64,000 bases of DNA from Pocillopora verrucosa (taxonomy: Eukaryota; Cnidaria; Anthozoa; Scleractinia; Pocilloporidae), in assembly GCF_036669915.1 (NCBI RefSeq), contig NC_089314.1, positions 4,025,120 to 4,089,119 of the forward strand, read 5' to 3'. The translations under genes were made by a program, and so were the position numbers. This document shows, in pieces, positions 1-64,000 of the stretch (positions are counted from its first letter, which is position 1; each line of letters begins with the position of its first letter). The notes under the pieces are model-generated. The model did no database searches. It was not told where the DNA came from and worked only from the letters and a program-made list of their open reading frames with translations.

Positions 1-3000
1 AAGCATACACAGGAAGCCACTGCGAAAAAGGTAAAGTTTTGGTTTCTAGAACAATATTTTCAGAAATATTTCGCGCGCGCTTGTCGTATCTGATTCCTAA
101 AGAGCCATCACTCGTCGCCATTTAACTTCACTCTGACTTACTTTTGCAAACAGAAATTTTCCAATGATTATTTATTTTCTCTATTCTTTTTACATCAGTT
201 GATAATGACTGCAGCTGTTCATCAGGACCAGAAGGAAAACAGAGATGCAAAATAGGTCAGTTAATATTCCAACTTCAATTAACGTAGCTTGGAACAGTTT
301 TCCGACACATCTATACCAAAAGCGCCAAAAAAGCGACTTTCCCTTTACGAAGTCCATCCGCGTGCATCCAACGAATATTTCGACGAAGACTGACAAGAGT
401 TTTTTTAGCAAGTTACGCATCTCTATAATTATCCGATAGTTGTACTAATTAATAAATAGAGAAGCCTTGACTGTGCTCTGTTGAAAGTGGCTAGAGCACG
501 GGTACTCAGAGGGGAGGGTCATCAGTGAAAGTGAGCACCAAAAGGGGAGGTTCATATCTCTTTGTAAGCTATTCAAGGGAAATATGTGCATTCACCACCC
601 TCACTTTCTAATATTTCTTTACTTTAAATGCAATACTGTGGTGATTAATATAAAGTTCAAGTTCATCTACTCTGAGGGAAGACAACTGATCTATGTGACA
701 GAGATCTTCAGAGTCAATGTCATTGTATTCCTGATGCTTTCTGTTCGTCGCTTACTTTCTGCATTTCAATATCAGTTAGATGCTCATTAAAATCTGCGGC
801 AAGCGTTTCTGAAACAATGTATTTTGCAAAAAACTCCTTGATTGCATTTTTATCCCCTGCTTGAGCTCACCCTCTTGAAACATCTGTTTTATTTGAGCTC
901 GAGGCTCATAATTGTTGTGGTTCAATTTTATCCTTGCTTCAAATTTTATTTTCTTTTGTTTTTGGGTTTTGTAATATATGATAATGAGTTTGAAACAAAG
1001 GAAAATAAAATTTGAACCAAGGATAAAATTGAACCCCAACATAATCATCAGGTTTGCGGCCACTCGTAGGTGTTTTCGTACTCGGTAGGTAGCGGAAGTT
1101 TGCTGTAATTGAGAAAGGGTCGTGGAGTTGGTGTAGCTGGAAAGGACTTACTAAATCTCAAAGTTTATGCTTCCACATTCAAACTTCAGCTCCAAAACGT
1201 AGATATCCCACACTGATTGTTGGAATTTTCTTGTTTCAGCTTGCACACATTCAATATCGAGATATATTTATCATTTATCAAACATTTTGCGTTCACAAGC
1301 GAAATTTTCTGAGGTTTCTACGGCATGGAACATAACATGTAGTAGTGAGGGGAGGGTCGTGCTTTTTTCAGTCACTTATAGGTGGGGGATCAGGAGTTTT
1401 TTTTATCAAAGCGCCAGGGAGGGCCAACAAAAAAATACCAAAATTCCCCAACCCCACCAATCCCCCCCCCCCCCCCCCACTCCCAAGAAAATAACGTACC
1501 TTCCCTAACCATGACATCTATACGACGATCTTCATATTCTGCAATGTTAACAATTACATTACGGCCTTAGATATTTGATGAGGGTGCAGCCCGAACCAGC
1601 TACCTTGCAAAGAAAGTGGGGGCAAACTGTGACTGTTACCTAGGTAGAACTGCGGGTCATCCAAACTTGACAACAAGGCGTGATTGAGTCTTATTCTATG
1701 TTGTTGAACACTAGAAGATTTATACAAATACTGGATACTTCTGAAGTGGGAAAATTAATTAAACAAAGCCCAGTTTCTCAAACAACTGTCTAAAATTTCT
1801 GAAATTCATTTCCTCTGTTATAGAGTACCTTATGGTGTTTCCGGAGCTGCGTTCTACGGAAAATTACGCCATGAAGAATCCAGCCATAACTTCAGATCTC
1901 AGCCAGTTGTCGCTGTGTTTCTTCATCAAACTTGTTCAAGACCAAGGGGATCAGATAGTCGTCAGCTATGCCCGTGAAAATGGCAATGACATGATTGTCG
2001 AAATTTATCCAACACGAACAGATTTTTTTGTCGGCAACAAGTTGTTCCGGTAATGCTGCAAATATCTTTTAACATTCGGTTGGGAAATTTCTTATTCGAG
2101 CCACAATAAGTTTTTATACAGGAAATGCTAAGATCGGCTTAAGCTTTTTCCTAACGCTTGGAGGGAGGGAGAAAGATGAAAATACAAACAAACGAAAAAC
2201 CTTGGCTTCTTTCTCTTTTCTTATCATCATTTAAATACCAAATATGTTAATCTTTGACCAAAACAAATCTAGACGTATTTTTCTTGCACTTTGCAAATAA
2301 CTATCCGGGTCCTTTTTTTAAAATGTGATTTAGATCACGATGCACAATCAGAATAAGAGATTGATTGAATGAATGACAACACTGAACGAATCGAAGCTTG
2401 AATGTATGAACGATTAAGTGATAAACGACTGATTGATTGATTGACAGTTTACTGACTGTTTTACTGATTGACTGGCTAACTGACAGACTGACTGACTGAC
2501 TGGCTAACTGACAGACTGACTGAATGACTGGCAGGCCACTTACATATTACTATAAACTGACTGACTACTGACTGACTTAGCGGCAATGAAAAAAGAGGGT
2601 ATTTAATGGTCAAATATATTTAATATTGTTTGCTTTTTGTTTTTTTTTTGTTTTTTTTGTTTTTGTTTTTGTCTTTATTTGTTTGTTTTTTTCAGTTTTA
2701 ATTCGACAAATCTCTATGATGATACCTGGCAACACGTGTGTCTCACCTGGGAAAATACTCAAGGAGCAACGAAACTCTATAAAGATGGTCAATTTACAGA
2801 ACAGGTAACGAATCATGCCACTAAAAATTACGCACTTAAGGCTGGCGGCTTCCTGGTGCTTGGACAAGAGCAAGACTCTATTGGCGGAGGCTTTGATCGT
2901 CAGCAAACTTTTTATGGCCGATTGGCAAGTGTCAACATGTGGGATAAAGTTCTGTCCGAAAGCGACATTGCTGCTCAGTACACAAATTGCAGCGTGCCTC

Positions 3001-3071
3001 ATGGCTCTGTTTTTAACTGGTCGGTATTCAAAAGTCTTACTCATGGCAATGTCACAGTTGAAGAGCCGTGA
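1..3071 (+). CDS. PEP0: secreted PAN-EGF-pentraxin protein, 3' part (5' end outside window)
   Basis: Exons seen are 1..30 (last codons of the EGF exon C), 199..255 (hinge exon D), 1824..2049 (exon E) and 2696..3071 (exon F, stop TGA at 3069). All have AG/GT borders and phases that join in frame. E and F form a pentraxin domain. The two disulfide cysteines of the family are present (LSLCFFIKL in E, WQHVCLTWE in F). The near-signature HVCLTWEN and the calcium motif LGQEQDSIGGGF followed by DRQQ are also present, as is MWDKVLS. The position equivalent to CRP Asp60 is Gly, Asn61 is kept, Glu147 is Asp and Gln150 is kept. Exons A, B and most of C must lie to the left. The D-E intron is enlarged by a repeat block. 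The sequence class is the 'QEQ' class, shared with PEP3 and PEP5. A role as a secreted calcium-dependent lectin is inferred from the domains. Confidence 0.85.
480..1260 (-). pseudogene. Degenerate repeat-borne ORF, copy 1 (in PEP0 D-E intron)
   Basis: This block recurs at about 27060-28100 and 63360-64000, each time in a D-E intron. Read on the minus strand, the better copy at 27360-28030 gives a proline-rich start, a lysine-rich middle, a SAP-like helix-turn-helix motif and an acidic tail. This copy has stops and indels. The flanks hold G-rich/C-rich tracts (poly-C at about 1467-1480). It is probably a dispersed repeat or an old transposon gene. I do not recognise the family. Confidence 0.4.
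2405..2575. repeat. TGAC-rich minisatellite in PEP0 E-F intron
   Basis: The stretch is built from imperfect TGACTGACTGAC / TGACAGAC units. The same kind of tract occurs in the E-F intron of every PEP gene: about 10820-10960, 15895-15985, 29655-29825, 43140-43235 and 54050-54190. It was therefore present in the ancestral intron. A T-rich tract leading to the exon F acceptor follows it. Confidence 0.8.
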
Positions 3072-3640
3072 ACTAAGTTGTTTAGAGATCAAACACTCAC
3101 GACTCATAACTCACGTCATGTATAATAATGTATAATAAGCGTATTTACTATAGGCATTACTGAATCACGTGGTATAAGTACAAAATAGATAGCGAAAGCT
3201 AAACTGAGAGCACGATAAAATTGAGCAAAGAAAATTCAAGGAACAGAGATGTATGTTCCTGATCCCGGCCTAGATATAGAAAATGTGATCTCCACTAAAA
3301 GCATTTATAGATAGTCCCTCGCACGAACAGGTCGGTATGGCGGCTAATTGATCGTATGCACAGATATAAGAAAGCAACTGGTATTTTACACGAAATACTA
3401 TTTAATTGTGTGACTTTCCAATTTTGAAGCCACTGCTGTTTCCGGAGGAAGTGGAACGTTCTGGGACAGTTTCAATTTAGACAGTTTGAAACATTGAAAA
3501 CATGGAAAAGGATAAGCGGTAACAGCTTTCTCTTTCAAACAAGTCTGCTGCACTGCTTGTACTATTTAAAGCATTAAAACATCTGTAAACGTTTACGAAT
3601 TTCTTTCCGCTTTTTCAATTTCGGGCATCTATTTCTTACA

Positions 3641-3688
3641 TCGTATAATAATAATAATAACAATAATTATGATGATAATAATAATAAT
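3641..3688. repeat. (AAT)n microsatellite
   Basis: Imperfect AAT/ATA trinucleotide repeats. Equivalent tracts lie downstream of other copies (about 12042-12071, 17010-17040 and 47588-47606). Confidence 0.85.
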
Positions 3689-3689
3689 G

Positions 3690-3792
3690 TGTAATTTTGG
3701 CTTCTTGTGGAGGGAGAAAAGCCCTCGTAGCTGCAACGGAAGGAGGACAGTGAGGGCTCTCACTACTGCACCATCTCCGCTCCCCAATTTGA
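3690..3792 (-). repeat. SINE-like repeat (second tRNA-derived type), partial
   Basis: Read on the minus strand it starts GGAGCGGAGATGGTGCAG and continues with GTGAGAGCCCTCAC, resembling the 5' end of a tRNA-derived SINE with an A-box-like segment. Longer copies with the same flanks lie at about 17270-17490 and 55500-55745. The minus-strand ORFs over these copies are not genes. Confidence 0.45.
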
Positions 3793-5929
3793 CATTAAGA
3801 TTGACAATAATCAAATTGATTAAGAGCCTCTTTGCTCCTCTCAAGTAAAAAGGAGAAAGCATGTGGCCTGATATCTTTAGGCCAAGCCAAACGCACGTGA
3901 CGTTTTAAAGCAAGATCTTGCAAGCATTACGTAATTGTAGATGTTTATGTGCCCCAGGTTCCTGATGTTCTTGCCAAATTTTGACGTGCTCTGTGATCAG
4001 TTACTAAATAGAGCCACGGTAACATAGAGTACGTTTGTTTTCTACCCTAAAGACGTAAAATAATTATCATTAACGGTGACGTCATCTATAAGTCTGTCTC
4101 CTAATAGACTATATTATCGGGTATAATTCAGCTGATCTTATAAATCACTACGCTCGCGCAGCCGTGCTTTCATAATATGATATGTGCAATTGCATTTTGA
4201 GGCAAAGTTGCATTACTCTTCAGCCGCGCGTTCTGTCTTCGTTTTTGTAAACTAATTTAAAGCCCTTGTCTCTAGGAAACGCACTAATACTAAACTTAGT
4301 TTAAATCAAACTGCTCATTTATCCCGTTTGAAGATTTCTTCACAAATTCTAGAAACAATCCTTCAGACAGGTTGCCAGATTTCTGCGATATAAGTTCTAC
4401 AATGTTCTTGTAACATTCCTCTTCGTAGTCCTTAAAGACCTGCTTCAAGTTGAGCTCATGGTATCATTTTTTCACCTTGGATGAATCTTTTTACTTTTAA
4501 CCTTCTGGAAAAAAAATAACCAAAATACAACAGAGTTATATTCCAGTTTCTCATTATGAGTGCTTGTCGTGTTCAATGAAAATCTCTGGGAGAGAGGGTG
4601 GATTTTTGTTCTAATTGTAATAATGTACACGAAAAATTCCCACTCTTATAACAAGCTGAAAACGAGTGCATTTTTCATATAACACGAGTGCAAAGTTGAA
4701 ACAGGAGTGCAAATTACAAATAGCACCGTCGAGCCGTCAAAATTTCGTCTGTTTTGACTTTCCGTGATGTTTTTTTCAAGTAATTTATTAAAAAGAATGT
4801 AAACGAGCACAATTTTTTTGCCTTTGAAAAATGTAATAGTGCTTATCAACACCAAATTGTACTCAAAATCATGTTATTACCTATTTTAATAAATCTTAGC
4901 TTATCCTGCAAGTCATTACATGAGCTGAACCTTCCTGAACGACTCAGAATTCCTTCCACCGTAATTCTCCTAAAAAAGTAACCAAAATGAAACAGATTTA
5001 CCGGTAGGTGTCTCTTTCTTATTTCGAGTGCCAAACGTTTGGAATAAAAATCTCTTAGAAGAAAGGCAGGGGATAGGGGTGGGTTTTTAATAAATTTAAG
5101 CTCATCCTACAAGTCATTACATAGTGCCTGCCGTGTATGATGGAATTCTCTAGGGAAGAAGACAGCCATTAGGATTAGGCTCTTTGTTCTGGTTGTAATA
5201 AATATTAGCTCATCCTACAAGTCATTACATAATCTGAAAATTAATAAAATTAGAATGCTAGCCGCCAGCAGAGTAGCTGGTCGATATAAATATTTAAAAG
5301 CAAGGTATATCACAGGTCCAAAAACAAGGACTTCAAAATTATGAATAAATAATTTCCCTTGAGCTTGACTATCACGCAATCTTCAATGCAAGGCCTCGGA
5401 CAACCTGTTAAAAACTGGTTCTTCTCGATAGTTTACAAACTAAAATAGTTCGGCAGGTAGAATTTAACACTTTTGCCTGAAGTCTCTAATGCAGAATCTT
5501 AAATTGAAATGTTTGGTGAACTTCAGCCGAATTATGGTTCATAAAAACACGCGAGTTTTTTCACATGGCAAGATAGAAGACAGACTGTTCAAGGCGAGTG
5601 TTTTATGAATAAAGACAGCCAAATTCACCGGAACATGAGGATCGCTCGGGATGAGAGCGCCGCAAAACTAAGCTGCAGTTACTGATGTGGCTTTCCACTC
5701 AACGCATCGGAAAGGATATCAGAACAAGCTCTTATTTTTTCACTCGAAGGGCGGCCGATGTAGTTTCTGAAGCTTGCTTCACTGCGATGACCGGAGATCG
5801 CCATGATGAGCGAGCCGCGATGGACCTCAGCATGATCATATTCGCTCTGCCACCGTCATGATTTGTATGAATTTTAACAGTTATACCAGTTTGGTTATAT
5901 TTTTCGCCATTCCTGTTTTGTTCTGTTTT

Positions 5930-6300
5930 GTTTTTCAACACAAAACTTTATATACTATACGAGTGTTAGCTAACTGCGCGTGAAAACCTTTAAAACTTGC
6001 ACTGTCTATTTTGTTTTCCATTTGAGGATTTTCGTCTCTGCTCACGTTTTATAACGTAAATTACAGCGCCTGGTATGTTTACAAACCTTTGTTTGGTTCT
6101 TCTGTTGCTACTTGCCGGCTCCAATGTTCCGAAATTTCACTTTCAATTATCGAAAAATAGCTAGAAAAAAGTCCCAGTAAAGGTCGAACATAGTACAATT
6201 TGGCAGATGGCGTTACAGCTTTAGCTCAGCTCTATGCTCTATACTCATAGAGCACGCTCTTCTAACCAATGACGGCGCACGTTATATCCGAACTTTATTA
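5930..6300 (+). repeat. Foldback repeat arm, + orientation, upstream of PEP1
   Basis: Landmarks are TATATACTATACGAGTGTTAG, GAGGATTTTCGTCTC, TGTTTACAAACCTTTGTTTG, and the AGCTTTAGCTCAGCTC...GAGCACGCTC stretch ending at TTATATCCGAAC. The reverse complement of the same sequence is at about 9485-9735 inside the PEP1 D-E intron. Similar inverted copies lie at about 41330-41580, 52190-52580 and 62640-63032. A second + copy is at about 58650-59025 before PEP8. It could be one end of a DNA transposon or a dispersed MITE. Confidence 0.6.
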
Positions 6301-6518
6301 CAAAGAAAAATAAAGAAACCTAGGGACGCGAGAAAACATTTACAGAGGAAGACAAACAGGAGCAAACCAAATTAATAATTGATGACAAGATATCGCCTTT
6401 CATTAAAAGAAGCAGATGTTTGCAAAGCCCATGTAAAAGCTTAATGTTGCATGTCTGTGGCATTGTCAAATCGTGTATCACCATGAAAATCATTTTTTCT
6501 TTGAGCTACGAGAATAAG
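6301..6518 (+). promoter_or_regulatory. Conserved 5' flank of PEP1 (putative promoter / 5' UTR)
   Basis: This block precedes exon A in every copy: AGAAAACATTTACAGAGGAAG, AATTAATAATTGATGACAAGATATCG, then AGCAGATGTTTGCAAAGCCC about 100 bases before the ATG. In PEP1 the right half of the GATATC-centred palindrome is degenerate. I cannot place the transcription start. Confidence 0.45.
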
Positions 6519-9500
6519 ATGGCTTTTTTCTATTTATCTGCCAATTTTCTTGCTATGGTTGTATCGGCGAGTTCTGTGCAGACTTCAAAAGGTATCATCT
6601 TTCTTTCGTTGCAGTGATACTCGTGTTCCTTTTCGCTCTATTTTCCTGATGTCTACATTGTGTTTTAAAGAAAGTATAAGCCAAAACAATTTTAAGTGGT
6701 CATCTTCATTTCTTTATCAAACACAGGACATACGCCAAACAATGGGTTTGTCTTCACCAATTTTCTTCCTCACGATGGCTACTTCTTAAACATCACAACT
6801 GTTGGTATAGAACTGGTCCAAAACTCCCGTGAGTTCGCGTTCAAGTGTCTCAAGAAGGATCCATGTTTGTCCTTCAACCTGGCAGATGTGGATGATAACA
6901 TCGACAATCTGCTATGTGAACTGCTTCCATCTGACCATTACACCCATTCCGACAAGTTCATCACCAACCATCTTTGGTATCATTACAGTATTGCGGTAAA
7001 ATTATTTCCTTTGTTCTATTTATCTTTATTATCACGTTTATTATTATCATCATTATTATTTTATCCTAATAAGAACTAAAACCGGTTGCAATCGTCTGAG
7101 ACTGTTCAACGTTAATATATCGCTATATGGCTTTAACTTTACCTTTTTTTGGTTGCAAGCCATTTTTATTCGTTTTATCGATCCGTCATCGAAGTTTGTT
7201 TATCTGGTTTTATTAAGTGATTGATTTTCTCGGTTTCAGTCTACTTGCTCGAAATTGCCTTGTCAAAACGGTGGAACTTGTGTACCTCTGTACCGGACAA
7301 ACAGCTACAAGTGTCGCTGTACGAAAGCATACACAGGAAGCCACTGCGAAAAAGGTAAAGTTTTGGTTTTTAGAACAATGTTTTAAAAATATTTCATGCG
7401 CGTGCTTGTCGTATCTGATTCCTACTGAGCCATAATTCATCGTCATCTGACTTCACACTGACTTTCATTCATTCATTTTCTCTGTTCTTTCTGTATCAGT
7501 TGATAATGACTGCAGCTGTTCATCAGGACCAGAAGGAAAACAGAGATGCAAAATAGGTCAGTTAATATTCTACCTTCGAGTTAAGGTAGCTTAAAACAGC
7601 TTTCCGAGACACCTATACCGAATATATATAAAAAGCCCTAAAAAAGCGAGCTTCCCTTTACGAAGTTGAAGGAAATTCACACTTGTTTACAAACTATTAA
7701 AATTTGAAGCATGGGCGTTTCAAGACAACCACAATTGATGTACTTATACATGGGGAAATCCCGTTACTCAGGTTTTTGGGTCGATGTCGTAATATTTTTG
7801 ATATATTTTTTTCAACTTAAGAATTTTGTTTTTTGAGCTAGACTTCGCTGCTCAGTGAATGTCATCACATTAACTTAAGCCGTTTCAAAATCGTGACCCA
7901 TTGAGTTTACTCTTTCTCCTTCAAGTGGCATCAATCTACAGTAAACGCAAGCTCCAAATCAGGTTTTTTATTACAATAATCTTACATCTGAAAAAATTTC
8001 AATGGGTTCTTAGCCATTGTGTTATATCTAAACCATTTCCTCGCATCGACGAGAAACCACAAACTAGTGAATTAAGAGTTCTTTTCTATCATTATATCTC
8101 TCGTTCATCAATTTACATTAATCTTTTTTTTCGGAAATGGCCGTGTTTGTGTTGATTCTTAATTCAGCTTTCTTGAAGTACAGCAATGTACATTACATAA
8201 ACTTTTTTTTAACTTTAAGGCACAATGAAATAATACCTATTTACCTACTTCGTTTCCCTGTTCAACCGGAAAGTAGATGTTTGACAGCTGTTATCTTTTC
8301 CTTTTGTTCTGAGAAAAATGCCGTCGTCGGCTGAAAATGCAAATGTATAACTGACAAGGTTAGAAACGTTTTTGACCATGATGACTGTATATTGGCTTCG
8401 CTCTCTTTTGCCTTATTTAGGACCTTGACGTCATTTAGCAGAAGATTTCGCTTTATTTTAAAAGAATCAAGAATGACTTTTTTGAATGCAGTCGGTAGCT
8501 GTCTAGAAAAATTATACTCGGATGAGACCTACCACTCGGATGAAACTAAATTTACTTACGCTGACAGAGCCAGCACAACGGTCGTAAGTCGTGCATGCGC
8601 AAAGGAATCAGTTTTTACCAGGTGCGTGCCAATTTCTCAGGGAGAACCCAGAAGGAATACATAACAAAACAATCGCTAACACGCAAAATATGCGGAAAAG
8701 TTCAGTGAAACTGTTATAGAAATCTGTAAAAAGATGCAAAAGGAGGAAAAAGGAAACCCCAAGACTTTTTCGAAACCAAAACTTATTTAACCATGGAAAA
8801 GGGTGTAAGTTTCAGAAGATACTGTGTTGCTGTGTCGCTGGGAGAGTATAACAAGGTAATTTTGTATTATCGACTCAGTTGATAACGTAAACTGCCGACC
8901 AAAAAGACTTTCAAAGCTGACGTTTGGAGCGTCGGCCCTTCGTCAGAGGGAAGGGCTAAACTCTTAACAATGGCCAGTTTACGTTATCAGCTCAGTTGGC
9001 GATAACAAGTTACCTTACTTAATCATGTGCCTCCTGTTAATTTACAATTTTGATTTGAGCTTCATCAAAAACGATATACACCTAAACTTACAATTTTGTG
9101 TGGTGGTGCAAAGCTTCTGCCAGAGAAATTGGTTCTGACAATTTAAAAGCGCGCTGCCTAACCAATATAACAATCGCACTTGCGTAGAAGTTTTCCCGCT
9201 GTGTAAACCGTGTCACTCTTTGGTAAAATACAAGCCACAAAAGTCTGCTTTTATTCCTCTGAGCTACGTCTAAGAGGACGAAAACCACCAAAATCGGACT
9301 AGCTTGCCGTGTGAACGGTGCTTGGTTACAAATTTTCCGTAGTCCGACTTATTTTAGTTTACAAACTCCGTTCAACCACGTTCTCGTCAATGAAGCTGGT
9401 GGACGGACACTCGAAAACATTAACGGCGGTGGCAGGTTGAAGGCAAAACTTAGAGAAAACAGCCAATCATGCAAACGCATCATCTTTTAGGAAAAAGTTC

Positions 9501-11509
9501 GGACATAACGCGCGCTGTCATTAGTAGAACGAGCGTGCTCTATCAGAGTACAAAACATGGAGCTGAGCTAAAGCTGTCACTCCAATTTTTTCTATGCCCG
9601 ACAATTTTCCGATCTTCTCTCTGGCATTTTTTTCCCCGTTAATTAAAAGTGAAACTTCGGAACAAGTGAGCCGGTAAGTAGCAACAAAAGAGCCAAACAG
9701 AGGTTTACAAACATGCCAAGCGCCGTTATGCTTTCTTCACCCTGTGCAATAACCATGACATCTATACAAAGATCTTCATATTCTACATTGTTAATAATTA
9801 CATTATGGCCTTAGATAGTTGATGAGGACGCAACCCGAACCCGCTACCTCACAGAGAAAGTGAGGGCAAACTACCAGTTACCTAGGTAGAACTGCGGGTC
9901 GTTCAAAACTTGACAACAAGGCGGGTTGAGTCTTATTCTATGTCACAATTGAACACTGTTGGGTCATCGTCCCCGATAAGCGTGCGACATTTTTGAAGAA
10001 CTCTAGAAGATATACACAAATACTAGATCCTTCTGAGGAAGGAAAATTAATTGAAGAAAGCGCAGTTGCTCAAACAACTGTCTAAATTTCTGCAATTTAT
10101 TTCCTCTGTTATAGAGTACCTTATGGTGTTTCCGGAGGCGCGTTCTACCGAAAATTACGCCATGAAGAATTCAGCCATAGCTTCAGATCTCAGCCTGTGG
10201 TCGTTGTGTTTTTTCATCAAACTTGTTCAAGACCAAAGAGCTCAGACAGTCGTCAGCTATGCCAAGAAACGTAACAATGAAATGCTTGTCGAAATTTATC
10301 CAACTCGAACAGATGTTTATGTTGGCAACAAGTTGTTCCGGTAATGTTGTATATATTTTTTAAAGTCGGACGGGGTATTTCTTAAGCGAGGCACGATAAA
10401 TCATAATACAGGAAATGCTCTCTCCTAGAGAGTTAATGTCTAACACTTTGCGGAAAGGAAGAAAGTTAAATATACAAACAAAAGGAGAGCGTCGAGCTTC
10501 TTTCTCTTTTCTTATCGTGATTTCAATATTTTAACCTTTGACCAAAACAAATCCAGACTTATTTTCCTTTCGCTTTGCAAAAAACTATTCGGGTCCTTGT
10601 TTAAAACGTGATTTAGATCACATTGCTTAATAGGGCATTCAAATCTCCCAAGAAACGAGGACTCGCTTATTACGGTTCTAGCCATAAAAGGATGAGGTTT
10701 CTTAACCGACCCGGCTTTCGAAATAGCACCTCAGATCATACTTTTGATATAGCAGAGATGAAATTAAGAGATTGACCGAATGAATGCAATGAATGAACGA
10801 AAGTAAAGAACGAATGGAAGCTTGAAGATTGACTGACTGACAGATTATTGACCGACTTGCTGACAGACTCACTGGTTGACAGATTGACCGACTGACAGGC
10901 CACTTACATATAACTATAAACTGACTGACTTCTGACTCACAGACTGAATGCCTCCACTGACTGACTCAGTGACAATGAAAAAGGAAGGTCTTAAATGTCT
11001 TAAATGATTGAATATAATTAATAGCGTTTACTTTTGTTTTGTTTTGTTTTGTTTTGTTTTGTTCTGTCTTTTTTTTCTTCAGGTTTACCGCGACAAATCT
11101 CTATGATGATACCTGGCAACACACGTGTGTCACTTGGGAAAATACTCAAGGAGTAACGAAACTCTATAAAGATGGTCAATTTACCGGAAAGCTAACGCAT
11201 AAAGCCACTAGGAAATTTAAACTTACGGCTGGTGGCTTCCTGGTGCTTGGACAAGACCAAGACTCTATTGGCGGAGGTTTTAGTGTTAAAGAAACTCTTC
11301 ATGGCCGATTGGCAAGTGTCAACATGTGGGATAAAGTTCTGTCCAAAGCGACATTACCGCTCAGTACACAAATTGCAGCGTACCGCATGGTTCTGTTTTT
11401 AACTGGTCTGTATTCAAAAGTCTTACTCATGGCAATGTCACAGTTGAAGAGCCGCGAACTAAATTGTTTAGTGATCAAACGCTCACGACACATAACTCAC
11501 GTCATGTAA
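6519..11509 (+). CDS. PEP1: PAN-EGF-pentraxin protein, frameshifted C-terminus
   Basis: Exons: A 6519..6591, B 6727..6995, C 7240..7354, D 7500..7556, E 10115..10340, F 11083..11509. All have consistent phases and AG/GT borders. Exon A encodes a signal peptide (MAFFYLSANFLAMVVSASS). The PAN domain has lost a core cysteine: TGC is TTC, giving NSREFAFKC where the other copies have ECAFKC. The EGF exon keeps six cysteines. In exon F one base is missing after 11344 (TCC-AAA-GCG where other copies have TCC-GAA-AGC). The last third of the pentraxin domain is therefore replaced by an unrelated tail ending at TAA 11507. The original stop has also changed to CGA. The loop after GGGF reads SVKE, and the calcium motif is LGQDQDS. 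It may be a decaying copy or an assembly error. Predicted length as read is 388 residues. Confidence 0.65.
8863..9006. repeat. Hairpin repeat with Penelope-type hammerhead relic (copy 1)
   Basis: Inverted arms of about 33 bp (TATTATCGACTCAGTTGATAACG... and its reverse complement ending at 9006) flank a core. On the minus strand, 8915-8946 reads CTGACGA, a short GC stem, then CAAACGTC. This follows the CUGANGA...GAAA...GUC layout of hammerhead ribozymes described in Penelope-like elements. G12 of the core is C, so it should be inactive. Copies lie at 51560-51707 and 62007-62149. Confidence 0.5.
9485..9735 (-). repeat. Foldback repeat arm, - orientation, in PEP1 D-E intron
   Basis: Reverse complement of the 5930-6300 element, from GTTCGGACATAACGCG through AAACATGGAGCTGAGCTAAAG to TTTACAAACATGCC. 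It and the + arm bracket exons A-D of PEP1. Confidence 0.6.
10820..10960. repeat. TGAC-rich minisatellite, PEP1 E-F intron
   Basis: Imperfect TGACTGACTGACAG units, homologous to the tract in the PEP0 E-F intron. Confidence 0.7.
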
Positions 11510-12039
11510 AATTCCTTGTGTTAGTGTATTTACTATAGGCATGACTAAATCACGTGGTATAAGTACAAAATAGATAGCGAAAATTAATCTAAGAGCACGA
11601 TAAAATTGAGCAAAGAAAACTCAAGGGACAGAGATGTATGTTCCTGATCCAGGCCTAGATCTAAAATGTGTAATCTCCATTAGAGCTATTTATAGATAGT
11701 CCCTCGCACGAACAGGTCGATATGGGGGCTAACCTCGATAGTATGCTCATAGATAGCAAAGGAACTGGTATTTTACACGAAATACTATTTAAATGTTTGA
11801 CTTTCCAATTTTGAAGCCACTATTGTTTCCGGGGGAAGTGAAACGTGCTGAGACAGTTTCAATTCAGACAGTTTGAAGTATTAAAAACATGAACAAGGAT
11901 CCGGATAAGCGGTAACAGCTTTCTCTTTTCAGACAACTCTTGCTGCACTGCTTGAACTATTTAAAGCATTAAAACATCTGTAAACGTTTACGAATTTCTT
12001 TCCGCTTTTTCAGTTTCTAGCATCTATTTCGTACATCGT

Positions 12040-12072
<33 letters not shown>

Positions 12073-13189
12073 TAATTAATAATGATAATGGAAACAATGA
12101 CAATTTGGTGGTTGACATTCCTTGAGGTGGCTCTTCTTGAAAGTGATGAAATTGAAACAGGTCTACCAGTAAATGCCTGTTTCTTATTTCGAGTGCCAAA
12201 CATAACATCCTCTTGGTAGGAAGGCAGGGGATAGGGGTGGGTTTTTGATCAATTTAAGCTCATGCATCCTACGGTCATTACATAGTGCCTGCCACGTATA
12301 ATGGAAATCTCTAAGAGAGGAGGCAGCCATTAGGATTAGGCTTTTTGTTCTGATTGTAATGAATCTTAGCTAATCCTACCAGTCATTAAATAATCTAAAA
12401 ATTAATAAAATTAGAATACTAGCCGCCAGCAAAGCAGCCGGTCGATAGAAGTATTTAAAAGCAGGGTTTATCACAGGTTCGAAAAATGAATGAATCGTAG
12501 GTTGGAAGTGGAAACCATAAGAAGCGCACACATAGATTTCATTGAACACCAGCCCAAGTCTAAACACTGCTTTAAACGCGTTTAGCCGTACAGTAAATGT
12601 AAGATAAGTGCTTGGAGTATCCACAGACAGTGATTAGATCAGTGGAAGGCAAGAGCACGGGAAAATGAAGGATGGGGTTGGACGGGGGGAGAGGGAAGGG
12701 GCTGATGAATAACAGCAGCTACTTAACTGCTTGTAAACTCAACAAGTAAATAAATGAAGTTCACCTCCCTAATAATCATACAACTGCCTTCAATTCAACT
12801 CTACGGACAACCTCTCGTGGGCCAAGGAAACTGGGTTTCTAAAGACTTCAGGTAAAACTAGGACTTCAAAATTATGAAGAAATAGCTACCCTTGAGCTTG
12901 AATATCACGTAATCTCCAATGCTATAGGCCTCGGACAACCTGTTAAAAACCGGTTGTTCTCGAAAAAACCGGTAAAAACATATTTTCAAAGCTCTCTCTT
13001 GAAACAATAGCTTAAAAAAAAAAAAAAAACTGACCTTGTAACTCAACTATTCAACATATCATCTCGAAACTCCCTCATTCAATGCGTGGTTTCATAGGGT
13101 GCCATGAGCGACGAGAAAACCTTTTGTAGCATTATTTTTCTTCTGAATTTCCATATCAAAAGCTAGTGCGCTCTAAAATAAAAGAGACT
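11510..13189. other. Intergenic, PEP1 to PEP2
   Basis: I see no gene. The first ~450 bases match the 3' flanks of the other copies. An (AAT)n tract lies at 12042-12071. Sequence at 12240-12660 matches about 5040-5280 and 57060-57410. The stretch 12890-13020 is shared with 5340-5440 and 57600-57770. Confidence 0.55.
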
Positions 13190-13428
13190 AGAAAGAAAGA
13201 TAAAGAGACCTAGGGACGCGAGAAAACATTTACCGAGGAAGACAAACAGGAGCAAATCAGGAGGCCAAAGGCTTAAAAAAGGAAACCAAATTAATAATTG
13301 ATTACAAGATATCGAGTCATTAAAAGCAGATGTTTGCAAAGCCCATGTAAAAGCTTAATGCTGCATGTCTGTGGCATTGCGAAATCATGTATCCCCATGA
13401 AAATCATTTCTCTTTGAGCTAGAAGAAT
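13190..13428 (+). promoter_or_regulatory. Conserved 5' flank of PEP2
   Basis: Same block as before the other copies, including TTAATAATTGATTACAAGATATCGAG and AGCAGATGTTTGCAAAGCCC. An in-frame TAG at 13420-13422, immediately upstream of ATGATG (13429), closes the upstream reading frame. This supports the MAFF methionine as the start for the family. Confidence 0.5.
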
Positions 13429-13431
13429 ATG

Positions 13432-16400
13432 ATGGCTTTTTTCTATTTATCTGCCAATTTTCTTGCTCTGGTTGTATCGGCGAGCTCTGTGAAGACTTCA
13501 AAAGGTATCATTTTTTTCCGTTGCAGTGATGCTCGCGTTCCTTTCTGCTTTATTCTCCTGATATCTAATTATGTTTTAAAGAACGTATAAGCCAAAACAA
13601 TTTTAATTGGTCATCTTCATTTCTTTATCAAACACAGGACATACGCCAAACGATGGGGTAGTCTTCACCGATTTTCTTGCTCACAATGGCTACTACTTGA
13701 ACATCACAACTGTTGGTACAGAACTGGTCCAAGACTCCTTTGAGTGCGCGTTCAAGTGTCTCGAGAAGGATCCGTGTTTGTCCTTCAACCTGGCAGATTT
13801 GGATGATAACATTGACAATCTGCTATGTGAACTGCTTCCATCTGATCATTACACCCATTCAGACAAGTTCATCACTAACCGTCTTTGGTATCACTATAGT
13901 ATCGTGGTAAGTTTTTTTTTTCTACTTTATCTTATTATTTCGTTTCTTTGTTATTATCATTTCATCCTGATAATAACTAAAATCGGTTACAGTCGTTTGA
14001 GCAAATTTTATTCAACTGTTCGACATTAATATCTCTCTTTAGCTTTATGTTCCCTTTTTTATTCCTCGCAAGCCTTTTTTAAGTCGTTTATCGATGCGTC
14101 ATCGCAGTTTGTTTGACTGGATTTTATCATGGAAGTAAGTCATTGATTTTCTCGGTTTCAGTCTCCTTGCTTGAAGTTGCCCTGCCAGAACGATGGAACT
14201 TGTATACCTCTGTACCGGACAAACGGCTACAAGTGTCGCTGTACCAAGGCATACACCGGAAGCCACTGCGAAAAAGGTAAAGGTTTGGTTTCTAGAACAA
14301 TGTTTTTAAAAATATTTCGTGCGCGTGCTTGTCGTATCTGATGCCTACTGAGCCATCACTCATCGTCATCTGACTTCATACTGACTTGTTTGTACAAACA
14401 TGAATTTTTTTCCCATCATTATTCATTTTCTTTGTTCTTTTTACATCAGTTGATAATGACTGCAGCTGTTCATCAGGACCAGAAGGAAAACAGAGATGCA
14501 AAATAGGTCAGTTAATATCCCACCTTCGAGCCACTTCCTCTTCACGAAGACCAACGAAATTCGCGCACGCATACGCACACACACACGCACACACGCATGA
14601 ACAGGCGGTGGATAAGCTATGCGATGCGTCCATGTTTTGCCTTATGGAACTTTATAGCGAGTGAGGTAAGGGCCGAAGTATAGAAGAGAACACACACCCA
14701 TTCAGGCACCCGCGCAAACATGCAGACACAAACACAAAAGAGGTGAACAGGCTAAGAGACACGTCCGACATTCTATTCACTTGAGAGTGACGACTACTTG
14801 TTTTGCCTTCTCCACCTATGCAATAACCATGACATCTATACGACGATCTTCATATACTCCACTGTTGATAATTACATTAGGGCCTTAGATAGTTGTTGAG
14901 GACGCAGCCCGAACCCGCTACCTTGCAAAGAAAGTGGGGGAAAACTATCAGTTACCTGGGTAGAACTACGGGTCGTTCAAAACTTGAAAAGAAGGCGGGA
15001 TTGAGTCTTATTCTAGGTTGCTTACAATCGAATATTGTTATGCTATCGTCGCCGATAAGCGTGCGGTATTTATGAAGAACACTAGAAGATGTATACAAAT
15101 ACTGGATCCTTCTGAGGAAGGAAAATTCATTGAAGAAAGTTTCCCAAACAACTCCAAATTTCTGCAATTCATTTCCTCTGTTATAGAGTACCTTATGGTG
15201 TTTCCGGAGCCGCGTTCTACCGGAAATTATGCCATGAAGAATCCAGCCATAGCTTCAGGTCTCAGCCAGTTGTCGCTGTGTTTTTTCATCACACTTGTTC
15301 AAGACCAAGGAGCTCAGACAGTCGTCAGCTATGCCAAGAAACGTAACAATGAGATGCTTGTCGAAATTTACCCAAAAAGGATAATTGTTTATGTTGGCAA
15401 CAAGTTGTTCCGGTAATGCTGCATATATTTTTTTAAAAGTCGGTCGGGGCATTTTTTAATCGAGCCACGATAAATCATGATACAGGAAATGCTATGATCG
15501 GCTTCTTCCTCCTAGATAGTTAATGTCTAACGCTTTGCGGAAAGGAATAGAGCTAAACATACAAATAAACGAAAAGCCGTGGCTACTTTCTCTTTTCTTA
15601 CCATGATTTAAATACCAAATATGTTAATCTTTGACCAAAACAAATCTAGAAGTATTTTCCTTGCGCTTTGCAAATAACTATTCGGGTCTTTTTTTTTTTA
15701 AATTTGATTTAGATCACTATGCTCAGTAGGGCATTAAAATCTTTCAAGTAACGAGGACTCGATTATTACGGTTCTAGCCACAAAAGGATGAGGTTTCTTA
15801 ACCGACCCGGCTTTCGAAATAGTAGCTCAGATCATACTTTTTGATATAGCGGAAATTGAAATGAATGAATGAAAGCAATGAACAAATGGAAGCTTGAAGA
15901 TTGACTGACCGACAGATTATTGACCGACTTCACTGGTTGACAGATTGACTGACTGACCACTGACTGACAGACTGAATGACTCTGCTGACAATGAAAATGG
16001 AGGGTATTGAATGATCGACAATATTATTTACTTTTGTTTTGTTCGCATTGTTCTTTGTTTTTTCTTCAGTTTTACCTCGACAAATCTCTACGATGATACC
16101 TGGCAGCACGTGTGTCTCACCTGGGAAAATACTCAAGGAGTAGCGAAACTCTATAAAGATGGTCAATTTGCCGGACAGGTAACAAATAATGCCACTGAGA
16201 ACTTTACACTTACGGCTGGCGGCTTCCTGGTGCTCGGACAAGACCAAGACTCTATTGGCGGAGGATTTATTCGTAGGCAAACTCTTCGTGGCCGATTGGC
16301 AAGTGTTAACATGTGGGATAAAGTTCTGTCCGAAAGCGACATTGCCGCTCAGTACACAAATTTCAGCGTACCTTATGGTTCTGTTCTTAACTGGTCTGTA

Positions 16401-16445
16401 TTCAAAAATCTTACTCATGGCAATGTCACAGTTGAAGAACCGTGA
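13432..16445 (+). CDS. PEP2: secreted PAN-EGF-pentraxin protein (intact)
   Basis: Exons: A 13432..13504, B 13638..13906, C 14162..14276, D 14450..14506, E 15187..15412, F 16070..16445. The product is 371 residues. Residues 1-24 are the signal peptide exon (MAFFYLSANFLALVVSAS). Residues 25-114 are PAN/apple with Cys 61, 65, 71 and 88. Residues 115-152 are a six-cysteine EGF domain, 153-171 the hinge CSCSSGPEGKQRC, and about 172-371 the pentraxin domain with both family cysteines and HVCLTWEN. The calcium motif is LGQDQDSIGGGF followed by IRRQ. The equivalents of CRP Asp60 and Glu147 are Asn and Ile, and Gln150 is kept. The Cys in QYTNCSVP of other copies is Phe here. All splice sites are canonical and there are no in-frame stops. 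The D-E intron is the shortest in the array (about 680 bp). The likely role is extracellular calcium-dependent binding, inferred from the domains. Confidence 0.88.
14571..14600. repeat. (CA)n-like microsatellite in PEP2 D-E intron
   Basis: ACGCACACACACACGCACAC tract. Similar CA-rich tracts lie at the equivalent place in other D-E introns (about 41810-41825, 52850-52880 and 63251-63299). Confidence 0.75.
15895..15985. repeat. TGAC-rich minisatellite, PEP2 E-F intron
   Basis: Short imperfect TGACTGAC array, homologous to the other E-F intron tracts. Confidence 0.65.
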
Positions 16446-18120
16446 AGTAAATTGTTTAGAGATCAAACACTCTAGACTTGATGTAAAATTCCTTATGTTA
16501 GAGTATATATTATAGGCTTGCTGAATCACGTGGTGTACCTACGAAATAGATAACGAAAGTCAAAAAAGCATGATGTAAGTAAGCAAATGAAATTTCAGGG
16601 ACAGAGATGTATATTCCTGATCCAGGCCTAGGATATGTGATCTCCACTGAAGTTATTTATAGATAGTCCTACGCACGAACAGGTCGGTATGGGAACTAAC
16701 CTCAATAGTATGCACAGAGTTAGGAAAGGAACGGGTATTTGACTCGAAGCTCGAAGTACTGTTTAAATGTTTGACTTTCCAATGTTGAAGCCACTGTTGT
16801 TTCCGGCGTAAGTGGAACGTTCCGGGACAGATTAAATTTAGGCACATTGAAACATTGAAAACATGAAAAAGGGCAAACGGTGACAGCTTTTCCTTTTCAA
16901 ACAACTCTTGCTGCACTGCTTGTACTATTTAAAAGCATTTAAACATCTCTAAACGTTAACGAATTTCTTTCCGCTTTTTCAATTTCTGGCATCTATTTCG
17001 TACATTGCACAATAATAATAATAAAACTAATGATAATAATAGGTATCAGAAACAGCTGCTGTTACAGCGATTCAAAAGATCTGCATGCTGGGATCTGCAC
17101 GAATCCTCAGAAAGGTGCTTGGTGTATGAACAAAATGATTGACTTGAGTGACTGGTGCCCTCGGTGCATGGTTTGCGTCCAGCTGATGCACAAGAATGTA
17201 AATATATATAAATATAAATCATAATCATTGTCATAATAAAAATCGTAATAATGAGAACAAAAAGAATTTGATGATTAACATTCAATGAGATGGCTCTTCT
17301 TGTCCACTGTTTCCAAGTCGAATTGGATTGTGGAGCTTTGGTTTTTTGTGGAGGGAGAAAAGCACTCGTAGCAAGGACGTGAACAAAAATAAACTCAACC
17401 CACATGTGGCGCCAGCAGGTCCAGGAATTGACACTAAGCTGCAACGGTGGTAGGACAACGAGTACTCTCACCACTGCGCCATGTCCGTTCCCTAATTTGA
17501 CATTAAGATTGACAATAACCATATTGATTGAGAGAATCTTAGCTCCTCGCAGTCGTAAATAGAAAAAAAAGGTGTAGGCTGATTCTTAAGGCCAGGCCAA
17601 ACGCACGTGACGTTTCAACACAAGATCTATCAAGCATTTACGTATTTGTAGATGTTTATGTGCCCCAGGTTCCTCGCCCGCTCGGACGTGAACACCATAC
17701 TGAATATGACGGCCTCGAGTGGCAATGCTGAAGATATATCCACTTCGTCGGAATTTTGCTCTTCACTGAATTTCTAGGCGCTACTTTACGCGGATAATAA
17801 AAGAGAAGGGAAAAGAGGATAAAGGGATAAAACTCGCCAATGAAGCTAGGGAAGAAAAGAGAGGGATTACTATGCAAATTGCAGTCAAACCTGTATTAAG
17901 CAGCTAAGCACGGGGAATGGTGGGGTGACCGCTTAATAAAGAAAGAAAGAAACTGACACACAGTGCGCAGCTGAGTGTGTCACTGATTTTCTTACCAAAT
18001 TTTGATGTGCTTCGTGATCAGTTACTAAAAAGAGCCACGGCAACATAGAGTCCATTTGTTTTCTACGCTGTGAAGACGTAAAATATCATTAACAGTAACG
18101 TCATCTATTCGTCTTTCTAT
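16446..18120. other. Intergenic downstream of PEP2, up to the retroelement
   Basis: I see no gene. It matches 54675-56350 (downstream of PEP7) closely and so is part of the duplicated 3' flank. Homology stops near 18120, where the Penelope-like sequence starts. Confidence 0.55.
17270..17490 (-). repeat. SINE-like repeat (second type), longer copy
   Basis: On the minus strand it starts GGAACGGACATGGCGCAGTG and continues with GTGAGAGTACTCG, then the conserved CCACATGTGGGTTGAGTT segment. The same repeat is at about 55500-55745 and partly at 3690-3792 and 47600-47715. A minus-strand ORF covering it is typical of this repeat and is not a gene. Confidence 0.5.
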
Positions 18121-19675
18121 AAAAGACCTTAAAAACTAATCAAAACTCAGACATAGTTTGATGCTACTCTGGTTTAAAGATTTAATGAATGTAACCGAAG
18201 AAGTTGCGATTTATAGACCCAACATTTGTACACTCCTGTCTAATGCCTTCATCAGGGGTGATCTTAACACTGCCACAAGAGGTCCTTTTATACGATCACT
18301 TATTAGCTGCCTTTTTTCTGACGAAGTGTATCATTTGTATTTCAATCACCTATGTAAAGAAAACTATGTGCTTCCATCGAGTTTAAGGTTTCGGCCTCCT
18401 TTGCGGAGTGCTAAAAGTGCTTATTATTTTCTAAAGTTACGAATAGATGAATATCACAGTTCCAAACTGTGTTTGCGTGCGTTATTCTCCCGTTCACTCA
18501 ATGAACTCTGCTTTGATCAACAACTCCGAAACTTCCTGGGTCGAGGAGTTCTGCTGTTCGAAAGAACAACAGACATTTACCAAACAGAAAGAGAAACACG
18601 GCAGAAAATTCCGTCATTTACTCAGTAAGATAAATGGGTCATGAACCTTTCCTCCGAGGAGTTATCCGCGCTAGAACGGAATGGTGTAGAGAAGGGTCTG
18701 AAGTTTGCTATTGCTCCTCGCAAAATGCCGACTGCTGAAATTGTCGCCGCTGTCGAGGAGAGCATCTCTCAATTCAACGATGACCGTTACTCAGGCGTGC
18801 TAAACCTCCTCCCAAAAACATTCAAAAGGATGTTTTCAATGCGCTTATATCTATTAAAAAGGATTCGGACAGGCTCGTATTATCTGCTGACAAGAGTAAC
18901 TATGCTGTGCTTATGGACAAACAGTAATATCACCTCAAAGCTTTGTATCTGCTTAATGAGGAAAGTACGTATGCAGTCTTAGACTCTGATCCTACCAGTA
19001 AAACTCAAAGAAAGTTAAACAAAATGTCGCTTGATTTGAAAAAAACCTGTAAGAGTGGTGACTATACCCAAAAGATATTTTACAGTAGTGACGGCTTATG
19101 TCCACGTTTTTGTGGCTCACCTAAAATTCGTAAACCGGGAATTCTTTTGAGACCTGTCGTCTCTTTTTTTAATTCTCCGACTTGTGCATTTCTGGTTCTC
19201 TTGCGAAAATATCGTCGCCTGTTGTTGGGGATACTTATTACACTCTGTCAAAAATTCCTGCGAATTTGCGGATTTCTTAAGACATAAAACTCTTAACGCT
19301 TGTGAAGAATTACTATCTTTCGACGTTGTTTCGCTCTTCACGAAAATCCCACCTGATCTTGACGTTAAGGTTGCGGAGGAGAGACTCAGAGAAGATACTT
19401 CCCTAGGACAAAGAACTGGAGGATATCATTCATCTGCTGTCTTTTTGCCTCAAAACCACGCAATTTGCATACAACGGCACCTACTATCAATGGCAATGGA
19501 AGACGTGGAACAAAAGGGCCTTGGCCACTTCACCGGTTAAACCCTTTTTCTGGAAACGATATGTCGACGATGTTATTTTTGCGGTATCCGGAAATGAACC
19601 AGAGCGCCTCCTATCGCATTTGAATTCAATAGAGCCGTCTACTCAATTTACCCTTGAGCGTGAAAAAGATAACAT
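18121..19675 (+). pseudogene. Penelope-like element reverse transcriptase relic
   Basis: The + strand gives successive out-of-frame pieces of a Penelope-type reverse transcriptase. They are NLSSEELSALERNGVEKGL with APRKMPTAEIVAAVE (about 18641-18780), FCGSPKIRKPGILLRPVVSF (about 19110-19170), LLSFDVVSLFTKIP (about 19310-19355) and FFWKRYVDDVIFAVSGNE with LNSIEPSTQFTLERE (about 19549-19665). YVDD is the catalytic motif. At least three frameshifts are present. The segment between FAYNGTYYQ and MEDVEQK-like sequence is shortened, removing the conserved motif around the active-site turn. I see no GIY-YIG endonuclease. It is inserted in the PEP2 3' flank. Confidence 0.8.
18218..18258 (-). other. 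Hammerhead-like motif at the 5' end of the Penelope relic (degenerate)
   Basis: The minus strand reads CCCCTGATGAAGGCATTAG..., then GGAGTGTACAAATGTT. This has a CUGAUGA box, a possible stem II (GGCA/TGT-type pairing) and an AAA box, in the hammerhead order. The G before AAA is replaced by C, so activity is doubtful. Confidence 0.3.
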
Positions 19676-19760
19676 GGCTGCTTCACCGATAAACGAAATG
19701 TTTTGGACTGCAGTACACTGTTTCTTGTTTATCTTAGAGTACTGAGAGACGTGGTTCGAC

Positions 19761-19880
19761 GTGAATTGCATTATCGAGGGTCAAATTATATAGAGAATTA
19801 TTTGAAGGGAAAATTGCTACGAGTTGTCGGGAGGTTCGAGTTATCGAGGTGATCGAGTTATCAGAGTCAACTATATTTGT
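19761..19880. other. Possible DNA-transposon end (TTCGAGTTATCGAG repeats)
   Basis: GGTTCGAGTTATCGAGGTGA followed by TCGAGTTATCAGAGTCAAC recalls pogo/Tigger-like termini. No partner end or transposase is seen, so this is tentative. Confidence 0.2.
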
Positions 19881-21528
19881 GTTTTTCTAGATAAGCGTTA
19901 GGAGACTCAAAAAGCATATCATTAAGACAAAAAGCATACAAAGACGTAAAGTAAAAAATGTCGAACACTTCGAAATAACTTGAAGGCAGGTATTTTCATA
20001 AAGCACCTGAATTCATTTGAAAGGCGATTTTCCCAGTTAAATCCTCTCTAATCTTTCAGGTGAAAAAATGAAGGAAAACACGAATTACATGTATAAGCAT
20101 AGCGCCAAAAACACTCTTTTCAACAAGACATAGAGTTGGAATTGTGAGATATCCAGCAACTTAAGCAAAAGTCTGTTCTGCCAATGCGAATGGAATCATT
20201 ACATTGATAAGAAAAAAGGTTACGAGGAATCCAATGACAAACTACAAGGCCTTTTATTGTTGGGCTTCCTTCGTCATATGTTTTTCACAATTTAACACCA
20301 AGATAATGGGGAAATTAAAGAAGTTTGTCGCTGTTTGTTTCAGTGTAATCACCTGCTCCATGATATTCTTTAGTATCAAAAAGATCCATTCAAGATCCGT
20401 AATTGGTTCCCTGCACTTTCGTATATTTTTGACATAGGTATTGCCTACAAATAATAGCACAGACAACGCTTCCAATCTGTTTGTGTTAAGATTATTGTCC
20501 CTATTATGGTGCATAAAATAATGAGCTGTGATCGTATGTAGAGCTCTTCATGAAAAAATCCGGATCAATCAATGTCCCATGATAGCAGATTAATCTACGC
20601 TACAATTCAATTTGTCTTTTGACAGCCCCTGAAGAATTTTTCTACAACTGAAGTAAGTATACGAAGATGAAAGCTCGTTTTTAGACATCACAGAACAGCA
20701 ACAAAGGTAAGCTGACACCAACGACGTACAAAACGCATTAAAAAGAAAACTAATTAAAAGAAAAGGAGTAGATTATGGAAGAACTGATATTGCAAGCAGA
20801 GATCTTGATATCATCCTGTTTTTCCACTCGAGAATATCTTAGTGCGACTTGAGTCCTCTAATTCAACATTCTGTTGACAAATGGCAAAATCCAAAACCCA
20901 CCTGACGCCTAAACTCCTGTCAGAAGACCTAGACTGAAAAATCAATTTTTTTAAATCTAAAGAAGTTCAAATCGTAACCGTGGCTTTACTCAGATTATAG
21001 CAAGGCCCTATCAGTGACAAGAAAAATGTTTGTTTGTCTTCGCTATACATCAGCGGGAACATATCAAGAATTTCAAGCGAAGGCGATCACACTCAGACTG
21101 AAGTCGCTCGAAATAATAACTCTAAGTGGCTTCGTCTACTTTTTGACCGATATGCTGTTCGAACAAACCCACCTTACGAAACCGAATAAATTAAGTAAAT
21201 TTGCAGATGATAGATGAAAAGCTGATTGCAAAAGGTCTCAACGGAGTTAAGCGTTAGCCAGACCTTTTCCTATTTAGCCGTGAAGCGTAAAAACTTTGAA
21301 ATTCAACCGTTAGTCATAAGAAAAAATCTACCGTAAAATTTTTCTGGTGACCTTAATGGAGAGATAATAATCTTTAGCCGTAAGTTGGCCAAAATTTTAG
21401 CTGTGAAAGCCATCACTCCATTGGAACCCTTTGCCAAACCCCCAATTTTCTATGGTTCGATTATTCTTCGAATTGTTCTAAAAAATCGTTTCTTTTCGAG
21501 GACGGAGTAAGAAATAGACCAGAAATTG
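19881..21528. other. Gene-poor stretch
   Basis: I see no recognisable gene, no PEP-related block and no clear repeat. The short ORFs look random. Confidence 0.5.
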
Positions 21529-21744
21529 ATGGACCCAGCAAAGATCATGTCCTTTTCCTGTCCTCATGATCAAACCTTCGCCTATTACCTAGATGACATA
21601 GCCTCCATTCAAGCTACAGTAGTCAGCACCCTCGTTGCAATTCCTGCAACTATATCTTTAAACATGTTACTGATCGTTGCAGTGATTAGAGAGAAATTAC
21701 CGCAAAACCATACATACCATGCAGGTTCCGGGCGCTACTACTAA
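21529..21744 (+). pseudogene. Truncated rhodopsin-like GPCR fragment (N-terminus and TM1)
   Basis: The ORF from ATG 21529 gives a short extracellular head followed by a hydrophobic segment, VVSTLVAIPATISLNMLLIV, and then AVIREKLPQ. A hydrophobic helix with Asn in an LNxLLIVAV context followed by a basic turn is typical of TM1 of class A GPCRs (Asn1.50). The frame runs into a stop at 21742 without TM2, and I see no continuation downstream. It is most likely a broken member of the intronless GPCR families common in cnidarians. Confidence 0.4.
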
Positions 21745-24019
21745 CTGAGTTATGAAGCCACACTTTGGGTGTATGAGGGTTCTTCCACCCAGTAAAGGAA
21801 TCTGATCTGTGAAGCTTTATGCGAGATAATGGTAATCACTGTATTTCCACGCACCCTGGTATTTTTCAATATTTCGGGACCGTTTAGATTGTCTATAATC
21901 GGGGTTTATTACACCTACGATTATACTCAGCACCTGATTGATTGAATGTTTAGCGTAGTGCTTTCTGAAGACTTAAAAAATTAAGGGCTACCAGATAAAT
22001 GTTTTGCTTTTGCAATTTGACTGAAATCACTTTGATGATAAATCATAAAAGCGTGTGAGAGTTAGAGGTAAGATAACGTTGGTCGCATTTTCTGTTGTGG
22101 GGTGAAAAGCTTTTATTGATTGAAAATTTGCTACTTTTGCAGACTTGCACAACGTGAAATAATCATGTCAGAGAATTGTAATGACTTTCTCCATCTTTTT
22201 CAAACCTCACACTTCGGTAGCATTTCCTCATTCTCGCCGATCATGGCCGGACGAATATTCTGATAGAACGATTGTCAATAGACCAACTTTCTAAGCGATT
22301 TACAGGGAATTTGATATTGCTTTGTTTTTTTGTTTTTTGTTTTACTTCGCACTGTGATTGGTTCAGAAAACATGAATCAAGAATGGCTTTTTTGCTTCAA
22401 GAACCGAGAAAGAAAGCCAATTGTGTTTGTAGCACAATAAACTCACGAGTGTTGCTTATGTTTTCTTTGTTTTGTTTTTTTTGTTTTGATTTTTACGACT
22501 CCACTGCCGGCATTGTCCAAAAATTACGAAAACTGTTAGTCCGCTTGGGTAGCCAGCTCGAACACAGGATTCGCTTCCTATTGTCCACGGGCGCTGCCAG
22601 CGATATAATGATTTCATGTATTGTATTTTGCTGTAGTTTTATCTCCTTCGTTGCGCGCTTAGTGCGAATAGTTGAAGGAAAGTTTGTTATTTTCGTACAA
22701 TGGCGAAACTTCTAAACTACTATGTCTTGCTGTACGCCACAAGAAACGAAGATTCGTTCGTCCACTCGAAGAGCCTTAAACTATTTTCCATATAACCCAT
22801 TTAAAAGGAAAGGATGAACTTTAAGTGGCCAGCAGAATGTTCTTCTCTCAGTTCACACCCCGAAGAGTTATGTAAATCCCTTTTGCAATTTTAATAAGTG
22901 TTACATAAAGAATTGATCATCACTGCATTTCAAAACAGTATAATTTAATTAATTTCCAGAGCATATACGGAGTTGGCGTACATATTTACCATCATTGTAA
23001 GGTAAAATGGACTTGAAACTGTTGACAATTTTCCATCCCGCCAAGTGTAAAAAAACATAGTAATAATAATAAAAAATGTCAGATTACTTTTAAATTTTAG
23101 TTATCCATGAATAGCATTTGTGTTAAGGCCAAGCTAAGGCCAGGTTGAAGATAAATGCTTGTTCAGCTAACCGCTGAAGATTTTATCAGACCCAGTCAAC
23201 CGTGGCAGTCCGAAATACGTGCATACTAAATGCATGCATGATTTTTCGATGCCTTACTTGCTTCGCAACGGAAAAAAAAAAAAAAAAAAAAAAAACTACC
23301 TAACCCCAGGCAAAAGCATTTAATTATTGCGGGTGATGCTCAGTCGCCGTTTCTCCGATCACAGTGAGAGTTGCCAAATATATTTCAGAGAATTAACAAC
23401 CAAATACTGGCCAGTTTTTAAGCTTTAATTATTATTTCCCTTGTACACTGATTATTCTATCTGTTCTTCTACAATATAATTTTTCATGCTGATCTTTGGA
23501 GACTTACTTCCCGCCTAACAGCATGAGAAGTAGCCGTGAGTATAGCAAATGAAACTAGCTGGCGAAACATTATGAACATAATGATTGCCATCTACGCGTT
23601 TTGGCTGGAAGTAAAACCTAAATTCAATATAAATAAAAGTACATTCTGTCATTCTTCTATTCTTAACAGTGTTTTAAATTCAAAACAAACAAAGTACATT
23701 CTGTTATTCTTCTATTCTTAACAGAGCTTTCAAAAAAACATGAGTAAATAAACGAAGCTCACCCTCCTAATAATCCTGACTGTCTTCATTCAAAACTACG
23801 GACAATGCCAAGTGGGACGAGGAAATCGGGTCTCTAAAGATTTCTTGTAAAACAAGGGCTTATGATTAAATAATTGCTCGTAAGTTTGACTATCAAACAA
23901 CTACAGTACTGTATCTTCAATGCAAGGCTTCAGACTATGACAAGGAGGGGCAGGAAAACAGGGTTAAAACATATTTGCCTAGCTTTCTTTGAAGCTGGAG
24001 CTTCATAAAAATATAAAAA
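21745..24019. other. Intergenic with a relic of a PEP D-E intron block
   Basis: About 22370-22700 matches the block found in every PEP D-E intron (AGAAAGCCAATTGTGTTTGTAG, GACTCCACTGCCGGCATTGTC). It is therefore probably debris of a lost copy. A poly-A run lies at 23272-23295. A 29-base direct repeat lies at 23641-23669 and 23696-23724. There is no gene. Confidence 0.45.
23272..23295. repeat. Poly(A) run
   Basis: Uninterrupted run of 24 A, possibly the tail of an old retroposed sequence. Confidence 0.9.
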
Positions 24020-24460
24020 AAACTTCCTCATTCGATGCATGGCTTCAAAGTGTGCCATGACCGACGAGAAAACCTCGAGTACCATTATTTTTCTCCTAAA
24101 ATTAACATATCAAAACTAGAGCGCTCTAAAATAATAGCAACTGCAAAGAAAAGTAAAGAAACGCAAGAGCCTCAAATAATAAATTAAAAACTCCCCTGGT
24201 AGCTTAACTATCCGACATATCATCAGGGAACTTTCTCATTCAATGCATGACTTCAGAGAGTGCCATGGGCGACGAGAAAACCTTGTGTACCATTATTTTT
24301 CTCCTGAATTTACATATCAAAAACTAGAGCGCTCTAAAATAATAGCAACTACAAAGAAAGCTAAAGAAACCCAGGGGCGCTTGAAAACATTTCAAGAGGA
24401 AAACAAAAAATCGAAACAAGAGGCCAGACGCTTAAAAAAAGGACCGCCAATTAATAATTG
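24020..24460. repeat. Tandem duplication of the PEP 5'-flank block
   Basis: The stretch CATTCGATGCATGGCTTC...AAACCTCGAGTACCATTATTTTTCTCC at 24024-24150 is repeated at 24230-24360 (period about 206 bases). A single copy occurs at 13066-13200 before PEP2. Confidence 0.65.
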
Positions 24461-24461
24461 A

Positions 24462-24479
24462 TGACAAGATATCGTGTCA
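24462..24479. promoter_or_regulatory. Conserved imperfect palindrome upstream of PEP3
   Basis: TGACAAGATATCGTGTCA is a palindrome with one mismatched pair, 55 bases before the exon A ATG in this copy (about 100-140 in others). Versions of it stand before all PEP start codons. It is a candidate transcription-factor site or initiator-proximal element. Confidence 0.45.
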
Positions 24480-24534
24480 TCAACAGAAGCAGATGTATGC
24501 AAAGCCCCATTTCTCTTTGAGCTACAAGAATAAG

Positions 24535-27500
24535 ATGGCTTTTTTCTATTTATCTGCTAATTTTCTTGCTCTGGTTGTATTGGCGAGTTCTGTGAAGACT
24601 TCAAAAGGTATTTTCCTTCCGTTGCAGTGATACTCGCGTTCTTTTTGCTCTATTTTTGCTGATCTCTACGTCGTGTATTTAACAAAGTATGAGCCAAAAC
24701 CGTTTTAATTGGTCGTCTTCATTTCTTTTTTGAACACAGGACAAACGCCAAACGTCGGGTTTGTCTTCACCAATTTTCTTGCTCACGAAGGCTACCATTT
24801 AAACGTTACAACTGTTGGTACAGAACTGGTCCAAGACTCCTGTGAGTGCGCGTTCAAGTGTCTGGAGAAGGATCCATGTTTGTCCTTCAACCTGGCAGAT
24901 TTGGATGATAACATGGACAATCTGCTATGTGAACTGCTTCCATTTGACCATTACACCCATTCAGACAAGTTCATCACCAACCATCTTTGGTATCACTACA
25001 GTATTGCGGTAAAAAAATTTTTCTTTTTCTACTTTATCTTTATCATCATTTTTTTCTTATTATTTCATTCTGATAATAGCTACAACCAGTTGAAATCATT
25101 TGAGCAAATTTTATTCAACTTTTCAACGTTAATACATCTCTCGTCGGAAGCCATTTTTAAGTCGTTTTATCGATCCGTCATCGAAGTTTGTTTAACTGGT
25201 TTTTATCAAGGGAGTAAGTAATTGATTTTCTCGGTCTTAGTCTCCTTGCTCGAAGTTGCCCTGTCAAAACAATGGAACTTGTGTACCTCTGTACCGGACA
25301 AACAGCTACAAGTGTCGCTGTACGAAACCATACACAGGAAGCCACTGCGAAAAAGGTAAAGTTTTGGTTTCTAAAACAATATTTTCAGAAATATTTCGCG
25401 CGCGTGCTTGTCATATCTGATTCCTAAAGAACCATCACTCGTCGCCATTTGACTTCACTCTGACTTATTTTTGCAAACAAAAATTTTACAATGATTATTT
25501 ACTTTCTCTATTCTTTTTACATCAGTTGATAATAACTGCAGTTGTTCATCAGGACCAGAAGGAAAACAGAGATGCAAAATAGGTCAGTTAATATCTCGCC
25601 TTCGAGTTAAGGAAATAACTTGAAATAGCTTTCCGAGACACCTATACCGGATATATATAAAAAGCCCTAAAAAGCGCCCTCCCTTTACGAAGTCAAAGGA
25701 AAGTCACACTTGTTCACAAAAAGATTAAAGTTTTAAGGCAAACGTGACCACAATTGATGCACTTATACATGGGGAAATCCCGTTACACAGTTTTTTGGGT
25801 CGATGTCGTAATATCTCCAATAGATTTTTTTCTCAACTTAAGAATTTTGTTTTTCGAGCTAGACCTCGCTGTTGAGTGAATTTCATCACATTAAACTGAG
25901 TCGTTTCAAAATCATGACTCCGTTGAGTTTACTCTTTCTCCACGTGGATCAATCTAAAATAAACGCAAGCTCCAAATCAACTTTTACTGATTATATCGCA
26001 ATAGTCTTACATCTGAAAAATTTTCAATGGGTTCTGAGCTGTTGTGTTAAATTTAAAACAGTTCCTCGTATCGATAAGAAACCGCAAACTAGCCAATTAA
26101 GAGTAATTTTCTATCATTACATCATTCATCCACTAATTTCCATTGTTTTGTTTTTTTTCGGAAGTGGCTCTACAAAATTTGTCTTAATTTTGCAATCTTG
26201 AAATACAGCACATGTACATTACATTAACTTTTTTGAAGACTCAGAGAAATAGTACCTATTTACCTACGTCGTTTCCCTGTTCAACTGGAAGATAGAAATT
26301 TGACAGCTTTTATCTTTTCCTTTTTTTCTGAGCAAAATGCCGTCAACTCTAATTTGCATAGGTCAGCATGCGTCACAGTTTCCTAACACGTTTTCGTCGG
26401 CTGAAAATGCAAATGTATGGCGGACAATGTATATACGTTTTTGACCATGACAACTGAATGTTAGCTTCGTTCTCTTTTGCCCTTTTTATGGACCTTGACA
26501 TCCTCTCGGTCAATGAAAAAAGGGAGAAAAAGAGCGAAGCGAATGTCCAGTCATCTTGACTGAACAAGCTTTGTCAATAAAGGATTTATCATTTAGCTAA
26601 CGATTTCGTTTTATTTTAAAAGAAGCAAGAATGATATTTTACTTCCAGAGCCGAGAAAGAAAGCCAACTGTGTTTGTAGCACAATAAATCCACGACAGTC
26701 GTTTATGTTTTCTTTGTTTTGTCTGTCCTCAGCTGATTTTTGCGACTCCACCGCCGGCATTATCGAAAAAAATTGCTAACTCTGTTAGTCCACTCGGGTA
26801 GCCAGTCGGATCTCAGGATTCGCTTCAGTTTCCTATTGCCCTGCTATGGAGAAAAGAAATTATCTCGGAAATGAAAATTAACTTGAAGGCATGGTCCCTG
26901 AAAAATTTTTACAATGCCAAAGAATACGTTGAAAATCTGTTAGATGAAAAGTTATTGCTACAAATTCAACAAACTTGTTTTAGAGCTCGGTTTTTGAATA
27001 ACTTCGCCTGGAAGCTGAAAATTAAGACTAATTTTGAAAGAGCTTGATTTAATTTGTTGCCTTCTTCACCCTGCGCATAAGAGAAGGTACGTTTTTTTTT
27101 CGGTGGGGGGCGGGCTGGGACCTCGTAGGGGAGGGTCATCTGTGAAAGTAAACAAAGGGAGGGTCGTACCTCTTTATAGGCTATTTAAGGGGAGGATTAC
27201 ACACCTTTTGCAGAATTTTTCTTTTTTGTGATGTTGCTTTCTATTATTCTTACAGAGTAAGTTTTTCTTTTCACTACTTCGATTTTAATTTGGTGTTTTA
27301 TTATAGGTTCTATGCTACATTTCTAGGTGTATATTATGCTATGGCACATAGTTTTTCTCAGAGGACTCTTGTCCTTTTCCATCCGTATCGAGACGTACTA
27401 GACTCAGGTATCGTTTCTTCAGCTTCTTGCTTCTGTTGACTATCCGCTGCCTGATCTCCTGAGTCATTTAGTTCTGAATAGTTACTTCTAGATTCAACAA

Positions 27501-30321
27501 AGCGCTCTACCCTGTCACTGTCACTGTCAGACTCTGACGTTGAGCAGAGGCTGGTTTAATGTTGTTTAGACTGTCGTGCACAATAGAGGTCAAAATCTTA
27601 CCGCCAGTATGTGCCTTCACCACCCTCACTTTTTCATATTTCTTTACTTGAAATGCAATATTGTGGTGATTAATATAAAGTTCAAGTTTACCTACTCTGA
27701 GGGAAGTCAACTGATCTACGTAATAGAGATCTTCTCAGTAAATATCATTGTATTCCTGTTGATTTCTGTTTGCCGCTTATCTTTTCGTATTTCAATATCA
27801 GTTAGATGCTCAATAAAATCTGCAACAAGCTTTTTTGATGTATTTTTCAGAAACCTGTTTGATTGCCTTTTTATCCCCTGCTTTGAGCTTACCCTCTTGA
27901 AACATCTGTTTTATTTGAGCTCGAGGCTGATAATCATCGGGTTTGCGGCCACTCGTAGGTGTTTTCGTACCTGGTAAGCGGTAAAAGTCGGGAAGTTTGC
28001 TATAATCGGGATAGGGTCGTGGAGTTGGTGTAGCTGGAGAATGAATTACCCAGTCTCAAAGTTTATGCTTCCATATTCAAACTTCAGCTCTAAAACACTG
28101 ACTGTTCGCATTTTCTTGTTTTAGCTTGCTCACATTCAATATCGAGATGTATTTATATTCAAACATTTTGCGTCCACAAGCGAAATTTCGTGAGGTTTCT
28201 ATGGCATAGAACATACCGTGTAGTAGTGAGGGGAGGGTCGCAATTTTGTCAGTCACCTAAAGGTGGGGGGTCAGGAGTTTTTTTTTATTAACACGCAAGG
28301 GAGGACTAACACTTCTTTTAGAAAAAAATACAAAATTTCCCAAACCCCCCCCCCCCCACTCCCAAGAAAAAAACGTACCGTCCCTAATCATGACATCTAT
28401 TCAACGATTCTTCATATTCTACATTGTCAATAATTGCATAATGGCCTTAGATATTTCATGAGGATGCAGCCCGAACCAGCTACCTTGCAAAGAAAGCGGG
28501 GCAGAGTATGAGTTACCTAGGTAGAACTGCGGGTCAGACAAAACTTGACAACAAGACGGGATGGAGTCTTATTCTATTTTGCTTACAATTGAACGCTGCA
28601 GGGCTATCGTCTCCGTTAAGCGTGCGGCATTTCTGAAGAACACCAGAAGATTTATACAAATACTGGATACTTCTGGAGTGGGAAAATTTATTAAACAAGC
28701 ACAGTTTCTCAAACAACTGTCTAAAATTTCTGCAATTCATTTCCTCTGTTCTAGAGTACCTTATGATGTTTCCCGAGCTGCGTTCTACAGAAAATTACGC
28801 CATGAAGAATCCAGCCATAGCTTCAGATCTCAGCCAGTTGTCGCTGTGTTTTTTCATCAAACTTGTTCAAGACCAAGGGGATCAGATAGTCGTCAGCTAT
28901 GCCCGTGTTCATAGCAACGACATGATTGTCGAGATTTATCCGACACGGACAGAGTTTTATGTTGGCTTCAAGATGTTCCGGTAATGCTGCATATATTTTT
29001 TTAGATGCCGCTCGGGGAATTTCTTTTTCGAGCCACAATAAGTCATGTTACAGGAAATGCTACGATTGGCTTCTTTCTAATGCTTGGAGAGAGAGAGAAA
29101 ATTGAACATACAAACAAACGAAAATCCTTGGCTTCTTTCTCTTTACTTATCATAATTTAAATACCAAATATGTTAATCTTTGACCAAAACAAATCTAGAC
29201 GTATTTTCCTTACGCTTTGCAAATAACTATTCGGGTCTTTTTTTTTTTAAATTTGATTTAGATCACTATGCTCAGTAGGGCATAATAGTCGTCTTTCCAG
29301 TGACGGGGACTCGCTTAATATGGTTCTAGCCATAAAAGTATGAGGTTTCTTAACCGACCCGGCTTTCAAAATAGTAGCTCAGATGATACTTTGATATAGC
29401 GGAGATAAAATTACCTCAGTAAGCATTTTATAAGTAGAGAGAGACGTTTTTCGTCTTGTCACGAGCGTGGGACAAAGAAAAAATTCTGAGTTCCCATGAG
29501 GAATCGAACTTCAGACCTTCGGAATCCGAATCCTTTGCTCTACCGCTGAGCCACAGAGACGCTACAATAAGCGATGACTCTATTTTATAAGTAATTGCAT
29601 GAATAAGAGATTAACTGAAAGAATGAAAACACTGAACGAATGGAAGCCTGAATGTATGAACGATTAAGTCATTGATAAAAGATTGATTGACTGATTGAAA
29701 GTTTACTGACTGTTTTATTGATTGACTTGCTAACAGGCTGACTGACAGATTGACTGACTGACAGGCTTATTATATGTTGTTATAAACTGACTGACAGACT
29801 GAACGACTCTACTGACTGACTTAGTGACAATGGAAAAGGAGGGTCTTAAATGACCAGATATTTTAATATTGTTTTTTTTCTGTTTTTTTTGTTTTGTTTT
29901 GCTTTTTGTTTTTGTTTTTATTTTTGTTTTTATTTTTTTTTTTAGTTTTACCTCGACAAATCTCTACGATGATACCTGGCAACACCTGTGTCTCACCTGG
30001 GAAAACACTCAAGGAGTAACGAAACTCTATAAAGATGGCAAATTTACCGGACAGGTAACAAATAATGCCACTAAGAGCTATACACTTAAGGCTAACGGCG
30101 CTCTGGTGCTTGGACAAGAGCAGGACTCTATTGGCGGAGGCTTTAATCGTAAGCAAACTCTTCATGGCCAACTGGCAAGTGTTAACATGTGGGATAAAGT
30201 GCTGTCCGAAAGCGACATTGCCGCTCAGTACACACATTGCAGCGTACCTCATGGTTCTGTTTTTAACTGGTCTGTATTCAAAAGTCTTACTCATGGCAAT
30301 GTCACAGTTGAAGAGCCGTGA
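24535..30321 (+). CDS. PEP3: secreted PAN-EGF-pentraxin protein (intact)
   Basis: Exons: A 24535..24607, B 24740..25008, C 25241..25355, D 25526..25582, E 28755..28980, F 29946..30321. All splice sites are canonical and the product is 371 residues. The order is signal peptide, PAN (four core cysteines plus an extra one, DSCECAFKC), six-cysteine EGF, hinge (VDNNCSCSSGPEGKQRC) and pentraxin. The pentraxin has LGQEQDSIGGGF followed by NRKQ. The equivalent of CRP Asp60 is Ser, Asn61 is kept, Glu147 is Asn and Gln150 is kept. The domain otherwise differs from PEP0 and PEP5 at only a few places. The 3.2-kb D-E intron holds a minus-strand degenerate ORF, and the E-F intron holds a SINE with target-site duplication. 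Function is inferred as for PEP2. Confidence 0.88.
27360..28030 (-). pseudogene. Degenerate ORF with SAP-like motif (best copy), in PEP3 D-E intron
   Basis: Reading down from 28030 on the minus strand gives a proline-rich stretch (PATPTPRPYPDYSKLPDFYR), then KTPTSGRKPDDYQPRAQIKQ and a lysine-rich region. After a frame break comes SLRVGKLELYINHHNIAF with KKYEKVRVVKAHT, which resembles a SAP DNA-binding helix pair. Next is an acidic/serine tail (ERFVESRSNYSELNDSGD) ending in SRYGWKR. Stops and frameshifts break it. The same block lies at about 480-1260 and 63420-63930. It is probably a multicopy repeat-borne gene of unknown identity. Confidence 0.45.
29437..29581 (-). repeat. tRNA-derived SINE in PEP3 E-F intron
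   Basis: The minus strand reads GCGTCTCTGTGGCTCAGCGG and TAGAGCAAAGGATTCGGATT, with A-box TGGCTCAGCGGTAGAGC and B-box-like AGTTCGATTCC, followed by a non-tRNA tail. The 12-base direct repeat ATTTTATAAGTA flanks it (29425-29436 and 29582-29593), which is a target-site duplication. The same insertion is in PEP5 and absent from PEP0, PEP1, PEP2 and PEP7. Confidence 0.8.
29655..29825. repeat. TGAC-rich minisatellite, PEP3 E-F intron
   Basis: Imperfect TGACTGAC / TGACAGAT units as in the other copies. Confidence 0.7.
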
Positions 30322-30873
30322 ATAAAATTGTTTAGTGATCATACACTCAAAACCCATAACTCACGTCATGTAAAAAATTCCTTGTGTTAGTGTATTTACT
30401 ATAGGCATGACTTAATCACGTGGTATACGTACAAATTAGATAGCGAAAGTTAAACACGATAAAATTGAGCAAAGAAAACTCAAGGAACAGAGATGTATGT
30501 TCCTGATCCAGGCCAAGATCCAAAATACGTGATCTCCACTAAAAGTATTTATAGACAGTCCCTCGCACGAACAGGTCGGTATGAGGGCTAACCTCGATCG
30601 TATGCACAGAGATAGGAAAGGAGCTAGTATTTTACACGAGATACTATTTGAATGTTTGACTTTCCAATTTTGAAGCCACTGTTGTTTCCGGGGGAAGTGG
30701 AACGTTCTGGGACAGCTTCAATTCAGACAGTTTGAAGTATTGAAAACATGAAAAAGGATAAGCGGTAACAACTTTCTCTTTTCAAACAACTCTTGCTGCA
30801 CTGCTTGTACTACTTAAAAGCATTAAAACATCTGTAAAAGTTTACGAATTTCTTTCCGCTTTTTCAATTTCCG

Positions 30874-31460
30874 AAAATCTTACTCATGGCAATGTTGCAG
30901 TTGAAGAGCCGTGAACTACATTGGTCAGTGATCAAAACTCTTGCAGAGCCTAAAATCATAATTCGCGTGATGTAAATTCCGAATATTAGTGAATGTACCA
31001 TATGCATGGCATAGTAGAAAAATATATACCAAAAATGTTAGTTAGCCAGTTATTTGTAAAATGTTTCATTCGTTTATTTATTCACCTATTTACTTAGTTT
31101 TTTGATAAAAAATATTAAGATAAGAGGTAAATTTAAGGAGACCGGTGTTTGCCATAAAGTTAACACAGCTCATGGCAATGTTGCAGTTGAAGAGCCGTGA
31201 ACTACATTGGTCAGTAATCAACTCTTACAAAGCCTAAAATCATAACTTGCGTGATGTAAATTCCTAATATTAGTGGATGTACCATATGCATGGTATAGCA
31301 CTAAAATAGATATCAAAATATGACATGATATTTCGTCGAAACGCTGCTTTTGGCCAGTTATTTGTAAAACATTTCATTTATTTATTCACCTATTTACTCA
31401 GTTGTTTGATCTAATATATCTAAGTTTTAAGGTGACCGGTGTTTGCCATAAAGTTAAGAC
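30874..31460 (+). repeat. Tandem copies of the exon F tail plus 3' flank
   Basis: About 550 bases after the PEP3 stop, the end of exon F (CATGGCAATGTTGCAGTTGA...GAGCCGTGA) and its 3' flank appear at 30885. They appear again at 31171, a period of 286 bases. Each unit ends near ACCGGTGTTTGCCATAAAGT. The units lack the rest of exon F and cannot code. The same arrangement follows PEP5. Confidence 0.75.
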
Positions 31461-32689
31461 AGTTACTTGTTTTATTGTAAGCAGCCTTAACAACATAACA
31501 CGTTTCTTCTCTGTTCTAATTCATAACACCTGAGAAGAAATTAAGAGGTCCTTTAAAGATCTTTCAAGATCCCAAAGAAATTTCAAACATTGAGAGGCTG
31601 ACAGGACGAGCGCAAATACTTTGAATGTGCGCCCATGAAAGTCTTCTAGGATGATTATCGCATGTGCCCTATTGCATATATATGATAAGTTGCGACTATG
31701 AGAAAAGCCGGCATGTCCCTAATAAGCCACCGTGTTCTACCGCTTTTTGCAACCTCTTAAAACACTCAGGGTGCTTCTGTACAGATTTCTTGGAGTCCAT
31801 ATTACTTGACATCGAAAAACATCGCATGTCCCACAAGGGCCACAGTAGAAGAAAGATATCGGTAAGTTCTTTACAAATCTGATGTATGCTTGCAGTAGTC
31901 TAGAAAATTCCAGAATAAAACTTACAGAATCTGGAAATTCTGCTGTTGACATCGTAATTTTAGAACTAGGGTATGTGCTACAGATGGATGGGGGTGAGGG
32001 GTGGGCTATGACAAGGTTTGATGTATTAAACTGTTAGAGCGGAAGTTTAGCTGTTAGTTGGCCTACATTATCAATGTTAGCTGTTATGCAGACCCCCTAC
32101 CCCCTACCCCCTCCCCCCTTACTCCATGGTGGACCTTGCATCACATCTCTCCTGTATTGCGTTACATGAAAAGTACATTATCCAAGGCAATTAAGATGAA
32201 GAATCTTCTCATGCATGTTTTCGATGTAAATCCTCAGACTCAAGATAGAGCACTTTTCGCTTGAGTATCGTAAAAGCGTGAAAACAAACCTGTAAAAGGA
32301 AAGACTAAAAATATCCAAAATAATTCAGAGTAAAATTAGGCTTAGGGCTTCCCAAAGAACAAAAACCCACTCAGCGTTGTCTTCAAGCAACAAAGCTAGA
32401 TAAATACAATAAAGAAGAAAATTAAATAAACATACGCTCCATTATTTCTGAAATTTTCCGTGGCAGCAGAACGAGCTGAACTGGAGCTCTTCCCTACCAT
32501 TATTTATCTCCTGAATTCACACATCAAAATCTAGAGGGCGCTAAAATAATTAACAGAGACTAGGACTGAAAAAAAAGTAAATCCAGGCGCACTAGAAAAC
32601 ATCTACAGAGACTAACAAGAGCAAAACAGGAGGCCAAACGACTAAAAAGGAAGAAAAATATAGTAATTGATGAAAAGATATCGTGTCTA
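31461..32689. other. Intergenic, no gene seen
   Basis: It contains a G-rich then C-rich stretch (about 31988-32120) that also follows PEP5, PEP6 and the 33260 relic. From about 32440 it holds a 5'-flank block of the PEP type (ACTAGAAAACATCTACAGAG; GATGAAAAGATATCGTGTC at about 32670). No exon A follows that block. Confidence 0.5.
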
Positions 32690-33260
32690 GTTTATCGTGT
32701 TGTAAGTTTTCTATTGCCTACCGTATCTGTTTCCTACTGAGCCATCATTTGTCGTCATTTTACTTCACACTGACTTGTTTTTCAAACAGAAATTTTTTCA
32801 TTTTAATTCATTTTCTCTTTTCTTTTTACATCAGTCGATAATGACTGCAGCTGTTCATCAGGACCAGAATGAAAACAGAGATGCAAAGTAGGTCAGTTAG
32901 TAGTCCACCTTCGAGTTAATATAGCTTGAAACAGTTTTCCGCGACACTAATCATTAAGAATGATTTTGTTTTACCTCGAGGGTCGTGTTTGTAGCACAAT
33001 AAACCCACGAGAGTCGTTTATATTCTCTTAGTTTGGTCTGTCCCCTGCCGATCTTTGCAACTCCACCGCCGGGTAGCCGATTCGCACTCAGGATTCGATT
33101 CATATTCTCCACAGGAGCTGCCAGCGATATAAAGCATGATTTCATGTATTGTATTTTGCTGTAGTCTTATCTCCTTCGATACGTGCTTAGTATGAATTAA
33201 GTAACAGAAGTTTTTTAGAACTGTCTAAAATCTCTGCAATTATTTTCTCTGTTATAGAGT
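32690..33260 (+). pseudogene. Relic of a lost PEP copy (exon D plus start of exon E)
   Basis: 32835-32891 is a recognisable 57-nt exon D with both splice sites but an in-frame TGA (CCA-GAA-TGA). It is followed by the D-E intron block (about 32985-33200) and by the exon E acceptor region, TTTTCTCTGTTATAGAGTA, at about 33242-33260. There the exon is cut off and replaced by 3'-flank-type sequence. Confidence 0.65.
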
Positions 33261-34037
33261 AGTGTTATAGATGTATTAAACTGTCAGAGCGAAAGTTTAA
33301 CTGTTGGCTGGCCAATATTTTTAATGTTAGCTGTATGAAGACCCCCCTCCCCCTCTCTTCTCCCTCATATAGGACCTTACATTAAATCTCTTCTGTATTG
33401 TATTACCTGAAAACTGCATTTATCTAAACCAATCAGAATAAAGAATTTTTTCATGTATGTTTTCATTGCAAATCCTTAAGCTCAAGATAGAGCTTATTTC
33501 GATTGAGCATCGTAAAAGCGTGAAAACAAACCTGTAAAAGGAAAGTTAAAAAAGCGTTTAATAAAATCAGGGTAAAATCAGCTCCGTCTTCAAGCCATAA
33601 AGCTAGATAAGTAAAATAAAAATAATAATAATTATTAAATAAACAGACGCTCCATTATTTCCTGAAACTTTTCGTGACAGCAGAATTGAAACGAGCTGAT
33701 TTCAAGAACTGTAGTTCCTCTGTACCATCATTGATCTCCTGAATTTACAAATCAAAAAGTAGAGTGCTCTAAAACCATAGCAACTAGAAAAAAAAAAGAT
33801 AACGAAAACTTAGGGGCGCTAAAAAACATTTATAGAGGAAGACAAACAGAAGTTAAACAGGAGGCCAAACGCCCAATAAAGGAAAACAAAATATCAATTG
33901 ATGAAAAGATATCGTGTCATTCACTGTTCGAGCAGATGTTTGCAAATCCTGTGGAAAAGCTTTATGTTGCGTGTCTGTGGCATCGCGAGATCGTGTATCA
34001 CAATGAAAATCACTACTCTTTGAGCTTCAAGAATAAG

Positions 34038-34108
34038 ATAGCTTTTTTTCTATTTATCTGCCAATTTTCTTGTTTGTTTGTATCGCGGTTTGTGTCCAGA
34101 CTTCAGAG
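34038..34108 (+). pseudogene. Decayed exon A upstream of PEP4
   Basis: It is a homolog of the signal-peptide exon with its own upstream flank (from about 33640). The start ATG is ATA and indels break the frame. It lies 721 bases upstream of the good exon A of PEP4. Confidence 0.6.
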
Positions 34109-34260
34109 GTTATCATCTTTCTTCCGTTTGCGGGAAAGACCAAAAAATGCTAAAAGAATTCAGAGTAAAATCAGTGAAAGGGCTTCCCAAATAACAATAG
34201 CCCACCGAGCGCTGTCTTCAAACAATAACGCTAGATAAGTTCGATAAAAAAGCCTTAATA

Positions 34261-34758
34261 AACAAACGCTCTATTATTTCCTAAAACTTTCCGTGACAAC
34301 AGAATTAAAACGAGCTGAACTGGAGCTCTACTATTCCATTATTTTCTCCCGAATTTGCAAATAAAAAACTAGAGCGCTAAAATAGCATCAACTAGAAAGA
34401 AAAAAATAAAGAACTCAAGGACGCTTGAAAAAATTTTCAGAGGAAGACAAACAGGAGCAGTACAGGAGGTCAAACGCCTGAAAAAAAAATTTAACAGAGA
34501 AAGAAAACATTTTTGAAAACATTTACAGAGAAAGAAAACATTTTTGAAAACATTTAAATAGAAAGACAAACGGGAGCAAATTAGGAGGCCAAGCCCCCAA
34601 AAAAGGAGAACAAAATAATAATTGATGCGAAGATAAATTGTCATTACCAGAAGCAGATGTTTGCAAAGCCCATGCAAAAGTTTTATGTTGCGTGTCTGTG
34701 GCATTACGAAATCGTGTATCACTATGAAAGTCATTTCTCTTTGAGCTACGAGAATAAG
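34261..34758 (+). promoter_or_regulatory. Conserved 5' flank of PEP4
   Basis: Second, tandem copy of the 5'-flank block. It includes a short internal repeat of GAAAACATTTTTGAAAACATTTACAGAG (about 34500-34550) and a degraded palindrome (GCGAAGATAAATTGTCA). Confidence 0.4.
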
Positions 34759-35795
34759 ATGGCTTTTTTCTTTTTATCTGCCAATCTTCTTGCTCTGGTT
34801 GTATCGGCGAGTTCTGTGAAGACTTCAAAAGGTGTTGTCTTTCTTCCTTTTTGCTTTATTTTCCTGATATCTGCATCGTCTTTTTGAGGAAGTCGAAATC
34901 ATTTTAAATGGTAATTTTCATTTCTTTATCAAAACACAGGACAAACGCCAAACGTTGGGTTTGTCTTCACCAATTTCCTTGATCACAAAGGCTACTATTT
35001 GAACGTTATAACTGTTAGTACAGAACTAGTCCAAGACTCCTTTGAGTGCGCGTTCAAGTGTCTGGAGAAGGATCCATGTTTGTCCTTCAACCTGGCAGAT
35101 TTGGATGATAACATTGACAATCTGCTATGTGAACTGCTTCCATCTGACCGTTACACCCGTTCAGACAAGTTCAACGCCAACCATCTTTGGTATCACTACA
35201 GTATTGCGGTAAAATTATTTTCCTTTTTCTACTTTATCTTATCATCACGTGTTTTGTTATTATTATTATTATTATTTCATCCTAATTATAACTAAAATCG
35301 ATTGCAATCGTTTGAGCAAACTTTATTCAAGTATTCAACGTTAACATATCTCTCGTCGGAAGCCATTTTTAAGTCGTTTCGTTGATCCGTCATCGCAGTT
35401 TGTTTAACTGGTATTTATTAAGGGAACAAGTAATTGATTTTCTCCGTTTTAGTCTCCTTGTTCGAGGTTGCCCTGTCAGAACGATGGAACTTGTGTACCT
35501 CTGTACCGGACGAACAGCTACAAGTGTCGCTGTACGAAAGCATACCAGGGAAGCTACTGCGAAAACGGTAAGGTTTTGGTTTCTAGAACAACATTTTCAA
35601 AAATATTTCGCGCGCGTGCTTTTCGTATCTGATTCCTTCTGAGCCATCATTCATCGTCTTTTTACTTCACACTGACTTGTTTTGACAAACATAAATTGTA
35701 TGCATTATTATTCATTTTCTTTGTTCTTTCTGTATCAGTTGATAATGACTGCAGCTGTTCATCAGGACCAGAAGGAAAACAGAGATGCAAAATAG
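34759..35795 (+). CDS. PEP4: signal peptide-PAN-EGF-hinge exons without pentraxin exons
   Basis: Exons: A 34759..34831, B 34940..35208, C 35453..35567, D 35739..35795. All are open with canonical splice sites. The PAN domain has all four core cysteines and the EGF six (SPCSRLPCQNDGTC...). No exon E or F occurs before the next exon A. The D-E intron block runs to about 36840 and then continues directly into sequence that lies downstream of exon F in other copies, so E and F were probably deleted. Exon D ends in phase 1. It could splice to exon B of PEP5 (phase 1 start) or to PEP5 exon E. Alternatively it could read through into the intron and stop at TGA 35831. It is a pseudogene, a pentraxin-less secreted protein, or an alternative 5' cassette. 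Confidence 0.6.
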
Positions 35796-37452
35796 GTCAG
35801 TTAATATTCCACCTTCAAGTTAAGGTAGCTTGAAACAGCTTTCCGAGACACCTATACCGAATATATATAAAAAAAAAACCCTCAAAAAGAGACTTTCCCT
35901 TTACGAAGCCAAACGAAATTTACACGTGTTCACAAAATGATTTAAGTCTGAAGTAATGGGCGTTCCAAGGCAACCACAATAGATGTACTTATATATGGGA
36001 AAATCCCTTTACATAGTTTTTTAGATCGATCTCGTAATACGAAACCAATATCCAGCCATCATGACCGAACAAGCTTTTTTAATAAAGGATCTATCTTGTA
36101 GCGAACGATTTCTCTTTATTTTGAAAGAATCAAGAATGAATTTTTGACTTCCAGAGCCGAGAAAGAAAGCCAACTGTCTTTGTAGCACAATAAACCCACG
36201 ACAGTCATTTATGTTTTCTTTGTTTCGTTTGTGGTGGTCCTCCGCCGATTTTTGCGACTCCACCGGCATTGTCTAAAAATTGCAAACTCTGTTAGTCCGC
36301 TCGGGTAGCTAATGCAAACGATGGATTCGCTTCTCCACGGGTGCTGCCAGCGATATAACGCATGATTTCATGTGTTGTATTTTACTGTAGTTTTATCTCC
36401 TTTGTAACCAGGTAACACGCTTAAAGCGCATTAGGTAAGAAAAGTTTGTTGTTATCCTATTATGGCGAGATAGAAATTATCTCGGAAGTGAAAATTCAAT
36501 TTGACGGCATGTTTTGAAGATTTTTTACAATGCCTAAGAACACGATGAAAATTCGTCAGATGAAACGTTATTGCGACAAATTCAATAAACTTGATTAAGA
36601 GCTCAGTATCTGAATAACTTTGCGTGGAAGCTGAAAAATTAAGAGTTATTTTGAAAGGGCTTAATTTAATTTGTTAATATTTTCTCAAATGCGAGGATAT
36701 AGCCCAAAAAGCATTTTCTCTGAGGTTGAGAAAAATTCCTATCAAAGATTCTATTCCAAAAACCTCTTTAACGGCATTTCCCCATAACATACGCATATCA
36801 GTAGTGATTGACACGACACCCGCTACTTCAAACTTTAAATATTGGTGAACAAAAAGAATCTGGAAATTCTGCTATTGACATCGTAATCTTAGAACTGGGG
36901 AATATGCTATAAATAGGGGCGAGGGGGGGGAGGGCTATGACATGGTTTGATGTATTGTATTAAAGGAAAGTTTAAAAATTGCTAAAAGAAATAAAAAAAA
37001 AACTCACCCAGCGCTGTCTGCAAGCAATAAAGCTAGATAAGCACCAAAAAAATTAAATAAACAGACGCTCCATTATTTCCTGAAACTTTCCGTAACAGCA
37101 GAATTGGAACGAGCTGATTTCAATAGCTTAAACTCTTCTGTACCATTATTTATCTCCTGAATTTACAAACAAAAAGTAGAGCGCTCTAAAACCATAGCAA
37201 CTGGGAAAAAGAAAGATAGAGAAACCCAGGGGCACCAGAAAACATTTACAGAGGAAGACAAACAAGAGCAAAACAGGAAACCAAACTCCCGAAAAAGAAA
37301 ACAAAATAATAATTGATGACAAGCTATCGTGTCATTAACTGTTCAAGCAGATGTTTACAAAGCCCATGGAAAAGCTTAATGATGCGTGTCTGTGGCATTG
37401 CGAAATCGTTTATTACTATGAAAATCACTTATCTTCGAGCTTCAAGAATAAG

Positions 37453-37527
37453 ATGGCTATTTCCTATTTATCTGCCAATTTTCTTCTTTGTTTGTTTGTA
37501 TCGGCGAGTTGTTTGTAGACTTCAAAG
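37453..37527 (+). pseudogene. Decayed exon A upstream of PEP5
   Basis: It starts ATGGCTATTTCCTATTTATC like the real exon but runs into TAG before the donor. It has its own 5'-flank block (from about 37070). It lies 618 bases before the good exon A of PEP5. Confidence 0.6.
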
Positions 37528-37936
37528 GTTATCACATTTCTTCCCTTGCAGGAAAGACCTGTCATGTTGGAGCACTTTTCGATTGAGCAAAGTGCCAAAG
37601 AATTCAGAGTAAAAACAGGTTAAGAGCTTCCCAAATAACAAAAACCCACCAATTGCTGTCTTCAAACAATAAAGCTAGATACCTACAATAAAAAAAAATG
37701 TAATAAACAGACTGAAAGTTTCCGTGACAGCAGAATTAAAACGAGCTCAACTGGAGCTCTACTGGTCCATTAGTTTTCTCCTGAATTTACACATCAAAAG
37801 TTAGAGCGCTAATTGAATTGACAGCAACTAGAAAGAAAAATAAACCCAGGGGCGCTAGAAAACATTTGCAGAGGAAGACAAACAGGAGCAAATCAGGAGG
37901 CCAAACGCCTGAAAAAGAAAACAAATTAATAACTGA

Positions 37937-37954
37937 TGACAAGATATCGTGTCA
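37937..37954. promoter_or_regulatory. Conserved imperfect palindrome upstream of PEP5
   Basis: TGACAAGATATCGTGTCA, identical to the copy upstream of PEP3, 117 bases before the next ATG. Confidence 0.45.
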
Positions 37955-38070
37955 TTAACCGAAGCAGTTGTTTGCAAAGCCCATTTAAAACGCTTAGTGT
38001 TGCGTATCTGTAGCATTACGAAATCGTGTATCACCATGAAAAGCTTTTTTCTTTGAGCTACAAGAATAAG

Positions 38071-41000
38071 ATGGCTTCTTTCTATTTATCTGTCAACTTT
38101 CTTGCTCTAGTTGTATCGGCGAGTTCTGTGAAGACTTCAAAAGGTGTTGTCTTTCTTCCTTTTCGTTTTATTTATCACTGATATCCACATCGTCTTTTTG
38201 AGAAAGTCGAAACCATTTTAAATGGTAATTTTCATTTCTTTATAAAAACACAGGACAAATGCCAAACGTTGGGTTTGTCTTCACCAATTTCCTTGCTCAC
38301 AAAGGCTACTATTTGAACGTTACAACTGTTGGTACAGAACTGGTCCAAGACTCCTTTGAGTGCGTGTTCAAGTGTCTGGAGAAGGATTCATGTTTGTCCT
38401 TCAACCTGGCAGATTTGGATGATAACATTGACAATCTGCTATGTGAACTGCTTCCATCTGACCATTACACCCATTCAGACAAGTTCATCACCAACCATCT
38501 TTGGTATCATCACAGTATTGCGGTAAAATTATTTTCCTTTTTCTACCTTATCTTTATCATCACGTTTTTTGTTATTGCTATTTTTCCATCCTAATAATAA
38601 CTAAAATCGGTTGTAATCGTTTGAGCAAACTTTATTCAAGTGTTCAACGTTAATATGTCTCTCGTCGGAAGCCATTTTTAAGTCGTTTTATTGATCCGTC
38701 ATCGAAGTTTTTTTAACTGTTTTTATCAAGGGCGTAAATAATTGATTTTCTCGGTTTTAGTCTCCCTGTTCGAGGTTGCCCTGTCAGAACAATGGAACTT
38801 GCGTACCTCTGTACCGGACAAACAGCTACAAGTGTCGCTGTACGAAAGCATACACAGGAAGCCACTGCGAAAACGGTAAAGGCTTTGGTTTCTAGAAAAA
38901 ATATTTTCAAAAATATTTCTTGCCTTTCGTATCTGATTCCTACTGAGCCATCATTCATCGTCATTTTACTTCACACTGACCTGTTTTGACAAACATAAAT
39001 TTTTTCCTATTATTATCAATTTTCTCCGCTGTTCTTCTATATCAGTTGGTAATGACTGCAGCTGTTCATCAGGACCAGAAGGAAAACAGAGATGCAAAAT
39101 AGGTCAGTTAATATTCCACCTTCAAGTTAAGGTAGCTTGAAACAGCTTTCCGAGACACCTATACCGAATATCTATAAAAAAAAAACCCTAAAAAAGCGAC
39201 TTTCCCTTTGCGAAGCCAAAGGAAATTCACTCGTGTTCACAAAATGATTAAAGTCTGAAGTAATGGCGTTTCAAGGAAACCACAATCCCGTTACATGGTT
39301 TTTTAGATCGATCTCGTAATACGAAGCCAATATCCAGCCATCTTGACCGAACAAGCTTTTTTAATAAAGGATTTATCTTGTAGAGAACGATTTCTCTTTA
39401 TTTTGAAAGAATCAAGAATGAATTTTTGACCTCCAGAGCCGAAGAAGGAAGTCAGCTGTGTTTGTAGCACAATAAAGCCACGTCAGTCGTTTATGCTTTA
39501 TTTGTTTTGTTTGTGGTGGTCCTCGGCCGATTTTTGCGACTCCACCGCCGGCATTGTCTAAAAATTGCTAACTCTGTTAGTCCGCTCGGGTAGCTAATGC
39601 GAACGATGGATTCGCTTCATATCGTCCACTGCCGCTGCCAGCGATATAACGCATGATTTCATGTGTTGTATTTTACTGTAGTTTTATCTACTTCGTTACG
39701 CGCTTAAAGCCAATTAAGTAAGAGAAGTTTGTTGTCATCCTACTATGGCGAAATAGAAATTATCTCAGAAGTGAAAATAAATTCTATTTGACGGCATGTT
39801 TTGAAAATTTTTTAAAATGACTGAGAACACGATGAAAATTCGTCAGATGAAACGCTATTACGACAAATTCAATAAACTTGATTTAGAGCTCAGACAATTT
39901 GCGTCACGCCAAATCCCCGATTGCAGAACGTCTACAAGAAATAAAATAAAACAAAATAAAAGTAAGCAAAAAACAAAAGGTAGAATAACATAAAAAAGGA
40001 TATACATAATACAAACAGAAAATGAGATGCCACAAAAACCATCGAAACGGCCCAAGAGATACTGCCAAATCAGGAAAAACACAATAAAATAGCAAACGCG
40101 GAGTAAAAACAATTTGGCCCGGAACACGTACGGTCAAAACGACGATGCCAAATCAGGCAAAAGGTGCGAAACAAACGGAGGTCAGACTACTAAACAAAAT
40201 GACACTGCCAAATCAGGCAAAACACAACGAGGGTAGACTAAAAGATCAGCAATGACAAGGTGAGGATTAGAGCTGAAAGAAAAGAGACGTGCATGGTAAA
40301 CGAGGATGAAAAAAGCTCACCTAAAATCTACCCGCAACGCCAACATTCTGAATCTCGGGCAACCACTGAAAACCGAGGGACGCGCCTTGTAAATTTGCCT
40401 CTGGCCGGGACCTTCCAACAAGAGGTCTTCTATGCAAGGAAGCTCAAACCCTCCCTTAACAAAAGACTTGAACTGAGAAGAGCTGTCATGCAAAAAGGGC
40501 CAAAAATAGGCCGAAGGCCACTATGGGACGATCAAAGTGCCGAAGCCAGAGCACGACGAGAGAGCTCTAACAGAAGGGACGATGGCACTTACAGAAGGGC
40601 AGACCCAATTGCTCTCGTCTCGCCGATCCTGGGCCGAGGCGTCAACGCCGCAGCAGCCGGGGGAGGCGAATTTAGAATTGTAATGCGACGCAAACCGATC
40701 GATTGTGTGAGGGCCCCATTGGCGTCAATCACTCGAAATACAGAAGGGTTGACGGACCAGTCATCTTTGTCAACAAATCTGCTGAGAAGATCTGCCCTTT
40801 CATTAAGCGACCTTGGGATCCATTGCGCTTCCAGAACGATGCTGTTAACAAAACAGAGATTAAAAATGTCCATAGCCAGAGCCTGGAGATTAATTTTGGA
40901 GCTCCCGATAGCAACAATTCTGGCGGCGCCCTAATTATCAGTAAAGATTTTAACTCTCTTGTGTTTCAATCGAGCAACGTAGGAAAGCAACACGAAATAA

Positions 41001-43744
41001 ATAGCTTTCAGTTCGCGGAACTTTGGCCGATATCTTCGGGTTCCCACATGCCGCTGATAACGGTGCCGTCTAGAGAAGCTGAAAAACCTCCGAAAGCTAC
41101 TAATCACTTGTGTCGGAAAACATTACGGTGTGGGTCGCTGATGGTGGCCTTATAGAATAACCGTTGAGGCAATCGATGTTGCAAGACCAAACGTACCGCA
41201 GATATTTTGATACTCTGTTCAACCACCTTCTCATCAATGAAGCTGGTGGACGGACACTCGAAAACATTTACGGCGGTGGCAGGTTGAAGGCAAGACTCAG
41301 AAAAAACAGTCACTCATGCAAACGTGTCATCTTTTAGAAAAAGTTCGGATATAACGCGCCCTGTCATTGGTAGAAAGAGCGTGCTCTATCAGAGTACAAA
41401 ACATGGAGCTGAGCGCCAATTTCTTCTATGCTTGACCATTTTCCGGACTTCTCTTTAGCCTTTTTTTTTCGTGAACTGTCCGACTTTTGAAGGTTTTCAC
41501 GTAAGCTTAGGTACGGTAATAAACATCAAACACATCTAACACACGTATAGTATATATAGTTTCGTGTTCACAAAGTTTCAATAGTTTCGTCTTCAAAGAA
41601 GTGGGGAGAAACACTCCTCTACGTCTTGTGTATCTCCTTACACTTCTTTCCTGCTCTAGCCTCTTCCTCCGTGCTTTACAACAGAATGGAGCACAGTCAA
41701 GGCCTTTCTATTTGTTAATTAGTATAGCTATCGGATAATTACAGAGATGTGTAACTTACTCCCAAACACTCTTTATAGCGAATGAGGTCAAAAAGTGGTG
41801 GTTTAGTACACACGCACACACTTGGCTGCACCCAAACACAAAAGAGGTGAATGGGCTAAGAGACGCGTCCTACATTCTATTCACTAGTGAATGATAACTT
41901 CGTGTTTTGACTTCTTTACCCTATGCAATAACCATGACGCGTAAACGACGATCTTCATATTCTACATTGTTAATTACATTATGGCCTTAGATAGTTGACG
42001 AGAGCGCACCCGAACCAGCTACCTTGCAAAGAAACTGGGGGCAAATTACAAGTTACCTGGGTAGAACTGCGGGTCGTTCAAAGCTTGGCAACAAGACGGG
42101 ATTGACTCTTATTCTATGTTGCTACAATTGAACACTGTGCGGCATTCTTGAAGAACGCTAGAACATTTATACAAATAGTGCATACTTCTAAATAGGAAAA
42201 TTTAATTAAAGAAAGCGCAGTTGCTCAAACAACTGTCTAAAAATTTTTGCAAATCATTTCCTCTGTTCTAGAGTACCTTATGGTGTTTCCGGAGCTGCGT
42301 TCTACAGAAAATTACGCCATGAAGCATCCAGCCATAACTTCAGATCTCAGCCAGTTGTCGTCGTGTTTTTTTATCAAACTTGTTCAAGACCAAGGGAAGC
42401 AGATATTCGTCAGCTATGCCAGTGAACATGACAATGACATGATTTTCGAAATTCATCCAACATTGACACTATTTTATGTTGGCAACAATCCGTTCGGGTA
42501 ATGCTGCGTATATTAGAATTAGAAGTCAGTTGAGGAATTTCTTATTCGAGCCACAATAAGTTACTATACAGGAAATGCTACGATCGACTTCTTCCTAACG
42601 CTTGGAGAGAGAAAGTTAAACATACAAACAAACGGATAGCGTTAAGCTTCTTTATCTTTCCTTATCATGATTTAAATACCAAATATGTTAATCTTTGACA
42701 AAAACAGATCTAGAAGTATTTTCCTGTGGCATTGCATATAAATATTCGGATCCTTTTTAAAATATGATTTAGATCCCTCTGCTCAATAGGGCTCAACAGT
42801 CGTCTTTAAAGTGACGAGGACTCGCTTATTACGGTTCTAGCCGTAAAAGGATGAGGTTTCTTAACCGACTCGGCTTTCAAAATAGTAGCTCAGATGATAC
42901 GTTGATTTAAACATTTTATAAGTAGAGAAATTTTTTTCGTCTTGTCACGAGCGTGGGACAAAGAAAAAAATTCTGAGTTCCCATGAGGAATCGAGCCTCA
43001 AACCTTCGGATTCCGCGCTCTGAGCCACAGAGATTCTACTGTGAGTGAGATCTCTATTTTATGAGTAATTGCATGAATAAGAGATTGACTGAATGAATGA
43101 AAACACTGAACAAATCGAAGCTTGAATGTATGAATGATTAAGTCATTGATAAACGATTGATTGACTGACTGACAAGCCTCTTACATATTACTATAAACTG
43201 ACTGCCTACGGACTAACAGACTGAATAACTCTCTTGACTAACTTAGTGACAATGAAAAAGGAAGGTCTTGAATGATCAAATATATTTTATATTGTTTGTT
43301 TTTTGTCTTGTTTTTTGTTTTGTTTTGCTTTGTTTCGTTTATTGTTTTTTTTGTTTTTTTTTTTCCAGTTTTACCTCGACAAATCTCTACGATGATACCT
43401 GGCAACACCTGTGTCTCACCTGGGAAAACACTCAAGGAGTAATGAAACTCTATAAAGATGGTCAATTTACAGAACAGGTAACGAATCATGCCACTAAGAA
43501 TTACGCACTTAAGGCTGGCGGCTTCCTGGTGCTTGGACAAGAGCAAGACTCTATTGGCGGAGGTTTTCATGTTAACCAAACCTTTCATGGCCGATTGGCA
43601 AGTTTCAACATCTGGGATAAAGTTCTGTCCGAAAGCGACATTGCCGCTCAGTACACAAATTGCAGCATACCTTATGGTTCTGTTATTAACTGGTCTGTAT
43701 TCAAAAATCTTACTCGTGGCAATGTTGCAGTTGAAGACCCGTGA
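38071..43744 (+). CDS. PEP5: secreted PAN-EGF-pentraxin protein (intact)
   Basis: Exons: A 38071..38143, B 38254..38522, C 38761..38875, D 39046..39102, E 42272..42497, F 43369..43744. The product is 371 residues. The signal peptide is MASFYLSVNFLALVVSAS. PAN has four core cysteines and EGF six. The hinge is VGNDCSCSSGPEGKQRC. The pentraxin has LGQEQDSIGGGF followed by HVNQ. Of the copies here it is the only one that keeps both Asp and Asn at the positions equivalent to CRP 60 and 61 (EHDNDMIF). Glu147 is His and Gln150 is kept. The exon E donor is shifted by substitution so the joining codon is Gly instead of Arg. The 3.2-kb D-E intron carries a retroelement fragment that replaced part of the ancestral intron, and the E-F intron carries the SINE shared with PEP3. 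Confidence 0.87.
39893..41214 (-). mobile_element. DIRS/Ty3-like retroelement fragment with RNase H region
   Basis: The minus strand at about 40700-40930 encodes INLQALAMDIFNLCF-like sequence, then EAQWIPRSLNERADLLSRF and VDKDDWSVNPSVF, the RNase H tail with the ADxLSR motif seen in DIRS/Ty3-type pol. Stops and frameshifts are present. Comparison with the PEP7 intron shows ancestral intron sequence ending at about 39892 and resuming at about 41215. The fragment therefore replaced about 1.2 kb. The region is GC-richer than its surroundings. The 224-residue + strand ORF at 40260-40934 is antisense to it and is not considered a gene. Confidence 0.55.
40060..40225. repeat. Short spaced repeats of TGCCAAATCAGGCAAAA
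   Basis: TGCCAAATCAGG(C/A)AAAA occurs at about 40065, 40146 and 40205, with partly similar spacers, at the far end of the retroelement fragment. It may be an internal repeat of its terminal region. Confidence 0.6.
41330..41580 (-). repeat. Foldback repeat arm, - orientation, in PEP5 D-E intron
   Basis: Matches the reverse complement of 5930-6300 (GTTCGGATATAACGCGCC ... GTATAGTATATATAGTTTCG), with an internal deletion. Confidence 0.5.
42925..43055 (-). repeat. tRNA-derived SINE in PEP5 E-F intron (same insertion as PEP3)
   Basis: Same element and position as in PEP3, with a deletion in the anticodon-arm region. It is flanked by ATTTTATAAGTA (42913-42924) and ATTTTATGAGTA (43056-43067). Confidence 0.75.
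43140..43235. repeat. TGAC-rich minisatellite, PEP5 E-F intron
   Basis: Shortened version of the intronic TGACTGAC array. Confidence 0.6.
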
Positions 43745-43959
43745 ACTACATTGGTCAGTGATCAAAACTCTTGCAGAGCCAAAAAGCATAAATCGCGTTA
43801 TGTAAATACCTAATATTAGTGAATATACCATATGCATGGCATAGTACTAAAATAGATACCAAAGCTGTTAGTTAGCCAGTTATTTGGAAAATACTTCAGT
43901 CATTTATTTATTCACATATTTACTTAGTTTTTTGATAAATGTATTGAAATAAGAGGTAA

Positions 43960-44840
43960 ATTTTTTAGGTGACCGGTGTCTGCCATAAAGTTAACGCAGC
44001 TCATGGTAATGTTGCAGTTGAAGAGCCCTGAACTGCATTGGTCAGTGATCAAAACTCTTGCAGAGCCTAAAATCGTAACTCGCGTGATGTAAATTCCTAA
44101 TATTAGTGAATGTACCATATGCATGGCTTATTACTATAATAGATACCAAAACATGAGAAGATATTTCGTTGAAACGCTGCTTTTGGCCACTTATTTGGAA
44201 AACATGTCATTTTTTTACTCACCTATTTACTCAGTTGTTTGATGAAACATTAAAATAAGATGTAAATTTTTAGGTGACCGGTGTTTGTCATAAAGTTAAG
44301 ACAGTTACTCGTTTTATTGTAAGCAGCCTTAACAACATAAAACTTTTCTTCTCTGTTCTAAGTCATTCATGACACTTGAGAAGAAGTTTCGAGGTTTCAA
44401 GATCCCAAAGAAATTTCAAACATTAAGAGGCTGACAAGACGAGCGCTAATACTTTGAATGTGCGCCAATGAAAGTCTTCTAGAATGATAATCGCATATGC
44501 CCTGGTGCTTCGCATAGGGTGCGACATTGCCGCTCAGTACACAAATGCAGCGTACCTCATGGTTCTGTTCTTAACTGGTCTGCATTCAAAAATCTTACTC
44601 ATGGCAATGTCACAGTTAAATAGCCGTGGACTGCATTGGTCAGTGATCAAAACTCTTGTAGAGCCTAAAATCATAACTCGCCTAATGTAAATTCCTAATA
44701 TTAGTGAATGTACTATATGCATGGCATAGCACTAAAATAGATACAAAAATATCAAATGATTTTTAGTTCAAATGCTACTTTTGACCAGTTCTTTGAAAAC
44801 ATTTCATTTATTTATTCACCTATTTACTCAGTAAAATGCT
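43960..44840 (+). repeat. Tandem copies of exon F tail and 3' flank downstream of PEP5
   Basis: The CATGGTAATGTTGCAG unit recurs 277 bases after the one in exon F (at 44002). A longer piece, from GCGACATTGCCGCTCAGTAC (44521) to the 3' flank, follows with an in-frame TAG. These are non-coding relics of exon F. Confidence 0.7.
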
Positions 44841-44888
44841 TCCGGTAGTCTAGAAAATTCCAGTGTGCTATAAATGGAGGCAAGGGGT

Positions 44889-44903
44889 GGGGGGGGGGGG
44901 GGG
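44889..44903. repeat. Poly(G) run
   Basis: Fifteen consecutive G within a G-rich block that follows several exon F tails. Its length may be unreliable in assembly. Confidence 0.85.
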
Positions 44904-45682
44904 AACAAAACAAGGTTTGATGTATCAAACTGTTAGAGCGAAAGTTTAACTGTTGGCTGGCCTACATTTTTAATTTTATCTGTATGAAGACCCCGTCCCC
45001 TCTTCCCCCTCCCCCCCTACCCCATCTAGGACCTTGCATTACATCTCTTCTGTATTGTTTTACCTGAAAACTACATTTATCTTAGCCAATCAGAATAAAG
45101 ATTTTTTTTTAATGTTTTCAATGCAAATCGTAAGGCTCAAGATGGAGCTTTTTCAATTGAGCGTCGTAAAACCGTGGAAACAAACCTGTTAAAGGAAAGT
45201 TTAAAACGTGCCTAAAGAAATAACAAAAACCCACCCAGCGCTGTTTGCAAGCAATAAAGCTAGACAAGTACAAAAAAAATTGAATAAACAGACGCTCCAT
45301 TATTTCCTGAATCTTTCCGTGACAGCAGAATTGGAACGAGCTGATTTCAATAACTGAAACTGTTTTGTACCATTACCTATCTCCTGAATTTACAAACAAA
45401 AAGTAGAGCGCACTAAAACCATAGCAACTAGGAAAAAGAAAGATAACGAAACCCAGGGGCACTATAAAACATTTACAGAGGAAGACAAATAAGAGCAAAA
45501 CAGGAAACCAAACCCCCGAAAAAGGAAAACAAAATAATAATTGATGACAAAAGATATCGTGTCATTAACTGTTCAAGCAGATGTTTGCAAAGCCCATGGA
45601 AAAGCCTAATGTTGCGTGTCTATGGCATTGCGAAATCGTTTATCACCATGAAAATCACTTGTCTTTGAGCTTCAAGAATAAC

Positions 45683-45755
45683 ATGGCTTTTTTTCTATGT
45701 ATCTGTCAATTTTCTTGTTTGCTTGTATCGGCGAGTTGTGCGCAGACTTCAAAAA
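45683..45755 (+). pseudogene. Decayed exon A upstream of PEP6
   Basis: The start ATG is kept but a one-base insertion shifts the frame, and the donor GT is lost (CAAAAATCAT). It has its own 5'-flank block (from about 45290) and lies 500 bases upstream of the PEP6 exon A. Confidence 0.6.
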
Positions 45756-46182
45756 TCATATTTCTTCCCTTGCAGGAAAGACCTGTCATGTTGGAGCACT
45801 TTTCGATTATTGTTCCCGTTATTTTCTGAAACTTTCCGTGACAGCAGAATTAAAACGAGCTCAACTGGAGCTCTACTGATCCATTATTTTTCTCCTGAAT
45901 TTACAATCAAAACCTAGAGCGCTAAAATAACAGGAACTAGAGAGAGAAATAGAGAAACCCAGGGGTGCTAGAAAACATTTCCAGGGGAAGACAAACAGGA
46001 GTAAATCAGGAGGCCAAACGCCTGAAAAAGAAAACAAATTAATAACTAATGACAAGACATCGTGTCATAACAGAAGAAGATGTTTGCAAAGCCCACGTAA
46101 AAAACTTAATGTTGCGTGTCTGTGGCATTACGAAATCGTGTACCACCATGAAAATCATTTCTCTTTGAGCTACAAGAATATG

Positions 46183-47896
46183 ATGGCTTTTTTCTATTTA
46201 TCTGCCAATTTTCTTGCTCCGGTTGTATCGGCGAGTTCTGTGAAGACTTCAAAAGGTGTTGTTTTTCTTCCTTTTTGCTTTTTGCCTGATATCTACATCA
46301 TCTTTTTAAGAAAGTATAAGTGGAAACCATTTTAATTGGTCATATTCATTTCTTTATCAAAACACAGGACAAACGCCAACCGTTGGGTTTGTCTTCGCTA
46401 ATTTCCTTGCCCACAAAGGCTACTATTTGAACATTACAACTGTTGGTACAGAACTGGTTCAAGACTCCTCTGAGTGCGTGTTCAAGTGTCTGGAGAAGGA
46501 TCCATGTTTGTCCTTCAACCTGGCAGATTTGGATGATAAGAAGAATCTATGTGAACTGCTTCCATCTGACCATTACACCCATTCAGACAAGTTCATCACT
46601 AACCATCTTTGGTATCACTACAGTATTGTGGTAAAAATTATTTTTCTTTTTCTACTTTATCTTATTATCACGTTTTATTATCATTATCATTATTTCATCC
46701 TAAGAATAACTATAATCGGTTGGAATCGTTTGAGCAAATTTTATTCAACTGTTTAACATTAATATATCTCTCTATGGCTTTATCTTTACTTTTTTATTCC
46801 TCGCAAGCCATTTTAAGTCGTTTTACTGACCCGTAATCGTAGTTTGTTTAACTGGTTTTTATCAAGGGAGTAAGTGATTGATTTTCTTGGTTTTAGTCTC
46901 CTTGCTCGAGGTTGCCCTGTCAAAACAATGGAACTTGTGTACCTCTGTACCGGACAAACAGCTACAAGTGTCGCTGTACGAAAGCATACACAGGAAGCCA
47001 CTGCGAAAAAGGTAAAGTTCTGTTTTCTAAAACAATAATTCCAAAAGTTTTTCGCCTGCATGCTTGTCGTATCTGATTCCTACCGAGCCATCATTTGTGT
47101 TTTTCATCAAACTTGTTCCAGACCAATAAATTCAAATGGTCTTCAGCTCTGCCACTGAACAAGACTTCAGTGCTATGGCTGTCGAAATTCATCCAGCAAA
47201 AACATATATCATTGTTGGTGACGAACTTTTTTTAATAATGTGGTATTGATTTTTGAAAACTGGGTCGACGAAGAAAGAAATTTAAACATGCAAACTAACG
47301 AAAAATGTTGGCTTCTTTCTGTTTTCTTAGCATTAACAAAATTTAAAATGTGTTAAACTATTGCTAAAACAAATTTAGACTTACGCATTTTTCTAACGCT
47401 TTGCAGATAACGTTTGGATCCTTTTGGGGAAATATGACTCGGATCAATATGCTAACTAGGGCACAAAAGTTTTTCAATTGTCGAAGGTTCGCATTTTACG
47501 GTTCTAGCCCTAAAAGGACGAGATTTCTTAACCTACCCGGCTTTTGAAATAGTAGCTAACTCAAAGAAAGACACTACTTTGATAAAACAATAATAATAAT
47601 AATAATGGAAACAATGAGAATTCGATAGTTGACATTCCATGAGGTGGCTCTTCTTGTCCACTGCTTCCAAGTCGAATTGGAATGTAGAAATTTTGGTTTT
47701 ATGTGGAGGGAGTTTTATGCCTCGTAGCAAAACTTTTCATGGCCGATTGGCAAGTGTCAACATCTAGGCTAAGGTTCTTTCCGAAAGCGACATTGCCGCT
47801 CAGTACACAAATTGCAGCTTACCTCATGGTTCTTTTCTTAACTGGTCTGCATTCAATAATCTTACTCATGGCAATGTCACAGTTGAAGAGCCCTGA
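46183..47896 (+). pseudogene. PEP6: broken PAN-EGF-pentraxin copy
   Basis: Exons A 46183..46255, B 46368..46630 and C 46897..47011 are open and well spliced. B is six bases shorter than usual (DDKKNLCELL), as in PEP7. The C-D intron then breaks at about 47098 and joins the middle of a divergent exon E. That piece runs 47099 to about 47234, has an in-frame TAA and lacks a donor, so exon D is missing. A truncated exon F (about 47727-47896) has a stop at NI-TAG. Its pentraxin part cannot be made. The region 46490-47098 is nearly identical to 49170-49779 in PEP7. Confidence 0.75.
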
Positions 47897-48866
47897 ACTA
47901 CATTGGTCAATGATCAAAACTTCTGCAGAGCCTAAAATCAAAGCTCACGTGATATAAATTCTTAATATTAGTGAATGTACCATATGCATGGCATAGTTCT
48001 AAAATAGATACCAAAATACGGAATGATATTTCGTTGAAACGCTGCTTTTAACCAGTTATTTGGAAAACATTTCATTCATCTATTCACCTATTAACTTAGT
48101 AAAATGCTTGCAGTAGTCTAGAAAATTCCAGAGCAAAATGTACAGAATCCGAAAATTCTGCTATTGACATCGTAGTTTAAGAATTAGGGAATGTGCTAAT
48201 GTGTGTAGAGGGGGGTGGGGGAGGGAGGGCTATGACATGGTTTGATGTATTAAACTGTCAGATCGAAAGTTTAACTGTTGGCTGGCCTACATTTTTAATG
48301 TTAGCTTTATGAAGACAGTGGAAGGGTTTCCTAAATAACAATAGCCCACCGAGCGCTGTCTTCAAACAATAAAGCTAGATAAGTTCAATTAAAAAAGCTT
48401 CACTAAACAGACGCTTTATTATTTCCTGAAACTTTCCGTGACAGCAGAATTAAAACGAGCTGAAGTGGAGCTCTACTGGTTTATCATTTTCTCCTGAATT
48501 TACAAATCAAAAACTAGAGCGCTAAAATAGCAGCAACTAGGAAAAAAATAAGGAACCCAGGCACGCTTTAAAAAATTTCCAGAGGAAGACAAACAAGAGC
48601 AATACAGGAGGTCAAACGCCTAGAAAAAAATTTACAGAGAAAGAAAACATTTTAAAAAACATTTACAGATAAAGACAAAAGGGAGCAAATTAGGAGGCCA
48701 AACCCCCAGAAAGGAGAACAAAATAATAATTGATGTCAAGATAACATGTCATTAACAGAAGCAGATGTTTGCAAAGCCCATGCAAAAGCTTTATGTTGCG
48801 TGTCTGTGGCATTACGAAATCGTGTATCACCATGAAAGTCATTTCTCTTTGAGCTACGAGAATAAG
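47897..48866. other. Intergenic plus conserved 5' flank of PEP7
   Basis: 3'-flank sequence and a G-rich block (about 48195-48230) are followed by the PEP 5'-flank block from about 48420. That block includes ACAGAGAAAGAAAACATTT repeats and a degraded palindrome (TGTCAAGATAACATGTCA at 48733-48750). There is no gene in the first part. Confidence 0.5.
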
Positions 48867-51800
48867 ATGGCTTTTTTCTTTTTATCTGCCAATCTTCTTG
48901 CTCTGGTTGTATCGGCGAGTTCTGTGAAGACTTCAAAAGGTGAGGTCTTTCTTCCTTTCTGCTTTATTTTCCTGATATCTACATCGTCTTTTTGAGAAAG
49001 TCGAAACCATTTTAATTGGTAATTTTCATTTCTTTATCAAAACACAGGACAAACGCCAAACGTTGGGTTTGTCTTCACCAATTTCCTTGCTCACAAAGGC
49101 TACTATTTGAACGTTACAACTGTTGGTGCAGAACTGGTCCAAGACTCCCTTGAGTGCGTTTTCAAGTGTCTGGAGAAGGATCCATGTTTGTCCTTCAACC
49201 TGGCAGATTTGGATGATAAGAAGAATCTATGTGAACTGCTTCCATCTGACCATTACACCCATTCAGACAAGTTCATCACTAACCATCTTTGGTATCACTA
49301 CAGTATTGTGGTAAAAATTATTTTTCTTTTTCTACTTTATCTTATTATCACGTTTTATTATCATTATTATTATTTCATCCTAAGAATAACTATAATCGGT
49401 TGGAATCGTTTGAGCAAATTTTATTCAACTGTTTAACATTAATATATCTCTCTATGGCTTTATCTTTACTTTTTTATTCCTCGCAAGCCATTTTAAGTCG
49501 TTTTACTGACCCGTAAACGTAGTTTGTTTAACTGGTTTTTATCAAGGGAGTAAGTGATTGATTTTCTTGGTTTTAGTCTCCTTGCTCGAGGTTGCCCTGT
49601 CAAAACAATGGAACTTGTGTACCTCTGTACCGGACAAACAGCTACAAGTGTCGCTGTACGAAAGCATACACAGGAAGCCACTGCGAAAAAGGTAAAGTTC
49701 TGTCTTTAAAACAATAATTCCAAAAGTTTTTCGCCTGCATGCTTGTCGTATCTGATTCCTACCGAGCCATCATTTGTCGTCACTTTACTTCACACCGACT
49801 TGTTTTTGCAAACATAAATTTTCCCATTTTACTTAATTTTCTCTATTCTTTTTACATCAGTTGATAATGACTGCAGCTGCTCATCAGGACCAGAAGGAAA
49901 ACAGAGATGCAAAATAGGTCAGTTAGTACTCCACCTTGAATTAAGATAGCTTGAAACAGTTTTCCAAAACACCTATACCGGAAGCGCTAAAAAGCGACCC
50001 TCCCTTTACGAAGTCCAACGAAATTCACTCTTGTTCACAATATGTTTAAAAATTTGAAGTAATGGGCGTTTCAAGGCAACCACAATTGATATGCTAATAC
50101 ATGGGGAATTCTCGTTATGGCTGTTTAAAAAAATCATGACTCCGTTGAATTAACTCTTCACAGTAAAAGCAAGCTCCACATCAAGTTTTACTAAATATAT
50201 TACAATAATCTTACATCTGACAAATTCTCAATGGGTTCTGAGCTATTGTGTTAAATTTAAACCATTTCCTCGTATCGACAAGAAACCACAAACTAGCCAA
50301 TTAAGGGTACTTTTTTATCATTACATCACCCGTTCACTAACTGATATTGTTTTGTTTTGTTTCGGAAATGGCTCAATAACATTTGTCCTAATTTGGCTTT
50401 CTTGAAATACAGAACTGTGCATTACTTCAGAATCAAGAATGACTTTTTGACTTCGAGAGCCGAGAGAGAAAGCCAACTGTGTTTGTAGCACAATAAATCC
50501 ACGATTGTAGTTTATGTTTTCTTCGTTTTGTCTGTCCTCTGCCGATTTTTGCGACTCTACCGCCGGCAGTTTCCAAAAATTGCGAACTCTGTTAGTCCGC
50601 TCGGGCAGCTAATTCGAACTCAGGATTCGCTTCATATGTCCACAGGCGCTGCCAGCGATATAACGCATGATTTCATGTATTGTATTTTACCGTAGTTTTA
50701 TCTCCTCCGTTACGCGCTCAGTGCGAATTGATTAACAGAACTTTTTCATTATCCTACTATGGCAAAATAGAAATGATCTTGGAAGTGAAAATTCAATTTG
50801 ACACCATGGTTTTAAAAAGTTTTGTAATGGCTAACGTTAAAAATTCGTCAGATGAAACGTTATGGCGACAAATTCAATAAACGTGATTTAGAGCTCGGTA
50901 TATGATTAAAAAATCAATAATTTCGCCTAGAAGCTGAAAAATTAAGAGTAATTTTGAAAGAGCTAAATTTAATTGGTTGATATTTTCTCAAATGCGAGTA
51001 TATGGCTGAGAAAACATTTTCCTGAAGTTGAGGAAAAAAATCTATCGAAGATTCTTCGAGATCAACCCAAAAACCTCTCAAAAGGTATTTCCCCATAACA
51101 TAAGCATATCAGTAGTGACACCCGCTACATTTGGTGAACCCAACTGTGAAATTTGTTCGACTGTGAAAAGGGAAATTTTCTTTTGAGCGCTTTGAACGCA
51201 GTCGCCAGGTGTCTAGGAAAACAGAAGACCTTCCACTCGGATGAAACCAAATTTACCTATGCTCACAGAGCCAGCACAGCGGTCATAAGCCGTGCATGCG
51301 CAAGGGGATCAGTTTTTACCAGGTGCGTGCCAATTTCCCACGCAAAGGCCAAAAGGAATACATAATAAACAATCGCTGACACGAAAAATACGCGGAAAAA
51401 ATTAGTGAAACTGTTATAGAAATCTGTAGAAAGATGCAAAAGGATGGAAAAGGAAACTTCAAGACTTTTTAGAACCCAAAACATATTTAATCATGGAAAG
51501 GGGCGTTAGTTTAGAGAGACTGTATTACTGCGTCGCTGGGAGAGTATAACAAGGTAATTTGGTATTATCAACTGAGTTGATAACGTATACTGGCCGACAA
51601 ATAAGACTTTCAAAGCTGACGTTTGGAGCGTTGGCCCTTGGTCAGAGCTAAGGGCTTAACTCTTAACAGTGGTCAGTTTATGTTATCAGCTCAGTTGATG
51701 ATACCAACTTACTTAATAATGTGTTTCCTGTTAATTTACCATTTTGATTTGAACTTTATCAAAAACGGTATACACCTAAACTTACAATTTTCTGTGGTGG

Positions 51801-54674
51801 TTTAAAGCTTCTACTAAACAAATTGGTTCTGACAACTTGAAAGAACGATACCCAACCAATACTACAGTCGCACTTGCATAGACGTTTGCGCGCTCTGTTG
51901 ACCGCGCCACTCTCTGGAAAAGTACAAGCAACAAAAATCCTGTTTTTATTCCTCTAAGCTACGTCTGAGAGGATAAAAACTATTAAAATATGATTAGCTT
52001 GCGGTGTGGACGGTGCTTGGTAACAAATTTTCCGTATTTCGACAAAATTAAGTTTATAAAATCCGTTCAACCACCTTCTCATCAATGAAGATGGTGGACG
52101 AACACTCGAAAACATTAACGGCGGTAGCAGGTTGAAGGCAGAACTCAGAAAAAATAGTTAATTATGCAAACGTATCATCTTTTAGAAAAAAGTTCGGATA
52201 TAACGCACGCTATCATTGGTAGAAAGAGCGTACTATATCAGAGTACAAAACACGGAGCTGAGCTAAAACTCTCACACCATCTGCCAATTTTTACTATACC
52301 CGACCAATTTCCGGACTTCTCTCTAGCTTTTTTTCATTAATTGAAAGTGAAAATTCGTAACAAGTGAGCCGGTAAGTAGCAACAGATGAGCCAAAAAAAG
52401 GTTTTTAAACATGCCAAGCGCCATAACTGACGTTACTATGACGTGAGACGAAAATCTTCAAAGGGGAAACGAAATGAACTTTTTTCCGAGTTTTAGAGGT
52501 TTTCACGTAAACTTACATACGGTAATAAACATAAAACACGTCTAATACCCGTATAGTATACATAGTTTCGTGTTCACAAAGTTTTTACAGTTTCGTCTTC
52601 AAAGAAGTGGGGGGGGGGGGGGGGGGACACACTCCACTACGTCTTGTGTGTCAACCTATACTTCTATCGTGCTCTAGCCACTTTCTCCGCACTTTACAAC
52701 AGAACAGGACAGGCCTATCTATTTGTTCATTATTATGACTATCGGATAATTATAGAACTGAGTGACTTAATCACAGGCGCACTTTATAGCGAATGAGGTA
52801 AACGTCGTAGTGTAGTAACGAAGGCAAAAAGTAGCAACAAACGCGCGCGGCACACACGGACACACCCAGACGCAAACACAAAAGAGGTCAATAGGCTAAG
52901 AGACTATTCACTAGTGGGTGACAACTTCCTGTTTTGCTTTCTTCACCCTATGCAATAACCACGACATCTATACGACGATCTTCATATTTTGCATTATTAA
53001 TAATTACATTATGGCCTTAAATAGTTGATGAAGACGCAACCCGAACCCACTACCTTACAAAGAAAGCGAGGGCAAACTATCAGTTGCGGGTTGTACAATA
53101 CTTGACAACAAGGCGGCATTGAGTCTTATTCTATGTTGCTGACAATCGAACACTGTCATACTATCGTCCCCGATAAATGTGCGGCATTTTTGAAGAACAC
53201 TAGAAGACATACAAATACTAGATCCTTCTGAGGAAGGAAATTAATTGAAGAAAGCGCAGTTGCTCAAACAACTGTCTAAATCTCTGCAATTCATTTCTTC
53301 TGTTATAGAGTACCTCATGGTGTTTCCGGAGCCGCGTTCTACCGAAAATTACGCCATGAAGAATCCAGCCATAGCTTCAGATCTCAACCAGTTGTCGCTG
53401 TGTTTTTTCATCAAGCTTGTTCAAGACCAAGGGGCTCAGACAGTCGTCAGCTATGCCAAAAAACATCAAAATGAGATCCTTGTCGAAATTTATCCAACAC
53501 GAACAGATGTTTATGTTGACAACAACTTGTTCCGGTAATGCTGCCTATATTTTTTTAAAGTCGGACGGGGTATTTCTTAATCGAGCCACGATAAATCATG
53601 ATAGGGGAAGTGCTACGATCGGCTTCTTCCTCCTAGCGTTAATGTCTAAACCTTTGCGGAAAGGAAGAAAGTTAAATATACAAACACTCAAACGGAAAGC
53701 GTCGGGCCTCTTTCTCTTTTCTTATCGTGATTTTAATACTAGGTATGTTAATCTTTGACCAAAACAAATCTAGACGTATTTTCCTTACGCTTTGCAAATA
53801 ACTATTCGGGTCCTTGTTTAAAATTTGATTTAGATCACATTGCTCAATAGGACATTTAAATCTTTCGAGTAACGAGGACTCGCTTATTGTGGTTCTAACC
53901 ATAAAAGGATGAGGTTTTTTAACCGACCCGGCTTTCGAAATAGTAGCTCAGATCATACTTTTGATATAGCAAAGATGAAATTAAGAGATTGACCGAATGA
54001 ATGCAATTAATGCAATGAATGAATTAAAGCAAAGAACGAATGGAAGCTTGAAGATTGACTGACTGACAGGTCACTGGTCAACTTGCTGACAGACCCACTG
54101 GTTGACAGATTGACCGACTGACAGGCCACTTACATATAACTTTAAACTGACTGACTACTGACTGACAGACTGAATGACTCTGCTAACTGACCTAGTGACA
54201 ATGAAAAAGGAGGGTCTTAAATGATCGAATATAATTAATATTCTTTGCTTTTGTTTTGTTTTGTTTTGTTCTGGTTTTTGTTCTTTTTTTTTCTTCAGGT
54301 TTACCGCGACAAATCTCTATGATGATACCTGGCAACACCTGTGTCTCACCTGGGAAAACACTCAAGGAGTAACGAAGCTCTATAAAGATGGCCAATTTGC
54401 CGGACAGGTAACAAATAATGCCACTGAGAACTTCACACTTACGGCTGGCGGCTCCCTGGTGCTTGGACAAGACCAAGATTCTATTGGCGGAGGTTTTCAT
54501 GTTGAAGAAACTTTTCATGGCCGATTGGCAAGTGTCAACATGTGGGATAAAGTTCTGTCCGAAAGCGACATTGCCGCTCAGTATACAAATTGCAGCGTAC
54601 CTCATGGTTCTGTTCTTAACTGGTCCGTATTCAAAAATGTTACTCATGGCAATGTCACAGTTGAAGAGCCTTGA
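48867..54674 (+). CDS. PEP7: secreted PAN-EGF-pentraxin protein (intact)
   Basis: Exons: A 48867..48939, B 49048..49310, C 49577..49691, D 49861..49917, E 53309..53534, F 54299..54674. The product is 369 residues, two fewer than the others because of the shortened PAN loop (DDKKNLCELL). Signal peptide MAFFFLSANLLALVVSAS, four PAN core cysteines, six EGF cysteines, hinge CSCSSGPEGKQRC, then pentraxin with LGQDQDSIGGGF followed by HVEE. The equivalent of CRP Asp60 is Gln, Asn61 is kept, and 147 and 150 are His and Glu. The pentraxin half groups with PEP1 and PEP2, while the PAN-EGF half groups with PEP6 and PEP4/5. This suggests a chimeric history. The 3.4-kb D-E intron holds the hammerhead-type hairpin repeat and one foldback arm. 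Confidence 0.87.
51560..51707. repeat. Hairpin repeat with hammerhead relic (copy 2), PEP7 D-E intron
   Basis: Arms TGGTATTATCAACTGAGTTG... and its reverse complement. The core at 51614-51645 is as in copy 1, with the same G-to-C change before AAA. Confidence 0.5.
52190..52580 (-). repeat. Foldback repeat arm, - orientation, in PEP7 D-E intron
   Basis: Full-length reverse complement of the 5930-6300 element (GTTCGGATATAACGCACG to GTATAGTATACATAGTTTCG). Confidence 0.6.
52609..52626. repeat. Poly(G) run
   Basis: Eighteen consecutive G. The equivalent place in PEP5 and PEP8 introns has GTGGGGAGAAAC. Confidence 0.85.
54050..54190. repeat. TGAC-rich minisatellite, PEP7 E-F intron
   Basis: Imperfect TGACTGACTGACAG array as in the other copies. 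Confidence 0.7.
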
Positions 54675-57600
54675 CCTAAATTGTTTAGAGATCAAACACT
54701 CTAGACTTGATGTAAAATTCCTTATGTTAGAGTATATATTATAGGCATGACTGAATCACGTGGTGTAACTATGAAATAGATAACGAAAGTCAAAAAAGCA
54801 TGATGGAATTAAGCAAATAAAACTTCAGGGACAGAGATGTATGTTCCTGATCCAGGCCTAGAATATGTGATCTCCGCTAAAATTATTTATAGATTGTCCT
54901 ACGCACGAACAGGTCGGTATGGGGCTAACCTCAATAGTATGCATAGAGTTAGGAAAGGAACTGGTATCTGACTCGGAGCTCGAAGTACTGTTTGAATGTT
55001 TGACTTTCCAATTTTGAAGCCACTATTGTTTCCGGCGTAAGTGGAAAGTTCTAGAACAGTTTCAATTGAGGCAGTTTGAAATATTGAAAACATGAAAAAG
55101 GATAAACTGTGAAAGCTTTCTCTTTTCAAAAAACTCTTACTGCACTGCTTGTACTATTTAAAAGCATTTAAACATCTTTAAACGTTTACGAATTTCTCTC
55201 CGCTTTTTCAGTTTCTGGCATCTATTTCGTGTATAGCATAATGATAAAAATAAAAATAATAATAACAATAGGAATCAGAAACAGCTGCTGTTACAACGAT
55301 TCAAAAGGTCTTTATGCTGGGATCTGCGCGAATCCTCAGAAGGGTGTTTAGTGTATGAACAGAATGATCGACTTAAGTGACTGATGCCCTAGGTGCATGG
55401 TTTGCGTCCGGCTGATGCACAAGAATGTAAATATATATAAATGTAAATAATAACCAATAATAATCATTATCATAATCATAATCATAATAAAAATCGTAAT
55501 AATGAGAACAAAAAGAATTTGATGATTGACATTCCAAGAGGTGGCTCTTCTTGTCCACTGTTTTCAAGTCGAATTGGAATGTGGAGTTTTGGTTTTTTGT
55601 GAAGGGAGAAAAGCCCTCGTAGCAAGGACGTGGACCAAAAATAAACTCAACCCACATGTGGCGCCAGCAGGTCCAGGAATCGACACCGGGCTGCAACGGT
55701 AGGAGGACTATGAATACTCTCACCACTGTGTCATCTCCACTCCCTAATTTGACTTTAGTGACATTAGTGATTGAGAGCCTCTTTGCTCCTCGCAGTCGTA
55801 AATAGAAAAAATGATGTAGGCTGATGTAGGCCAGGCCAAACGCACGTGACGTTTCAACGCCAGATCTTGCGAGCATTTACGTATTTGTAGATGTTTATGT
55901 GCCCCAGGTCTCTGGCCCGCTCAGAAGTGAACACCATGTTTAATATGACAGCCTTGAGTGGCAATGTTAAAGATATATCCACGTCTTCAAAATTTTGCTC
56001 TTAACTGAATTCCTGGGCGCTACTTTACGCTGATAATGAAAGAGAAGGGAAAAGAGGATAAAGGGATAAAACTCGACAATGAATAAAGAGAAGAAAAGAG
56101 AGGGACTACTATGCAAATTGCAGTCAAACCTGTATTAAGCGGCAACGCACGGGGAATGGTAGGGTTACTGCTTAGGAAAAAGAGAAAGAAACTGGCACAC
56201 AGTGCGCAGCTGAGTGTGTCACTGATTTTCTTACCAAATTTTAATGTGCTTCATGATTAGTTATTAAACAGAGCCACGGCAACATAGAGTTCATTTGTTT
56301 TCTACAGTAAAGACGTAAAACATCATTAATGGTGATGTCATCGATACATCTGTCTCCTAATAAGTAATAATGTGTGTATAATTCAGCTGATCACATAAAT
56401 CTCTATGTTCGCACATCCGTGCTTTCATAATATGACTTGTGCAATTGCATTTTGAGTCAAAGTCGCATTACACTTCAGACGCGCGTTCTATCTTCGTTTT
56501 TGCAAACTAATTCCCAGCCCTCGTCTTTAGGAAATGCAATAATACTAAACCTAGTTTGGACCAAACCGCTCATTTATACCGCTTAAAGACTTTTTTCACA
56601 AATTCTAGAAACAATCCTTGGGGCAGGTTGCCAGATATAAGTTCTACAATGTTCTTGTAACTTTCCTCTTCGTATTCCTTAAAGACCTGCTTCAAGTTGA
56701 GCTCATGCTATAATTTTTTCACCTTGGATGAATCTCTTTTGCTTTTATCCTTCTGGAAAAAAGTAAACAAAATACAACAGAGTTATATTCCAGTTTCTCA
56801 TCACGAGTGCTTGTCGTGTACAATGAAAATCTCTGGGAGAGAAGGTAATCTTTTGTTGTAATTGTAATAATGTATAAGAAAAATTCACACTCTTATAATA
56901 AGCCGAAAACGAGTGAATTCTTCATGTAACACCAGTGCAAAGTTAAAACACAAGTGAAAATTACAAATAGCGCGCGCGAGCTGTCAAAATTTCGTCTGTT
57001 TTGACTTTCTGTGATGTTTTTCTCAAGTAATTTATTAATGAGAAATAAAATCACTTGTCGTGCAATTTCATGTAAATAAGCATTAGGATTAGGCTTTTTG
57101 TTCTGATTGTAATAAATCTTAGCTCATCCTACAAGTCATTACATAATCTGAAAATTAATAAAATTAGGATACTTGCCACCGTAGTAGCTGTTCGATATAG
57201 GTATTTCAAAGCAGGGTATATCACAGGTCCAAAAAATGAATGAATCGTAGTTTGGAAGTGGAAACCATAGGAAGCGCACACATAGATTTCATAGAACACC
57301 AGCCCAAGTCTAAACACTGCTTTTAACACGTTTAGCCGTAAAGTAAATGCAAAGTAAGTGCTTGGAGTATCCACAGACAGTGATTAGATCAGTGGAAGGC
57401 AAAAACAGGGGGATATGGAGGGTGGGGCTGGGGGGGTTGGGGAGGGGCTGCTGAACAACAGCAGCTACTTAACTGCTGGTAAACTCAGCAAGTAAATAAA
57501 TGAAGTTAACCACCTTAATAATCATGTAACTGTCTTCAATGCAACTCTACGGACAACCTCTTGTAGGCAAAGGAAACTGGGTTTCTAAAGACTTCAGGTA

Positions 57601-58649
57601 AAACAAGGACTTCAAAATTATGAATAAATAATTCCCCTTGAGCTTGACTATCACGCAATCTTCAAAGCAAGGCCTCGGACAACCTGTTAAAAAGTGGTTG
57701 TTCTCGGAAAACCGGTAAAAATATATTTTAAAAGCTTTCACTTGAAACAGTAGCTTCAAAAAATAAATTAAAAAATTGATCTTGTAGCTTAACTAACCAA
57801 CATATCATCACGAAACTTTCTCAGTCAATGCATGGCTTCATAGGGTGCCATGAGCGACAAGAAAACCTTTTGTAATTTCCATATCAAAAACTATAGATAA
57901 TAAAGAATCCGTTGAATTCCCCAAGCATTACTTTCAATTTTCAAAGCAAACTTTATTTCCAAAGCGAACAACAGTGTCGTCAGCATGTTCTATACTCTCA
58001 TAAAGCACGCTACAATAAGCCAATTAGAATCCTAGTTAGAATGGTTCAAAAAATATAATTGGCTGTACAAGACTAAAGCTGTCAAAAATGTCAAACCGTC
58101 AAAGTTCAAAAACCATCAAAGTTCACATTCTGCGATAGTTTACAAACTAAAATAGTTCGGCAGGTCGAATTTAACACTTTTTCCTGAAGTTTTTTTAAGT
58201 CTCTAATACGGAATCTTAAAGTGAAATGTTCAGTGAACTTCAGCCGAATTATGGCTCATAAAAACACGCGAATTCATTCTCATGATAAGGTAGAAGATAA
58301 ACTGTTCAAGGCGAGTGTTTTATGAATAAAGACAGCCGAATTCACCGGAACATGAAGATCGCTCGGGATGACAGCGCCGCAAAACTAGGCTACAGTGACT
58401 GATGAGGCTTTTCACTCAACGCATCGGAAAGGATATCAGAGCAAGCTCTTATTTTTTCACTCGAGGGGTGGCCGATGTAGTTTCTGACGCTTGCTTCACT
58501 GCGATGACCGGAGATCGCCATGATGAGCGAGCCGCGATGGACCTCAGCATGATCATATTCGCTCTGACACCGTCATGATTAGTATGAATTTTAACAGTTA
58601 TGCCAGTTTGGCTATATTTTTCATCATTCTTGTTTTTGTTTTGTTTTTG
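54675..58649. other. Intergenic, PEP7 to PEP8; duplicate of the PEP0-PEP1 spacer
   Basis: I see no gene. The order of blocks follows the PEP0-PEP1 spacer through to 58650. An extra stretch is also found after PEP2 (about 55200-56350 with 16960-18110). Confidence 0.55.
55500..55745 (-). repeat. SINE-like repeat (second type)
   Basis: Same repeat as 17270-17490, including CCACATGTGGGTTGAGTT on the minus strand. The 167-residue minus-strand ORF covering it is repeat sequence. Confidence 0.5.
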
Positions 58650-59025
58650 AACACAAAACTTTATATACTATACGAGTGTTAGCTAACTGAGCGTGAAAAC
58701 CTTTAAAACTCGGACTGTCTATTTTGTTTTCCCTTTGAGGATTTTCGTCTCCACTCACGTTTTAAGGACGTAAATTACAGCGCCTGGTATGTTTACAAAC
58801 CTTTGTTTGATTCTTCTGTAGCTACTTGCCGGCTCGAATGTTCCGAAATTTCACTTTCAATTATCAAAAAAAAGGCTAGAAAGAAGTCCCAGAAAAGGTC
58901 GAACATAGTACAATTTGGCAGATGGCGTTACAGCTTTAGCTCAGCTCTATGCTCTATACTCTCATCGAGCACGCTCTTCCAACCAATGATGGCGCGTGTT
59001 ATATCCGAACTTCACTATAAAGAAA
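58650..59025 (+). repeat. Foldback repeat arm, + orientation, upstream of PEP8
   Basis: Homolog of 5930-6300 in the same orientation. Its inverted partner is at 62640-63032. Confidence 0.6.
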
Positions 59026-59264
59026 AATAAAGAAGCCTAGCGAAGCGAGAAAACATTTACAAAGGAAGACAAACAGGAGCAAATCAGGAGGCCAAAGGCC
59101 TAAAAAAGGAAACCAAATTAATAATCGATGACAAGACATCACGTGTCATTAACCGTAGCAGATGTTTGCAAAGTCCATGGAAAAAGCTCTATGTTGCATG
59201 TCTGTGGCATTACGAAATGGTGTATCACCGTGAAAGTCATTTCTCTTTGAGCTACAAGATTAAG

Positions 59265-60325
59265 ATGGGTTTCTCTCTATTTATGTGCCAATTTTCTTGC
59301 TTTGGTTGTATGGGCGAGTGCTGTGCAGACTTCAAAAGGTATCATCTTTCTTTCGTTGCAGTGATACTCGCGTTCATTTCCGCTCTATTTTCCTGATATC
59401 TACATCATGTTTTAAAGAAAGTATAGGCTAAAACAATTTTAATTGGTCATCTTCATTTCTTTATCAAACACAGGACATACGCCAAATAATGAGTTTGTCT
59501 TCACCAATTTTCTTGCTCACAATGGCTACTACTTGAACATCACAACTGTTGGTACAGAACTGGTCCAAAACCCCTTTGAGTGCGCGTTCAAGTGTCTGGA
59601 GAAGGATCCATGTTTGTCCTTCAACCTGGCAGATTCGAATGATGGACAATCTGCTGTGTGAACTGCTTCCATCTGACTATTGCACCCTTTCAGACAAGTT
59701 CATCACCAACCATCTTTGGTATCATCACAGTATTGCGGTAAAATAATTTTCTTTTTCTGCTTAATCTTATTATCACGTTTTTTTTTTCTCACTATTATTT
59801 CATCCTAATAATAACTAAAACCGGTTGCAATCTTCTGAGACTGTTCAACGTTAATGTATCTCTCAATGGCTTTATCTTTACAATTTTTTGGTTGTAAACC
59901 ATTTTTAAGTCGTTTTATCGATCCGTCACGAAGTTTGTTTAACTGGTTTTTATCAAGGGAGTAAGTTATTGATTTTCTCGGTTTTAGCCTCTTTGTTCGA
60001 AGTTACCCTGTCAAAGCGATGGAACTTGTGTAGCTCTGTACCAGACAAACAGTGTCGCTGTGCGAAAGCATACACAGGAAGCCACTGCGAAAAAGGTAAA
60101 GTTTTGGTTACTAGAACAATGTTTTTAAAAATATTTCATGCTCGTGCTTGTCGTATCTTACTCCTGCTAAGCCATCATTCATCGTCATCTGACTTCACAC
60201 TGACTTGTTTTTACAAACATAATTTTTTGCTCCATTATTATTCATTTTCTCTGTTCTTTCTATATCAGTTGATAATGACTGCAGCTGTTCATCAGGACCA
60301 GAAGGAAAACAGAGATGCAAAATAG
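59265..60325 (+). pseudogene. PEP8: frameshifted PAN-EGF copy (exons A-D; E/F beyond window)
   Basis: Exons: A 59265..59338 (74 nt, one extra base), B 59474..59737 (264 nt, five bases lost around GATTCGAATGATGG), C 59988..60095 (108 nt, seven bases lost where other copies read AGCTACAAG), D 60269..60325 (57 nt, intact). Three independent frameshifts make it a pseudogene, although every splice site is still canonical. It is the counterpart of PEP1: it shares the NITTVG.ELVQN sequence and flanking repeats. The following intron runs to the window edge and ends in the block that precedes exon E elsewhere. Confidence 0.8.
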
Positions 60326-62006
60326 GTCAGTTAATAGTCCACCTTCAAGTTAGGGTAGCTTAAAGCAGGTTTCCGAGACACCTATACCGAATATCAATAA
60401 AAAGCCCTAAAAAAGCGAGCTTCCCTTTACGGAGTTAAAGGAAATTCACACTTGTTCACAAACTATTAAAATTTGAAGCATGGGCGTTTCAAGGCAACCA
60501 CAATTGATGTACTTATATATGGGGAAATCCCGTTACTCGGGTTTTTGGGTCGATGTCGTAATATATTTTATAGATTTTTTTCAACTTAAGGATTTTGTTT
60601 TTTGAGCGTTTCAAAATCATGACCACATTGAGTTTACTCTTTCTCCTTCAAGTGGATCAATCTACAATAAACGCAAGTAGATATCTGACAGCTTTTATCT
60701 TTTCCTTTTGTTCTAAGCAAAATGCCGTCGTCGGCTGAAAATGCAAATATATGACTGACGTTTTTCAATATGATGACTGAATATTGGCTTCGTTCTGTTT
60801 TGCCCTTTTTATGGACCTTGACATCACTTAGCAAATGATTTCGCTTTATTTTAAAAGAATCAAAAATGACTTTTTTACTTCCAGAGCCGAGAAAGACAGC
60901 CAACTATGTTTGTGGCACAATAAACCTACGACGGTTGTTTCCGTTTTCTTTGTTTTGTCTTTGCTCTGCTGATTCTTACGACTCAACCGCCTACATTGTC
61001 CAAAAGTTGCTAACTCTGATAGCCCGCTTGGGTAGCCAATTCGAACTCAAGATTCGCTTCATATTGTCCCCAGGCATTGCCAGCGACACAATGCATGATT
61101 TCGCATATTGTATTTTGCTCTTGTTTTATCTCCTTCGTTCAGCGCTCAATGCGAATTAAGTAAGAGAAGTTTATCATTTTCCCACTATGGCGAAATAGAA
61201 ATTATTTCGGAAGTGAAAATTCCATTTGACGGCATGGTTTGAACAAATTTTAAAATGCCTAAGAACACGTTGAAAATTCGTCAGATGAAACGTTATTGCG
61301 ACAAATTCAATAAACTTGATATAGAGCTCGGTATTTGAATAATTTCGCGCAGAAGCTGAAAAATTAAGAGACCTTTTTGAAGGGGCTTGATTTGATTTGT
61401 TGATATTTTCTCAAATGCGAGGATATGGCCCAAAAAGTATTCTCCTGAGGTTGAGGAAAAAAATCTATCGAATATTCTACGAGATCAACCCAAAAACTTC
61501 TTTAACAGTATTTCCCCATAACATACGCATGTCAATAGCGATTATCATGACACCCGCTACTTCAAACTTTAAATATTAGTGAACACATGTGTGAAATTCG
61601 TTCGATTGCGAAAAGGGTAATATTGTTCTGAGCGCTATGAATGCAGTCGGTAGCTGTCTAGAAAAACCGTAGACCTTCCACTCGGATGAAACTAAATTTA
61701 CTTCGTTGACAGACCCAGCGCAGTGGTCATAAGTCGTGCATCCGCAAGGGGATCATTTTTTGCTTGATGCGTGCAAATTTCCAACCGAAAAGCCAGAAGG
61801 AATACATAGCAAACAATCGCTGACACGTAAAATATGCGGAAAAGCTCAATGAATGTGATAATTGAGTGTGATAAAAAGCTGCAAAAGTGGGGAAAAGGAA
61901 ATCTCAAGACTTTCTCGAACCCAAAACTTACTTAACCAAGGAAAAGAGTAGAAGTTTCAGAAAAGACTGTTTCGCTGCGTCGCTGGGAGAGTACAACAAA
62001 GTAATT

Positions 62007-62149
62007 TGGTATTATCAACTGAGTTGATGACGTAAACTGGCCGACCGATAAGATTTTCAAAGCTGACGTTTGAAGCGTTAGCAATTCGTCAGAGGGAAGG
62101 GCTAAACTCTAAACAGTGGCCAACTTACGTTATCAAGTTGACAATACCA
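62007..62149. repeat. Hairpin repeat with hammerhead relic (copy 3), PEP8 intron
   Basis: Arms TGGTATTATCAACTGAGTTG... and its reverse complement. Core at 62061-62092, with further decay (AATTGC stem) and the same C before AAA. Confidence 0.5.
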
Positions 62150-62639
62150 AATTATCACACTCAATCATGTGTTTCATGTTAATTTACTATTTTGATTTGA
62201 GCTTTATCAAAAACTTTATACACCTAAACTTACAATTTGGTGTGGCGGTGTATAAGGCTTCTGCCAGACAAATGGGTCCTGAAAATCTAAAAGCGCGCTA
62301 CACAACCAATACAACAGTCGCACTTGCGCAGACGTTTGGCCGCTGTGTTGACGGAGCCCCTCTCTAGTAAAGTACAGGCAAAAAAATCCCGTTTTCATTT
62401 CTCCAAGCTACGTCTGAGAGGAGAAATACTATCAAAATCGGATTGACTTTCGCGTGAACGCTGTTTGGTAACAAATTTTCGGTATTTCAACTTATTTTAG
62501 TTTACAAACTCCGTTCAACTACCTTCTCAGCAGTAAAGCTGGTGGACAGACACTCGAGAACATTAACCGCGGTGGCAGGTTGAAAGCAAAACTCAGACAA
62601 AACAGCCAGCCTTGCAAACGTATCATCTTTTAGAAAAAA

Positions 62640-63032
62640 AACTTCATATATAGCACGCGTTGTCATTGGTAGAAAGAACGTGCTCTATCAGAGTGCAAAA
62701 CACGGAGATGAGCTAAAGCTCTCGCGCCATCTGCCAATTTTAATTATGCCCGACCATATTCCGGACTTCACTCTAGCTTTTTTTCGTCAATTGGAAGGGA
62801 AATTTCGGAACAAGCGAGCCGGTAAGTAGCAACAGAAGAGCCAAATAAAGGTTTGTAAACATGCCAAGTGTCGTAATTGACGTTATTATGACATGAGACG
62901 AAAATCCCGGAGGAGGAACGAAATAAATTGCCCGAGTTTTGAAGGTTTTCACGTAAACTTACGTGCGATAATAAATATTAATCACAACTAACACCCGTAT
63001 ATTATAAATAGTTTCGTATTCACAAAGTTTCT
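62640..63032 (-). repeat. Foldback repeat arm, - orientation, PEP8 intron
   Basis: Reverse complement of the 58650-59025 / 5930-6300 element. Together with 58650-59025 it brackets PEP8 exons A-D. Confidence 0.6.
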
Positions 63033-63250
63033 GTAGTTTCGTCTTTATAGAAGTGGGGAGAAACATTCGACTAAGTCTCGTGTTTCTAGCCGCTTCCAAC
63101 GTGCTTTACAACAGAACAGAGCGCTAGCACAATGAAAGCTTCTCTATTTGTTAATTCATTTGGTACAACTATCGGATAATTATAGCGATGTGTAGCTTGC
63201 TCACAAACACTATAAAGTCGTGGTGTAGTAACGAAGGTAAAACTAGACAC

Positions 63251-63299
63251 AAACGCGTGCGCGCGCACACACACGCACACAACCATACACGCACACACT
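63251..63299. repeat. (CA/CG)n microsatellite
   Basis: Alternating GCGCGCACACACACGCACAC tract in the equivalent intron position to 14571-14600. Confidence 0.8.
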
Positions 63300-63419
63300 C
63301 GGGTGCACCATTCACATGCATATTCACCAGCGAGTGATAGCTTCGTATTTTGCCTTCTGTACCCTACGCTATAAGGGAAGGTTCGTTTTTCCTGGAGGTG
63401 GGAAGGGCTGGGTCCTCAC

Positions 63420-63930
63420 AGAGGAGGGTCATCAGTGAAAGTCAGCACCAGAAGGGGAGGTTAATACCTCTTTGTTAGCTATTCAAAGGGAATATATGCC
63501 TTCACAGCCCTCACTTTCTCATATTTCTTTACTTTAAATGCAATATTGTGGTGATTAATTTAAATTTCAAGTTCACCTACTCTGAGGGAAGACAACTGAT
63601 TTATGTGATAGAGATCTTCTCAGTCAATATCATTGTATTCCTGTTGCTTTCTGTTCGCCGCTTATCTTTTCGTATTTCAATATCAGTTAGATGCTAAATA
63701 AAATCTGCAACAAGCTTTTCTGAAACAATGTATTTTTTCAGAAAACTCTTTGATTGCCTTTTTATCCCCTGCTTTGAGCTTACTCTTTTGAAGCATTTGT
63801 TTTATTTGAGTTCGAGGCTGACAATCATCAGGTTTGCGGCCATGGCCACTCGTATGTGTTTTCGTACTCGGTAGGTAGTGAAAGTCGGGAAGTTTGCTGT
63901 AATTGGGATAGGGTCGTGGAGTTAGTGTAG
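63420..63930 (-). pseudogene. Degenerate ORF with SAP-like motif, copy 3
   Basis: Third copy of the block at 480-1260 and 27360-28030, in the PEP8 D-E intron, with several stops. In PEP0 and PEP3 exon E follows about 0.6-0.8 kb after this block. Exon E of PEP8 is therefore expected just past the right edge. Confidence 0.4.
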
Positions 63931-64000
63931 CTGGAGAAGAACTTACGAATTCGCAAAGTTTATGCTTCCATATTCAAACTTCAGCTCTAAAACGTAAATA

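Follow-up and report, generated by a model that had tools for sequence, protein, structure and literature searches.

A tandem array of putative PAN-EGF-pentraxin genes in the coral Pocillopora verrucosa with variation concentrated at the predicted binding face

The + strand of the window, the 64,000 nt stretch of Pocillopora verrucosa DNA analysed here (C3:4,025,120-4,089,119, NC_089314.1), carries nine copies of one six-exon gene (PEP0 to PEP8) arranged head to tail, and on balance we are inclined to read the array as encoding secreted calcium-dependent recognition lectins, small modular pentraxins with a diversifying binding face. A preliminary description had claimed nine copies of the same gene in a single orientation, and this is borne out by the shared exon phases and by the GT-AG sites of the undamaged exons. 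The window is the middle part of an array of about 192 kb (C3:3,976,238 to 4,168,686, as delimited by matches) that extends beyond it at both ends, and 204 kb of DNA contains 16 runs of exons A to F, 14 of them fully open with consensus splice sites. The sole defect of run g03 is a stop that costs the last two residues; run g05 is PEP1. The tblastn matches reach E-values of about 3e-81, which, with the continuation of the array on both sides, excludes likeness by chance. Genome-wide match counts are lower bounds, with 150 of 200 and 150 of 466 candidates scored. The genome also shows 74 matches to the GFP family, grouped in two clusters on C1, as would suit an anthozoan. We note that position 60325, where the preliminary description ended the array, is just the end of PEP8 exon D, and the array goes on.

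The undamaged exons in the window are 73 (A), 269 (B), 115 (C), 57 (D), 226 (E) and 376 b (F) long, with intron phases 1, 0, 1, 1 and 2 and with AG acceptors and GT donors at undamaged junctions, so that the claimed constancy of sizes and phases apart from indels holds for these exons. Exon A is 76 b long in PEP2 and PEP6 by virtue of an extra upstream ATG, and exon B is 263 b long in PEP6 and PEP7. Four of the nine copies (PEP2, PEP3, PEP5 and PEP7) are complete and open within the window, PEP0 becomes a fifth once the left flank is added, and the other four (PEP1, PEP4, PEP6 and PEP8) are damaged or incomplete. Relics of at least one more copy had been reported; relics are indeed present, although that wording understates them, as there are several D-, A- and F-like pieces. 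DNA repeat families D2, D6 and D9 overlap several of the relic sites, some of which are weak as protein matches.

Table 1. Exons and relics of the array, in window positions (negative values and values above 64000 lie outside the window)
Feature	Position	Strand	Remarks
PEP0 exons A-C	-779 to 30	+	1-30 in window is 3′ end of C
PEP0 exon D (cysteine hinge)	199-255	+	
PEP0 exon E (pentraxin, first part)	1824-2049	+	Variable segment 1973-2044, counted from exon frame
PEP0 exon F (pentraxin, second part, including stop codon)	2696-3071	+	
PEP1 A-D	A 6519-6591, B 6727-6995, C 7240-7354, D 7500-7556	+	
PEP1 E-F	E 10115-10340, F 11083-11457	+	F frameshift near 11344-11356
PEP2	13432-16445: A 13432-13504, B 13638-13906, C 14162-14276, D 14450-14506, E 15187-15412, F 16070-16445	+	Complete, open; second ATG 13429
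PEP3	24535-30321: A 24535-24607, B 24740-25008, C 25241-25355, D 25526-25582, E 28755-28980, F 29946-30321	+	Complete, open
PEP3 most variable segment (exon E)	28904-28975	+	Aligned with CRP 57-81; counted from exon frame
Exon F relics	30861-30911; 31171-31197	+	Second weak (E 0.38)
Exon D relic	32834-32914	+	In-frame stop
Exon A-like pieces	~34045; ~45683		First a weak protein match (E 0.009)
PEP4 A-D only	A 34759-34831, B 34940-35208, C 35453-35567, D 35739-35795	+	All open
Exon A relic	37453-37528	+	In-frame stop
PEP5	38071-43744: A 38071-38143, B 38254-38522, C 38761-38875, D 39046-39102, E 42272-42497, F 43369-43744	+	Complete, open
Exon F relics	44546-44626; 44002-44028; 44523-44552	+	Last two weaker (E 0.38, E 0.92)
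PEP6 A-C	A 46180-46255, B 46368-46630, C 46897-47011	+	B two codons shorter; D not found
PEP6 E, F relics	E 47052-47231, F 47705-47893	+	Stops in both
PEP7	48867-54674: A 48867-48939, B 49048-49310, C 49577-49691, D 49861-49917, E 53309-53534, F 54299-54674	+	Complete, open
PEP8 A-D	59265-60325	+	Frameshifts in A, B, C; D open
PEP8 E-F	E 64672-64897, F 65759-66134	+	Stop-free; beyond window

The predicted protein is about 370 residues long (369-372) and has the domain order that had been proposed, namely a signal-peptide-like start, PAN/apple (exon B), one EGF with six cysteines (exon C), a short three-cysteine hinge (exon D) and a complete pentraxin domain (exons E and F). The lack of a pentraxin match in E and F had been named beforehand as grounds for abandoning this assignment; when the joined PEP2, PEP3, PEP5 and PEP7 proteins were scanned, Pentaxin (PF00354) was found in all four, with 107.6-112.5 bits against a cut-off of 25 (E 9e-31 to 3e-32), from profile position 3 or 4 to 192 of 194 and from residue 173-176 to 366-369. 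EGF (PF00008) likewise exceeds its cut-off of 21.5 in all four (25.5-31.2 bits, E 2.7e-7 to 1.6e-5), but PAN_1 (PF00024), the third match expected, passes only with exon B alone: PEP5 exon B scores 23.5 bits against 21.4, whereas the whole proteins stay below the cut-off (18.0-18.7 bits in three, PEP3 unmatched). Of nine B-like sequences, six match PAN_1 at E up to 1, the best of them at 1.9e-5, and C36, C40, C46 and C63 are invariant in all nine. A PDB profile search with these nine sequences returned no PAN chain and only chance-level rows, and the AlphaFold2 prediction of exon B from seven window sequences failed, with a pLDDT of 40. An NCBIfam scan of PEP3 gave no match.

Pentraxins are known mainly from bilaterians, usually as one gene or a few, and known long pentraxins carry a coiled-coil N-terminal arm. 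The array proteins resemble long pentraxins (NPTX1/2, PTX3) in having a C-terminal pentraxin domain behind a longer N-terminal arm, but that arm appears to be filled by PAN, EGF and the cysteine hinge instead of a coiled coil. Neuronal pentraxin-1 is the best match among solved structures (2.2e-21), human CRP matches at 4.8e-21, and PEP3 has an additional cysteine at its C-terminal end that lines up with one of NPTX1. With CRP and serum amyloid P the proteins share the whole Pentaxin domain, an HxCxTW-type motif and an LGQEQDS-type calcium loop, but they differ in their additional N-terminal domains and in several binding-site residues considered below. Among cnidarian extracellular proteins, CnPolydom has pentraxin and PAN/Apple, with EGF-like among its drawn domains (PMC12549020); it is much larger, with Sushi, FA58C, CUB and others, its architecture including vWFA and hyalin repeats, and its pentraxin precedes PAN, whereas the four scanned proteins have no Sushi, vWFA, FA58C, CUB or hyalin-repeat match at E up to 1. 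The earlier statement that no animal pentraxin with N-terminal PAN plus EGF has been described agrees with the open-licence literature consulted, in which no PAN-EGF-pentraxin protein was found, but it should be put more narrowly.

The PAN-EGF-pentraxin order in the P. verrucosa genome extends beyond the array. The B-F order recurs at C3:6.88-6.90 Mb, where the paralogue at 6.89 Mb is 58-71 % identical to the array in exons C-F, and also on C4, there with two EGFs. On C5 and C14 a PAN-like exon, 48 % identical to the B query, is followed in phase 0 by an EGF-like exon and then in phase 1 by another domain, TLD on C5 and fibrinogen-like on C14. C4 differs from the array by its additional EGF, and C5 and C14 differ by their C-terminal domains; one locus was read on each of the three, the gene models are incomplete, and for the EGFs of C5 and C14 the cysteine pattern was the sole criterion. 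Taken alone, the B-like exons at C5, C14 and C3:6.89 Mb have no PAN_1 match. Since PAN-EGF-like exons of the same phase precede TLD and fibrinogen-like exons, the array seems to form a single branch within a PAN-EGF family that has undergone shuffling.

The copies are pervasive mosaics. In its coding exons g12 is 98.4 % identical to g15 over A-D and 99.7 % identical to g13 over E-F, and g00 is like g01 and g02 in E-F (98-99 %) but not in A-D (89.5 %). A clean two-module history, with crossover in the D-E intron, was first suggested by a Mantel test of A-D against E-F (r 0.07), and the A-D and E-F trees reject each other. This history was then rejected, since AU tests also reject splits inside A-D and inside E-F, omission of g01 and g02 weakens the case, the Mantel r rising to 0.28 (p 0.04), and genomic alignments of g12 do not place one clean breakpoint within the D-E intron. 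When introns are counted in, the A-D stretch of g12 is closer to g13 (92.9 %) than to g15 (91.2 %), opposite to what its coding exons show, and this fits short conversion tracts better than one crossover. The A-D/E-F boundary is not the only place at which the history of the copies breaks.

Splicing from A to F, and above all from D to E, is predicted from the gene structure. We consider it very unlikely that A-D encode a short secreted PAN-EGF protein and E-F a separate transcript, with no PAN-EGF-pentraxin protein at all, even though such an arrangement would suit the long D-E intron (680-6585 b in the 16 runs), the mutual rejection of the two trees, PEP4 with open A-D and no E-F found between its D and the next copy, and PEP8 with stop-free E-F behind a broken A-D. 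Against it, D ends and E starts in phase 1 in all 16 runs, as they do in the paralogue at C3:6.89 Mb, the frame that is open ahead of E spans just 10-66 residues, with a methionine in 4/16, order and strand are kept over the 16 runs and two further loci, and the breaks in history occur within A-D and within E-F as well. If D is read on beyond its donor, the frame closes after 6-52 residues in every run. Poly-A signals were dropped as a discriminator and provide no argument for one gene, as the 800 b that follow F contain AATAAA or ATTAAA in 15/16 runs, and such a signal follows D equally often (15/16).

The evolutionary counts cover all six-exon runs but one, 15 of 16: g05 is left out for its frameshift, and the g03 protein is cut at its early stop. 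The calcium ligands of CRP, taken as listed in PMC6503050, are D60, N61, E138, Q139, D140, E147 and Q150. N61, Q139 and D140 (CRP numbering) are invariant in 15/15, E138 is E or D in 15/15 and Q150 is kept in 14/15; the D60 position is D in 7/15, and the E147 position is D in 8/15 and otherwise I, N or H, never E. The pentraxin domain may therefore retain most of a CRP-type calcium site. The C36-C97 pair is unchanged in 15/15. Human-type phosphocholine binding was dropped, since in the corresponding pocket F66 and E81 are each found in 0/15 and T76 in 3/15.

Most of the variation falls in the segment that corresponds to CRP 57-83, where CRP has its calcium/phosphocholine site, and the most variable 25-column window of the entire protein aligns with CRP 57-81 (permutation p 0.0005). 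Mean entropy is 0.84 in the 49 columns within four residues of the CRP ligand residues and 0.31 in the 153 other pentraxin columns (p 2.7e-6). The pN/pS ratio is 1.01 in CRP 57-83 (95 % interval 0.60-1.92) against 0.50 elsewhere (0.35-0.69), and pS is also higher in the variable segment (0.26 vs 0.14). We make no claim of positive selection on the segment, and with this interval relaxed constraint is compatible with the data. Pairwise dN/dS, over the 105 non-independent pairs that 15 genes form, is 0.45 for A-D, 0.58 for E-F, 0.10 for D and 0.22 for C.

In the explanation that we favour, the protein would be secreted, its pentraxin domain would bind ligand through calcium on the binding face, and the PAN-EGF arm with the hinge cysteines would serve to form oligomers or to anchor the protein on a surface or partner. 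Tandem duplication, together with gene conversion or unequal crossing-over, would produce mosaics whose differences lie chiefly near the binding site, and the germline would thereby encode a set of soluble recognition lectins. That the proteins are secreted and bind calcium, the form of their oligomers, the type of their ligand and their part in defence or symbiont recognition are all predictions from sequence. A stronger form, in which recombination reassorts N-terminal arms and ligand segments around a constant calcium core to give a germline-diversified repertoire of soluble lectins that differ in their specificity for microbes or algal symbionts, is put forward tentatively and is probably not the case.

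Mostly neutral birth-and-death, the variable segment reflecting relaxed constraint or conversion from decayed copies with no functional diversification, seems to us somewhat doubtful. The many relics, the damaged or incomplete state of four of the nine window copies and a pN/pS in the segment of about 1, not clearly above it, speak for such a history, as does the pervasiveness of tandem duplication in corals, which in two genomes involves nearly one third of the predicted genes (PMC10236652); but 14 of 16 runs are open, constraint outside the segment is clear, and the three invariant ligand residues and the cysteine pair persist within the variable domain. It is also unlikely that these are extracellular- or skeletal-matrix adhesion proteins, akin to small cnidarian Polydom relatives and multiplied for dosage. 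PAN and EGF are common adhesion modules. Pentraxin and PAN/Apple occur together in cnidarian Polydoms (PMC12549020) and the skeletal proteome of Corallium rubrum holds two entries named pentraxin (PMC7853314), yet the variation is uneven and concentrated at the ligand site, and the four scanned proteins are small and without the Sushi, vWFA or FA58C matches sought.

So extensive an array, whose proteins have a new kind of N-terminus, would suggest that a PAN-EGF cassette has been exon-shuffled onto pentraxin, TLD and fibrinogen-like domains. The array supplies about 15 natural variants of one putative calcium-lectin binding face, and its genes are candidates for how a coral might distinguish microbes and symbionts.

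The nine head-to-tail gene copies claimed in the preliminary description were borne out by tblastn with six exon peptides and by inspection of the splice sites, and the array of modular pentraxin genes is real. In the genome the window lies at G000:C3:4,025,120-4,089,119, and the 204 kb made up of window and flanks contains 16 runs of the six exons A-F (g00-g15), 14 of which are fully open; of the other two, g05 (PEP1) carries a frameshift and g03 a stop that costs it the final two residues. Exon A supplies a start codon and a hydrophobic, signal-peptide-like stretch (best 11-residue mean hydropathy 2.0-2.6 in all 16 runs), exon D encodes a 19-residue hinge with three cysteines, and the five A-F junctions have intron phases 1, 0, 1, 1 and 2. 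The translations of PEP2, PEP3, PEP5 and PEP7 are 369-372 residues long, each closed by a stop. Across the array 20 copies of exon B have their full length and sound splice sites; that of PEP8 is frameshifted. Tandem duplicates account for almost a third of the predicted genes in two coral genomes (PMC10236652), and a tandem array is therefore in itself ordinary. The recurrence of relics ahead of genes in the downstream flank is such that the duplicated unit seems to include a relic as well as a gene.

The domain architecture of the predicted proteins (PAN-like exon B, EGF exon C, hinge, and pentraxin exons E and F) is well supported at the sequence level. Of the PAN, EGF and pentraxin domains expected for PEP2, PEP3, PEP5 and PEP7, the latter two were recovered above the Pfam cut-offs in all four proteins (EGF, 25.5-31.2 bits; Pentaxin, 107.6-112.5 bits). 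PAN_1 scored slightly below its cut-off in three of the four whole proteins, with no match in PEP3, and passed only with the isolated exon B of PEP5 (23.5 bits against a cut-off of 21.4); scanned singly, six of nine B-like sequences match PAN_1 at E-values up to 1. The nearest solved structures in sequence terms are neuronal pentraxin-1 and CRP.

Genome-wide there are at least 133 Pentaxin matches, 23 of them inside the array (a lower bound, with 150 of 200 candidates scored), and none was found in 14 control genomes. Exon B has at least 150 matches (150 of 466 candidates scored); 22 fall inside the array, and the 128 outside it are more diverged. The exons read in the two tandem sets at C3:6.88-6.90 Mb are 58-71 % identical to the array in C-F and 32 % in B; the second set has the array's phases at the EGF-to-hinge and hinge-to-pentraxin junctions, no exon A match was detected there, and its exon B did not match PAN_1. 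The PAN-like exon of the C4 locus scores 20.2 bits, below the cut-off, and its EGFs 31.5 and 35.2 bits. At the C5 and C14 loci the B-like exons are 48-49 % identical to PEP5 exon B, with no PAN_1 match when scanned singly, and the EGF-like exons were assigned from their cysteine pattern; in both, the B-like/EGF-like junction is in phase 0 and that between the EGF-like exon and the next in phase 1, as in the array. We read the arrangements at these loci as the shuffling of a PAN-EGF exon cassette. The Sushi exon and the hydrophobic frame of L030 suggest a membrane-anchored Sushi-pentraxin.

Features of the array and other loci (bare coordinates are window positions; C1-C14 are contigs of this genome)
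Feature	Position	Strand	Content
PEP2 exon F	16070-16445	+	C-terminal pentraxin cysteine missing (14 of the 15 genes have it); 15 cysteines remain
Frames	18140-19742		Resemble retroelement reverse transcriptase; three tested, no Pfam match (E up to 0.01)
Frame	21511-21741		Membrane-helix-like stretch; no Pfam match (E up to 0.01); reminiscent of a receptor fragment
Stretch within array	C3:4,011,131-4,024,331 (~13 kb)		No exon match; flanked by a C-D relic pair and PEP0
N run	C3:4,107,120-4,112,119		5 kb
Downstream flank	C3:4,121,727-4,160,413		Decayed partial copies repeatedly precede intact or near-intact genes; A without ATG, B start and, in most, a broken F
Tandem sets	C3:6.88-6.90 Mb		Two sets in the array's exon order; E and F were read in the first, B-F in the second
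C4 locus	C4:14.567-14.572 Mb	minus	PAN-like exon, two EGFs, pentraxin, in that order
Third pentraxin cluster (L028, L029)	C4:14,526,882-14,815,265		12 matches; PAN-like-EGF-EGF-pentraxin in the sole locus read
L031	C5:12,495,500-12,501,499		B-like and EGF-like, then second EGF-like and TLD exon (TLD 37.2 bits)
L032	C14:3,923,300-3,929,299		B-like and EGF-like, then fibrinogen-like exon (Fibrinogen_C 25.7, COLFI 27.3 bits)
Second large cluster of pentraxin exons	C3:195,787-1,118,711		
L030	C3:1,085,500-1,092,499		Sushi exon (32.9 bits) precedes pentraxin exons; upstream frame with long hydrophobic stretch
GFP-family exons	C1:670,362-884,433 and 28,361,248-28,791,301		Two clusters, 74 matches; in keeping with an anthozoan genome

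The copies have a mosaic history. Among 15 genes (g05 being dropped), the nearest neighbour by exons A-D differs from that by E-F in 11; the coding A-D of g12 resembles g15 and its E-F g13, and g00 is a second example when set against g01 and g02. Exon distances correlate within the arm A-D (A-B, r 0.62; B-C, 0.55) and also between the two pentraxin exons (E-F, 0.74), are uncorrelated between B and the pentraxin exons (B-E, -0.01; B-F, 0.06) and are weakly correlated for C (C-E, 0.32, p 0.015; C-F, 0.28, p 0.04). The Mantel correlation between A-D and E-F is 0.07 (p ~0.3; 15 genes), rising to 0.28 (p 0.04) with g01 and g02 removed, when that between two halves of A-D is 0.29 (p 0.08). AU tests reject the A-D tree on E-F data and vice versa, but splits within A-D and within E-F are likewise rejected, which argues for recombination or conversion throughout. 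No single crossover accounts for g12, since with introns included its A-D stretch is slightly nearer g13 (92.9 %) than g15 (91.2 %).

As to precedents, the available portions of three papers name coral pentraxins (PMC12960093, PMC5792016, PMC7853314) and that of a fourth a Nematostella protein (PMC4718514), in each case without the PAN-EGF-pentraxin architecture, and no description of the array's modular pentraxin was found in the parts seen of the open-licence literature searched. Cnidarian Polydoms also hold pentraxin and PAN/Apple domains, but are arranged otherwise than the array proteins (PMC12549020).

Mean dN/mean dS amounts to 0.45 in A-D and 0.58 in E-F (15 genes, 105 non-independent pairs), and by exon to 1.14 (A), 0.53 (B), 0.22 (C), 0.10 (D), 0.74 (E) and 0.47 (F). 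The 25-column stretch of peak variability in the protein aligns to CRP 57-81 (p 0.0005; 15 genes), and pN/pS is 1.01 (0.60-1.92) in the CRP 57-83 segment against 0.50 (0.35-0.69) elsewhere, pS being also raised in the segment. In human CRP calcium is bound by D60, N61, E138, Q139, D140, E147 and Q150 and phosphocholine by F66, T76 and E81 (PMC6503050); columns near these residues are more variable than the remainder (p 2.7e-6). C36 and C97 are invariant in all 15 genes, as are N61, Q139 and D140, whose retention makes calcium binding plausible; F66 and E81 occur in none of the 15, and their absence makes CRP-type phosphocholine binding unlikely. A role in recognition is moderately supported for the predicted array proteins.
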